A stretch of DNA of 64,000 bases, taken from Deuterostichococcus epilithicus (taxonomy: Eukaryota > Chlorophyta > Trebouxiophyceae > Prasiolales > Stichococcaceae). Below the pieces are notes generated by a model. The model had not been told where the DNA came from. It ran no database searches and saw only the letters and a program-made list of their open reading frames with translations. Location of the stretch: contig JAVTLE010000016.1 in the NCBI GenBank assembly GCA_033439295.1, forward strand, positions 2,480,001-2,544,000, in the 5' to 3' direction. Of the stretch, positions 1-64,000 are shown piece after piece. Numbering within the stretch: position 1 is the first letter of the stretch; every line of letters starts with the position of its first letter. The position numbers and the translations under genes were made by a program.

Positions 1-1037
1 TGCGCTTCACCCGGAGCATTGAACAGCACCAATGCTACCAGATGATGTGCACAGGCTGCTGCTTGCACGCGGCCAGCACCCTGACGGTCATGCGTGCAGA
101 CGGAACGGTGGTCCCCACCGACTTCGTCGGTTGCAGTCGACCCGCAGAAGCAGACGCAGCTGGTTGGCGGCAGCAGATCCCACGCCACGATCTACAGTGT
201 CCACGCTCACCAAGGCGGGGCTTGACTGCCGCCACCTGTAGAGGGCGCTGCATGTCACCAGTCCCTGAACCCTTCGCTGGTCACGCCCATCACGTGCGGA
301 TCTCATGATGGGGTTCTAGGGAAAACATAGTCCAAGCAGTTAGACTGGGTATCCCCTCGGATCTGAGGTGGAGCACAGTTGGAGTTCAGTCAGCGTGGGC
401 AGGTAAACTCTCTGGCCATGCACTGTACGAGCCTGAAATGGTTTGCCGGTTTGCTCAAGGCCGCCGAGCTGCTTGTCCCTTTGTGACAGGGCAACGTGCT
501 AATGTAAGCGAGGGCGCGCCGCCTATTCCTTCGGTGTCATATCACATGGCGCCCGTGGCTTGCAAGGGTCCGGCATGCCAACAGGCTTCCAAAAAGTTGG
601 ATGTTTCGAGGAGAAGCTGCAAATCATCACGGCAAACCCCTCTACGTACTTGTGTAAAATGTCATGTGGTTAGGCTGCGCATCCGTGCTGCGCTTCACTG
701 TAATCCCAGTGAGGCATGTCACCGCTGGCGGCAGCCTCTATGCTGCGGGTCTGCGGCAGTTTTCGCACTCGTCGAGCTTGCAGATACTACTGCAGCCCCG
801 CAGCATATAGATATACTAGCAATCGCGATCAGCGTGCAGCTTCGCGCATCAAGATACAAGGGCAGAACAGCCCTATGCTGTCTCCCAGGTTACGGGCATT
901 GCGGATCGTCACAGCATCGCAAGCCTCAACCCTCCTGCGCATGTCCAAAGCAACAATGAGAGAGAGAAGCGTGAATACAAGCTCTTCCATCGACCGAAGT
1001 TGACAAGCTGCGCAAGTAGCACCACTGACAGCACAAC
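1..1037. other. No recognisable gene
   Basis: Short overlapping reading frames occur on both strands, but none has a domain, signal peptide or splice pattern that I can support. The stretch lies downstream of the 3' end of the minus-strand gene beginning at 3308 and probably holds its 3' flank. A neighbouring gene may continue to the left of the window. Confidence 0.4.
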
Positions 1038-3308
1038 TCAAAGCGCAGCCAGCGACGGCGCCGCGGAACAATGGAAGGGTATCTTTACCTGTGAGCCGGC
1101 CACCGGCGCGGCGAGCTTGGCGGTCGACGGCACAAAGGCCGGGCTGTTGGGGCGCAGACTGGAGGTGCCGGCGGACGTGGGCGAGCGAGTGAACGGGCTG
1201 CCGGCGCCCGCGCCCACGGCGCTGGGCGACAGCAGCGGGCGGGANGCGATGGGGGCTGCGGCGCGGCGCCGAGCGGCGAGGCGGGGCCGGCCCCGGCCCT
1301 GGAGCCCCACAGGTTGTACTGCGTCGCAGCGGCGGCGGCGGCGGCGGCGGCGGGGGTGAGGCTGCGCGGCGAGCCGGGGGCGGGCGACGCCGCGCAGCCC
1401 GGCAGCGTCAGCTGCGGCAAGGAAGGGCGCCGCCGCCCCGCCGGAGGCCAGCGGGCTCGGGCGCGGCTGCGTGCCGGCGCCGGCGGCGTGGAAGCCGAGC
1501 CGGGCGCGCATGCCGGGCGCGTCGGCGTGCGCCGGCGGCCACGGCTCCTGCAGCAGCGGCCCGGACCCTGCCGCGCGCCCCAGGGNGGGCCCGCGGGGAG
1601 ACAGCGGAGGAGGCGGCCGCGGCGCCGTGGCGGGGCTGCCGCCGCCGCTGGCGGGGCAGCTGTCGGAGGCGGCGGGGGCCAGCAGGTCGTCCGACAGGTG
1701 CGCTGGCAGCAGCGACTCCAGCGGCAGGCCCTCGGCGGCCGGCTGCGGCGAGGCGGAGCGGCGCAGGCCGTCGGTGGAGGATGCGGAGGCGGCGCCCAGG
1801 CTCGGCGGCGGCGCTGGCGACGCCGACGCCGACCGGCGGCCGTCCCAGTCGTGCACCGAGCCCGCCGGCGAGGCGCCGGTGAAGAAGCCGTACAGCTCGG
1901 CATTGAAGCTGCCGCGCGCCAAAAGGTGGCGGCCGCCGCCGGCGTCGGCTGCCGGCGGGAGCTGCGGCGGCGGCGGAAGGTGCGGCGGCGCCGAGGCGGC
2001 GGTTGCGTCTGACGACGCGCTGCTGATGGTGCGGCTTACGGGGCGCAGGCCCGGCAGCGGCCCCGGGCCGGGTGGCGGCAGGGCGGCGCCGCCGAAGCCA
2101 TGGCCGGGTGGCTGGAAGGGGGCGGCCCAGTCATGGTGCGCCAGGGGCGGCCGCTGCGGCGGCACCGACTCGCTGGTGAACGCCCAGGCGTCGGCCAGGA
2201 TGTCATCGATGTCGTCCGACGGCGCCGTCGCCATGGCGGGCTGGTGGTGCTGCTGCGGCGGGTGCCACAGCGGGTTCTGAGGCGGTGGCGCCTGGTGGGT
2301 GTGCTGCTCCTGGTGCGGCGGCGGCCGCTGCCACTGCGGCGGCTGGTGGGGGTGGTGGCCAGCAGGGGGCCCCGGCGGCCGGCCATGCTGCCGCAGGGCA
2401 AGCGGCAGCGGCTGCCNGCCGCGGCCGGGCGCCTGGCTCAGCGGGCTGCGGGGGCGCGGCTCGAAGGGCGGGGCGCCCAACGCCAGCGGCCTGGCCGCGG
2501 ATTGCACAGCGCCGCGGGCTGGNGGCTGGNGCTGGGGCGGCGGCGGCTGCCGGCGGGCGCGCTCGACCGGCCGGTCTGCGGCGGGCATGTCGGCGGTGCG
2601 CGACACGGTGACAGGGCGGGCGGCGGCAGCGGCGGCGCCTGGCATGTGGCGTGCCGGCCACGCCGCCCACCCCGTCGCCTGCGCCATGCCGGCTGACCGG
2701 CTGGCCGGCGCCGGCTTGGCAGCCCGCCGCGCGGGCGGCTGGGCGGCCGCTGCCGGCGCTTCGCGAGGCAGGCCGCCGCCAAATGCAGCAGCGGCCGCCG
2801 CCGCCGCCGGCGAGCCGGCGGCAAAAGGGCTGCGCTGCCGGCCGCCTGGCGGGAGCGGTGTGTCGCTGCCGCCGCTGGTGCTGGAGCGCGGCGAGTCGTC
2901 CGGCGAGGAGGTGTCCTCGCGAGCGTGGCGCGCCGGCGGCCGCCGCCCCTGCGCCGGCGTGTCGGGCGGCAGCCCGGCGGCACTGGAAGCCGCGGAGCCG
3001 CCGTCGCCCTCGGCGCTGGACTCGCCGCCGCGGCCGCGCGAGCGCTGCTTCCGGATCGGCGGCGGCGGCGGCATCGGCGCTGCGGCAGCGTCGGCGGCGT
3101 GCACTGTGGCGGGTTCTGCGGCCGGCGCAGGGTCCGGGGCGGCGGCGGCGCCACCGGCCTTGCCGGCGGCCTTGCGCGCCTTGCGGCCACTGCCGCTGCG
3201 ACTGCCGCTATTGGTGTGCACGAGGGTTGGCCGCTTCTGCGCGGTCTGCGCGCTCCGCAGCCATTGCCTGCAGTGCAGCGGCAAACCGAGTCCGTGTGCC
3301 ATGGCCAT
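1038..3308 (-). CDS. Disordered Ser/Pro/Ala/Gln-rich protein, function unknown, frame disturbed near N bases
   Basis: I do not recognise a family. The frame is open for about 750 codons from ATG 3308 (a second ATG is at 3302). The protein is a basic Ser/Arg/Lys-rich N-terminus, long Ala/Pro and Ser/Pro stretches, then a His/Gln/Pro-rich segment. After that comes a short acidic-aromatic motif, DDIDDILADAWAF, which resembles a docking or transactivation helix. Order-promoting sequence is scarce, so a regulatory or scaffold role is only a guess. Unknown bases lie at 1245, 1586, 2417, 2523 and 2530. Between about 1586 and 1245 the more protein-like reading moves to another frame and turns an Arg run into an Ala run, so the C-terminal third is uncertain. 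It reads in the same direction as the next gene upstream (3768-6530). Confidence 0.45.
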   Translation of the reverse strand: MAMAHGLGLPLHCRQWLRSAQTAQKRPTLVHTNSGSRSGSGRKARKAAGKAGGAAAAPDPAPAAEPATVHAADAAAAPMPPPPPIRKQRSRGRGGESSAEGDGGSAASSAAGLPPDTPAQGRRPPARHAREDTSSPDDSPRSSTSGGSDTPLPPGGRQRSPFAAGSPAAAAAAAAFGGGLPREAPAAAAQPPARRAAKPAPASRSAGMAQATGWAAWPARHMPGAAAAAARPVTVSRTADMPAADRPVERARRQPPPPQXQXPARGAVQSAARPLALGAPPFEPRPRSPLSQAPGRGXQPLPLALRQHGRPPGPPAGHHPHQPPQWQRPPPHQEQHTHQAPPPQNPLWHPPQQHHQPAMATAPSDDIDDILADAWAFTSESVPPQRPPLAHHDWAAPFQPPGHGFGGAALPPPGPGPLPGLRPVSRTISSASSDATAASAPPHLPPPPQLPPAADAGGGRHLLARGSFNAELYGFFTGASPAGSVHDWDGRRSASASPAPPPSLGAASASSTDGLRRSASPQPAAEGLPLESLLPAHLSDDLLAPAASDSCPASGGGSPATAPRPPPPLSPRGPXLGRAAGSGPLLQEPWPPAHADAPGMRARLGFHAAGAGTQPRPSPLASGGAAAPFLAAADAAGLRGVARPRLAAQPHPRRRRRRRRCDAVQPVGLQGRGRPRLAARRRAAAPIXSRPLLSPSAVGAGAGSPFTRSPTSAGTSSLRPNSPAFVPSTAKLAAPVAGSQVKIPFHCSAAPSLAAL

Positions 3309-3767
3309 GGTATCGCAAGTGTCAGGACCATGACATATCGATGGAGATGGGCATGCGGGTTACGACTGCTGCCTGGGCAGTTGCAGAAATATGGCAGTTT
3401 CAACTTCGCAATGCGAATACTGCAGCGGACACACGAGAAGGCACAATGATGGTGTAATGCACGATGAAGGATGATAATACTTGTTCTCCTGCGTCTGCCC
3501 AGCGTGTGTTCACAGTGCAGCTGATCTCAGGATGCTCATTCCACATCACGAGTCGACAGGCGCCAGCCAGCCATGAACATTCCAACACGGCGTGCAGTGC
3601 CCACAGGCCCGCTGGTCCCCGTGTCCCCACTCCGCGTCCTGGTCGCGACGGCGCCTGAGACCCATGGGCGGCAGCCGACAGTGGGCGCTCGACGAGGTGT
3701 GCAGCGCGACAAGTCCCCGCTGCTCCCGAACACCCTAGTGCCCTGGACCCTGCCCCCACTCGCCGAG
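3309..3767 (-). promoter_or_regulatory. Intergenic spacer, probable promoter of the 1038-3308 gene
   Basis: This 459-base gap separates the stop codon of the 3768-6530 gene from the start of the 1038-3308 gene; both genes are on the minus strand. It should hold a 3' end and a promoter. I see no clear TATA box or polyadenylation signal and cannot map either element. Confidence 0.3.
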
Positions 3768-6530
3768 TCACCTGAGGTCCATGGGTGGCAGCCGGCCGTG
3801 CACATGGGCCGAGGCGAGCATCGCCACGAGGCCCGCCGCCGGCACCGCCAGCAGCAGGACCAGCGCCCAGGAGGCGCCCGACAGGCCTGCGCCCGGCGGC
3901 GGCGGCGCCGCGCGGCCCTCGGGGCCGGCCGCCGACTCCCGTGCGGCCTCCTGTGGCGGTTTGCACCGGGTTGTCATTGCACTGGTCCCAACGGTTCGCC
4001 AGTTTCAGCCACAGCGGCCGGAGCGGTGTGCAACGCCAGTGGACTTCAAATAAGTATTTGTGCAAAAGACGGCACAGGCGAATGGCCCTCCAGCGGTACA
4101 GCAGCGCCGCTGCAGCGGCAGCAGAATCAGCAGTGGGGGGGGCAGAACGAGGGCGACGAGCACAGGAAATACAAAAGCGCCCACCTCGGCGGCGTACTCA
4201 GCGGCGCGGCGGGCGCTGATCTCCGCAGCGCTGCCCGAAGGGCCGGCAGGCCGCCGCCGCAGGCGCCGCTTGGCCTCGCCGCCGGCGGCGGCACCCGCCG
4301 CCGCCGCAGCCGCCNGCGCCGCNGCCGCGGCGGCCATCGGCCGCGGCGGCCGTGCCGGCTTGGAGTTGAGCAGCTGCACCATGACCGGGTCGTTCAGGTC
4401 GTGGTCGATGAGCGGCAGCAGGTGGCGCTCGCACCCCCCGTAGCGGAGGTCCGCCGTGAGCCACTTCTCGCGGCGCACGGTGTTGGGCGTCGTCTCTGCC
4501 CGCACGCCCGCCAGCGCCTGGGGGCATGACCACAGGTGTGACGTAACTCATACAAGCAGTCGGCCAGTGCAGGATGCGTGGGCTACGCGGCGGGAGGTGG
4601 GACGGCCGGCACACATGTCGCACGGGACCGCTGGTCAAGGGTTCCGCCACGCGGTGCGACGCAGTGAGACTGCGGTGGATCCCGGCGACAGGTGGGGCGC
4701 GCCAACGACAGAGCAGGGCAGAGCAGGATGCGAGCGGGTGAAGACCTCATTCCAGGGGTCGTAAGGCTGGGCCAGGAACCAGATGCCGGGCAGAGTCGGT
4801 GCACCATGCTGCTCTGCAGAGCCGCCGCGCGGCAGACGGTCAATCCACTTGCGGCTCAGAAACGACCGTGCGCCAGCTGGTGACGATTTCAGGGGTTTAC
4901 CTGCACTTCGTCCCACACGAGGTCCGCCGCCGCCTCCACGTTGGCGTAGCTGTCTAGCAGGCGGCCTCGCGCCAGCAGCAGCGCGCGCTCGGCGTCGCGC
5001 AGGACGTCGCCCTCATTCTTCATCAGGTCCGCGTCTATATACACCTGCAAAGATGGGGACGGCATCAATTGTGAGATGGCGTGGTGTGTACAGCATCAAG
5101 GTGGCCGCCAGCACACCGCCCTCGTTCTCGATAGGTCGGCGTGTACACCTGCAGGAAATGCCGTCCTCGCAATGCATTCACTGAAGCAGAAACACCCCCA
5201 GCACTCTGCAGAGTCGCTTGATGGCGTGGCAGCCCATCTCCGGCCCAGACAGTGGTCGTCACCCCTGCCCGCACACTCCCGCTGCTGCGCGTCGGTGAAT
5301 TTCTGCCTCTCCAGAAGTATCAACCCGAGCGTCAGCTGCCAACTTTTGGCCATCCCCAAGCAGCAGCAATCGGGATTTTCGGATTTCGGTGCTGTAAGCA
5401 GGGTAGGACCCTGTCCAGCACGCTTGTGACCTACATGCAATGTGACCCTGTGCAACCCATGCATGTGACCTTCAACGCCTTGCTCGCAGCCACGCACCTG
5501 GCGCATGGCATGGTACAGCCGCGAGCGGTGCCAGCGGCCGCGCCCGCGCCGCAGGTGCTCGTGCTCGGGCCCCTGCGAGGCCGCCAGGGAGACGGCCCGC
5601 GCCATGGCCGCCTTGGCAGAGTTGACCAGGGCCTCGCAGCGCAGCCCCACGCCGTCGGCGCCGAACACGCGCTCGAAGTGCGCCGCGCGGTCCTGCGTCA
5701 CAAGCACCACTGCCGGGGGTCAGGTAACGTCACTGCCAGGGGTCATGGGGCGGATGGACACAGTCTCGCCACAGGCTTGGCCGGGCCCCGCTGGGGCTGT
5801 GTTCCGGCAGGGCGGCGGCATGGGATCCGGCGGCGCGGCTGCAGGCGACGCTGTCAAGGGGCTGCAGCAGCAGGGCGAGGCGACAGGCAGCCATGCCAGG
5901 AGTTCCAGCAGCGGAATCAAGCAACAGGGGCGAGCAAGCCTCTGTGCGCCCTTCCTGCAGCTCGTTGGCAGCCGCCTCCGCATTCTCTGATCCGCGAAAA
6001 CAGGCTGATTGAAAGCACAGCGGACACCTCAGCTGGTGCAGCTCGGCTCCTCTCTGCCCCACCTGCGCATTGACGGCGGCGGTGAGCGCCTCGCAAAGCT
6101 CCGGCGTTGGCGGCTTCTTCAGCAGCGCAGCCAGTGCATCGTCGTCCGAAGCAGCGGAGGAGGTGGCGTCCCCATCAGCATCGTGGGCCGGCGGCGGACC
6201 GGCCGGCACCGCCCCCGTGTCCGCCGTCGCGACGCCCCCGTGCATGGCCGCGCAGCGGTGTGCATTTTCGGTGGCGTGCGCTGCGTGCTGCTGCGCAGCA
6301 GCCATGGAGCCGCTGCCACCGCCGCCGTCATGGTGGACCGGGCTGTCGGCGGCGGGCAGGCCAGGGGCGGGATGCGCTGCAGTCGCCGCAGGAGACTGCT
6401 TTGGCGGGGCGTCGTACGACGCGCCGCACAGCGGGCAGCCGCACCCGCCGTCGGCGGCGGCAACGCCGTGCGCCGCCAGGAGGCACGTCAGCAGTGCCAG
6501 AGCCGCCAGGGCGCGGCTTCGCAACGCCAT
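3768..6530 (-). CDS. Secretory protein with signal peptide and C-terminal membrane anchor, function unknown
   Basis: ATG 6530 opens a classic signal peptide (MALRSRALAALALLTCLLAA), followed by a Cys pair (CGCPLCG) and an acidic/Ala-rich region. Exons I can place are 6530-6063, 5709-5498, 5044-4901, one near 4790-4750, 4517-4185 and 3950-3768. Phases agree for 5709-5498 to 5044-4901 and for the last two. At least one small exon between 6062 and 5710 is unresolved. The middle exons look conserved and helical (GLRCEALVNSAKAAMARAV, RGRWHRSRLYHAMRQ, ALLLARGRLLDSYANVE), then ERHLLPLIDHDLNDPVMVQL. The last exon encodes one hydrophobic helix (WALVLLLAVPAAGLVAML) and a 15-residue tail before the stop. 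I infer a type I membrane protein of the secretory pathway. N bases at about 4315 and 4323 fall in an Ala run. I do not recognise the family. Confidence 0.6.
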
Positions 6531-8648
6531 GGTTAGGCGCGCAGCATGACCCGGCTGCCCGCCGGTTGGAAGCCGCCTACGGATAGTAGTCTGGTTGTGA
6601 AAGGAACGCCCAGGCTTCAGCTGGCACGTCAGCCGCCCGTCCCTGCGGATCGGCAGAAGAGGGTCAGACATCTCTAACCCTGGCAAGCAACGCTGAAGAG
6701 GGTTGCCTCTGTAGACGCGATGCCCAGCAGCTGTGTAGCCACCATAGCCGATGCACATGCTGCTGGCGGCCTCACAGCCGCTGAGGGGTGGGCCTTGTCC
6801 ACTCGTACTCTGCTGTCGGACAGCAGGCAGAGTTTCGCACCGGGCAAACGCAGCAGCGGCTGCACATGAGACTCACCGCTTCCCCAGGTGCAATATGCTG
6901 CCGCAGGGCCTCCGGCAGTCTAAGCCGCATGCACGCCTGCTGGCCCACTGGACTTTTCACATCCACAGAGCTACCGCCCAGGCTGCGGCTGTCCCTGCCA
7001 GATGCCGAGACAGGCAGGCCGGCTTCTCGGCTGCAATGCGCTGCGACTCTGTGCCCGGGCGACTGCAGGCAACTCCACGAAGCTGTTGCTGAGCCCACTG
7101 GGGCACCCCAAGTAGAGCTTACTAACCGGTCAGCCAGTTAGGCAGAGCTGCAGCTGTCCCCGCAGCACACTGTGCTGACATTCGCCATGCATGGTCACTA
7201 GATCACCGAGCCGCTGCCAGCTCGACGACGCTGAGGGCGCCCGATACGGCACGATCCAGGCGCTGGCCAGGCGCTGGCCGAGGCACGTGCGTTCGGCCGC
7301 CGATGGCAGACGGGCTCGCCGCCGCGCTTGCAAACGGTGAGCCTCAAGCGCCGAATCCTGACGGTGGCTGCCCAGTGACAGCTGCAGATGCGTGGGTGGC
7401 TGTACAATCGGAGCATTGTCGGAGCAGCAACCTGCGGAGTAGCCGCCAGACGTTACAGACTGCCCAATCCTGCGGGCCGCCGGCTGACTTCTACAGCGTC
7501 TCAAGGAGCCACCCGATCGCGGCGCCGGGGTTACCGGGCTGGCCCGCGGGCGCCAGTTTGCCTCAGTACAGTGTCGGAACTGCCCCCACTGGCCTGGCCC
7601 CCGAGCCTGCAACATCCGTGCTCACCTGTCGACGCTCCGGTCGCAGCTGCTCCGGAGACACCTTCTTCGCGGATGCCGCAGTCCAGCTCGTCGGCTGCGA
7701 CGCAGGCGCGTCGCGAAACTGCCCATTCACATGCAGCTCTGATCAAATGCAGCCTGGGGCGATGTTACAGCGACACACCCGGATCAGCGTTAACGACCCT
7801 CCGACAGGGTCGGTGAGCAAGCTGCCCGAAAACCCGAAGTTGTACATGGGCGCCCGGCGGGACAGGCCTGAGGCCAGAACTGGGCCAGGCGCATCGCCAA
7901 TCCGCAGTGGCCTGCTTGTCGTGCCCGTACTCACACGAGGCTCGCTCTCTGCAGCATCTGAATTTGCACTTGACCTTCCCTAGGCGAAGCATCGCACCCG
8001 GCCAGGTCGGCGGACACGGCGAGGCTGAGACACGTGGAGACGACAACACCATCGATACAGGTGATCCGGAGCGGGCGCTCGCACGGGAGCCTGGCTCAGT
8101 GACGACAGCGTGACAGGCAGGTGCTTCACGACATATCGGTCAGCAAGCCGCTGCTCTTCTGGGTACGGGCTGCCGCCCAGAGCGTGCTGGCTTCCGTGCT
8201 CGCGTCATTTTTAAGCTGAACGCTCTGGGCATCTTTCTGCTGATGGTCGCTGGGGCCAGTGTCCGTGAGGTGTGCCCCATGCTGACGGCAGAGTATTCGC
8301 GTTGCGAGGCTGCAGCCGTCGTTGTCAGGCCACCGCGCAGCCGTCGTGGCATGGTTGTGTCGGACTTGATGGCCGTTTCAGGATATAAGACGTCTTGCAT
8401 GCAAGCGCTCCGCGTGGATGTGAGTCTGATCTTAGTCTGACACTGATCGTCTGCCGACCGTTTTGTTGCAGGCCACCCCTCACACCCCAGCAGCTTTTCC
8501 GGGCAACGTCTGCGCGGTGAAAGGGCCAAAGTGCCGGCTTGCTGGCAGCCTCTGCCGGCGTGCTGGGCTCTGAGGGGGCGGCCTCCGCGGCGGCCGCGTT
8601 ATAACTGCCGGGCTCCCTGGGCAACCGACAGACCGGCGGCCCGGCAGC
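6531..8648. other. Divergent intergenic region, no supported gene
   Basis: About 2.1 kb lies between the minus-strand secretory-protein gene and the plus-strand coiled-coil gene. The small frames found here show no domain, signal peptide or splice support. It must contain two divergent promoters and 5' leaders. I cannot identify specific elements. Confidence 0.35.
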
Positions 8649-11600
8649 ATGGGCTGTGCCAGCTCGCAACCCGCGACGCTGGAGGCAGACAACCCGAAGG
8701 TTCGCGCACAGCCTGCATCTTGCAAGACGCATGACTCGTGCACTGCCACAGGCCTCGCCGCCAGGCGCCTTCACAGCAATGCCTGCCCGACACCCTGGCA
8801 CTGTGCCACGATCGAGCCCGATACTCACGTGTCACACTATCCCGCTGCAGCTGGCGCCGGTCTGCGCCAAGCGCGTGCACAGCAGTCCGCCGCTGCCCCT
8901 GGTGCGCAAGCACAGTGCGAACAGCGCCGGCACCGGGCCGCCCTCGCGCACAGGCAGCGGCGCCAGCCGCCTGGGCTCCGGCGCTTTGAACGGCTTTGGC
9001 GGCGGCGCCGACGCCGGCGCGGCACTGGACCGCGCCGCTCGCAATGCGGCGGCGGCCGCCGTGAAGCAGGCAAAACGCGAGAACAGCACGCTGCAGGCGC
9101 GGCTGGCGACGACGCAGGAGCGCCTTGCTGAGGCGGACGGCGGCAGGATCCAGGTGCGCGGCATGACAGGATTTGGCAGCAGAGTCCTCGATCGTCAGCC
9201 AGGAGACAATGCCTGGTGACTCACGGACGTGCCTCATGGCAGGGTTTTCCACCCAAAGGGTTCTGCCCGAAATCCGCGGCGCACGCTTGTTCGAGGGATC
9301 CTGGCAGGTGGACTGAGCAACAGCCCCGACCTCGGAAAACCAAAGTCAGGCATCCAGCACCACTAGCGGCTTGCACAATATGGGCCGCTGGCGCCGCAGC
9401 AACCGGGCCGCCCATCCATGCGCCCATGCGGCTATGCCCGCCTCGGCAACTCAACCTCGACATCAGTCCCCTCAAACTGCACTCCCGCTGTTCTCCTGCA
9501 GGCGCTCGATGCGCTGCTGGAGACATCGAAGTGCATAGACGACCTGGAGCAGCGGTGCGCGGCGGCTCGGACATCCAAGAGACACTGAAGTCGTGTGACA
9601 CACACCGGTCCTGCTTCCTGCTGCCCGCAGGCGCTCAAGGCGCTGCAGGAGGCGTGGAAGCGCATAGACGACCTGGAGCAGCGCTGCGCGGCGGCGCGGG
9701 CGGAGGGCCAGCACACACGCGGCTCCTCCGAGCGGGCGCAGCGCGAAGCGCAGACACAGGCGGCGCGTCTGGAGGTGATGTTTCTGGGGAGGAAAATCCC
9801 TGAAGGGGGCCAGGATGCGAGAGTTCGCGGGGTGCTCACGAGCAAAGCCGTGCGCTCACGCAGACGGGCAGTCGCCGCGTGGGCAGGCTTGCACAGTCTG
9901 GGGCAGCCTGCCACGTTCTGGCATGCCCGCGGGGCTGTCCTTCTCAATGCGAGCCGGGCCGCTCGCCAGCTGCTGCGGCGTCGCGCCGCCAGACACCTCT
10001 GAACAGAGCCGCGGCCGTCGGTCGGCCGCCGCCGGTTCCGCAGCGCCTTGCTTGGCACTGTGGACAAGGGTTTTGCTGTGCTGGCTGCCGCCATCCGACT
10101 TTTCGTGGCGAAAAGTAATGCCCAGCCCTCCCTTGCCCCTTTGGCCCACCCGCAGGCGGAGCTGCAGGGCATGCAGGCGAAGCGCTCGGCGCTCGAGGCA
10201 CAGTCCTGCAGAGCCTCCCCGAGTCCCGATACCTGCCTCGATCCTGTCTCAAGCCGCGTCCGCAGGCGCAGCCGGAGGGCATGGAAGCAAAGTTCGAAGC
10301 CCTAAACCCTAGAGCCTCAACCTCCGCAGGCGCAGCTGGAGGGCATGAAGGCAGAGCGGGCGGCGCTGGAGGCGCAGCGGCGGGCAGAGGCGGCGGAGAG
10401 CCGCAAGGCGCTCGCCGAGATCGACTTTCTGCAGGCGCGCGCCTCCGCTGCTGTCGTGTTCCACCTCGCTTGAGAGGGAAGGAGCCTCCACCGAGCTGAA
10501 GGCGCTCACGGCGGCCTGCGCTTGTGGCCATGCCCAGTGCTCAGATGTTTTTTTGGTGTCCTTCGGCGTCGCGGGAGGCGTCGGAGCATTACCACTTCCC
10601 CCCCAGCAGCCGCTGGTGCCAGCCACTGGGGGAGGGCCACAAGGGGAGGGAGCCAAGAACTGGCTGCGGTGCGCCGCCTGCCTGATGCTCCGTCTCCCCG
10701 TGCCGCAGGCGCAGCTCGCGTGCACCCAGGAGGAGGTCATGGCCGGCGGCGGCGGCGCCTGCATCGGCGCGCTGCAGGAGGCTCGGTCCCAGGTGAGCAT
10801 GAAGGTTTTGGGTGCGCTGATTGGGTCCATGGCGTCTCCCCTCGGTGGGCGCATGGGTTCGTAGACTATCCGCACGCGAGGAGCGCGGCAGGCGCGCCGG
10901 CGGTACCACCTCCAAATCGGGCCAGATTGCCAGTGAGTAGGGTTTAGGATATAGGGTTTAGGGTGTGTGCATGCCGGTCGACAGCCGGCGGCAAGGGCGG
11001 CGCTTGTCATGGTGCCCTGCGGCCGATGGCCGCGCTTGGGTCGGCACATCCAGCCTGCACCGCCACGCCCCGGTCTGCTTACACATACTCATCATGCAGG
11101 AGTGCTCCGGGCTGCGATGTTCAACTTGCATCTCGGCAGTGTCTCGCAACCCTGTGCTTCCTGCGGCTCACGTGTCCCTCGCCGCCACCACGCAGGTCGG
11201 GGCGCTCAAGGGCCAGCTGGCGGCGGCGCACGCGGAGCTGCAGGCCAACGCCTCGGTCGTCGCGGAGGCCGCCAGCGCGCAGTCGCAGATCGACTGGCTG
11301 CACGGGCGGCTGCAGTCTTCGCTGGAGGAGGTCCAGGTGGGACCCTAGAACCCTAAAAACGGTCGACGAGGCAGCAGGCCGGAACCCCCGTGTATTTTCA
11401 GGGTGTTGCAAGATACAAGGTCCGCCCAGATGGAACTTGGCTGCATGGCCGGCGGCGATCACCGCTGGAGGCGCTGCAGCTGCGGTCATCGGATCCTGGG
11501 GTGTAGGTCTCGGGCTTCGACCGACCCGGCCGCGGCGCCGACAGCAGACGTCTCTCTCCATGAGGCTCACTCTTCGCCGGGCGCAACTTGTGAGGATCGC

Positions 11601-12675
11601 CAGCATCCAACGTCCTGTAGCCCCACCCTACTGCGGCGACCCGCTCCTGCTTCCGCACGCCCAGCCTCCCGGGGTCCGCTGCGCCCCCGCTGCTGTGGAG
11701 CCCCCCCTCCTTCCGCCTGCCGCCTGCCGATGATGGCAGGGGGCACGAAAAGCTTTTGCGGCCCCCTGAATGATGGTGTGCCGGCACACCGCAGGTGGGC
11801 GATGAGGCGCTGCAGCAGGCGCTGGCCGAGAGCCGGGAGCAGGCGGCGGCGCTGCAGCGCGCGCTCGCCTCCGCGCAGCAGGACGGGGTGCTGCGGGAGG
11901 CGGCTCACCAAGAGGCGCTCGACGCCATGCAGGTGTGCCCATCGCCTGCCTGCCTGTTCACCCCTCGTCTGCTTGCCCTTGCCCTTCCGTGGAGGGGAAG
12001 CGACCCCGTGCAGGTCACGACCGCCCGGCAGGCCAGCAGCGGGTCGTGCTGTGCTGCGGGAGGCGGGAGGCTCGGGTGAGGGCCGTGCGGGCGTGCACTT
12101 TCTGACAGGGGCTGAGGCGACTCGCTCGCTGCTTCCCTAAAGGGGAGAGGGAATTTAACAGGCGCCTCCTGTGCCTCCTAGGCAAGGATGCACACGACGG
12201 CGTGCTGCAGGAGGCCGCGCACCTAGCGGCTCGTGACGTCTTGCAAGCTGGTGCCCCTTCACATATACAGAATGAGCATGTCCTTGCAGGGGGAGTCATT
12301 TACAGAAGTTCTGCAGAGACGCTGCCTCGCAGGTTGCGGAGGACCAGGAGACCCGGGCTGCAAGCGAAGTCAGGTCGCTGAAAGAATCTCTGCAGAAATG
12401 TCCACCGCACAGCCATGCGACCTGACGGAGCTGAAATCCTAAACCTCAAACCCTGGCTTAAACCCATTGCCGCCACACAGGACCAGCTGGAGCACTTCCA
12501 GGAGCTGGCGCACGCCGAGCAGATGGAGGCATTCTCGGAGGTGCAGCGGTGGGCCGCGGCCGCGCAGGCGGCGCAGCAGGCGCTCACCAAGGCAGAGCGG
12601 CCGCTGCAGCCGACGCCGGCGGCCGCGGCAGCCGCGGGCGCGGGCGGCAGCAGCCCTTTGGGTGGCAATGGGTAG
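8649..12675 (+). CDS. Coiled-coil protein with N-terminal myristoylation-type motif
   Basis: ATG 8649 begins MGCASSQ, the pattern for N-myristoylation (Gly2) with adjacent Cys palmitoylation, so membrane tethering is likely. Exons with agreeing phases are 8649-8699, 8851-9153, 9631-9774, 10330-10434, 10709-10792, 11196-11336, 11795-11932 and the last, 12481-12675, ending in TAG. A piece at 12333-12395 may be another exon. From exon 2 onward the protein is Ala/Glu/Gln/Lys/Arg-rich with heptad-like spacing (LEQRCAAARAEG, LQQALAESREQAAALQRAL), so a long coiled coil is expected. Its end is Ala/Gly-rich. No enzyme domain is visible. A scaffold or tether role is an inference. Introns hold decayed copies of exons (listed separately) and telomere-like motifs. 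Confidence 0.65.
9502..9588 (+). repeat. Intronic duplicate of the 9631 exon, ending in a stop
   Basis: Behind its own CTGCAG acceptor this segment reads ALDALLETSKCIDDLEQRCAAAR, close to ALKALQEAWKRIDDLEQRCAAAR in the exon at 9631. It then runs into TGA at 9586-9588. Its only nearby GT donor gives phase 2, which does not join the next exon in frame. It looks like a tandem exon copy that is now non-functional, or at most a poison exon. Confidence 0.7.
10156..10310 (+). repeat. Two decayed copies of the 10330 exon
   Basis: Segments starting at 10156 (AELQGMQAKRSALEAQ) and 10266 (AQPEGMEAKFEAL) match the start of the exon at 10330 (AQLEGMKAERAALEAQ). Each has a CCGCAG-type acceptor but no matching donor. 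The second copy runs into a CCCTAAACCCTAGAG motif. All three lie within 280 bases, which suggests local tandem duplication. Confidence 0.65.
12183..12250 (+). repeat. Decayed copy of the end of the 11795-11932 exon
   Basis: The DNA here (GACGGCGTGCTGCAGGAGG and what follows) aligns by eye with the exon end encoding DGVLREAAHQEALDAMQ. It carries base changes and has lost the donor. It sits in the following intron. Confidence 0.5.
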
Positions 12676-13397
12676 GGGGCGTGCACGTGATCGGCCAGGG
12701 GGTTCGTGCTGTGCTGCTGGGCAGCGTTGAGGCAACAGGCTTTGACCTGTCGCCGCCCGGGCTGCAACTCGGGCTGCCTTTCTTCGTCAGCAATCAGCGG
12801 TGCAGGTCCCGTCCGTTGTTTCTCCTTGGGTCTTCGTTGGCGTCCGGCACAACTATAACAATTGCACCACTCGCCGCTGCACTGGGCGGATCTGTTGTGT
12901 TTCACGTGCCCAGTGTGCGCACATCATTTGGGTCGGTCTCATGTCTGTGAGGGTGCTGCGCTGCAGCATAAAGCTGCCTCACCTCCTGTGAGCTTGCATC
13001 GACAACATGCCTTTCGGTTTAGGATTGTTGCGCAGTAACAGCGTCAAATGGTCTGCCTTCGGCCGGCATGTGCGGCTGCATAGACTCACTGAAGAGGCCT
13101 CTTCAAGCAGATGCCCGCGACTGCTGCCTCTTTCAATCGAAAATGCTACACAAGTGTGTCAAGCAGTGCAACTCACATTCCGCCGCTGCAAGCTGTTAAT
13201 ACCTAAGCACTGTACGAAATATGAAAACCACTCGAAACACCGCACCACACAACAGACCGAGGAACCAAACAATCAGCACCGACAATGGCTTCAGATGGCG
13301 AAGCAGGCTCTGAAGGCACTGGCTCAAGTGGCCATGCCCCAAGCAGACGTCACGCCGGCCTTGAACTCCCGCGCACAGGACCCTGACCCATTCCGGC
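12676..13397. other. Convergent 3' spacer
   Basis: This gap lies between the stop of the plus-strand coiled-coil gene and the stop of the minus-strand ureidoglycolate amidohydrolase gene. It should hold both 3' untranslated regions. No further gene or clear polyadenylation signal was seen. Confidence 0.4.
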
Positions 13398-16300
13398 TCA
13401 GGCAACAGCGCTCTGTGTGCTGGGCGCAGCATGCGCCGCCGTGCGCACCGCCCCCGATAAGCTGGCCAGCGTGAGCGCCAGGGCTTTGACTCCGCGCTCG
13501 ATGTCGGCTGGCGCCGCAAACTCATCCGGGCGGTGGCTGATGCCGCCGCGGCAGGGAATGAACAGCATGGCCGTCGGAGCGATCTGCACGTCACCACAGA
13601 GTGACACTTTCAGCGTTGGCAGCACTTGCAGGCTCAGCGAAGCCGATGGCCGGTCGCGGACAAGGGCTGGGTTGCAACCTGCTCAAGTGGACAGCGCCGT
13701 GGGACGTGAACTGGAGCGGTGTGGCTGTCCTCATGGCGGCGCAGGACTGATACCTGCCGAGGCTGAACAGGGCCTCGATCGCAGCAGGGGCACGCCGGTC
13801 GCACCTTCGCCATGAACAGCGAGTCGTGGTACGCGCGGCTCACCATCTTCTGCCACTTCAGGCCCAGCTGCTCCGCCGCCGCCACGCCCGCATCCACCAC
13901 CTGCATGGGAAGGGTGTCGATGTGAACTCCGCTGTGTGCCGCATGGAGGCTCGTCTGGCAAGGGCGGAATGCTCGCGTCCTGACCAGCGGCTCCGACTGC
14001 TGCCCTCCCCTGCGCCACAAGTCTCACTTCTCCCCTAGGCGAAGGGGCACCATGCAGGAACAGGCCCCAGGGCCGCGCCGTTTGCTTGCCTGCGGGCCGC
14101 ATGTCGCCGGATCGTCCTGATTGATGGTCTCCACCTCGTGCTGCACCTTCCGCCGTGCTGCGATCTCCTTAACCTGAAAACGCCAGGCAAGCGCGCCGCA
14201 TCAGTCGCGTGTGCGCCTGGTGATGCCTCGCGGTGCCGGCATGCCACTGTGCAATGACTCCTGCCCTCACAAAGCGGCACGCAGCACCAGTCGACAGGCC
14301 GCCCTGCGATGAGCGACCAGCCCTGCCAACCTGCACCGACTCTGCCTTGGTCCAGCTCATTGCAGCACGTCGAGCTTTGGTGTGGGGCAAGCACGTCCTG
14401 GTCGCAGCCGGCAACAAGGTTGCCTTCGCGAGGATGGAGGCGACCGTGGCGTCACGTCGGCCGCCGTCGATGTCGCGCACGTCGATCTCCAGCCGCGCCG
14501 CCCGCGGCACGCTGTTGACGGCGTTTGGCGATATGTCCCAGAAGCCTGTGGTCCCCACAGCGTCCTCCGCGCCTGCAGAGTCGTCGAACACGAGCTCCAG
14601 CGGCTTGCAGAGGTGGGTGAGGGCGCCGCACTTGCCGTGCGCCAGCATCGCCAAAGCACAGACGCAGCCGGCCTCGCGGCACCAGCAGGGATGCAGGGTG
14701 CTGGAGAGAGCCTCGTCGGCAGAGCTGTGGTGTGTTCGTGTTCACCGTGCTGCAGCGTCGCCGCCTCCACGTGCAGCGCCAGCTCGGCCGCCGCCAGCGC
14801 GGCGTCGGCACGCCGGTGCATGAGCAGTGCACCCGCGTGGCCGCCGCCACCTCGGAAGGTGACCCGCAGCGCCGCCGGCGCCGCGATGGCAGTCACCACG
14901 CCCAGCTGCAGCCCCTGCGAGCCGGTGATGTCCTCTTTCTTTCCATTCACCCGAGTCGCCACATATGGGTGGCCTTCAGAAGGAGTTACGTAGTCCTCGA
15001 GGGGAATACCAGGATTTCCCGTTGTGTACCTGCCAGTGTGTCGGATCTCGCAGGACAAGAGTGCTGCTCGCGTCGCGGCATCTCCAGGTAGAGGAGGGGG
15101 AGGGGGGGTGGCGTCAGTTGAGACCAATGATGCGAGCCTTTCCCAGCGATGGGCAGGGGCACGAGCTTCGTGCGGCGGCCGCATCAGGGTTCGCACAGCC
15201 CGGCTGCAAAAGTGTATGCGATCCAGCACACCAGAAGGCGAAAGCAGCCACTCAGAGAGAACAGCAGCAGCAACACACGAGGACTCTGACACGTAACACG
15301 AATGAATGATCGGCACCTTAGCCTCCAGCTCGGGACCCTGCTCGATGTGCAGCTCCACGAACGCGTGCACCTTCCCGGTGCCAATCAGCTTCGTCCTCGC
15401 CAGGATGTCCTGAAGGGGTACGCAGCCAAGCAACCAATCGAAAGGAGTCGGCTGCCTCGAGCCGTGACATCACAAAGACAGGGCAGCAGGCAGACACGAC
15501 GGCGACTCCAGCTGCCTGCCCTCTGGGTGGCAGGGTGCCTGGAAGCGAGCGGCTGCGGCGCCGTGCAGGCGCCCGGTCACTACGCTGATTGCGGACTGGA
15601 ACGGAGCTCATTGAGTGATCGTCGCCCGTACCTGGTTGCTGCTGCTAGGGTAGCCGGCCTGCGCGGCGGCTTCCCGGAAGCTGGTGCCATTTTCGTCCTT
15701 CGCAGCCGCCAGCGCCGCCGGCTCCAGGCATCCGGCCATACCGCGGCTGCGGAGGCAGATGTATTTGCAATAACAGATCCCAAACTCAGCTTGGATGGCG
15801 GACCTTGCGTTTGAAGCACACTGTATGCTATAGAAGCTTCTTGCAGCAAGCTGTTGTGTTGCATTGTCTGATGCTGCGACTCACAATTGAAATCACACAG
15901 CACAACGCAGCAAAGCATAACAAAGCCACAGGCGCACGGAAAGAACTGGGACTAGGTGTACCTGCCGATGCAGCCCAGGCCGAAGCGAGTCGGCTCCTCC
16001 GACGTGAAGAAGACGACGTCGATTGGCCGCTGCGGCACATAGCCGCTGGCGTTGAGCGCCCTGATGGACGCAATCGGCCCGATGACGCCCAGGGTGCCAT
16101 CATAGGCGCCCGCCAGCGGGATCGCATCGCAGTGCGACCCAGTCAGGACCGCCGCTGCAGGCATGCGCGCCAAGCTTGGCAGGCTGTCACTCGCCTGATG
16201 CGGCACACAGAGGGCGCCTGGCATGCAGCTGCCGGCGCATGTTAGCAACTTCCCGCCGCAAGCGTCGCGATGGACGGCACAGTCAGGCCAGTTGCCGCGC

Positions 16301-17061
16301 GAAATCCCGAACAATGGCAGCTACAGCCCGTCCAGCTGCGCAGCCGCGGACGCTGTTGTGCTGCGGAGTCGGGTCGCGTCGCTTGCCATCAGGGCACTGT
16401 TTGGGGGTGGCACCTGCATCCGGGTCGCTGCCGTGCCACCTCCCAAAAATGTTGCCCATTCCGTCCTCGCGCACCGAAAGTCCAGCGTCGCGCATGAGCC
16501 CCTTCACGTATCTGCATGCCGGATCCTCAATCCTTGGCTGTCAGGCCAGCAGAGCTGGGGCCTGGCGGCGGCGCCAGCGGCAGGCGTGGGTCATGAAGTC
16601 GCCACGCTCCACAGATCGGCAGACATGGGATGCTGCATTGCATCTTGATCTGTGTGACCATGATTGTTGCATGCCCAATCGCAGGCTTCAGCAGTGAGAG
16701 GTTGCTCGCACCTGCGCGCGTCTAGGTCAGCGTCTGTGAACAGCACCCGGGTGACGGCCGGCCAGGGGTCCACTGAGAAGGACGCCAGATGCCTCAGCTG
16801 CGCGACAGAGAAGCTTGCTCAGCCTTATGCTGCAGAACATCTCGCTGCACCTGCAAAAGGTTCACATAGTTGCTGCAGCTCTGATACCTGAGCCGCGATC
16901 TCCTTGCCGTCCGCAACGAGGCCATCATCGCCTGGCTTCTCATACACCGAAATTAGGATCACGCATGCGAAAGCTGTGAGTATCGCAGGCTTGGCGGCCA
17001 CACGAACAAGGTTGAGCAAAGCGCGGTGGATGTCCCGTTGCTGCGCCTGGATGGGCGGCAT
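13398..17061 (-). CDS. UAH: Ureidoglycolate amidohydrolase (M20 family), ER-targeted
   Basis: This Mn-dependent hydrolase of purine catabolism releases ammonia, CO2 and glyoxylate from ureidoglycolate. Eleven exons join in frame to 480 residues, close to plant UAH: 17061-16888, 16797-16712, 16511-16414, 16154-15962, 15746-15632, 15409-15317, 14914-14746, 14572-14424, 14173-14090, 13900-13805, 13583-13398. An in-frame ATG also exists at 17097. The N-terminus has a hydrophobic segment (AILTAFACVILISVY), as in ER-located plant enzymes. Metal-site motifs are GSHCDAIP with GAYDG, FTSEEPTRFG, HIEQGP and SRAYHDSLFMA. The last motif, plus GVVTAIAAPA, separates UAH from allantoate amidohydrolase. Plant UAH usually has Ile where GSHCD has Cys. 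Introns 14423-14174 and 14089-13901 have GC donors. It is divergent from the lipase gene. Confidence 0.9.
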
Positions 17062-17717
17062 TGCGGCCAAAGAACGACACGCTGCGGAATAACGCACTTG
17101 ACAGAGGAGGAAGCTGGTCTTGTTGCTGCGCGTTCAGCGAGCACTACTGCTGAGCTGCTGAGCACAGCACAAGGCACGTGACTCAATTTTCCAAGGCCGC
17201 ATTTAGCTGATCTTCCTGGTGCCTGTGTGTGTTCGCTTTGGGGTCATCCACGGCAGTCAGACACGCTTGCTCTACACAGTTATGCTGCTCCGTGAAAGTC
17301 GCGGCCGCTCACCGCCTGCACTGAGGTGGCTGCCAGTCAGAACCTGGCAGCCTGTTGCCGCAACGATTCAAGCGATTCTCTGCAGCATCGTATTGCAGCT
17401 TCGATAGTTGCTTGCCATCGTCAGCCTACTGCGGCAAGGCAGCTTGGCAGCCCATGACGGGGTGATGCTTCGGCTGTGGCACACTTACCCAGCAGCCAGC
17501 GCCTTGAACGGCGCGAGGGGAGTGCGGCACCGAGTAGAAGGCTGGTGCACAGGTGAGAAGCGCTTGCAATTGCCGGAAACCATGTCAGCCTCCCATCTGC
17601 CGTTGCCTCGTGCGCAGCAGACCCTCACGCCTAGCCAAAAACCATCCCGCATCATCTCAAGTAACTTCATGCGTTGCAGATCATTGTGGCCGGGCCATCA
17701 GCGAGGTGCTTGCCGGA
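17062..17717. promoter_or_regulatory. Shared divergent promoter region (UAH / lipase)
   Basis: About 650 bases separate the start of the minus-strand UAH gene from the first in-frame ATG of the plus-strand lipase. Both promoters and 5' leaders must lie here. I see no unambiguous core element. The lipase frame is open upstream of ATG 17718, so part of this stretch could be an additional 5' exon. Confidence 0.4.
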
Positions 17718-20700
17718 ATGCTCAGGCCCAGCGCCTGCACAGGCCAAGTGCCGCATGTTGGCCTCTCGACGGCAGCTCGCCTCGTGCCGGCAGGCTCCCG
17801 CACGGCTGCACAGTCGCAGCAGGCGTGGCACGTCCGCTGGAAAGCTGCAACACTGCTGCAGACCGCCTGCTCACCCGCACTGCCGGCTGCCTGCCGAGGC
17901 GGCGGCACCGTCCTGGCACCGGCGTTGCGTCAGCAGGCGCCGCCTGTGCCACACTCCCAGACTGCCTGCAGGCAGCGGCACGCCAGCAGCCCAGCAGCAC
18001 TGCGCCATTTTCATACGAGCAGTCTTGCAGCGGCCGCCGAGCAGCAGTCTGGGAACCAGGCCTCGTCAAGCCTGCCGCACCGCTGGCCAGGGCACGACCG
18101 GCGGCGCGCCACTAGCAGTGCCCTGCTGCCGACCCTGAGCAGCCTGCACAGCATCTCGGGCTGGCAGCCGTGCGCACAGCGCCTGTTGACCGAGCAGGCA
18201 GCTGCCAGCAGTCGTCATGAAGCGAATCAGACGCGTGACGGCAACTCTGCCGCTGCCCCTGCCGCCGCCGCGCAGCAGCAGCAGAACAGCGAACAGCCCC
18301 TGCCCAGCCCCTTCAGTCCGGCAGCGATCGAGGCAGATACACGAGGCAGCTCTGGCGGCGCAAACGCCGCACGCGAGGCGACTGCTGACAGCGGTGGCGC
18401 GCTGCAGCAACGGCGGGAGGCTCTCCTGCGGTCTGTGAACGTTGAAGTACAGGACCCTCAGGGCGATGACAAGGAGGCAGGGTCCCACACCTTTGGCTCC
18501 AGGGTCAGCCAGGTGATGAGCTGCCACGTTTCCATAACTAAGTATTCTGAGCCGAATGCCAGGGTCGCATCAGTCAGGCAAAACGCACTGAGCCTCCAAC
18601 GAAAGGTACTGGAAGACAGTTGCTCCATGGTGCAAAATGCAGGCGCTGCGAGGCGCCTTCCAAACATACTACACTGTGGTGCGCTTCCCTGTTCGACACC
18701 TGCCATATCCCTTGTCTGTAATAGGCAGTCTTGTTATGGCAGTCACATCTGCCAACAATGTGTGAACAGATAGATGTCGAAGAAAAGGTAGGCCGCAGGT
18801 TCTGGGAAATAAACTCGGCAGGCTGCCGCTCTGTCAGGTTGGCGCCGTCTCCACAGCCGAGTCGTTGTCACAGCCGAGAAACCGTCGGTGTAGGTGTTCT
18901 ACAACACCGTGGTGCGGGTGCTGAAGCTGCTCGGCGCGGACAGGTTCTTTGCGTGGGTCACGCCCCGCCTGGAGCTCGGCTATGCCAACCTCGCGGGTTC
19001 GTGTCCTGAACACCCGTGTCTGATCTGTCGCAGCCCTGTAGTGGTTGATCCATGGCATTACAAGGTTTGTACTAGAGGCACGTACTCAATGCGGTGCTGT
19101 GCTGATCTGCGCACTCTGTTGACAACAGGCAGTGCCCGCCGCAGTGCCTGCCGCCGCTGCATCCCAGGGTTCTCTGCCCTGCCGAGAAGTTGACGTCTTA
19201 TGGCTCTGCAGGCGTGTGGCACGAGTTTGGGGATGGCCGGCGGCGTCCGTTCAGCTTGGCCAATAATTACGATCCGGATTTCAGCATCCCACAGTTCTAT
19301 GACGCCCGGGTGATCCCCTGCAGCCAAACCAAAGACACACAACAAGGATAACTGGATCAGATACTGAGACTAAGGATTCATCATGGTTTTCCAACATCGA
19401 CAACTCGACCGAAACTTGGGTTAGGACTGTTCAGCTGCACGTTGGCGGCTGTCAGTATGTCAGTCCTGCAAGCAGTGCTGCAGAGCATGCAGCCCATGCA
19501 ATAGGAAAGCAACCCGCCTTGCCCCGTGCTGCACCTGGGAACCCTGTCCCTGCCGCCGCAGGAGTTCCCCTTTGGCGAGGTGGACCTGGTCAGCCCTCCC
19601 GGCTACCAGCCACGCATCGCACACCTGCTCAGCCTGGGTGAGCAGGGCATGCATGGGGGGGCTGTCACTCTCCTGCAGTCGCTGCGCCTGCGGGACGCCT
19701 GCTGCGCCGTCTGAGGGCCTCTAGTGCGACATGACAGCTGCAGACTTCACCTGCAGCCCGGCGCGCGATGTGCAGCTGGGATTGGCCTGCTGAGTGCAGT
19801 GAGGCACATCAACAGAAGGTTGTGGTCAGAAGCTTGCGGTGCCGCCTCTGTGCCGCACATGACCATGCCCATGGCGGAGCCGTTCTCCCCATGCCCTGCA
19901 GCAATGAAGCTGGTGTACGAGCACAACGACGTCATCCAGGACACCATCGAGCACACCTGGGGCATGCAGTGCCTGGCCATTATCGAGACGGCGTCCATGG
20001 TGATTTTACGTTTCGGGCTGCTGACTCCGGACGCCGCTGCTCTGCGTGGAAAGCACGCCGTCTGCTCACCTGCTGCCCGCTGGGACCATGACTCCAGGCA
20101 CAGCTATGTGTTTGAAGCAATGCGTGTGCAGTGGACAGAGCCCCGCTTTGGCTCACTGACGACGGCGCGCCATGCTGCCCCTTCAGGAAGCGTCCCAGGC
20201 GGACAGCTCGTCGGACTCTGAGGGCGTCTGGCAGCCGCCGCCAGCGCTGGCGGCCCTGGACGATAGGGTCGACCTCGGCAGCGGCGAGGGCAGCAGTGGT
20301 GGTCAGGACGGAGGCGGTGAGACGAAGGTGCACCCGCCACTGCTGCACTCTGTGCTCTCTGTGCACGGGCTGCACAGGCCTGCAGCTTCCGGCGGGCGTC
20401 GCTCCTCTTCCACAGCCATGGCTGAGTTTCAGGCGCTCGGCGGCGGGAGCTTTGCTGCTGGTTTTCCACTGGTACCGAGTCAGCAGGTGGACGCGGCAAA
20501 GGAGCTGCTGTCTTGGGGAGAGAGCGCCACAGGGTGGGCAGGCGACCGAATCGGCGCCGCCCCCGAGTCCGCTTGACCCTGCCCCACCCCCTTTCCCCGG
20601 CTAGGAGTCTTTTTTATCGCCCCTTGCCTGCACGCCAGCAGGTGAGGGAGAAGGGCGGTGAGGCGGACACCATACCCGGCTCGGAGGGGCGACAGAAGAC

Positions 20701-23051
20701 GGGGCAGGACATCCGGGAGGGGCGGCAGCAGGATGCGGTGCCGCCGGAGCGCGCCCGCAAGGGCGAGACCTCCTTCCTGCCCTCCAGCAAGGCCATCGTG
20801 CTGCGCTCAGACGGCAAGCGCCCGCAGCTCCCACGCAGGCTTGCCCTCATGCTCTGCAGGCTGCTTGGCTCGACGCTTCGTGGCCGTGCGCTGGCGCAGC
20901 GCTGCAGTCCCCTCCATGCGACACAGCACCGCAAACCCTTTCTAGCCTCGGTTTCGCCTCTCAGATTCCTGCTCCATGTGACCTGTCAGCAATGCAGTTG
21001 GGAAGAGGCGCCGGCGCCACCAGCTGCAACCACAAGCCGCGCCTGCAGAGCAGCTGCGGTCTGCTCAATTGCCCGGGCCTTTGACCTCACTAGATGTTTT
21101 CGACTTGCAGGCGCAACGATCGTTGCATTCCGGGGCACAGAGGCCACCAACCTGCTCAACTGGTGCGACTGCACACCCGTTGGAGGAGGCAGCGAGCAGG
21201 GCCTGACGGCCACGCGCATCTGCACGTTCCATGCATCGCAACTGCAGCCACGTGGACACCGCACCGGCGCTGCGAGACCGGAGGCATCTCAGTCAGGCGA
21301 GGACCACTTTCCCTCCGCAGGCGCACCAACATCACCATCAACCTGACGCGGCACAAGCGGCTGGGCGGCGTGCACGACGGCTTCTACGCCGCGCTGTTCC
21401 ACCGCCCCGCCAGCGGCGGCACCTCCCTCTTTGAGGACCTGGTGTCTGAGCTGCGGGAGGAGGGCGGCGACGAGGAGGTAGGGTTTAGGGCTGCACGAGG
21501 AGGTGTGCTGCTGGAGTCAGGACCCTGACTCGGCCTGGAGGTTTTGTCTCGAAGCAGTGCATCAGTGGAGGGGCTGCATCGGGGTCAGGCCGTGCCGTGG
21601 AGGGGTGCAACCCTGTTCGCCCCTCGTGATGCGTCGCAGTCGCAGCACACCATGCCAGGTCAAGGTCGTGTGTCGATTGACGACCAGGGTTTTGACAGCG
21701 CCCACGGGTTTCGACAGCACCCACGGTCCCCCTCTGCAGGACGGCCGGCAGCGGTTCGAGGAGCCGCTGTACATCACGGGCCACAGCCTGGGCGGCGCCA
21801 TCGCCTCCGTCTTTGCGCAGGCGCTGGCTGTCCGGGTGAGCCATCACTGCATTTCTCTGCTCATGGGCCCCTGCAGGCCCTGCTCATCAAGGGCTGGCGG
21901 CCCATCGGGGTGTCAGCTGAGAGTTCATTATGGCGTAGCCTCATGCCTCGGCACTGGGCAGCAGGTGACAAGGGAGTTTACACCAACAGACGCTGCTCCC
22001 TCCAGCCACAAAACGTTGGTCACTGTGGGCACGTGCCAAGCAGGAACCCGACCTGGCCGCGCGGGTGGCGGCCGTTTACACGTTTGGGGAGCCGCGCGTC
22101 GGCGACGCCACCTTCCGGGATATGGCGGAAGCAGCATACGGGGACCGCTGCTTCCGCATTCGCAACGCCGGCGACATTGTGCCGTTCCTTTTGCCGCAGT
22201 GGCTGGGCTACAGGTGCGGGCTGCCTCACCTTCGCCCGACCCCAAGCGTTGTCTTCTGGTAGTTTGGCTCTTCACTCTTTGCAGCCGTCTTATCAAGAAG
22301 TGATGTGCACCCAGGCCACCGACAAGATGTTTTATACGGATGCCTGTGGCCACACATGTTACACCCCACCTTCGACTGGAGTGCATTACCATCTTGATGA
22401 TGGCATCTCGCAGGCACCGCGGCAAGGAGCTGTTCCTCACCTCTTTCGGAGCCATGAAATCGGATGCAGCGGACATCCGGCGGGCGGCGCTGAAGGAGAA
22501 CCTGGGTGCGCCTGTTGCTGGTTGCAACAGTTGCAACAGTCACAGAGCTGAAGGCGAGGCGCACCCTGCTGCTGCTGGTGCCCATCAAGCATGTGGCGGT
22601 GCCAGCTGCCATCCGTCCGGCTGTCATCTGTGTGGTTGACGCAAATCTTGCAGCAGCGCCAGAGCCGCGGAGCAGCGCTGCAGGCTTGCGGCAGACAGCA
22701 GCGAACTTGCTTGCGTCGGGTGGATTTGATTTGATTTGTTAGTTTTGATGATTGGCACCTGCTGTCCTGCATCAGCGGCCATATCTCGGGACACGGCTCG
22801 GATCGGAAGCCGCACTGCTTGCTGCGCTTCCGTTCTGTGACGCCTAATTTCTTTCCTGGCGTGCAGGCTTCCCCCTGCTCTACCTGTACAAGATCGGGGC
22901 TGGGCGGCTGGGGCGCCGCCGCGAGACCTGGCTGCGCACTCTGTACCGCCTCACCTTCGTCTTCGTGCTGCCGGGTTTCGTGGACCACTTCCCGTGCGAG
23001 TACGAACGGAAGACGAGGGCGTCCCTGGAGGGCCGCAAGACTGACACGTGA
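17718..23051 (+). CDS. OBL1-like class 3 triacylglycerol lipase
   Basis: This alpha/beta-hydrolase lipase probably acts on lipid droplets or membranes. Thirteen exons join in frame to 797 residues: 17718-18512, 18894-18996, 19212-19309, 19562-19637, 19902-19999, 20187-20486, 20642-20813, 21111-21162, 21321-21477, 21740-21835, 22044-22213, 22414-22505, 22867-23051. The core reads AIVLRSDGATIVAFRGTE, then TGHSLGGA (catalytic Ser), VYTFGEPRVGD, AGDIVPFLLP (probable Asp) and GFVDHFPCEYE (probable His). KLVYEHNDVIQDTIEHTWGM and the C-terminal LYRLTFVFVLPGF region match plant oil-body lipase 1. Unusual parts are a Ser/Ala/Arg-rich extension of about 265 residues resembling an organelle presequence (RHFHTSSLAAAA) and a Ser/Gly/Asp-rich insertion (exon 20187-20486). 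Intron 20814-21110 has a GC donor. The start codon is the least certain part. Confidence 0.85.
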
Positions 23052-24611
23052 AACAGAGTTCTATGAGCCAAGATGGATGCGCTCTGCGTGCGTTCGGATA
23101 ACTGAGATTGGAAGCGCTGGCATGTTCACCTGGATGCGCATGATTGATTGGAGCACGGTCGCACATGGCTTCTCCAACAGCCCATGCAGCTCTGAACAGC
23201 GTCTACACCCCGTCGGTGATAATTGCGACGTCAGTAGAGACCCTCAGCGGGCACTGTTACAGAGCGCTCTTGGGCGATCCATGGAGTGCTTTCAAAGCCT
23301 CGCGGTCTATCTGGGGAACCGGAACAGCATTCAGGATGATTAGTGGTTCTTGCTGTTGGCGGGAATCTGGATGCAGACCTGTACCAACTTTAGTCATAGC
23401 TCCCAGGCTCACAGGCTGTTGCTTGCCTGGCACTGGAAAAGCAAAGTGGTTAGCGGAGCAGCGGAAAAGTTGCGCAGGAAATCGGCCATGAAGCCCGCAC
23501 CTCAGCACGAAGTCCCGTTCTGCAGCTCTGTCGGCTGTCGTTAGAAATCCAGTAGCCGCCGCGGGGCAGTAACGCCGTTGCCCAGCAGCCGTGCGGAAAC
23601 GGCTACTTGGTGACGAAACCGGCGGCAAAATCGCGGCGGCTTGTACACGGGCCAGGTGCTTCGAGTCAGGCATCTGAGGAACGCCGTCCAGTCTCTTGCG
23701 TCGGGACGCTTTGCAGGCAAAGCGGGTACATCACACCCTCGCACATTTTCTGCCGGTGAGGGGGCCTCAGCCGCGAAAGAAGGTTGGCGCGGTGCGCGGC
23801 AGCTCTGAAACGACTCCATTGCAGCTGCTGAGTACTTCTTTGCGCCTCATTCGGTGTGCCAGACTCCTGGCCGACGGGAGTCGCCGCGTGGCAGTCCCGC
23901 TGCGAGGTCAGTGCTGGGCCTGTGACCCAGGCTCCACCCCTAAGCGTCTCGCAATGGCGGCGCGTCTCAGGATCAGAGTCCATGAGGATTGCGGCGACGC
24001 CAAACGGGTAGCCGAGGTCAGCAGCAGCAGTACACGGCTATACACGGCTATATGGTGGTCCATGTGGGGTGTGGGGTGGAGGCATGGCTGAGGAGGTCTG
24101 AGCCTCGGCACGCATGTCAGCCGTTATAGCGCTGCCCACGCGCTGCCGCTGGGCGGCGGTGTTAACATGCCCAGCTGCGTCCACCTAGTTGCTGTGTCCA
24201 TCAAGCTGAGACATTCTCATCGCGATAAACTCGACATCGCAAGGCGACATGATGCTGCAGGCCGGTGGACGGAAGACCTCAGTGTGAGGAGCAGCAGGAG
24301 GTTGCTGGGGCGGCTGCGTGTGGCAACGGAGTGTCACACGGCATGCATGCCACCACGGCGCTGGCATGGCATTGAGCATGCGCCAGCACATGCCGCCGGA
24401 GTCTCAGGGCAGCTGCAAGCGTGGCCCCTCCGAACTCCGGCTGCGGGGCGTAGATACGCGTGCCGGCGGCAGCGGAGCCCAGCCCACGGCGGATGGCGCC
24501 GCACCCCAGCCCCGCTGCGGCAGCGCAGGCCGCAGGAGCAATGCACCAGGAGCTGCACTGCACCCTGCAGAGCGGCAGCGTCAGCGCCGCGCTGGCAGGC
24601 AGAGCGGCGCA
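23052..24611. other. Intergenic region, no supported gene
   Basis: This 1.56-kb stretch runs between the lipase stop and the signal-peptide ATG at 24612. Small frames occur but none is supported by homology or splicing. The left part should be the lipase 3' end and the right part the promoter and leader of the next plus-strand gene. Confidence 0.35.
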
Positions 24612-27428
24612 ATGCTGCTGGTGGCGCTGCTGCTGACGGTCGCGTCCGTCGGCCAGCCGGCGGCGGCTGCCGGTGCTCTGGGCGTGAGGCACAGCGCCGC
24701 CCGGCAGCGGGTGTTCTCTTATGTGGAGCAGCAGGGCGCTGCGACAGCCAGTGAAGCAGCCGCAGCCGCAGCTCAGTCTGCGGCGCTGACAAGCCGCCGC
24801 AATGCCTCCTTCGGCAAGGCCGCGCTCACTGCCATGCCGACTGCAGCAAACAGCACGGCCGCCTCCATCAGCGTCGGCGGCGTGATTGCCGGTCCGGTGG
24901 TGGCCTCCGATGCCGCGCTGTCCCACCGTCACCCGCTGACGGTGGCAAACAGCGGCGGCGGCGCGGCGCCGGAGGGGNGCCGCAGCGACAGCGCCGCATG
25001 GGCAGCGCTGGCAGCCATGGACCCCACGGACGCTACTGCGCGGCAGCTGCTGGCGGTGGGCGGCGCTCGCGGCCGCACCCTTCTGGCGCAGGGCGTCAAT
25101 ACCATCGCCAGGTATTTGCGGCTGGTGGACTACCCTGAATTGGGCCTGCCGCGGGGCGCACACCACTTGCATGTCGCGGGCCTGCGGCGCTCTCCGGCGG
25201 GAGACGTGCACGGTGACACGTCCGTGTTGTTGGCCTGCTGCGGCCGCGCAGCCTTGGAGCGGTCAGCAGTCGGCGAGGCGGCATTGCGCCACATCCTGCA
25301 GGCCCTTCATGCGCCGGCAGACTCTGCACTGAGCTGCTGCGCGCCGGACGGCGGCAGGGGGCGCCGCTCACGGCTGCGAGAGGGCGTAAAGTAGGACCTG
25401 TCAGTTGCTGTTGCCGCCCTTGGCCAGCACAGGCCTGATAGTCTCCGTGCTTCCATGCCCCGCAGGGGTGGAGGCATTGAGCTGTACTCGCCGCTGCAGC
25501 GCATCAACCAGCTGCCCACGCAGTTCTTCCGCATCGACTTCCGCGGCCCGACAGACGAGCAGAACCCCATCTTCCTTTTCAATCTGACAGGCGCCGCCAG
25601 GTGGGGCACTTGATGCCCCGCAGGTTGCAGCATGCTCATGTCACACTGTGCCGAGCGCGGCCTGCAAGTCTGCCGCGCAGGCCCGATCGCCTTGCTCTGC
25701 TGGGTGCACATGCAAGCACGTCTGCTGGAGCTCTATGGCCCTCGCCCTTATGTTCCTGAGTGGTGCCCTGCTGCAGGATCAACGTGGTGTATGCCGTCAA
25801 CGAGGGCATCGTGTACATCAGTGCCGAGGCGCCGGACGCCGACAAGCGCGCCGATATGGTGCTGACCGTGGCCAGCGACGCCCAAGGTGCAGACACATTG
25901 CCGTTGCTGTCTTGCCGTCGCTGTCGTGCAGCATTCACGATCCGTCGCCTGGATCCTCCCCGAATTCGTTTTCGAATACTATTGCTGTTTCGTCAGTATT
26001 GCCGGCGAAGACATAGTGCATCACGATGTGCCATCTGCTCTCGGCCTGACTGCCTTAGCGTGCCGTGCCTGCAGGCCGTCCGCTGGAGCCCCCGCTGTCG
26101 ATCGACACCCACTTCGTGCCGCCCAACCCGGTGCTGCAGTTCTTCGGCAAGTTCACCGCGTTCTTCCTGCTGGCCATGTGCGCGCTCGGCGGCCTGCTGT
26201 CCGTCATAGGCAGCGGCGTCGGCGCCGGCGACATCGGCGCAGACGGCACCCCCACAGCAGGTGAGCGAAGCGCTGTTCGCATTCAGGCAGGTTTTCACAT
26301 CCGCATGCGTGTGAATGCGGGGACGCTGCAGCTTGGAGCTGCTGGACCACACCCATGGCCTGGTGCGGCAAGGACATGTGTCAGCGCTCATGCGGCCCCT
26401 TCCAGCACAGAGATGCTTGTACGCTCATCGCTCCTCCATCACGAATGCCCCATCGCATGTGATGTATGTGGTGCTTGCGAGTTTGAGGGCGGCATCCCCA
26501 TTCATTCAATCGTTTCATTCATGCAGCGGACCCGTCCGCCGGCGCACAAGCCGTCGGCCCGGCAGCGCACGCGGGCGGCGGCGGCGCCTTTGGCATCGGC
26601 ATCCTGGCCATGGTGCTGGGGGCGCAGACGCTGTACGTGGGCGTGTACATCCCGGGGGCACCGCCAAACTACAAGGACGTCAGCTCTGCGTTCAGCTTCT
26701 TCTCCGGCAACATCAGGTCTGTCCCTCCTCGTTTGTCGCTAGTGATCCAATTCCTGTGGAGAGGTTGAGGGAGGGGCAGAGGGGATTGGCCCGCTGGAGT
26801 TCAGATGCAGGCCGCCTGAGCCACGCCATTGTTCTCGTGTTGAATCGCGGCTGCTATGACTGAAAGGCATCGTATCCAGCTGTCAGCTGGAACCAGCTCG
26901 GAACCCATGACTAAGCAGTGCTGGCATCCGTGACTAATGTCTCGCCATGGCGATGGAGCCTTGGCGAGCCTTCCAGCTGCTTGTGTGCATCCCAGCTTCG
27001 ACACCATGTTTTGCTGCGCCTTGATGAGGCTTGTATAAGGCCGCGTGCAACTCCAATCGCAGCTTTGTCTGCGCCTGAGGCACGCCACAACGCCGCCTGG
27101 GGCTGCGCTGGCGCGCAGCAGCCCTCGTTTGCGGCCGGACGCTGATGGCACATCTGCTGCTGCGCAGGCAGCGCTGGCAAGCTACAGCGCTGGCAAGCTG
27201 CAGCGCTGGCAAGCTGGTGGCATATCGATAGCGCCCATATGCCCAACACGCTGCTCACAGCATACTTGTATGTCTGCAGGGTGCCGGCGTTCCAGAGTGC
27301 AGATGCGACGAACACGCCCATCACCCCTGGGGAAGACTCTGCCTTCGTCGACACCACGGGCTTCCGCGTGCCTGGGGTGCTCTTCGAGAGCGTTCTGCCC
27401 AACGGCACCATCTTCACGGAATTTCACC
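24612..27428 (+). other. N-terminal module of the giant gene: signal peptide, beta-type region, two hydrophobic helices
   Basis: Exons 24612-25111, 25466-25600, 25777-25886, 26075-26260, 26527-26716 and 27280-27428 join with agreeing phases. After the signal peptide and an Ala/Ser-rich region comes ARQLLAVGG, then a beta-type stretch (IELYSPLQRINQLPTQFFRI, INVVYAVNEGIVYISAEAP). Two hydrophobic segments follow (FTAFFLLAMCALGGLL and FGIGILAMVLGAQTLYVGVY). The last exon ends in phase 1 and joins the Thr/Ala/Pro repeat exon at 27926, which is the main reason for linking it to the downstream sequence. An N base lies near 24978. Confidence 0.65.
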
Positions 27429-30400
27429 GTGCGCCATGCTCCTCACCTCACTGCGGTGCAGCAGACCCCGGGAGATGCACACTGAGCTGCGCATGGTGCT
27501 GTGTGGCAACCCACGTGCTCATCAGCAGCCTGAGTCAGTGTCCAGCTGCTCAATTGCGAGTTTCCGCTGCTGCTGCGCACGCGGCCGCCCATGCCCCCGC
27601 CCATGCCCGGGGCCCCTTGTTTGTGTTGCCAGGCTGCTGACTGATGCTGAACGGACTGATGTGCAGCGTTCCCCATCACTTCGGACACGATGGCGACAAC
27701 ATCGGGCGTCACCCCAAGCACAGTCGGTGCGCGCAGAGCGACTTGCAAGTGCTATACTCATAGGACGCTGTGTTTGCCGGGCAACTGCACAGTGTGTACG
27801 TTTTTGCTTGCTGTCAGGGCTCTGCTAAGCAGCCGCACTCAGGCATTCATGTTGCATTGCGACCTGGATTCGACCATACTGATGATCGCTGTCCATGAGT
27901 GTGCCCCATTCTGCCCCGCCTGCAGCCGTCATCGAGGCGTCAGCAAATGCCACAGCGGCGCCCACAGGCGCCAGCACGGCGGCGCCCACAGTTGCCAGCA
28001 CGGCGGCGCCCACAGCGGATGTCACGGCAGCGCCCACAGCGGGTGTCACGGCAGCGCCCACAACAGACGCCACGGCGGCGCCCACAGGCGACAGCACAGC
28101 GGCGCCCACAGCGGATGCCACAGCAGCACCCACAACAGCCGCCACGGCAGCGCCCACAACAGACGCCACGGCAGCGCCCACAGGCGCCAGCATAGCAGCG
28201 CCCACAGCGGAAGCCACGGCAGCGCCCACAGCGGATGCCACGGCAGCGCCCACAGCGGATGCCACGGCAGCGCCCACAACAGACGCCACGGCAGCACCAA
28301 CAGCGGATGTCCCGGCAACGCCCACAACAGACGCCACGGCGGCGCCCACTGGCAATGTCACAGCATCGCCCACCGACAACGCCGCGCCGGCGCTCACTGA
28401 CAATATTACGTTGGCGCCAACAGCCGATGCCACTCTGGCGCCCACCAACGACTCGGCGCCGGTTCCCACAGGCAATGTCACGTCGGAACCGACTGTTGAC
28501 GCAACATCGGCGCCTACGCCCAATGCCACGACGGCGCCAACTGCAGCCGAAGCACCACCAGGCCAGACCGTCGCGCCAACGACTGCTGAGCCAAGCGTCG
28601 CAATGCCGCCGGCGGTGCAGCCGAGCATTGATCCCACGGCAGCACCGTCTGGCACGCAGACACTGGCACCGACCACCTCCTCACCTGCAGCGACGCCGAC
28701 GTCAGTTCCTGCCGGCACGCCGGCGCCGTCGGCGACGCCCGCTGGGTCGCCGCCCACACCGACACTGACTGACGCGCCTGCTGGCACCCCAACTGCGCAG
28801 CCATCTGTCGTGCCTACAGCCGGGCCAGCCGGCGATGTCCCGACACTGGCTCCCGCAGCGCCGACAGCAGGCCCGACTGCTGCTCCGACCGCCGTGCCTG
28901 CTGGCACGCCCACCGAACAACCAACTGCCGCCCCTGCGGCAGCTCCGACTGCGGGGCGCACAGCCGCCCCCATCGGCGTGCTGCCAACTGCTGCACCTAG
29001 CGAAGCTCAGACGCCTCAGCCGACCGCAGCGCCGTCGACAGCTCCGACGCTGCAACCGACAGCTGTGCCATCGGCGGCTCCGACTGCAGCGCCGATGTCG
29101 CAGCCGACAGAGACGCCCACCGCAGCGCCGACTGCAGCGCCAACGTCGCAGCCGACAGAGGCGCCCACCGCAGCGCCGACTGCAGCGCCAACGTCGCAGC
29201 CCACAGCCGCACCAACGGCCGCCCCGACAGCTGCACCAACACCTTCCCCTGTCCAGCGCACAACCAACGGTGGGCGCTTGGCCCCTGTTACAACCTGGTA
29301 TCGCATGTCTCTGCTGGCAGCCCTTGGCAACGCTGCTGTCAGCGGTCGCACTGGCACAGCGGCAGTTGGCTTTAAGGTGTGGGTAACAGGGAACTTGGGC
29401 AATGCCCGAGCTGGTAGGGCGACCTCCAGCGATGGCGCAAGATGTCGCATTCTGTGGTGCAATGATGGCCGCCGATTTTTTTTTTGGCAGGCCATCGCGC
29501 CAATCAGCCGCTCAGCGCCTGTCTTCAAAGCCTGCGCTCATGTCGCAACACTGTATACCCTCTGTCTGCAGGCCAGGTGCAGGGCGTCAACACGATCGGC
29601 AATGCCCTGCTCAACATGACGGCCACTGGCGCCGGCTTCAGTGGAAGGCGGAAGCTGCTGGCGGAGGACGACTTCCTGCTCTGCACCTCCACCGCCGCCG
29701 GCTGGGTCAACATTTCGGCGGCGACCCTGGACAATATCGAGTTCCAGTTCGAGGGTGACGGTGACAATAACGAGGACACCGGCTTCTTCTGGCTCAACGG
29801 GACTGCTGTCGCCATCCCGGCGGCAGCGGCGGCAACTGCTGCCCCGACTGGCGGCGCTGCTTTTTCCAGCGCACGCGTAGCAAGCACGGTTCCTGCGCCA
29901 ACCGCAGCGCCCACGGACCCGCCCTCGGCAGCGCCGTCAGCTGCTTCGACTGTACGCCACCTGGACCGCAGCGCAAGGTCTGCTGCCACGTCTGACAGCG
30001 GCTCCGGCGGTGACGGCAGCCCGCCAGCAGTGCAGCAGGTGACAGACCGGCCAACAACGCGTCCAACAGTGGCATCAACGCCGGAGCCAGTGGCTCAGCC
30101 GACAGGCCAGCCCATGCCCGAGCCGACAGCGGAGCCAACCCCCCAGCCAACGGCGCGGCCAACGGCCCAGCCAACGGCGGAGCCAACCCCCCCGCCGACA
30201 GCACGGCCAGCGGCCCAGCCAACGGCTGAGCCAACGCCCCGGCCGACGGCGCGGCCAACGGCCCGGCCGACGGCTCAGCCCACGCCGCAGCCGACGCGGC
30301 GGCGGGGACCGCCGCCGCCTTCCCCGCCGCCGCGCCCCCTCCGCGCCCACCGCCCAGCCCGCCGTCGCGGCCGCCCCCGTCGCCGCCAGCAGCCAACGGC

Positions 30401-33400
30401 GGCCCAAGCGCCCGGCGGTCGCTGCTGCAGGCTGCAAATCAGGTGTACACCTACACCATGCAGGGGTATGCTGCCGGCGGCCGGCCGCAGCTAGACCAGG
30501 TCAGCATGACGCTGTATGACGCATCAGGCGCCGTCGTCTGGAACTTCAGCGGTGCGCACCTGCCCCTTTCCTGCACGACATCGCACCGCAGTCCCTCTGA
30601 CAGTGCACTGCCAGCCGCAGGCAGCGACCGCTACTCGCTGCATGGCAACGAACACTTCCAGTTTGCGGCCCGTGATTGGTCTGGGGATAGGCTTGCAGAC
30701 GCTTTGAGCAGGAACCGAATTGAGGAGACGGTGAGGGGAAGTTTGAGGCTTGGGCTTGTGCTTACGAGCAGGGAACGGCACGGCAGGGTCCCCTGGCCTG
30801 GCCGTGCTGCGCCGACGCCGGGTGCCTGTGCCCCGGCCGCCGTCGCCGCCGCCGCTGCCGCCGGCTGAGCCTGTCCCCATGCCGTCCACACCGCCGGAGC
30901 CTGCACTCAGTCCGCCGCAAATGCCGCCCACACCGCCGCCGCAGCCGCCCCCAGCCTGCCGCCGCAGTCGCCGCCGCAGCCACCTCCCAGCCCGCCACCG
31001 CAGCCGCCCCAAGCCCGCCTCCGCCGCCGCCCCCAAACCCGCCACCCCAGCCTGCGCCACAGTTGCCGCAGCAGACGCCTGAGCAGCCCCCGCAGCAACC
31101 GCCGCAAGTTGTGCCATCTCCGCCGGGGCTGCCTCCACCTGCACCACCTCCACAGCCTCCTCCATCGCCACCACCGCAGCCACCACCCAGCCCGCCGCTG
31201 CAGCCTCCACCAGCACCCCCTCCTCCACCTCCACCTCCGCCTCAGCCACCGCCATCGCCACCGCTGCAGCCGCCACCTCAGCCTCCTCCATCGCAGCCAC
31301 CGCAGCTGCCAGTCAGCCCGCCGCCGCCGCCTCCACCAGCACCCCCTCCTCAACCTCCCCCCTCTCCGCCGCCGCAGCCTCCACCAGCATCCCCTCATCC
31401 ACCGCCTCCTCAGCCTCCACCACAGCCGCCGCCGGCGCCGCCTCCACAGCCGCCGCCCAGTCCGCCGCCGCCACCACCCCCAAGTCCACCTCCACACCCG
31501 CCGCCGCAGCCGCCGCCTCAGCCGCCTCCTCAGCCNCCACCNCAGCCCCCGCCGGCACCGCCTCCGCAGCCGCCGCCCAGTCCGCCGCCACAACCACCCC
31601 CAAGTCCACCTCCACAGCCGCCACCGGCAGCGCCCCCACAGCCTCCGCCGCAACCGCCTCCTCAGCCGCCGCCCAGTCCGCCGCCGCAACCACCCCCAGG
31701 TCCACCTCCACAACCGCCGCCACAGCCACCTCCTCAGCCTCCTCCATCACCNCCGCCGCAGCCACCGCCGTCGCCACCGCCTCAGCCGCCGCCGCAGCCT
31801 CCTCCATCGCCACCGCCGCAGCCGCCACCCGGCCCGCCGCCGCAGCCTCCACCGGCACCCCTCCTTCACCTCCGCCGCAACTGCCACCATTGCCACCGCN
31901 GCNGCCGCCGCCTCAGCCTCCTCCATCGCCGCCGCCGCAGCCGCCGCCTCAGCCTCCGCCATCGCCACCGCCGCAGCCGCCACCNCAGCCTCCGCCATCG
32001 CCGCNGCCGCAGCCGCCACNTCAGCCTCCTCCATCGCCGCCGCCGCAGCCGCCGCCTCAGCCTCCGCCATCGCCGCCGCCGCAACCGCCGCCTCAGCCTC
32101 CTCCGTCGCCGCCGCCGCAGCCGCCGCCTCAGCCTCCTCCATCGCCGCCGCCGCAGCCGCCGCCTCAGCCTCCTCCATCGCCGCCCCCTCAACCGCCGCC
32201 CAGCCCACCGCCGCAGCCGCCACCGGCGCCGCCGCCAAACTTTGGCCAGCCCGCCCTTGTTGGGCAAACCTCTCAGCCCCTCTCAGCTGAAGAAGGGTCA
32301 ATAAACCCTGTCATTAGCACCGCAGTCCAGCAGGTGATGACTTCAGCGTGTTGCTCCCGCTGCACCACATGGGGACCTCCTGTGCATGTCGTGTGAGCTG
32401 GCCCTTCATGCCTTTCATATACTCCATGCAGCTCGCTTGTGTCGTCTCTCAGCACAGCCTGTCCAAACGCGGAGGTTGCTCTGCTCTGTGAAGCGTACCA
32501 CTCGCCTCTTCCCCCGCAATGGGCTCGCACGTGAAAGCGCACGGCATCCCAGCGACTGCCTCATGAGTGGCGGCCACGGCTCTGCGCAGGTCTCGCATCA
32601 AACGGGTCCCGAAAGGCGGCGGAGCCTGCTGGACCTGCCGGAACACACACCCTTCGTTCCGGACACTATGCTGCTGACAAATGCCCAGCCGCGGCTGCCG
32701 GACCTCAAGGCGGTGGCATTCGACGATGTGCAGCTGGTCTCGACAGGGTGCGCGCGTCCCTTGAACCCTGCAGGTCCCCAGCAGCTGTGCGGTGCACGGC
32801 CTGTGCCACACATGGCGGGCTGTCTCGCTGCTCTGCCTTGCCTGCGTCTGCGCCGCCACGAGATGCAGGCTGCTGTGTGCGGCAGGAAGCTGTACTCGGA
32901 CTCATGATCCATTCATTGCCTGATCGTCTGAAGACAGCAGCGCATTTCGTCGCCAGCGCCATACACGATAATGCATGCCTGCGTGCCGCTGGGCGCTTCT
33001 GTGTTGGCGGCTGTGCCTCCTGGTTTAAGGGGCAACTCGCACGATTGCTGTCGTGCAGGCCTACTGGCGCCAGCATCAGCATCAGCGGTACCATGGTATA
33101 TGTGGGTGCGGATCCACTGCAGGAAGGCACTCAGTTCTACGCCTTCCAGCTGCGCATGGCAATTGGTGAGTGCACTTACTGAACCCTCTCTCGCCCCTAC
33201 TCTAGTTTGCAGGGGCAATGGCGCTACTGCTCGCTGGCAAGTTGCATGCAGATGGACAGGGGCCAGCGCGGCACGCTACATGTGTTTTGCCACGCTCCAC
33301 CTCAGCTTCACATCACTTGTATTTGACCAGTCAGTACGCTGGGCGAGGATATAAGACATCACATATGAACCTCACAAGTGCCAGCATCTGACGGTGTGTG

Positions 33401-36400
33401 ACCGCGGATGCAGATGCAGACGGGGGCTCGACCTTCAACATGACGGTGGCAGACTCGGGGGAGTCGCAATTTTCTTTCTCGGGCGATGGCGGCATGGGCC
33501 TCACATACTACCCGTTTGGCGTCGACTTCTCAAACATCGACACCTGCATCCCGGTGCGGGCTGCGCCATGACTTCACAACCTTCGTGACACGAGCTGCAA
33601 TTGCACGTGCATTCGCAATCTGACTGGTCTCTGAGCTCAGTCTGCGGTCATCAGATCAAGCAAGCTGATCGCAGCCCCCTTAGGCTGCTGCTTGAGCAGC
33701 GAATGTGTGACAGCTTGTGGCCGGAAGTGGTTGATGTCCTGCTGCCATACCAGCTGAACTTCCTGTGACACAGAGTCGCTGCATTGCAGGGCGTCTTCTT
33801 CTGCGCTGCGTGCTCTACTCGCACGGACACCTGCAGCGAGTGCCAATGGTGTGACGGCTTTGCATTCTGTCCTTCATGTGATTGCGTGCTGCCTTGCTGG
33901 ATGCCTCTTGCTGTATACTTCCCGCTGCCGCAGCTGACCCCTCCTCCTCTCGCCTGTGCAGCGGCTACATCCTCGACTCCTCCTCGAAGCTGTGCTACCT
34001 GGACCCTCTGGGACCGGAGGGTACCAATCGTTGTCCAGAGCCGCCGGCATACCCTTCCCCGTCGCCATTACAGCCGCCGCCCAATCCGCCGCCGCAGCCG
34101 CCACCCGCGCCGCCGCCAGACTTTGGCCAGCCCGCCCTCGTTGGGCAAACCTCTCGACCCCTCGCCGAAGAAGGGTCGAACTACGCTGTCATCAGCACCG
34201 CAGTCCAGCAGGTGATCTCATCAGCGCATCGCGCCCACCGCACCACAATGGCACCTCCTGCGCATGTCGTGTGAGCTAGCCCTGCGACGCCAGCTGAATA
34301 CTCCATGCAGTTCGCCTGTGCTGTCTCTCAGCGCGGCCTTTCGAATTCCTGAGGTTCCTCTGCTCGGTGAAGCAGACCACGCGTCTGCCCGCAATCGGCC
34401 CTCGTGTGATAGCGCATGGCATCACAGCGACTGCCTCATGAGCGGTGGCCACGGCTCTGTGCAGGTCCCGCAGTTGGTTCCCGTGAGGCGGCGGAGCCTG
34501 CTGGGTCTGGGATTCCTGCCGCTGGAACACACACCCTTCGTTCCGGACACCGTGCTGTTGACCAACGCTCAACCGCTGCCGGACCTAAAGGCGGTGGCAC
34601 TCAGTGATGTGCAGCTGACGTCGACGGGGTGCGCGCTGTTCAAACCCTGCAGCTCCAGCAGCTGTGCCGTGCTGCACGTCCGGTGCCGCAGATGGCAGGC
34701 TGCCCTCGCCGCTATGCCTTGCCTGCGGCTGGGCTGCCGCGACATGCATGCTGCTGTGTGCTGCAGGAAGCTGTATTTATGCTCATGTATTGTATGTATG
34801 TATGAGTCACTGCATGATTGGAGACAGCAGCTGCCAGCGCCATACACGATAATGCATGCCTGCCGCTTCTGTGTTGGCGGCTGTGCCTCCTGGGGCTAAG
34901 GGGCAACTCACACGAATGCTGGCGTGCAGGCCTACTGGTGGCGCCAGCGTCAGCATCAGCGGCACCATGGTATCTTTGGGTGCGGACCCATTGCAGGAAG
35001 GCACTCGGTTCTACACCTTCCAGCTGCGCATGGCAATTGGTGAGTGCAAACACAGTACTCTCTATCTCGCCTCTGGTTGTCTTTGCAGCGACAACAGCGC
35101 TACTATCCGCTGGCAAGTCGTAGACAGCTGGAAAGGGGGCTAGCGCAGCACGCTACACATGTTGTGCCAAGACCCAGCTTAGCTTCACATCACTTGTGAG
35201 GTTTTTCTGCGGTGTGTTGGGTTTGGCCCAGCGTACTGACAGGCCAACTACAAGTGCCAGCACCTCACGGTGCGTGACCGCGGGTGCAGATGCGGACGGG
35301 GGCTTGACCTTCGACATCGAGGTGACAGGCTCTGGGGAGTCGCGCCTTTTCATCTCGGGCGATGGCAGCACGGGCCTCACATACTACCCATTTGGCGCTG
35401 ACTTTTCAGACATCGACACCTGCATCCCGGTGCGGGCGGGCTGCGCCTAGCGCGGCATGACTCCATGACACGGCCGTAATTGCATTCGAAATCTGACTGG
35501 TCTCTGAGCTCAGTCATTGGACGTCAGCCAAGCAAGCTGATCTCGTAGCCCCTTGGGGTGCTGCTTGGGCAGCGTGAATGCGTGACAGTTCCTTGCCGAA
35601 ACTGCTCCAATTCCTGATGTCAAAACGTGACAAGCTGGATTTGTCGTTGACAGAGAGTTGCTGTTGCAGGGCGTCTTCTTCTGTGCTGCGTGCTCTACTC
35701 GCACGGACACCTGCAGCGAGTGCCAATGGTGTGACGGCTTTGCATTCTGTCCTTCATGTGATTGCATGCTACCTTGTTGGATGCCTCTTGCTGTGTACTT
35801 CCCGCTGCCATAGCTGACCCCTCCTCTCGCCTGTGCAGTGGTCACATTCTCGACCCCTTCTCAAACCTGTGCTACCCAGACCCTCTGGGATTGGAAGGTA
35901 CCAATCGTTGTCCAGAGCCGCCGGCATACCCTTCCCTGCCGCCGCCGCAGCCTCCGCCGCAACCGCCTCCTCAGCCTCCACCCGAGCCGCCGCCGGCACC
36001 GCCTCCACAACCGCCGCCCAGTCCGCCGCCACAACCACCCCCTAGTCCACCTCCACAGCCGCCGCCTCAGCCGCCTCCACAACCGCCGCCGCAGCCTCCG
36101 CCGCAACCGCCTCCTCAGCCTCCACCACTGCCGCCGCCGGCACCGCCCCACAGCCGCCGCCCAGCCCGCCGCCGCAACCACCCCTAATCCACCTCCACAG
36201 CCGCCGCCGCAGCCGCCGCCGCAACCGCCTCCTCAGCCTCCACCACTGCCGCCGCCGGCACCGCCCCCACAGGCGCCGCCCAGCCCGCCGCCGCAACCAC
36301 CCCTAATCCACCTCCACAGCCGCCGCCGCAGCCGCCGCCTCAGCCACCTCCTCAGCCGCCTCCACAACCGCCGCCGCAACCGCCTCCTCAGCCTCCACCA

Positions 36401-39400
36401 CNGCCGCCGCCGGCACCGCCTCCACNGCCGCCGCCCAGCCCGCCGCCGCAACCACCCCCTAATCCACCTCCACAGCCGCCGCCGCAGCAGCAGACTCAGC
36501 CACCTCATCAGCCGCCTCCACAACCGCCGCCGCAGACGCCGCCCAGTCCTCCGCCGCAACCACCCCCAAGCCCGCCTCCACAGCCGCCGCCACAACCGCC
36601 TCCTCAGCCTCCACCACAGCCGCCGCCGGCACCGCCTCCACAGCCACCGCCCAGCCCGCCGCCACACACCACCCCCAAGTCCACCTCCACAGCCGCCGCC
36701 GCAGCCGCCTCCTCAGCCGCCTCCACAACCGCCGCCGGCACCGCCTCCACAACCGCCGCCGCAGCCTCCGCCGCAGCCGCCTCCCAGCCCGCCTCCGCCC
36801 CCCATCCCCACTGTCATTGGCACAAACCACCTTCTCAACTCCGACTCCAGTGCTGCCACGGTCTCCATGGCCCTCGTTCCCCTGGTGCGTCCTCCTGTGG
36901 CAATTGCCTTGAGCACTGCACGCATGACAAATCTAGTGTCAGCAAACCTCTGCTGCGCGTATGTGGATCTAGGCGGCTCACGCCTCACCTGACCTGTCCC
37001 TGATGGCTGGCGCCTGCATTTCACACGCTTACAAACAAGGAAACCTTCTATTTTCATGCTCACAGGAGGATCAGTCAGGAGGAGGGCCGATAACGCGGCG
37101 CCGCCTGCTCGCAGCGGAAGTGCCTCCGCTGTTCACCGTCATCGGCGCCTACGACGAGATAGGAAACGTTACTCTGAACCTCAAGTCGACCTCCCTTGCC
37201 GGCGTCACCATCACGCCCAGGTAGCCTGCTCGTCTGCACTTCCTGCTCTTTGCCGCCAGCACCCCTCTGCCGCGCGCACCTCGCTGCCAACATGCCTCCG
37301 ACCCAGTGTTTGCCTTTCTCCTTGTTCCCCTCTGATCTGCTCGGACGTTCCAACCTTGCGCCGCCGCTACCAGCAATTGCAAGGGCTGTTTGTGGGCGTC
37401 ACATGGCGTTGTGCACCTGGCGGGCGGGCGTGTGAGTGCACCAGGCCATCTCCTCCAAACAGATCCATGCCCAATGCAGCGTCATCATCAGCACCTACCA
37501 ACGAGCACCACCACCGACCTTGGCCGCATGTGACTGGTCGATGTTTGTCTGCCGCAGCAACGACGACAACCCCGGCGTATTCGCTGCGAATGTTGCGTTC
37601 GCCGGCACGCTGAGCCTCATGGGGGAGGCCCCAGCCGAGGGCAAACCGCCTTTCACGTTCATCGCAACCGCGCTGTGCGGTGCGTCACAACCCGCGAAAA
37701 GGCCAACAAACAGGGTTGGAATCGCATTCTGATATCGCTGCTGTTGAGGTTCTTGACCTGCAGCATGTCCAGGAGGTGCAGGCTGTGGCTGCTGCGCAGA
37801 CACCCAAGCCTGCTGCTCGAACGCTGTTGCAGCAAACCCAGCATCTGACGCATTCGGCACAGACCATTGCCCTACCTGGAAACACAGCGCTCTGCGCATT
37901 CCCATTGGCGAGCTGTGTGGGCATGCTTCTTGGAACAGTTGGCGTGCCTTGGGATGGGGAGTCGATTGTCGCCGACACCTACGACATCACCATCACGTCT
38001 TGGGCGGGGGCGGGATCCGTCATCAAGTTGAATACTCTGGACACTTATTTGATCGCTGGTGACGGGCTGCGGTTCTACCCCAATGGGACCAACTTTGAGG
38101 GCTTGCTGCCCGCCTGCGCGCCGGTGCGTATGGGCGTTCTGCAAGTGGCACTTGCCGAAGTTAACCTTTCGTGCCATGCATTCAAGGTTCTGACCACGGA
38201 GACCGGGTTTTGCACTTTTCATGGGTTTGCACCGCTGAGTAACGCCGGCTTCGTGTCATGCAGGGCGTTTTCAACTGCCTGGAGTGCGCAGCTGATGTCA
38301 GGGTCTGCTCAGCCTGCCAGTGTGGCTTCACACTGGTGAGCCAGTTTCTGACACACGCAGCTGCGATGCCTGATGAACACGAGGATGAGAAGACACTCGG
38401 AAAGCTGAAACTTGCATGCGGCCTCACAGTATTCTGGCCATGAGCGAGTGCCCTGTGCTACCATCTGTCTTCCTGCCGCTGAGCACTCCTCTGCTACCAA
38501 GCCCACTGTAATGATTGCTGCTTCGCCTGGTGCGGTGCTGGGATCTGCCGAAGTTGGCACCAGAGACCCAGAATTGAGCACACAAGTCTGCTGTCGTGCA
38601 GGATCCATACGGTGACATCTGCATCCCGGACACCTCGCCTTCGGCATGCACCATGTGCTGGACAAACACCCTCTCAGAGCCTCCTGCGACATCTGCGACG
38701 TGCTTGGCCTGCAACTGCGGGTGAGGGGACTGGCGAGCTTGTGATCACTGATTTTGCTGCGGCGGCTGCCGGCATGCTCACTCAGGCTGCTGGCGTGGTC
38801 GTCTCGCTTGTGTCATGTGCTCACCGTGCTGCCATGCCAAGCCTCGGCTGCTGCGGGCAGCAGCTGCAATGCGCATGCCCAGGCTGCAGCCCGCTGCGGC
38901 CTGTGCCGCGCCATGGTCGAACGCCCGATTTGGCGCCTCAACTTGGCGCCTCCTCCGCAATGACATGTGACTGTGGCCGCTGCAGCTACGCCCTCAACCC
39001 CGGCGCGGTGACGCCCAGCTGCTACCTGCCCGACTCCACGGATCCGCAGTACCCAACAGTGCGCGTCCGATCATGGTCCTCCTGGCACGTAAAGTGGTGC
39101 CGCCAGCTCTCATGGCCCAGGCCTGGCCGGGCTTGGCCGCTTTTTGATAAATCATGCAAGGATGATGCATCAAATATGCCAGGCGGCGGCCCGACAAGGT
39201 TGACGCACAGTACACGCAGTCCCCGCGCAGCTCAATAGTGGCAGCCGCCTCCGCAAATCCTGCCGTATTTATTTGAGAGTTCAGTGCTCCCTCCTAAGAC
39301 GAACCGTGTGCTGCTGCAACCCACAGGCATGCGAGGTGTGCAACCCAGATGGCAGCTGCAGCACCTGCGCATGCGGCTACACCGAAATTGTCTGGGAATC

Positions 39401-42400
39401 AGCGTCACCATACAGCCACCTCTGCCGCGTTGACGGGGAAGGAGACCAGTCCTGTAGAACGCCTCCGTGCGACATCCCTTACTCAGATTTCTACGAAGGT
39501 GTGCTCTTGGCTGCATCACGCGGTTTGACCACCACAATGCGTCAGCTGCAGCCAATGGGTGCAGGAGAAGGCCTGTGCTCGGAACCTGGCAGGCAGCGCC
39601 GCCGTCTACAGCGCAGCCTTCACAGCGTCCGCCGCCCCGGCTTGGCCGCCATGCTCAAGGGTCGAACAAGCTCCTCATCCGTCACGTTCAAGCGGTCACA
39701 CAGACCTCCTGTGGGACGCTGCGCAGCCGCAGTTAAGCTTCGTACAGCATCTAAGCCCCATTGGGGTGCTGCTTGCCGCGCAGACTACGGCCTGCAAGAC
39801 GAGGTCTATGACTGGGCATCGCTCAAGGCGCAGTACGACGGCGAGTTCGGCAGCTCGGATGCCGAGCAGCTCAACAGCCTTGGACCCACCTGGAGCGACC
39901 TGCAAGAATTCGCAGGGGTCCCCGCCACGCAACTGGTCCACGCCCTGGACGGGATCCAGGCGAGCATCCCCTCAAGCCCCTCTCTCTGGGGTCTCTCCGG
40001 AGTTGCCTATGCGACAAGATCCCCCTTGCAGACACCCTCACTGCTTGTGCTGTGATGGCGCTGCATGCGTCCAGGTGAGTGCATGTGCAGAAGACTGAGA
40101 GTCGCCTGTCTGCCTGTTGGTCTCGACAGACGAGGGGACAGTGCGGGCGCTACCATTCCGTGGACCCGGCATGAAGAGAGTGTGCAGTTTTTGGAGCATG
40201 GTGGAGGACAGCTGTGCTGCGAGTCGGTGCACAGCTAACGTGGAAATCCGAGGTGCAACCCATGCGCCGCCAGCTGCAGACAAACACTGGGTATTTCTGG
40301 GTGCGAGTGACCCTTGTTACTGCTGTCCAACGAGCTTCTCAGACCTTTCGCTGGTTCTCTGCGCAGGCCAGCACAGCCTGCCGCCCGGGCCAGTACCCGG
40401 CTCGATACTACGAGCTGCCCTGGAACCTGGCCTTCCAGCAGTTCTACTGGGCAAAGTTCACCGGGTGAGTGCACCGCCCGCCAAACGCTGCGACTCCGGC
40501 CCAAAGGCCGTGGCGGTGCTTGTCAGCGGGCAGGTTCTAGGGTTTAGGATGTGCACCAGACGTGTGGTTATGGGCTAGTGGGGTGCCATGACGCCGGAGG
40601 CAGGCGGCAGCGCAAGGATGAGATATTTTACACAAAATACAAAAGATTCATCAATGTTTAGTCAACTCGCGAGTCACCCGCCTGCGCCCGTCAGCACCCC
40701 TGCCTGCAGCGTCCCAGCGGGTGCTGACCCGTGAGGCGCGCCCTGGACCCACCGCTCTGTGCTGGACGCAGGTACGTGTACCTGCCACCGAGGACGGGCG
40801 AGGGAGTCTTCCCGGGATGCAACTGGCAGTTCAAGCTGGACGTTGGGCCGCGTGCAAGCGTGGACGGCTTTCGCGTCACCATCGGCGGCCGCCCGGACGG
40901 CGATCTAGTTTTCGGCGCGCAGAGTGCGGCCCTGCCTGCTCAATGGTGTCATCGACCCTGCATGATCTCCAACGTGCACCTTTGCCATCGATGCTGGCGA
41001 CCCTGAGTCCATGTAAAGCCTGACCAGTGAAAGCGCCTCAGAACGCGCCTGTCAGTGCACACGTGTGCGACCCAGGCGAACAGTGCAGGCATAGAGCTCA
41101 GAGCGCACTTGCGAATGCTGCCTGGGTAAAGAGTGCTGCGGTCGCCACCGCCACAGCGACCCGGAGCTTGTGGTTGACTCCGCCACCTCTTTGTGCGCAG
41201 CCGCCGCTGGTTCGCCGCCCCCGTCGCCCAGCAGCCCGCCGGCGTACACATCGTGAGTTCCCCGCTACACCAGCAGGCTACCCCCCACAGCGCTTCGTGA
41301 TCAACGAACTGCCCTTTCACAAATATCGAAAAGCCCACGATGCGCCATCCAGACTTTCTTCTTTCTGCTTTTCGAACTCGCCTGGCCGCTGCATAGCTGG
41401 GCACGAATGTGCGCGTGGTGCTTGTCCAAAGGATGGATCAGAAGGGCAGCACTGTATCCTTGTGTGCGTGTGCGGGTTCATGATGTGAACCCTTCTCTCA
41501 ACACTTGCAGGTCCGGCTGGCACCCCATCAAGGTCGAGTACTACCGCGGCTTTGCCGACGCCGCGCTGCCAAAGCTGACGCTGTCAATGCGCAGCGGCCC
41601 CGATGACGTTGACGACGCCTACTGGACCATTCCAACCGAATTCTATCTGGTGAGCGGCTCTTCCACTGCCAACCCCAAAGGCTCTGTGTGTTTGTGGAGC
41701 CAGTCTGTGTCCTCGTCACTAGAGCGCTCCTGGGCCCACGCATGCCTCCTGCACGATGTGTGCTGCGCCTGAGTGTGAGGCTGCTGCACCATTTTCCTTC
41801 CCAAATTTCATCCGCCACTTCATGCCGTCATCGTCTGTTTCACCCCAAGTCCCAGTGCGTGAGTTCGAGTGGCAAAGCTTGCCAAGTGCCTGAGCCAAGT
41901 GCCCGCCCTCAAAACCCTGCAATACACTGAACCCATTGCTGCCACTGCCTCAGGTGCCCAATCCAACGTCTACAAGCGTGAGCTCGGCGCAACCGGAGAT
42001 GCCTTTTGGCCTTTTCGAAAACCAGGGCTGGCAGTGCACCCAACCTTCAGACTGCGCATCAGGGGTGAGCCCGGTCGTTCAGGTCTTGCCATAATGCATA
42101 TAGCACACCATGGCCAGAGCATCGCATCGATAGACGCAGCTCTGGACTTGGCCGCCGCTCTATCATGTATGGTGCATACCCTTCGGTCGTTTTATGTTGT
42201 CTTTTGGCCTGCAGTTCCCCAACTGCCTGGCGTGTGACGCCGCCAGCGCATGCGTCGTGTGCAAGGTACGCCTGCACGGCAAACGGCATGCACGCTCCCC
42301 CGCCGAAGATGCTTGTGAACCCGCTGCACAGCGCCACCACCTTGTGCTGCACCTGTCGTGCCCATACTCTGTACCACCGCAATCTGCAATCCGAGCCTGT

Positions 42401-45400
42401 CTCCATGCGCAGTGCGGCTACGTGCTGGCGCTGGATGGCGCGTCGTGCATCCCTGAGATAAGCCCCTCGGTCTGCACCAACTGTACATCAGACGGAGCCA
42501 CCTGTCAGACCTGCCCCTGCGGGTGCGAACTGCGCTCCCGCTGCCGCTGTATAGTAAATGCATTTATCAATGTGTGATTGCACATTGGGTACATGTCGGT
42601 TGCTCGACTGTCCGCTGGCATCCCGATCGCATGCCTTGGTAAGGTAATGCTGACAAACTGACGGCACATTCGCTTGCAGGTTGCTTCCGGGCGACGTGTT
42701 GTACGTTGATGCACACCGGTGCAAAATTCCAGCACCCACGATTGGCGGCGCGTACGACACTGTCTGCCACGAGTGAGAATTGCAACGCCAGGCGATTGCA
42801 GTGCCACTCCTGCACACGTGCTTCTGCCGTTCTGTGCTGGTCAGCATGGGCGCTGGCTCGAGCAAGGCCGGGGTGACTCGAGTCGCTGGCTGACGGCATC
42901 AACGATTTCATTTGGCGCACTTAGCACGTTGTCTTACATGACCTGCAAAGCCTTGTCTTCCTCTGTCTGGGCAGATCCTCTTCCACTGTCTGGCAAGAAC
43001 CTCCTCTAGCATTCGGCGCACTTCCTTGCGACGGTCTCTGCAGGCCCTCTTGTTGCGTGCACACGTGTAGCGGTTTGCAGGCCACAGCGGCGCCTCAATC
43101 AATGCCGCAGCCTACATGTCGCTGCTGTTGATGCCGCTGATGAGTGTGTCGTGCCCTGCTGCAGCTGCAACGTGACAAGCGGCCTCTGCAACAGTTGCGA
43201 TTGCGGCAGCGTCGTTGACGCTAAGGGCAGCGGCAAATCATGCACCTTCTCCGATTCCGAGAACACCTGCCCTGCCCCGCCTTGCTTGGCGGCCATTGTC
43301 GACCGGCCAGTCCTGGGAAAAGGCGGCCCCACCCATGGCCTCTTCCAACAAGTCGTCAGCTTCTCCCACCTGGCTCACGAAGCGGTGCGCAAGCGCATGC
43401 CGAACTCACGTTCTGAGAGTTTTCTGAGAGTTCTCTGGCGTGCCTGGGCATATGTGATCACGTCACCTGCCTGCGAATTGGAAGTGGCGGCGGCTGGGAG
43501 CGCAGCAGCGCGTCCGTACTGGCTGCCTGCAGGCCGATGAGCCCTGGCTCCAGGCGCTGCAACCTCAGCTCCTCCTCAAGTCAGCACCTCAGGAAACATC
43601 TGCATAGCAGTAAATTGGCTGATGCGCTGATGCGGACATCATGCAGGACCTCGTGGATGGCCAGTACACGCCCAAGCCGTCATACGCCAACCTGCAATCC
43701 CTGCTGGACTCCTCATCCAGCTTCGAACCGACCGTCACCTCGCGCATTGCAACGTCGGTGAGTGTGCAGCTTCCCTGGCATGCACACGGGAGAACCCGAG
43801 TGGGGCCGGGAGGAAGAGGGGGCGTGGAAGGACTCAAGGCGGGCAGGGCGCGCTGCACCTGGAGGTATCACCGGGTCCGTTGAAGTGCCGGTCAGGCAAC
43901 GTCACACCTAAAGGCAGCTGCGGACAGAGAACCACTGAACGTGGCAGTCCAAAGTCCAAAGTCTCAGTCCAAACACTGTAAGGCTAGCATGTTCGCCTGA
44001 GTGTTTGGTGCCTTCCCGCCCTCGCTGGCATGTGTGGCAGTGGCCGTCGTCGCTGTTACCTCTCGAATGACAGCCAGGCCCTGCATGAAGCGCAACCTCA
44101 AGTCTGCCCTGACGTGCGTCTGTGGCGCCATGCCGCCGGCAACCCAACAGGAGCAGAGCTTGGATGGTGCAGTGCCCCGGTCAGGAAGCGATGCCATCGT
44201 GGCGTGGCTTGCAGAGCGCCGGCAGCAGCATGCTGTCGGCGGTAGCGGGCGCGCTGCATGAACATCAAGCCTGCCTGTGCCAATCCTGCCTGTGCTTGCT
44301 CGCAGGTGGAGCTGCCATCAACCATCGGTGGCACCGCATGCGATGCAGATGACTGGACGCTGGGCTACGAGAGCTTTGGGCCACGGCAGCCCTTTTACAC
44401 TCGCCTTGACGGGTGCGGCCTGTGACGCCACACCCCAAACATGTCCACGCTGAAATGCCTCGCTTTTCTCATGCTCCTCCGCCATTACCCTGGCCATTGC
44501 TGGGAGACGTGTGGCAACCTAGCTGGTCAGTGGGTTCGCACTGCACACCTTCTGGCAGCAACACTCTTCCGCTGGAACGCTCATGTGTGATGGTGGATGC
44601 ACCTCCCATGCGCCCTGCGAGTTGCGCTCGTGATGTTATACTGCCCCTGAAACGCAGCTCTTGGCTTCAAGGCCCCACTCGGACTGATAATTAAAGCACA
44701 TGACGCAGGTACCTGTACCTGCCGACATTTCCGTCAGGGGACTGCTACAGCTGGCAGTTTGCGCTCAACCCCTTCCCTGGCAGCAACGAGCCTGTCGACG
44801 GTGGTTACCGCCTGACCATCGACGGCACGACTGCGCTCGAGTACGAAGGTGTGCGCAGCCTTGCACCTGGAGCAGTGTCGGCGGTGGCGGCGCCCAATGC
44901 CAGGCATCTGGCGGTGCAGAGTCTGCAGCATCAGAGCCCGCGTGTCGCATGGGGGGCGCTGCCCATCCAGCCGAATCGACTGGGGATTGAAAGTCCAGCT
45001 GCAGGCACATGCACTGGCTTGGCCGCCCCTGCCGCCCAGCCATCGCCTCCTCATGTGCTGGGGTGTTTCTGTCGCAGGCTTTGGCAGCCCGATTGGCTAT
45101 CAGACCTCTCTCTCAACGTACTACCTGGGAGGCGTAGCATACCCCATCACCGTGGATTACTGGAATGGGGTTCTGGGCACGCCTGCGTCCCTGGGGCTTC
45201 AATTCCGCGCGGCCCAGAACGAGCCCTGGGCATCCATTCCGACTGCCGCCCTGACTCCCTACCCGGTGCGGTCGCTGCCGTTAGCAGCTTGACACGAGAG
45301 GGTTTGCTGCCGGGAGTTCGTTGGCGCTGACAGGTCACTCTGCAGGGCTGCTCCATGCGAAGTGAAACCTGCTTCGGATACGGAGCTATATGGCTGCAGC

Positions 45401-48400
45401 GCCATTGCGGGGCATGTGCGCTTTAGAGGAGCGAGGCTATCGCCTGTGCACACCCATCTGACCAGATCTAGCCGGCGGCTATGGGTCGCGTGTTGCCAGC
45501 GCGATGCGTGTGGTGTTGTGTGCGCAGGTGCAGACCGGCACCGGCCCTGACATCAGCGGATACCCCGACACCCTAAAGTGCAACTATGCGCGCCGGCGCC
45601 TGCTGGCGTCTCCGCAATGGGCGCCGATGGTGGCGAGGGAGTCGCGCCTGTATGGTCAGCAGGGTGAAGCAGCGCTCGGGCCGCAGTCGCCAGTGGAGGC
45701 CGACCGGGGCGCTGGAGCACGCGCCTTGCACCAGGTGAGGTCAGCTGCCGGCAGCCGCGTGCGCGGCCAGCGCCTACGCCAGCAGGGGGATCCATAAGAG
45801 GAACAAAATCAGGAGGGAGGAGAAAAGGGAACGAAGCGGAAGGGCCGTCTCTGGACACCTACAGCGCCAACTGCAACCAGCTCCATGCCCAGAGGGGTGA
45901 CCCTCCACAAGGGCAGCTGGCTTGCAGACTTGCAGTGTGCGACAAGTCTTGTGTCCTCTCGACCAAAAGCCATTGTCATCTGACCTTGCAGGCGGAGGCA
46001 TCAGCCACCGCCTCGCCATCAGCGTCAGCCGCAATGGCGCCGCCGGTGCGTAGGCATCTCCAGAGCACCTCAAATATTATGCAGTGTGCTGCCCTGGTAC
46101 TGTCTCCTTGTACCTGGCACACCAAACCACATCGTGACCTGCATACGGGGATATGTCAGAGCTTTGCCGGCTGCCAGCACCCTGCACGCTCGAGCGACCT
46201 GGCAGACAGGCGCACAGCGTGACAACCTGCTGGTTCCAGCAACCTGCTGCTGCCTGGCAGAGCCTGGCAGAGCCTCTGCTGGAGTCCGCCTGAACCCTTA
46301 ACCCAGAAACGACCGACCAAGCAGTGCCATTCCTGCGCTGCTGCCTAGGACGTGGTGACCATCCAGAGCCTGAACATCAATGCCACCGTGCCGACGTACC
46401 CGCACAAGACGTACGTGGTGCTGACGGCGGTGCCCAACACGACCACGAACAACCTCACGATTGTGCGGGAGCCGACCGCAGCGGCTGCTCCCGCGCCGTC
46501 AGGTGCGAAAAACCCTGCTGCGGCAGCGATCTCCTGCACAGCCTCCCCTGGAGCTGGATCGGGTGCCGCACACACACTATGGCACCTTGCCATCCCCATC
46601 ACCTTGGACTGCTTTGGTTGCAAGCCTCGTCTGATCGTGCTGGGCCGCTTGCCAGGGCTGTGGCAGAGTGCACTGCGCCGTCAGCAAACGACTTCCCTGC
46701 AGGGCAAGATCGACAGGGCGCACGGGTGTCCCACAGTGCGCATCCCCTCCGCTGAGTTTCTCACAGCCTGCGCCCTCCACCCCGAGTTTGCGGTTTGACG
46801 TCCTGCCTCCACCCTTTCCGCAGCCGGCGGCGGGGTCGGCAGCATTGCCGACAGCGAGACGGCGCAGAACATTGGCGCCAACGCCCTGAACGCCGTCGGC
46901 GACCTGCTCAACGTCTTCAATAGCACCGCCACCAGCGTCTTTCTAGCGAAGTGCGTTCTCAGGCGGACAGGATTTTGGCTTGCATGATTCGATTCACAAC
47001 CAAGGCGCAGCCGTCAACCTCGTGTTGCGGATTTGATCATGTGCTGAAACGGAGGGCAGCATGCTCTGACCATGTCGCTGAGTGACGCGACCGTCCCGGC
47101 TGCTGGGCATGCCCGGCGGTCAGCCGTTATCTCTGCGGCTACTTTTGACTGACATGCACGTGCCGCCTACACAGGGCGGCTCGCATCGCCTTCTGGGCGG
47201 CGGTGCTCGTGGCGGTGACTGTCGTGCTGCACGTGGGCCTGATCCTCATGTGCCGGTGCTTCGGCCGCCACCCGCCAGCGCTACTGGAGTTCCCGCGCCT
47301 TGAGCTGTTCCTGTTCATGTTCATGGTGCGGCTTGTTCGCCTTTGCATCCCGCTGCGGAGGCAGCAGGTGCAAAGTGATGGCCAGCTTGCCTCCCAGCAC
47401 GAAATTCTGGCAGGCGATGAGCTTTTGCTGTTCTTGCACTGGACCCTGATGGATGGCGCTGAGCTGCTTGCTGTCTGCCGCCAGGTTGTTGCATTCATGG
47501 CTGTCACGTCAACAATCTCTGCATGATGGCGTGCAGGTCCAGCCAATCGCCCAGCTAGCGGCACGTGAGCGCTTTCAGCAAGTTTCCGATTTTGCCTGCC
47601 TGCTCATTGCTTATAGCCGCTATTGTCAAGCCGCCACACGCATCCTGAAATTTGTGCAAGTGCAGTGATGATGCCAATGTCGCCCCTCCAATGTCGCCCC
47701 TCCTGCCTCTGTCGCTCGAGCTTCGGGTATGCCAGAGCGGTATGCCAGAGCGACATCTCAACAGCCAGCATCTGTGTGCCACAGAGCTCATCGCGTCGGG
47801 CGACCGCCGCGCCATGATCGGCGGCTGGTGCATCTTCGTGTTCGGCTGCGTCGGTTTCCTCTCCCTGTGCGCCTACATCGTCTACAAGAGCGTGCACCGC
47901 CACGACACCCGCAAGGCTCGCTGGGTGCTGCCCGCCATGGAGGAGCCCGAGGTGCTGCTCGATCCTGACACATGCCAGCGGACAGTGTGCATGAGCAACG
48001 GCGCTTCACAGACCGCGTCTCTGCTCCCTGCGCCTTGTGGACGTGCAGACGGGCGCGATGCAACCTGGCTGTGGTATAGCCACAGTGGTACAGCCGCGTA
48101 GATGTGTGGTGCAGCCGCGACGCTGCCTGCCTCCCGGCTTTTGTTTGAATTTTGGCCACACACCAAAACCACGATCTGCCGCAGGGCCGCACCTGGTGGT
48201 TCCTGCGGGTGTGGGACCGGCTGGTGGCTCGGCCGCTGGCGGGCAAGCCGCTGCCCGAGGCGGAGTGGGTTACTGTCGGCGAGCACGCGCAGCTGCGCTT
48301 CATCCAGCGCCACGGCGTGCTGTTCGAGGACAATCGCGGCAAGTCACGCCAGATGCTGTGCCGTCTGGTTTCAGATGTCTCTGCTGCAGACGCTCTCTGC

Positions 48401-51400
48401 AAGGCAGCCACGGCTCCTGCCGCCGCTCAAGTCTTCACCTGACCTGTGCCTCCTGCGCCTTGGAAGCTCACGTTCTTATGACCCCAGGCGGCCGCCCTTG
48501 ACAACAGTCAGTCTTTGAGTGGAGGGTCGTTGGTACCACTGACATCCCGACATCTCACTGCAGGGCCGCCCTACCGCTTCATTGCGGCCACAGAGGAGAA
48601 CACTCCCTCGCAGTCCGAGTCCTCGTTCTCAGACAACCCCAAGCGCGCCGTCGCGACCGAGGAGAGCCTGCACTCCGACGCTGGCCAGCGGCCCGCCGCA
48701 CAGGCGGCGCCTGCCGCGCAGCTGGCGCCGGCGGGCGACCACGAGGTCCCCGACGCAACAATCGCGGAGCTGGCCGGCATGTCTGTCCGGCAGGTGCAGG
48801 ACATGCCTGCCAGCGAGCGGCGGGAGTGGCGGCAGCACTACGCGTTGCTGCACGGCGACGGCGACGCCCCGGCCGGCAGCCCGCCGCACAGGCGGCACCT
48901 GCCGCGCAGCCGCCGCAGCCGGCGGCTCAGCAGGTGGGCGACCACGAGGTCCCCGATGCGACGATTGCGGAGCTGGCCGGCATGTCCGTCAGGCAGGTGC
49001 AGGACATGCCCGCCATTGAGCGGCGGGAGTGGTCGCAGCACTACACGTCGCTGGACGGCGGCGACGCTGCAGCGCAGGCCGAGCGCCTGGACCCTTCGCT
49101 TCGCACGGCGCACCTCTTTGCTGGCGGCGCTGGTGGCACGACCGGCGACGGCGGCCGGAGCGACGGCGCCACCACCCCCGCGTCTTCCGCGGCCACCGCC
49201 AGACCAACTCGCCCCAAGGACCTGTGAGTCCCCCTTTGGCCGACCCGCTTCTTTAGCACCCTTGTCCGATGCCGGATGTACCAGCCCTGCAAAAGGTCCC
49301 TCTGCCTGGCTCCTGCACCTGGGTGCATTCACTGGCAACACCCACCGTGGCAAGGATCGTTTGAGCGCAGGACGGAGGCCACCCTTGAGGTGCGGAATGC
49401 GTTCCGTTGCCACATGCCGCCACAAACGCTCTGTTGCATGCCGTTTTCGGCCTGCCGACAGTTTCATAAGGAGCACGTCCTCCTAGAGGCGCCCATGACT
49501 GTGAATCCTGAAAGCCTGGGGCCCCACACACCTGCAGGGATGCTGTGGAGCCGGTCCACAGGCCGCGGCTGCTCAGGGTGGGCGACGTGCATGTGGGAGC
49601 CGCCGAGTTGCGCACCTATGCGACAATACTGTTCATCGCCAAGACGCTGGTCGTCGGCTACGTCCTGGTGTCGCTGTCGACCAAGGGCGGCATTGCTGGG
49701 GTGCGCCCGCGTTTACTCTTGCTCCTCACCTTGCACCCCTTGCCCCCCGCTTGTCTTCCCGTTTTGAGTCCTGCACCTCCAGAATCATGAGCACATGCCC
49801 CATGCCATCCAAGCCGTCCGCCAGCGCTGCCTTTCGCCCCAGCCCGTGCAGTCAGTCGGTCCTTTGCACAATGACGCTGCTGCACGCATCTGAGAAGGGT
49901 CCTGCTCCGGGAGCATCAAATGATGATGATCGTCACATGCCGAGATGCGCGAACATCGCACGCTCGCAGGTGGTGACAATCACCATCCTTGCGGTGTTCT
50001 GGCTGGCGTACATCCGCATCCTGCTGCCGATGTCGGACCGACTGGAGCAGGCGCGGCCAGTTTTTGCTTCGCTGCATCTGACAGAACCGTCCAGCGTTCA
50101 TGTGGCCAATGTCTGTGTCTAGCAGGGCGTGACCAGCACTGTGTTCGGCCAGCACATCAGATTTTTCAGCCGATGCGGCAGGCCGGCGTTCTACTGCGCC
50201 TGCTGTCAAGTCCTTCTGGCAGCAACCATACAAGGAAGCAGACGGCTGCCAAGCAGGAGACAGCATGACGGACAATGCCATGCAGTCTCAACATTGGTGT
50301 CCCACAGCTCGCAAGCTGAGGGCAGAATGTCCCTGCGCCGCAGGGGCTGGAGGTCTGCGGCGGCATTGGCGACGCGATCACCTTTGGCTGCGCGCTGGCG
50401 CTGGTGGCCTCTCCGGTCTCCAGTGTGGACTACAGCCTCATCGTCGGCAACTTGATGATCGCCAGCCAGGTGCACAGCTGCTCCTCACTTGTCGGCCGCA
50501 TTCCTCGATGGCGTGTGTTGCACATATGTCACAGCACGGCACTGCCATTCTATGCGGAGTAGCAGTGGACGAAGGATCCTCTCAAACCCGCCTCGCAACC
50601 ATTGAACAGCCCCTCGTCCTTCCATTCAGCTGCCATGCCAGCCGTTGCTGTGCCAGCTGCAACGCCTCTTGCCGCCCTTGACCGTTCAACTGTTTGTCCT
50701 GCGCTGCCATGGCCCGCGCTTCGTCCAGGCGAAATCACGCGCCCAGCGGTCACATCATGCTTCGCAGGGCGCCGCCATCTGGCTTTACATCGTCAGTCGG
50801 CCCTTCGCCTGGTGGCCCAGCGTCCAGATGTCGGTGCTGCCGCGCATGCGCTTCCTGTCGATGGGCGTGCGGGTGCTCCGGGGCTCCGGCCAGCGGGCCA
50901 ACTCCGGCGGCGACGGCGGCGTGGCCGCCATCCTGGCGGCCGCCAACGCCAGCGGCGCCTTTGCGGGTAGCACCGCGCCGTCAGGGGGCAGCAGCAGGAC
51001 CACAGGTCAGCCGCCCCTGGGCGCCGACAAGAGTGGCTCCATGGGCAGGTTGGTGCGCGGCCTGTCGCTCGCAAACCAGAAGCAGCACCCTGGCCGCGCC
51101 GGCGTTGCAGGCGGCGGCACCGCCGCCGGCGTCGGCAGGCTCAGCCCCTTCGCCGCGGCTGCGGCGGACCGCGGCGAGATCGGCGCCCACGGCGCCGTTG
51201 CTGCAGCAGCCCCGCTCGGGGCCCGCGACCCGCGGGCGGCGTCCCGCGGCCGCTGGCCGTCCTTTATGCGGGGCTCGCTGTCCTTCTTCGACCGCCAGGC
51301 GGCCGGCGACGGCGGCGACGGCGGCGCAGCAGGAACAAGCCGGCAGCGCGGCGCGGCGGGCGGCCTCGGCGCGGTCGCCGCGGAGCTCGCGTTCNGGNGT

Positions 51401-51878
51401 GNCGGCAGGACGCGCAGCGGAGGCCAGTCGGGGCAACCCGCGCTGCCGGTGTCGACGCCGCCGCTGCGCATGCCGGGCGACCGCCGCAACAGCATCGCAC
51501 TGCCGGTGCTGGACGAGGGCACCGAGGTGTGTGGAAGCCGAGACCTTTTTCCTTTTCTGTAGCGGCGAGTTCCGGGGAGAAGTTCGCTCACTCCATCATT
51601 GCGATGCTCCCCACCACAGGGAGGACCCTAGCAGGAGAGGATAGCCGGACAGTTGACTGCAAGCAGATTTTCCTGTCATACTTGCAGCAGATGGCCCTGC
51701 AGCGCTGGCCGCTGCGCTGGAGCAGCCAGCCCCCACATTGCTGCCGGCTCTGCACTGTGCATTGGCTGCTGCCCACAGTTTGCGCCCTGCCCACCTGCAG
51801 GATGCGCGGCTGGACATTGCAGAGTCGCCGCGTGAGCAGGCGCTTGCACTGGACCGCCGCGGCTCAGCGCCGATGTAG
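24612..51878 (+). CDS. Giant multidomain surface protein: signal peptide, stalks, CxxC cassettes, two PA14-like domains, polytopic membrane C-terminus
   Basis: I join this region as one gene because exon phases agree across most junctions and no alternative start with a signal peptide appears before 51878. Order: signal peptide (MLLVALLLTVASVG), beta-type segment, two hydrophobic helices, 8-residue Thr/Ala/Pro repeat, RR-LL modules, Pro-rich stalk, two near-identical beta/CxxC cassettes, second Pro-rich stalk, third cassette, PA14-like domain, CxxC modules, second PA14-like domain, six or seven membrane helices with a large loop, cytoplasmic-type tail (stop 51876-51878). This suggests a receptor, adhesin or mechanosensitive channel of the cell surface. 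The last part is faintly like TRP-type polytopic proteins. Phase continuity is lost inside the Pro-rich tracts (30.3, 30.8-32.2, 36 kb), which contain N bases, so it may be two or three genes. Function is not established. Confidence 0.5.
27926..29270 (+). repeat. Coding minisatellite: 8-residue Thr/Ala/Pro repeat, then 12-residue Pro/Thr repeat
   Basis: The exon 27926-29413 is in phase with the exon before it. It begins with more than a dozen 24-base units of the type DATAAPT(T/A/G) to about 28370. Then come looser Ala/Pro/Thr/Ser sequence and about three 12-residue units (APTAAPTSQPTE) near 29110-29215. Such TP/AP/SP sequence is typical of heavily O-glycosylated, hydroxylated extracellular stalks. 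The reading frame stays open across the whole array, so the repeats are under coding constraint. Confidence 0.8.
29572..30700 (+). other. RR-LL modules between the Thr-rich and Pro-rich stalks
   Basis: The exon at 29572 reads GQVQGVNTIGNALLNMTATG, then GRRKLLAED and a beta-type acidic stretch (LDNIEFQFEGDGDNNEDTG), then a PT-rich linker to about 30300. A second module begins ARRSLLQAANQVYTYTMQGY near 30412 and splices at 30566 into NFSGSDRYSLHGNEHFQF. The two modules are in different frames, with no credible intron between them. Either a short indel lies in the Pro-rich run at 30300-30400 or the assembly is wrong there. Confidence 0.5.
30800..32240 (+). repeat. Pro-rich stalk, (PPQPPPSPP)-type repeat
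   Basis: About 1.4 kb of CCN-rich DNA encodes PPQPPPSPP-like repeats, the sequence class that is hydroxylated and arabinosylated in algal and plant wall glycoproteins. N bases occur near 31533, 31541, 31751, 31900-31903 and 31985-32020, and more than one frame stays open because of the codon skew, so exact length and frame are unreliable. It ends in PPPAPPPNFGQPALVGQT. Confidence 0.7.
32241..34121 (+). repeat. Tandem cassette A (1.88-kb unit with introns)
   Basis: Exons encode, in order: NFGQPALVGQT to TAVQQ; RRRSLLDLPEHTPFVPDTML; a beta-type exon starting GPTGASISISGTMV; DADGGSTFNMTV to GLTYYPFGVDFSNIDTCIP; GVFFCAACSTRTDTCSECQ spliced to CGYILDSSSKLCYLDP; then PEPPAYP and a short Pro-rich run. 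Phases agree throughout. The CxxC-x(n)-CxxCxCGY pattern resembles EGF/furin-like Cys-rich repeats. Cassette B follows at an offset of 1880-1881 bases. Confidence 0.7.
34122..35935 (+). repeat. Tandem cassette B (copy of cassette A)
   Basis: This repeats cassette A exon for exon: DFGQPALVGQT, RRRSLLGLGFLPLEHTPFVP, GPTGGASVSISGTM, DADGGLTFDIEV to GLTYYPFGADFSDIDTCIP, the same GVFFCAACSTRTDTCSECQ exon and CGHILDPFSNLCYPDP. Introns are also clearly similar, for example the bases after the CxxC exon in both copies. The duplication is therefore segmental and fairly recent, with amino-acid changes already present. Confidence 0.7.
35936..36800 (+). repeat. Second Pro-rich stalk
   Basis: This is PPQPPPQPPP-type sequence like the 30.8-32.2 kb stalk, with sub-repeats of about 90-150 bases (for instance CCACTGCCGCCGCCGGCACC recurs). 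N bases lie near 36402 and 36426. Several frames stay open, so the frame is uncertain. It ends in PPPPIPTVIGTNHLLNSDSS. Confidence 0.6.
36801..39060 (+). other. Third, diverged beta/CxxC cassette
   Basis: Recognisable exon pieces are RRRLLAAEVPPLFTVIGAYD (about 37090), VTITP, NDDNPGVFAANVAFAGTLSL (about 37560), ADTYDITI to GDGLRFYPNGTNFEGLLPAC (37930-38125) and GVFNCLECAADVRVCSACQ spliced to CGFTL (38260-38335). Then come DPYGDICIPDTSPSACTMCW (about 38605) and YALNPGAVTPSCYLPD (38980-39050). Order and key residues match cassettes A and B, but the sequence is much more diverged. Confidence 0.55.
39327..42770 (+). other. First PA14-like domain with flanking CxxC modules
   Basis: A CxxC exon (ACEVCNPDGSCSTCACGY) splices in phase to DYGLQDEVYDWASLKAQYDG. 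Exon 40367-40464 ends QFYWAKFTG and joins in phase to YVYLPPRTGEG, giving the FxGYxYxP pattern of PA14 domains. Next come RRWFAAPVAQQPAGVHI and SGWHPIKVEYYRG (exon ending at 41649), the PA14 strand motif before the ligand-binding face. Two more CxxC exons (FPNCLACDAASACVVCK, CGYVLALDGASCIP) lead to LLPGDVLYVDAHRCKIPAP. PA14 domains commonly bind glycans on adhesins and glycosidases. Binding here is untested. Confidence 0.6.
43165..45265 (+). other. Second CxxC plus PA14-like domain
   Basis: The CxxC exon at about 43165 (CNVTSGLCNSCDCG) joins in phase to the previous VCHE exon. Exons 43647-43757, 44306-44412, 44709-44848 and 45078-45265 join in phase and read FYTRLDG|YLYLPTFPSGD, VDGGYRLTIDG and YPITVDYWNG with WASIPTAAL. 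These are the same landmarks as the first PA14-like domain. The intron between FxG and Yx(Y)LP has the same phase and the same GACGCAG acceptor in both copies, so one arose from the other by duplication. Confidence 0.65.
45528..46502 (+). other. Membrane-proximal linker with RRRLL motif
   Basis: Exons 45528-45734, 45992-46045 and 46349-46502 join in phase. The first contains CNYARRRLLASPQW, followed by a charged linker. The second is Ala/Ser-rich. The third is a beta-type stretch (VVTIQSLNINATVPTYPH, KTYVVLTAVPNTTTNNLTIV) with several N-glycosylation sequons. It ends in phase 1 and joins the exon at 46824. Confidence 0.6.
46824..51878 (+). other. Polytopic membrane domain and tail of the giant gene
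   Basis: Exons 46824-46950, 47175-47325, 47537-47564, 47785-47951, 48185-48338, 48564-about 49223, 49538-49700, 49970-50050, 50344-50469, 50768-51526 and 51801-51878 join with agreeing phases, apart from a frame problem inside the fifth-to-sixth loop. Hydrophobic segments: IAFWAAVLVAVTVVLHVGLI, WCIFVFGCVGFLSLCAYIVY, TYATILFIAKTLVVGYVL, TITILAVFWLAYIRILL, AITFGCALALVASP, YSLIVGNLMIAS and AAIWLYIVSRPFAWW. The first four are strong helices. A large polar loop separates helices 2 and 3. A Gly/Ala/Ser/Arg-rich tail of about 240 residues follows, with N bases at 51395-51402. A TRP-like or transporter-like fold is possible but not shown. Intron 48339-48563 has a GC donor. Confidence 0.6.
48714..49085 (+). 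repeat. Duplicated 40-residue motif in the large loop, copies out of frame
   Basis: Two copies of GDHEVPDATIAELAGMSVRQ and the following QDMPxxERREWxQHY start 203 bases apart (GACC at 48737 and at 48940). Because 203 is not a multiple of three, the copies lie in different frames. The text after the second copy (LDPSLRTAHLFAGGAGG, RPTRPKDL) joins the next exon in phase. Either a small intron removes the spacer or there is an indel. Confidence 0.7.
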
Positions 51879-52731
51879 ACATGTCGCTCTGGAACCGAAC
51901 GGCGCGGACGCGAAGACCGCTGTGCGGTGACCTTTGGTGTTTTTTTGGCTCGCTGCGGCGCTCGAGAGGCTGTGCTGCAGCACTGGACGGGCAACCGCGA
52001 GCTGTTCAGACTTCCGGTCGCGGCAGGCGCTTCTGCAAATTCGTCAGCTTACGTCTCAATATTGTCTGTCGCATCCAGTGGTTTCCAGCTGCGACTCGTA
52101 GGAAGTTTACTTTTGATTTCTGGTTTCTTCGACACCATTTTTGAGTCTGGTATTTCTGGTTTTCAGCAAGATGGGAGCACAGCAGTAGTAGGACGCCAAA
52201 CCAAAATATGAACCAATTTTTTGAGGTTACTGATGACCCTCGAGATACCTTCGTGCCTTCGATCGATGTAGCCATTCCGCGAGAGATGAGTGTGTAAAGC
52301 TCCTTGAATACCACTGTTGCGGTAGCGTCCCTAGATGCAGGGATTATGGTGCACAGCTCTGAACGGACCTCAGACGGCAGCATGTTGGTGCGGCGAGCGC
52401 TGCTTGTCACAGAAGAAGGCAAGTAGTCTTGGCCCCCTCTGGCTTCCATGACCGGTCTGAAACTTAGAAGCTGGGTTTTTGTGGGCTTGTTGTCACGTAT
52501 CTGTCACTACGCCCTCCAGCGCATCACGATCTTCACATGATCGGTCTGCCGGATTGTTCTGGCGTAACTTTGGCCCCGGCCATTCTGTCGTGCCTGCGGC
52601 AGGTCCTCCGTTCCTTTCTACTGAAGTCTCAGTTTTGAAATTCCACGCTGCATATCCATTTGCCGTCAGAGCAGTGTCAGCAACCGCTGGCGGTGCTTCG
52701 TGACCGCCAAATGATATTCTGGCGGGCGAAC
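51879..52731. other. Intergenic, lower-GC spacer
   Basis: This stretch lies between the end of the giant gene and the signal-peptide ATG at 52732. It is visibly richer in A and T than the flanking coding DNA. A TGTAA, the usual green-algal polyadenylation signal, occurs at about 52293, but whether it is used is unknown. No gene is supported. Confidence 0.35.
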
Positions 52732-54385
52732 ATGACACCTCGCCTGGCAGTTCTTCTGCTGTTGGGCCTCTTTGCACTATCGTCAGTCGCCGGTGTGGTC
52801 CTTTTCACACCTCTCAAACTCCAGGAACCGCATGACCTGCCTGACGAAAGCATAATTCCTAGACTTTTGGTGAAGGCACGGCGGTTGGGGGTTTTTGCCG
52901 CGCACCACAGCAGGGAGCGCTTGCGAGGGCTGATGCCTTGACGTGTTATAAACCTTTAATCGGCCTGGAGCCCCGGCAGTGAATGGTTACACCAGCTGTT
53001 GGTGCGACACCGTTGCGACCGGGGGTTTTGTTTGTTCGGTCGGCAGTCTGGCAAACACGAGGGCGCTTGTCGTTCACTGTCGGGTACTTCAGTGAGCCGC
53101 GAAGCGGTTTTCCGTTGACGCTCGAAGGCAAATCCAGCAAACCATAATTGCTTTGAGGCGCAGCAGTTGTTACCGCTAGGCATGCCACATACAGTAACTT
53201 CAGCAGCCAACATGAGGTGGGGAGACTGAAAAATGCCTGCACAAATCTCAGTAGGTGCCATCAGAATTCGCGATATCATGAGCGGGCAGGACCACCAAGG
53301 GCAGACCCTGATGCAGTCGATAAACACGCTCTTACGCTCGGCATTCGGGCTTGCTGCCGCTGCTGATGCAGAGCAGATCGCGTGTTGCAGACTCTCGGGC
53401 ACATGTGCTGCTGCGCAGGGCAGTCCTACAGCCCACCGCCTGTTCCCGCAAAGACGCCTCCGCCGCCATCGCCACCGCCGCCTCCGCCGCCGCCGCCTCT
53501 TGCCGCCAAGAGGCCTCCCCCACCGCCACCTCCGCCATCGCCGCCGCCGCCGCCGCCCCCGCCGTCCTATGCCGGTCGCAGGTGACACCCTGTCATCTCT
53601 AGAAGAGGCCGGTCGTGAGGGAGCACCAGGTCCAGCTGTGGGGTGATCGATCGACTTGACCTTGTTTTTGACGTATCGAGCGTATCGAGCGTCGTCAGCG
53701 ACTCGGAGTTTGTCATATGACTGATTGTTCCCTGGTTGGCCGCGTGCCCGTCTGCATTGCTGCAGGCTGACGCAGTTTATGTCGCCGCCGTCGCCGCCTC
53801 CGCCTCCGCCGCCGCCTTATTTCGCTCGTCGTGTTAGGAGCCCGCCGCCTCCGCCGCCGCCTCCTCATAGTCCTCCGCCGCCTCCGCCGCCGCCTCCGCC
53901 GTCCTATGCCGGTCGCAGGTGACAGCCTGTCATCTCTATCAGGTCCAGCTCTGAGGTGATCGATAGCGCAGAGCCGACCCTGTTTCAAGGTATCGAGCGT
54001 CACCAGCGACTTGGAGATTATCACATGACTGATTGTTCCCTGGTTGGCCGCGTGCCCGTCTTTCAAGGGCGTTGCGCCACAAGATGTCATATGATAGACT
54101 GTGTGCTGCAGGCTGACGCAGTTGACGTCGCCGCCGCCGCCTCCGCCGCCACCGCCGCCGCCCTACTTCGCTCGTCGTGTTAGGAGCCTGCCGCCTCCGC
54201 CGCCGCCGCCACGCAGCCCTCCTCCTCCGCCGCCGCCGCCACCGCCGCCTTCTTACGCAGGACGTCGGCTGCAGCAGTACGGCTCTCCCGCGCCGCCGCC
54301 TCCCCCACCTCCGCCACCCCCGCCGTATGCGGGCCGCCGGCTGCAGGAGAATGGGGGCCGCCTCCTGGCCCAGTATGGCCGCTGA
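52732..54385 (+). CDS. Proline-rich (hydroxyproline-rich) secreted wall-type protein with YAGRR repeats
   Basis: My model has four exons in frame (251 residues): 52732-52869, 53391-53581, 53766-53918 and 54112-54385. ATG 52732 gives a signal peptide (MTPRLAVLLLLGLFALSSVA). The rest is polyproline blocks (SPPPPPPPPP) broken by repeated SYAGRRL, YFARRVRS and YAGRRLQ motifs, ending GGRLLAQYGR. Such proteins become hydroxylated, arabinosylated components of algal walls. Exons 3 and 4 are copies of each other together with part of their introns. The link from exon 1 to exon 2 across 521 bases rests on phase alone and is the weak point. Exons 2-4 are firm. The 3' end converges on the dehydrogenase gene. 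Confidence 0.65.
53582..54111 (+). repeat. Tandemly duplicated intron-exon block in the proline-rich gene
   Basis: The intron at 53582-53765 and that at 53919-54111 share long matching runs (CCTGTCATCTCTA, ACTGATTGTTCCCTGGTTGG and CGCGTGCCCGTCT). The exons behind them both start GGCTGACGCAGTT and encode R-LTQ-x-x-SPP. The unit is about 345 bases. The phase-2 borders keep the frame in any copy number. Confidence 0.75.
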
Positions 54386-54949
54386 TGACCAGCAGGTTGA
54401 CTCTGCCTACTGGGCCTCCCCTACAATCTTTTCGGATTCAGATGTGTTCTTCAAGGTATCAGGCTGGTATTTAGGATGGTGTCGCAAGCTGTGGTGGTTA
54501 TTATGGAGTCGCAAAGCTGTTGAGGGTTGGCCACTGGCGGCGGAGGGTAAATAAAGGGCTCAGTTGTGGAGTGTGAGGAGATTGATATGAATTGTGTTAA
54601 TGAGATGAGGGGTTTTATTATAAACTCTTTAAGAATTGGATTTGCGGCAGAGAGTGGCATCAGCAGCTCCACAGCTTTTAGTGGCGCAGATATTATTTCT
54701 CAAATCAGAGATTTCAACCGGACTCTGGACTTAACCTTGAGGGACGTCACAAAGCTACCCTCTGTTTCTTCGGAGCCCAGATGGAAAGTCCTTCTGGCTG
54801 TTTTTAGTATGATCCCACCAACATATGTTATGCGCAAAGAGAGAAGAGCTTTCCTTTCCAGCCAGACACATTGCGGGCTGCCTGTTTGCCGCACGCGCGT
54901 GGTCATCTTGAACATCACAAAAACATTCTCCCCCTCACCCACCAACTTT
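54386..54949. other. Convergent, A/T-richer 3' spacer
   Basis: This is the gap between the stops of the plus-strand proline-rich gene and the minus-strand dehydrogenase gene. A plus-strand reading frame from 54566 crosses this region, but it runs antisense into dehydrogenase exons and shows no homology. No gene is supported. Confidence 0.4.
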
Positions 54950-57900
54950 CTAGCTTGCTGTTGGGTCGCCGCCAGTCACGGTAAGCACCTGCGGTTTCAG
55001 ATCGTCAGTTGTCAAGGCCATGATCGCGCAGCTGAGATACCGCACGGTGCAGGAACAGCTTGTCACAGCAAGCAAATCCTAGCAAAGCACTACGCACTGC
55101 ATCATCGCACCTCGCCATTGACGTAGCTGGACTCCTTCGTTGCTGTGCCATGCAGACACCCGCGAATCAGTCATGATGTCGTTCTGCAGCATTGCTGATA
55201 AGATGCGGACACGGTGCAGTCGGCAGTACCCCAAGAATGGACAACCATCGGTAAGTGTTCCTGAGAGGAGGGCGCACCGAGGAAGACGATGCACGTGGCT
55301 ACTTCCTTCGGCTGCCCAGCGCGCTGCACGAGATACACAAACCGACCATTATTTGCTGGCGGCTGCCCACCCCATGTTGTACACGCACCAATCGTGCAGA
55401 GTCCGCAGGCCAGCGGCACCTGTGCAAGGGAACACTGGCGGCGAGGCTCTCGAATGGTGTCACAGGCATATCAGCAAACCTCTCGACTTCAAACCCTAAT
55501 GTTCATGTTTCTTACACCCTAGAGCCTGCGCTGCACCTGCTCCGGAGCGCCCTTGCCCAGCTCCTCCACTGCGTCCTCGCTGAACGACGAGGGCTGGATG
55601 GGAGTCCTGCAGTCGGGCGTTCAAGGAGGGTTTCGTTGCAGGGTGGCCGCCTGCAAGCAGGTCCCCGACACGATGCATGCAGGGGGGCCGTCTGCGCAGC
55701 AGCGCTGCGCAGGCAGACGTGACGCTCGACAGTGGGCGGGACTCCTGAGCAGCGCAGTGCAATGGACGTGGAAACCTATGAGGCAGCCAGGCTGAACGTC
55801 CAGTGTATATTACAGAAGGGTCACATGGAACTGGCACTGGCGGGGAAACACTGCATCAGGGCTGGGGCTTGCACCAGATGGGGCCTGGCGCAACGGCGTT
55901 GACGCGGATGCCGCGGCTGGGCATCACCATCTGTGCCAGGCCCTTTGTGAATTGCCGAATGGCACCCTGCGCACAGGCACGATGGCTGATGCTGGGTGTT
56001 TCATCCACCCAGACAACGGTTGCAAGGTGCATCCGTCTGTCCACATGCGAAACTGTATTGTTGCCGGCGCTGCCGCATCACACCAATGTTGCAGCGCTCT
56101 TGATGGACGGACGGGCAAGGCATCGATCCTCAGCACACACACATCCCTAATGTGCACGGAGAGGGAAGGCGCAAGGAATGCGTCAGGCGGCAGCTCCGCC
56201 CCAACACACCTTCGTGGCTGCATAGTCCAGGATCTTCGGCGAGCCCTTGAAGCCTGCGATCACACACAGTGCATCAGCGCTGGCCCTCCGCACGCAGAGA
56301 CATGCTGGATCTTGCCACAGCAGCCAGGCTGCCTTGCATGCAAAGCAGACACAGTAGCACGTCAGATGATGCCTTCTGCAGGCGTCCCTGGGTGGCTGGC
56401 ATTGCTAAGCATGTTTGTAGGGGATCTGAGGCAGATCTCCACCTGCCACGCTGCTGAGATTGATGATGCAGGACCCGGGGGGCATGTGCTCGACCGCCGC
56501 CTTCGTAATGCTGAACATGGCAATGATGTTGACATTGAAGGTGCGCTCCACACGCTCGCGGCTGAGCTCCGAGATGTCCTTGATGTTAGTGCCCTGCGCG
56601 GAGGGAGCAGCGCAAACGCATCCAGACACCGCCAGACACCGCAGATCGGGCTCGACAGGCCACCGCTGCAAGCTGTGTTGCACCAGCACGGAGCGGCAGC
56701 TGCAAGGCGGCGACCAAAGCCACAGCCGCTGCCCTGCGGCCAGCTGGCGACGCGCAGGCGGTGCCAGGACAGGGCGGGCTGGGAATCTCGATGTTTCAGG
56801 GCTGGCCCTGGCGCAGGGTTCAGAGCCCCAGCCGCACCTGGAAGGCTGCGTTGTTGACGAGGACGTCGATGCGGCCGTATGCGTCGACCGTCTTCTGCAC
56901 AACTTCCAGGCAGTGGGCCTCCGCCTCCAGGTCGCCGCGGATGAGGATGCACTTGCGGCCCTCAGCCTCCACGATCTTCTTCGTGTCCTGCGCTCAGAGG
57001 CAGGAGGTGGTCTGCTGAATGTCAAGGATCTGAATGAGCAGAGACCAGACCCAGGCAGCGCGGCTATCGCCAGCGAGACCTGACGCAGGAAGGGTCGCGT
57101 GGGCCCGCGTGTGACAACAACAAAGACAACACGGGGCCGCGGAGCAGCCCTGCTGTCGGTGGAGCAAGCGACGTTCAGGCCTGCAGTGACACATCTGCGA
57201 GGTCTGCACGTGTATCAGGGCCGGCATGTCGAACGGATCCTAAACCCTAACATACCTCGGCATCCCTGTCCTCGTTGAGGTAGCTGATCGCGATGTCGGC
57301 GCCCTCTCGTGCAAACATGAATGCCGTTGACCGCCCGATGCCGGAGTCGCCGCCGGTGATCAGCGCGATCTGCGTCAGCAGCGCATCCAAGAGTCATGCC
57401 CAGCCTCCGCATGCAAACCCTGTCGGGCCACCAGTTCTGCTTGTGCAGTTGTGTCCCTGCAGACGGGCGCTGGCTGCATTGCCGTATCTGGTCCTCAACC
57501 CTGTTGGGGGTGGTGTGGTTGCGCACTGTGCTGTTGTCCCGTCAGCACCCAAAAGCTTGCCCAACGGCCTCCAGCACGCGGTCCTTTGGATTGAACATCG
57601 CGCTGAGCACCGCCTGCCTCACCTTGCCCTTGAGCCGGCCATGGCCCTCATAATCATCCGCGCCATAGTCAGGCAGCGGGTCCATCCTGCAGAGGTGGAC
57701 AGCCAGGTTGCACACCAGCACTGGATACCAAGACTGGGACCAGAACCCCTGCACGCAGCAGTTGCTAACAGGCAAAGGGACCGGCTGCATGCGAATCGCG
57801 TGCACGTGGTCAGCGGATTGCATGCATGGTTCAGGCGGCTGGGCAGTGAACTGCTCTGATACACCGGGCCCCTCGGTTCAAACCAGCAACCCCACACGAA

Positions 57901-58464
57901 CGATGCGTACATCAGGCCCGCACATGCGAACAGTCAGCGCGCTGGCCAGTCCTCACCTCCATTCATCGCCGGGGTTTGACTGCGTCTGCCGGGCAAAGGG
58001 GTACTGCTTGCCGGCTTGTCGTGGGTCCTCAGGGTTGTAGTCACCCTGCTCTTTCTCCTTCCTACAAAACAGTCGAGGAGTGCATGACAGTGGGTGACAC
58101 GCCTCGACCGGACAACCAGCGGCAATGCGCTGGAGGCATGCAGTGGCTTGGCCCACATTCCCTCCACAGCTCGCCGGGGATGCGAGCTTACAGCAGCAGC
58201 GGGCCGTGCCCGTTGTGCACCCCCACCTGTTCTTCTCAGCGCGCTCCTGCTGGGCTGCCTCCGCCTGCTCCTTTGACGGGCCGTCGCCACCCTGTAGTGC
58301 GATTTGTTTGGGACGTCAGAGGAATTGTCCCACACCACGAGTGGCTGTAGGGTCGCACTTCAGACAGCCGGGTGCCCGCAGCCGAGAAGCTGATCGGAAA
58401 GCTGGTGTGCTGACGCGTGCACCTGACCAAAGTCCGTCTCTGGCGTGTTTGCCTTGCCCGCCAT
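54950..58464 (-). CDS. Short-chain dehydrogenase/reductase, glucose/ribitol dehydrogenase type
   Basis: Thirteen exons join in frame to 337 residues: 58464-58423, 58291-58227, 58061-57957, 57686-57623, 57369-57256, 56987-56838, 56593-56443, 56253-56210, 55966-55875, 55606-55537, 55323-55278, 55142-55111, 54988-54950. Key parts are the nucleotide-binding TGGDSGIG, then VNNAA, the catalytic Ser in NLSSVA, and the catalytic Tyr and Lys in [20 protein letters not shown] and the C-terminal [24 protein letters not shown] complete the fold. The N-terminal [10 protein letters not shown] and GRLKGK segments match plant NADPH-dependent aldehyde reductase-like and bacterial general-stress dehydrogenases. 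These reduce sugars, polyols or reactive aldehydes with NAD(P)H. No transit peptide is obvious, so it is probably cytosolic. The donor at 57256 is followed at once by a TTAGGGTTTAGG motif. Confidence 0.9.
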
Positions 58465-59847
58465 GGCGACGGTCTGCGGCTGACTGGTGGCGAGGCGCCT
58501 CCGCAGCGGCTGTGGGGCACGGCAGTGGCAGGCGGGCAGGCGGAAGACCTGCACGGAAGGCTTTCACATCATCAGCCCCATTGTCACCGTCCTGCTGATC
58601 CCGCAAATCTAGTGCTGGGCGGCAATTAACAGCTGGGTTGATGAGACCACATGTGGAAGGCAGCTCGCAGCTGCACAATGAATACTGTTGGTCCGATACA
58701 TCAAGCTGTATGGACAAGGCCGTGGGATCGCTTGGGATAGCCAGGCGCAGCAGGCCTTGAGTTTGATGGCTGCTGGACTTTTTGCCGGACAGGTGCAATG
58801 CCTCAATACAGCGTGTGGATCAGTCAGCAGAATCCAGGGAATGGCACGCATCGCGATAATGTATGGCACCTGGGGCAATGAAACGCGACTGGCAAAGACT
58901 GGGCGGTGGCTGTTCATGCCCAAAGATGAGTGTCAGACACAAAAGGCAGCGTCAATCACGATCTTCACTCAGCTGGATGTCCGGTGTGAAACTACGTCGC
59001 GTATCACAAGTTCTGTGCTGGTGCTCGGACCTAGATGCATTGCACCACAACGGACTGCAGCAAAAGGCGACAGGCAGCTGATCGGAAGTTGGCTTCATGG
59101 ACATCTTGGACTGACCGAAGATCGAAAGGAAGGGGGAAAAAGAAGCAAGTGTGGTGAAGGGTGATGGTGTGAAAGGGAATGTGGTGAAGGGTGATGGTGT
59201 GAAGTAACACAGTGTCCTCGCAACGACGGAGAGTGTCTCCAACGCGCAAGCGGGTAAGGTGCACTCAAGCGGGGTCGGCCAAACAACGTGCACACAACAG
59301 AAATAGAGCACCTGATTCGAGGTGTGAAGAAACAGATGAGAAACTTGGAAGGAAATCATCGGCGTAAAAAGAGGAGAAAGAGGGAAGGGAAGCATTGCAG
59401 TAGAAAAACGGAGAGAAAGAGGAAAGGAAGGCATTGCAGTAGAAAGAGGAGAGAAGGAGGAAAGGAAGGCATTGCAGACCACCCGGTCTGCAAATTAGCA
59501 CGTCTGATAATCTAAAGCTTAGGTAGGCAAGTACACGCTCTCACAATGCATCAGTGACGCGGGTCCTGGCCCGTGCTAGGAGCATAGGTAATACAACAGT
59601 GGTTTGCGACTAATCATTCAAATGTTACTCTCCACAACGTAATGGACACGGATGCAATTGACGGAGCTGGTTCAGGCCAGCAGCGCCGCTCACACGTCGG
59701 CGCTCCTCACGCTGGCCCTTAGTACTGCCGCCTGTGCAGTGAACTCGCTTGTGCTGGCGCTGCGCACGCCTCAGCAGCCAGCTTTATGCCCAAAGTCGCA
59801 TGTCCAGCGACTCGTTGTCGCACGCTTCTTTGCTCGAGGGTGCCGCT
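58465..59847. other. Spacer between two minus-strand genes
   Basis: This stretch contains the 3' flank of the phosphoglycerate mutase gene and the promoter side of the dehydrogenase gene. Apart from the purine-rich repeats at 59150-59480, no feature or gene is supported. Confidence 0.4.
59150..59480. repeat. Purine-rich tandem repeats
   Basis: Near 59150-59205 the unit GTGGTGAAGGGTGATGGTGTG is repeated with a short spacer. Between about 59385 and 59475 a roughly 37-base unit containing GGAAGGCATTGCAGTAGAAA recurs two to three times within GA-rich DNA. No coding potential is visible. Such strand-asymmetric purine tracts can form triplex DNA or act as slippage-prone repeats. Confidence 0.65.
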
Positions 59848-62800
59848 TCAGGCGATGGCCAGCAGCGATGGCTCCCACTTGTCGGGTGCCTCGAAACCCA
59901 GCAAGTTTACGTATGTTCCTGTGATGTTTGCTGCACGGCAACATGAAACACGGGCAACTCAGTCAACACGCCGTCGTGCACGACTGGTGCATTCCCATCA
60001 CGCAGGCGCGCCACGCAGACTACAATTCGCCCGGGTGTTGTGCCATATTGCACAACGGGATGCGTCTGGTTACGCCAGATGGCAGAGGATGGTGTATTGC
60101 TACATGCACTGGCGACCAGGACGAGCCATGCCGTCGGGGCGCAGAACGCTACCATGCAACACCGTCTCGATGGCGCCCACAAGGCGCCAGCCACCAATAG
60201 GGACGCACACTCACCAAGGCCAGCCTTGGGAAGGTCTTTGCGGAAGGTCACGTTGTCCGGCAAGCCCGCGCCGCCGATGGCGACGGGCACCGGCGCCAGC
60301 GTGTGGCTCGTCAGCGGCAGCGGCTTGCCGTTGTCGTCCATCATTGCTTCGCCAGTCTTCTTGTGCCGCTGCGGGGCATGACCCAACACACCTTGGCGCG
60401 GCGCCCGAGCACTGAGCTTCGGTTCATGCAGGAGTCTTGAAGGAGGCGGAGCGCTGCTCTCATCCCTGGATGGTCCGCCAGAAGGTGGGCCATGAACGTG
60501 CATTGGCCGGCGCTGAAGGGGACTGCCGCGCAGCCAGCAGACCTGGTAGCCCATGCTGTTGCTGGTCTGACACGATACCTCACAGCAGCACCTTGTCGTC
60601 GGTGTTGCTGCGGTTCAAAGGCCAGGCAGCCAGCGGCCGCCCAGGTCCACACAGACGTATCGCAGACACACACCCACATGTGAACCCGCAACAGTGACAG
60701 TCACAGAGACACGCACCTGCACCATGTCGTCGGCGTTCCCGTGGTCGCTGGCCACCAGCCAGCGCCCGCCCAGGTCCTCGACAACCTGCAGCAGCTCCCC
60801 CAGGCACTTGTCGACGGTGGTGCAGGCGCGCACCACCGCCTCCAGGTCGCCGGTGTGGCCCACCTGCAGCAGAGGGGGAGCAGGCGGGGGGCTTGAGGGA
60901 TCATCATCGATGGTCCAGGCACCGCCGCCTCCAGGTCACACCGGCCGTGCTGCCCACAGCGGCGGCGCAGCAGAGCCGGACCTAGTCAGAGCAGCAGGCT
61001 TGCAGGGGCGCAACAGCCCGTGGGCAACTGAAGCCGCTGCACATTTCTCGGGCCTGCTTGAACGCTGGCAGCAGTCCAGGGCTCTTGGGCCCACTCAGGT
61101 GCCCATGCCCTGCTGCATGCTGCTGCCGAGAGGTGTGCCCACCTCCCAGATGCAGCTTCGACTCACGCTCTCAACAGGCCGCGCCCTGAGGCCGTGAGGC
61201 CGCGCGTCTCTCAGCCACGTGTTCGTGGGACACCACCGGGAGCTCAGGCACCTATCTAAGGTGCCTTGAACACCCCTCATCGAACCGTTGAGCCTGCGCA
61301 CCATGTCGGGGTTGGCGTAGTTGATGCGGACCATGTCGAATTTTTTTGACATGAGCGCCTCCTTGCCGGCTGCGGTAATTTCCGCTGCCTTCATGTCTGG
61401 CAGCTCGTTGAAGGGCACGTTGTCGCTGGGGATCTGCAGCAGGAGACGGGGTGGTCTGTTCAGATAACAGTTGCTCTTGAAACTCGAAGCTTGAAACGCG
61501 CCGCAGGCAGTGGTCGCCGCCGCCTCCTCGGTTGGCAGCTCGTCGGAGGGCATGCTGTCGCTGGGAACCTCGGCAGCGGTGGAATGATCCGGGATGGGTT
61601 GGAACCGGCGAACGAACGGTTTTACGTTGGAACTTTGGAAGAGCCGCCTTGGCTTCCGGCTGCTCGTCCAGCGGCACATTGCCGCTGGAGGTCCGCAGAC
61701 AAGGGCGCGCAGTGGGCATTCAGCCGCTGGCGGCGCGTCACTGCCAGCGGCCATGACATATAGGTTGCAATAACACATTCAAGCCAGAATTTTCTGGCGA
61801 AAGTAGAAAAAACCCTTAACCCACCTCCACAAAGGTCTCCAGGTCCTCGTCGAAGAAGCCGCTGCGGTTGCCGTTCCAGAAAAATGTGACGTGCCCAAAC
61901 TTCTGCGTCTCCGAGCAGGCGAAGGTCTTCAGGCCGGCGCCGGCAAGGTACTGGCCTGTGAGGCGAGTGTCGAGGGTTTAGTGTCAAGAACTTGTGGACA
62001 TCATGTCACGCCTACCCTGCTTGATTCCAGCGGCACTCCAAGACAGAGCTACTCTCTGAACACGTTCCACTGCACTGAACAGGCTGAGACAAGGACATTG
62101 GTGAGGCTTTCCGCGTGCTGGTGTGTGCGACATGGCCGCCATAAGCAACCACATCTGCAGACGGCTATGTTACTGCCCGTCAGGCCCAGGTGCCGCCACA
62201 AACAGCTTGCCGTCCTCAGCAATCAGTGCTCTCTCAGCACTCTCGGCATGCCGCGGCGACCGCACCTGTGCCACGAAGCCGGATGCTGCAGGGTGGCACA
62301 TGCAAAGCTCGGCTCGCGGGCGCACGGAGAGCTGGGGCGGCACCTGAGACATGGTCGATGGCGGGCGGCGGCACCAGGAAGTTGGTCGGCAGCCGCAGAT
62401 CGCCGTCGTACTGCATCATGCCCGCGAACAGCGTCTGCGGGGCACAGAGTTCAGCGGGTTTGCGGAACGAGTGCCTCGAGCCAGACGAGCCACATCCGCC
62501 GCCCGGCTGCGTGCTGGTCCAGCAAAGGGAGGCGGCACCGACGGGGGTCCGGGTGTGCTGCAGACAGCATTAGACACCATGCAGCTGCTGTGCGTCAATC
62601 AGGCCGCGCTGATGCGTACAAACCCCAGCGCAAGGGTGCCACGGGAGGAGCGTGCCTTGGGCCACCGCTTGCGGTCGAATGCGTCAAAGTCCTCGTACTC
62701 GAAGGCCTTGCTGATCTCCACCATGCGGTCCGCACGGAAGTTGAACAGCACCTGCGGCATCGCAAACCTGGGGCGTTGGGAACGCTGGAGTTCGAGTCCA

Positions 62801-64000
62801 GCCGCAACCTGCCGTCCGCCCAGCGCGGCGGAGGCTGTTCCCTGGTATTGCTGCTCGCTACACTTGGTGGACGTGGGAGGGCACTGTGCAGCACAGCTGC
62901 CACGGCTGGTAGGAGGGCTTCAGCGACCCGGCGACAGAACAGAGCATCAAGTCAGGCATTGTGAGCGATGCTGAGCTTTGCTTGTGCACACTTGAGGAAT
63001 TTGATCTGGATTGCTCAAGCACATCATACAAGTTGGAGCAGGTGGTTGGCAGTGCACCACTGCGTCTCCGTCCTCGACAGTGCCCACGGGCTTCTTGTCG
63101 TCGTCCACGATGACGAAGGGCGGCAGCCACTGGTCGCTGACGGGCTTGCCATCCTCGCCGCCCTTCTGCGACAGGAACCAGCGTCGGCAGGAGCGTCAGC
63201 GTCGTGGCGGGCCTCCGTAGCTCAGGCCGGAGCGTCGCGGAACGCCAGGCATGCAACCGGAGGCCAGGAATGCACTGAACCCAGTCTCCGTCCCCACCCC
63301 CTTGCCTGCGTGCGCACGGCACAGCAGGTGCCCGAGCGATGTTTGGAGACCAGCGCAGGAGGCGGCGCACCCGCAGAGTTTTGACGGCATCCAGCGCGTC
63401 TGTGAAGGTGTGCGGCGCCTCGCCCAGCACGTGCGCGTACCAGCCCTTCTTGACGATGTTCCAGTCCGCCTGCGCATGCGACACAAAGGCAGTTTCTCAC
63501 CGGCGGGATGAGGACGCTGCAGGCAGGCACGGCCGGAGGTGTGCAGCGCCTCGTCCAGTACGTGCGCATACCCCTCCTTCTTCACAACGTTCCCGTTCGC
63601 CCATGCTGTGGGCAGGGACCCACAAAAGCCGCAGCAGGAGACGTACACGCCAGAGACCTTTCGTCACGATATTGGCCGTCTGCATGCATTGTGCGGCAGC
63701 CAACACACTGGCAATGCGGGCACCCTCACTGGCGACCCCGCCAGCGCTGCGAGCAATGGCGGCCTGCAGTAGCGTCGCGGCACCAACGCACGGTCTGCGT
63801 AAGGTCGTTGCCCCTTGATGGGGGGCCCAGCGCCAGGACCACTGGTGCAGCGAGTGGTCCATATACGCAGTCATTTATTTGTTTAGCTTTGTTTTGTCAA
63901 CCTCGTAGCGGTCCATGGTCACGCCCATGCGGCCGCCGCCGCTCGCGATCTTGGCGTCGCAGCCGCCAGCAGACACCTCCTTCAGGTCCTTCTCCAGCTG
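59848..64000 (-). CDS. iPGAM: 2,3-bisphosphoglycerate-independent phosphoglycerate mutase (N-terminus beyond the window)
   Basis: This glycolytic enzyme interconverts 3- and 2-phosphoglycerate with two metal ions. Ten exons are in the window: >64000-63902, 63469-63371, 63165-63058, 62751-62656, 62434-62344, about 61955-61826, 61433-61302, 60863-60717, 60368-60215, 59930-59848. They encode about 380 residues matching the plant enzyme from [16 protein letters not shown] onward. Substrate and metal residues are visible: [41 protein letters not shown] and [15 protein letters not shown]. The phosphoserine nucleophile and first metal ligands lie in the missing N-terminal third. Intron 62655-62435 has a GC donor. 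Two introns hold decayed exon copies. No C-terminal targeting signal is seen. Whether the enzyme is cytosolic or plastidial depends on the missing N-terminus. Confidence 0.92.
61500..61710 (-). repeat. Two decayed copies of the 61433-61302 exon in the preceding intron
   Basis: On the minus strand the true exon starts [20 protein letters not shown]. About 61580-61510 reads [20 protein letters not shown], and about 61705-61640 reads [18 protein letters not shown]. Nucleotide similarity is clear (CCCAGCGACAACGTGCCC against CCCAGCGACAGCATGCCC). Neither copy is needed for a full-length enzyme. Confidence 0.75.
63520..63610 (-). repeat. Decayed copy of the 63469-63371 exon in the preceding intron
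   Basis: On the minus strand this reads [20 protein letters not shown], beside [19 protein letters not shown] in the true exon. The rest of the copy diverges and the expected donor is lost. It lies about 50 bases upstream of the true exon. Confidence 0.75.

What the first reader, a model, noticed from the sequence alone, without database searches (positions are those of the whole stretch)
24612..51878. Apparent 27-kb giant surface gene combining stalks, CxxC cassettes, PA14-like domains and a polytopic membrane domain
Seen: a signal peptide, then a chain of exons with matching phases through glycoprotein-type repeats, beta/CxxC cassettes and two PA14-like domains into several membrane helices and a long tail. 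Known: PA14 domains are carbohydrate-binding modules of adhesins. Inference: a cell-surface sensor or adhesin whose extracellular rod passes wall-type ligand contact to a membrane channel or receptor. I know no described algal protein with this exact order.
Basis: partly seen in the sequence, partly recalled or inferred. Interest (0 to 1): 0.9.

Follow-up and report, generated by a model that had tools for sequence, protein, structure and literature searches.

The report
Giant looped algal surface membrane protein
One very long gene, probably from a green alga, encodes a membrane protein of about 3,700 amino acids whose huge outer part, with rods and probable sugar-binding domains, is a loop tied to the membrane at both ends, a layout that could let the cell feel its wall.

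Summary
The 24,612-51,878 chain is very probably one gene. Six other loci of this genome carry the same front module (cadherin-like beta domain, TM2; TM1 matched in five of the six) and back module (TM3-TM9), in the same order on one strand. Four of these other copies show purifying selection (dN/dS 0.20-0.27).

Mucin, proline rods, CxxC cassettes and PA14-like pair therefore form a loop of about 2,600 residues between TM2 and TM3, anchored at both ends, not a free rod. The window copy has the longest loop (TM2-TM3 gap 20.5 kb against 2.6-8.6 kb) and the only PA14-like pair found.

PA14 is supported but below Pfam's cut-off (19.1 bits against 24). The membrane domain matched no Pfam family or PDB chain. 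TRP-type surface proteins with Hyp-rich domains are described for Chlamydomonas, so I call it a new variant of a known kind. Best guess: a wall-tethered sensor in which pull or glycan contact on the loop moves TM2 against TM3. Channel activity is not shown.

The parts
24612..24672 (+). Signal peptide exon (MLLVALLLTVASVGQPAAAA)
   Evidence: Gene model; first 19 residues hydrophobic
24847..25219 (+). Low-complexity N-terminal segment; 3' end of this exon uncertain
   Evidence: (m01) only C matches well (E 1e-5), D at E 0.02 out of order
25466..25886 (+). Cadherin-like beta domain (exons 25466-25600 and 25777-25886)
   Evidence: Found at 7 of 7 loci; profile against PDB best hit cadherin-17, E 0.0027
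26075..26260 (+). TM1 exon
   Evidence: Hydropathy; exon matched at 6 of 7 loci, the seventh (G) has a hydrophobic stretch at that place
26527..26716 (+). TM2 exon, ending in APPNYKD...FSGNIR
   Evidence: 7 of 7 loci
27280..27428 (+). Conserved extracellular segment after TM2
   Evidence: 7 of 7 loci
27926..29269 (+). APT/AAPT mucin-type repeat, one open frame, 24-nt period
29572..30551 (+). Beta modules 2 (29572-29754) and 3 (within 30291-30551)
   Evidence: 6 of 7 loci
30772..32258 (+). Proline rod 1 (PPPQ/PPPS); frame switches inside, bases uncertain
   Evidence: N bases
32286..35994 (+). Two tandem copies of a beta + CxxC + LCxGY cassette (32286-34117 and 34164-35994)
   Evidence: Direct repeats 1,874-1,880 bp apart; cassette also in copies D and E
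36044..36812 (+). Proline rod 2, frame uncertain
37115..38123 (+). Beta modules 5-7, the last a diverged cassette beta domain
   Evidence: alignment with the cassettes, 34% identity
38264..38340 (+). CxxC module (GVFNCLECAADVRVCSACQCGF), cut short by the gene model; 3' end uncertain
   Evidence: Translated match to the loop of copy B (QGMWGCASCPSDPFTCTSCQCGW), E about 1e-6
39327..39498 (+). CxxC module (CEVCNPDGSCSTCACGY...LC...C..PPC)
   Evidence: Read by eye; open, with splice-like ends
39784..41649 (+). PA14-like repeat a (5 exons, exon 41201-41252 doubtful)
   Evidence: 32% identical to repeat b over the aligned part, E 9e-6
42215..43384 (+). Further CxxC modules between the PA14-like repeats
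   Evidence: Read by eye; open, with splice-like ends
43647..45265 (+). PA14-like repeat b (4 exons)
   Evidence: Pfam PA14 E 0.0012, 19.1 bits, below cut-off; two-copy profile hits the RsgI3 structure, E 0.0036
46349..46950 (+). Conserved extracellular segment before TM3 (PHKTYVVLTAV ... LNAVGDLLNVF)
   Evidence: 6 of 7 loci
47175..47951 (+). TM3, TM4, TM5
   Evidence: 7 of 7 loci; hydropathy
48185..49223 (+). Large cytosolic loop with conserved core (GKP.PEAEW ... LRF.(E/Q)RHG.LF.DN.GP)
   Evidence: Core at 7 of 7 loci; 19 of 44 core positions invariant in the seven rows
49538..50469 (+). TM6, TM7, TM8 and the start of TM9
   Evidence: 7 of 7 loci
50768..51526 (+). Rest of TM9 and cytosolic tail with WPSFMRxxxSFFDRQ
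   Evidence: TM8-9 module matched at 7 of 7; tail motif at 5 of 7 loci
51801..51878 (+). Last exon and stop codon

Best explanation
It is one gene for a plasma-membrane protein of about 3,700 residues with nine membrane helices. SUPPORTED by sequence: a signal peptide, a cadherin-like beta domain, TM1 and TM2; then an ectodomain of about 2,600 residues (mucin, proline rods, beta/CxxC cassettes, PA14-like pair); then TM3-TM9, a large cytosolic loop and a tail, on a framework shared by at least seven genes of this genome. INFERRED: the plasma membrane as its place; the proline and mucin parts become glycosylated rods embedded in the wall; the PA14-like pair holds a wall polysaccharide. Because the loop is anchored at both ends, tension or glycan binding on it acts across the TM2-TM3 pair and changes the state of the membrane domain. 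The conserved cytosolic loop and the WPSFMR...SFFDRQ tail carry the signal inward, most likely through ion (Ca2+) passage as proposed for algal TRP-type surface proteins. The seven copies keep the transducer and vary the ectodomain, so each would read a different surface cue.
For: Seven loci with front and back modules in the same order and strand (all 29, 46 and 45 matches fall in these seven; the tool calls its counts lower bounds). Translated fragments of the seven loops match each other on the same strand only, and 24 kb of neighbouring window DNA matches none of them (plus-frame queries only, many matches are in mucin repeats). dN/dS 0.20-0.27 in four pairwise comparisons among copies C, D, E and F, 545-548 codons each (W, B and G not tested). 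29 of 43 comparable introns at the same place and phase. Hydropathy windows, merged by me, give nine helices; 22 of 23 N-glycosylation sequons fall on the predicted outside, where length alone predicts about 18. The PA14-pair profile has one PDB hit, RsgI3; RsgI3 uses a tandem PA14 pair as an extracytoplasmic pectin-binding sensing module (PMC4711584, passages). PMC6704257 (passages) says many C. reinhardtii TRP-family surface proteins carry extracellular Hyp-rich domains that may transduce wall stress.
Against: None of the seven framework proteins matches a Pfam family at E up to 10, with HMMER's filters on; no match of PF06011 in this genome (absence not shown); no membrane-domain match in PDB better than E 2.5. 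So nothing identifies a pore. The short TM8-TM9 loop does not look like a classical TRP pore loop (my reading). The positive-inside rule is met only in part: K+R near the helices are 3, 6 and 3 in the TM3-4 loop, TM5-6 loop and tail, but 0 in the TM1-2 loop and 1 in the TM7-8 loop, against 2, 2, 1 and 0 outside. PA14 is below Pfam's cut-off. No transcript, protein or localisation data.
Confidence: 0.45

Rival explanations
1. Passive wall-to-membrane anchor or adhesin: the nine helices only hold the loop in the membrane, and the rods and PA14-like pair attach the cell to its wall, a surface or a partner, without signalling.
For: Mucin, proline rods and PA14 domains are typical of adhesins (established knowledge); no known channel or receptor family is detected.
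Against: An anchor needs one helix, not nine. The membrane modules and the cytosolic core are matched at 7 of 7 loci, with 19 of 44 core positions invariant in the seven rows, while the ectodomain varies freely.
Confidence: 0.25
2. Ligand receptor without a pore: glycan binding on the loop changes the cytosolic loop and tail, which recruit signalling proteins.
For: Cytosolic core matched at 7 of 7 loci and a tail motif at 5 of 7.
Against: No kinase, G-protein or other signalling domain found (raw frames; framework proteins; the whole tail of the spliced model was not scanned).
Confidence: 0.18
3. Two or more separate genes, split inside the proline tracts, or a nested gene holding the PA14-like pair.
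For: The free two-strand model splits the region into three plus-strand pieces (24599-30865, 32668-35447, 37403-51875) and puts three minus-strand genes into the proline tracts; frames are broken in the tracts; the 39.8-45.3 kb block has no match elsewhere in the genome.
Against: Front and back modules are paired at 7 of 7 loci; conserved segments lie directly after TM2 and before TM3; cassettes between them are shared with copies D and E, and a CxxC module with B. The free model's last piece begins MALCTWRAGVNDDNPG, by eye not a signal peptide.
Confidence: 0.08
4. The ectodomain is cut during maturation at repeated RR(R/K/S)LL sites, so that rods and PA14-like pair are shed or held non-covalently. 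This could be true together with the main reading.
For: 11 such motifs in seven model proteins (W 4, C 3, F 2, B 1, E 1, D and G none) against 0.22 expected from 2,000 shuffles, maximum 3.
Against: That such motifs are processing sites in algae is recalled, not tested; two of seven model proteins have none.
Confidence: 0.2

Closest known systems
Chlamydomonas TRP-family surface proteins with extracellular Hyp-rich domains, and SRCR/lectin TRP-type proteins, as described in PMC6704257 (passages)
   Same: Algal polytopic membrane protein with proline-rich and probable sugar-binding extracellular parts; proposed wall sensing.
   Different: No TRP profile match here; PA14-like pair and CxxC cassettes; their sequences and loop positions could not be compared.
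Fungal TRP-like / FLC / Pkd2 family (Pfam PF06011)
   Same: N-terminal beta domain then a polytopic domain; short motifs (PPNF...GN after TM2, FLERHGxLFED before TM6) remind me of it from memory.
   Different: No HMMER match; beta domain looks cadherin-like rather than ML; giant loop between TM2 and TM3.
RsgI3 of Clostridium thermocellum
   Same: Tandem PA14 pair as outer sensing part of a membrane sensor (PMC4711584); only PDB hit of the PA14-pair profile.
   Different: Bacterial anti-sigma factor, one membrane helix (recalled), no rods or cassettes.
Polycystin-1
   Same: Very large ectodomain on a polytopic membrane domain, 11 helices (abstract start of PMC9672506 in the listing).
   Different: Ectodomain is an N-terminal antenna (recalled), not an inter-helix loop; no sequence match.
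Yeast Wsc1/Mid2 wall sensors
   Same: O-mannosylated stalk that stretches like a spring under wall stress (PMC6704257, passage).
   Different: Single-helix proteins.

Membership tests
PA14 domain (Pfam PF07691) | Pfam score at or above 24 bits | tested here: not met
   Copy b 19.1 bits, E 0.0012 in context, 15.3 bits alone, copy a none; the genome-wide family search does not list the window's copies
PA14 domain (Pfam PF07691) | Similarity to a solved PA14 structure by profile | tested here: met
   Two-copy profile: single PDB hit RsgI3 (6qe7), E 0.0036 for the whole chain, 0.02 for the best stretch; weak
PA14 domain (Pfam PF07691) | PA14 beta-sandwich fold and glycan binding | not testable with these tools
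   Spliced proteins do not meet the structure predictor's stated rule; no assay
TRP-like / FLC (Pfam PF06011) | Match to the TRP profile | tested here: not met
   0 matches in the genome at E 10 (nothing rang in the controls either, so absence is not shown); 0 of 7 framework proteins
TRP-like / FLC (Pfam PF06011) | N-terminal ML or TRP_N beta domain (PMC10732042, passages) | tested here: inconclusive
   A beta-type domain is there, but Pfam gives no match and PDB suggests cadherin-like
TRP-like / FLC (Pfam PF06011) | Ion conduction | not testable with these tools
   Needs electrophysiology
Cadherin repeat | Pfam cadherin match | tested here: not met
   No Pfam match for the domain alone or the 7 proteins
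Cadherin repeat | Profile similarity to solved cadherins | tested here: inconclusive
   Cadherin-17 best hit in three searches: E 0.61, 0.0036, 0.0027; single stretches only 8-10 bits; next hits are FN3 and Ig proteins and photosystem subunit PsaI; a hint at the fold only
Polycystin | PKD channel, PLAT or GPS domains | tested here: not met
   No such Pfam match in raw frames or spliced framework
   None for the modules alone; in context only TerY_C E 0.14, Haemadin 0.2, cEGF 2.2
Hyp-rich cell-wall glycoprotein | Long PPPQ/PPPS and APT repeats | tested here: met
   58% proline over 460 residues of tract 1 in the hinted model; hydroxylation not testable

The most novel reading that the evidence does not exclude
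A family of loop-tethered membrane transducers: one conserved nine-helix core in which the inserted TM2-TM3 loop grows, duplicates and takes in new binding domains, up to about 2,600 residues, so that wall force or glycan contact is applied across two neighbouring helices. The window copy would be a glycan-gated (PA14-pair) channel that senses the cell's own wall.
Probability: 0.2. Interest if true: 0.85.

Novelty: new variant of a known kind. Interest (0 to 1): 0.55.

Why it matters
[quoted passage not shown] This family gives concrete candidates, with a testable geometry (both ends of the rod in the membrane, across TM2 and TM3) and natural variants: seven copies with the same core and TM2-TM3 gaps from 2.6 to 20.5 kb. 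It also shows a polytopic membrane protein evolving by change of a giant loop, with a PA14-like pair in one copy only.

Tried and rejected
Pfam on the raw three frames gave only three noise hits (DUF6136 E 0.17, N1221 0.3, JHY 0.12); exons are short. A first self-trained gene finder collapsed into tiny exons and was replaced by one with a realistic intron cost. Its splice-site weights also took in sites from the 24-52 kb region, so it is not wholly independent of it. The free model also fused the end of copy D with the start of copy C, so joins made by the gene finder are not evidence by themselves, nor is the forced one-gene score. Pfam TRP in the genome: no match. Relatives of the framework in viral contigs and in GTDB genomes: 35 and 120 pattern hits, none confirmed; the PA14-like pair in GTDB: 11 pattern hits, none confirmed, so no bacterial source was found; those scans use two short patterns each and can miss distant relatives. 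PDB search with the cassette profile gave only weak hits (E 0.3 or more) to p300/CBP fragments and an antibody. Hits that I left out as chance or out of order: PA14a in C (25%, E 0.04), beta 6 in D (E 0.03, lies after TM3), CxxC in F (E 0.03, before beta 2), CxxC2 in E (E 0.03), N-terminal segment in D (E 0.02). The match of beta 7 in D (E 0.01) lies at the D cassette and fits a cassette origin. A 'helix' in a CxxC module is taken as a hydropathy artefact.

Caveats: the final 56-exon, 3,733-residue model used peptide hints that I chose by eye; an earlier hinted model had a wrong-frame hint and was discarded. It still cuts short the CxxC exon at 38264. Exons within the proline tracts are not reliable. 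Framework rows of copies C-G in alignment A1 were put together by hand from model exons and tblastn pieces and are incomplete (most for G). Copy models for the intron comparison were unhinted and poor for C and F (3 of 8 and 3 of 9). In some searches the first BLAST command carried an option that tblastn appears not to take, and the script's fallback without it gave the results. The names of neighbouring genes are my reading, not searched.

Full report
What is there. I trained a small two-strand gene finder on this genome (seed of 21 protein-kinase exons, counted; final training). It recovers neighbours that look, by my reading, like a lipase, a short-chain dehydrogenase, a phosphoglycerate mutase and an amidohydrolase. 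Left free, it gives three plus-strand pieces (24599-30865, 32668-35447, 37403-51875) and three minus-strand genes in the proline tracts.

One gene or several. The deciding evidence is outside the window. The front module (25466-27428) finds 29 places in the genome and the back module (46.8-50.9 kb) finds 46. All of them fall into seven loci, each with front then back on one strand: the window copy W; B, C and D at 2.62-2.67 Mb and E at 0.27-0.28 Mb on the same contig; F on C1; G on C11. A search with the most diverged copy adds no locus (45 of 45 matches in the seven). The tool calls its counts lower bounds, so seven is a minimum. In a module table (best hit per locus, E up to 0.05) the cadherin-like domain, TM2, the post-TM2 segment and each TM3-TM9 module are at 7 of 7 loci; TM1, beta 2, beta 3 and the two segments before TM3 at 6 of 7; the tail motif at 5 of 7; the beta/CxxC cassette at 3 of 7 (W, D, E). 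A CxxC module is also in B: the loop of B and W 38261 match each other (E about 1e-6), and both read as CxxC...CxxCxCG. PA14-like repeats are in W only, leaving out one hit of 25% identity and E 0.04 in C. The TM2-TM3 gap is 20,457 bp in W and 8,312, 6,505, 8,558, 8,574, 6,765 and 2,567 bp in B-G. Translated fragments of these gaps match each other on the same strand only, and 24 kb of neighbouring window DNA matches none. That test used plus-frame fragments, and many matches are mucin repeats. G shares almost nothing in its gap: one match from D, one from F, one to D.

Selection and introns. Over 545-548 codons of framework and beta modules, four pairs (C/E, C/F, E/F, C/D) have dN/dS of 0.22, 0.27, 0.25 and 0.20, with most changes at third positions. 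W, B and G were not tested this way. Of W introns that fall in alignable blocks, 29 of 43 comparisons have the intron at the same place and phase in the other copy (B 9 of 10, C 3 of 8, D 9 of 11, E 3 of 3, F 3 of 9, G 2 of 2).

Topology. Hydropathy on the spliced W model (3,733 residues) gives 15 windows, which I merge to a signal peptide, helices near residues 255, 312, 2945, 2981, 3011, 3340, 3367, 3417 and 3446, and one false peak in a CxxC module. With a signal peptide, the N-terminal domain is outside, TM1 and TM2 form a hairpin, and residues 331 to about 2944 are outside. The mucin, rods, cassettes and PA14-like pair lie there, as they must. 22 of 23 N-glycosylation sequons are on the predicted outside (about 18 expected by length). 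The charge rule fits only in part: the TM3-4 loop, TM5-6 loop and tail are positive, but the TM1-2 loop has no K or R near the helix. So the ectodomain is a loop with both ends in the membrane. This is the main correction to the finding.

Domains. The N-terminal beta domain (alignment A3, 7 copies) hits cadherin-17 best in PDB (E 0.0027, two stretches of about 9 bits), then FN3 and Ig proteins at E 0.38 and above; Pfam gives nothing. The two PA14-like repeats are 32% identical over the aligned part (E 9e-6). Copy b scores 19.1 bits against a cut-off of 24, and the pair's profile has one PDB hit, RsgI3 (E 0.0036). The pair has no other match in this genome (9 of 9 matches in the window). The Pfam PA14 family itself has 12 matches elsewhere in the genome, none in contig C14; that search also misses the window's own copies. 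The CxxC modules match no Pfam family. Cassettes 1 and 2 are a tandem DNA duplication. The membrane domain has no match to Pfam (0 of 7 members), to PF06011 in the genome or, below E 2.5, to PDB.

How it may work. PMC6704257 (passages) states that many C. reinhardtii TRP-family surface proteins have extracellular Hyp-rich domains that may transduce wall stress, and that five SRCR proteins are TRP-type channels. PMC4711584 (passages) states that RsgI3's tandem PA14 motifs bind pectin and form its extracytoplasmic sensing module. Joined with the anatomy, the best reading is a wall-tethered sensor in which force or glycan contact on the loop acts across TM2 and TM3. The tether and the nine-helix core follow from sequence; glycan binding, gating and ion passage are inferred. 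Motifs such as FLERHGxLFED before TM6 and PPNF...GN after TM2 remind me of fungal TRP-like proteins, but that is recall and the profile test failed.

Novelty. Eight paper searches showed me no algal protein of this domain order; I saw capped listings (titles and abstract starts), one search returned no paper, and the library holds open-licence papers only. I read passages of three papers (PMC4711584, PMC10732042, PMC6704257). Because the general kind, algal surface TRP-type proteins with Hyp-rich domains, is in print, I rate it a new variant of a known kind. The both-ends-anchored giant loop and the copy-specific PA14-like pair are the surprising parts.

Noticed in passing
W model residues 875, 952, 1458, 2778; also copies B, C, E, F: Dibasic RR(R/K/S)LL motifs in the predicted outer part, several just before modules: 11 in seven model proteins against 0.22 expected in shuffles. 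Possible maturation sites; meaning not tested.
   Followed up: partly
G000:C14:2625682-2673072 (L045-L050): Three copies (D and C on plus, B on minus) lie in one cluster about 94-141 kb beyond the end of the window copy; C and B are tail to tail.
   Followed up: partly
48564-49223: In the cytosolic loop a segment (RQVQDMPAxERREWxQHY) occurs twice in the W model; other copies have one related-looking segment (DSQRHEYLQHYGSQ).
   Followed up: no
G000:C10:367872-372081 (L006, L008): Five PA14 matches spaced about 1,000 bp apart in a separate locus, and another PA14 match in an open frame of 4,428 residues at C10:122224: other possible giant PA14 proteins in this genome.
   Followed up: no
31536-32020 and 36402-36426: 10 of the window's 21 single N bases fall in the two proline tracts, where the frame also breaks: probable assembly weakness.
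   Followed up: partly
38261-38340: A CxxC module that the gene model cuts to 20 bases is matched in the loop of copy B, so CxxC modules occur in at least four of the seven copies.
   Followed up: yes
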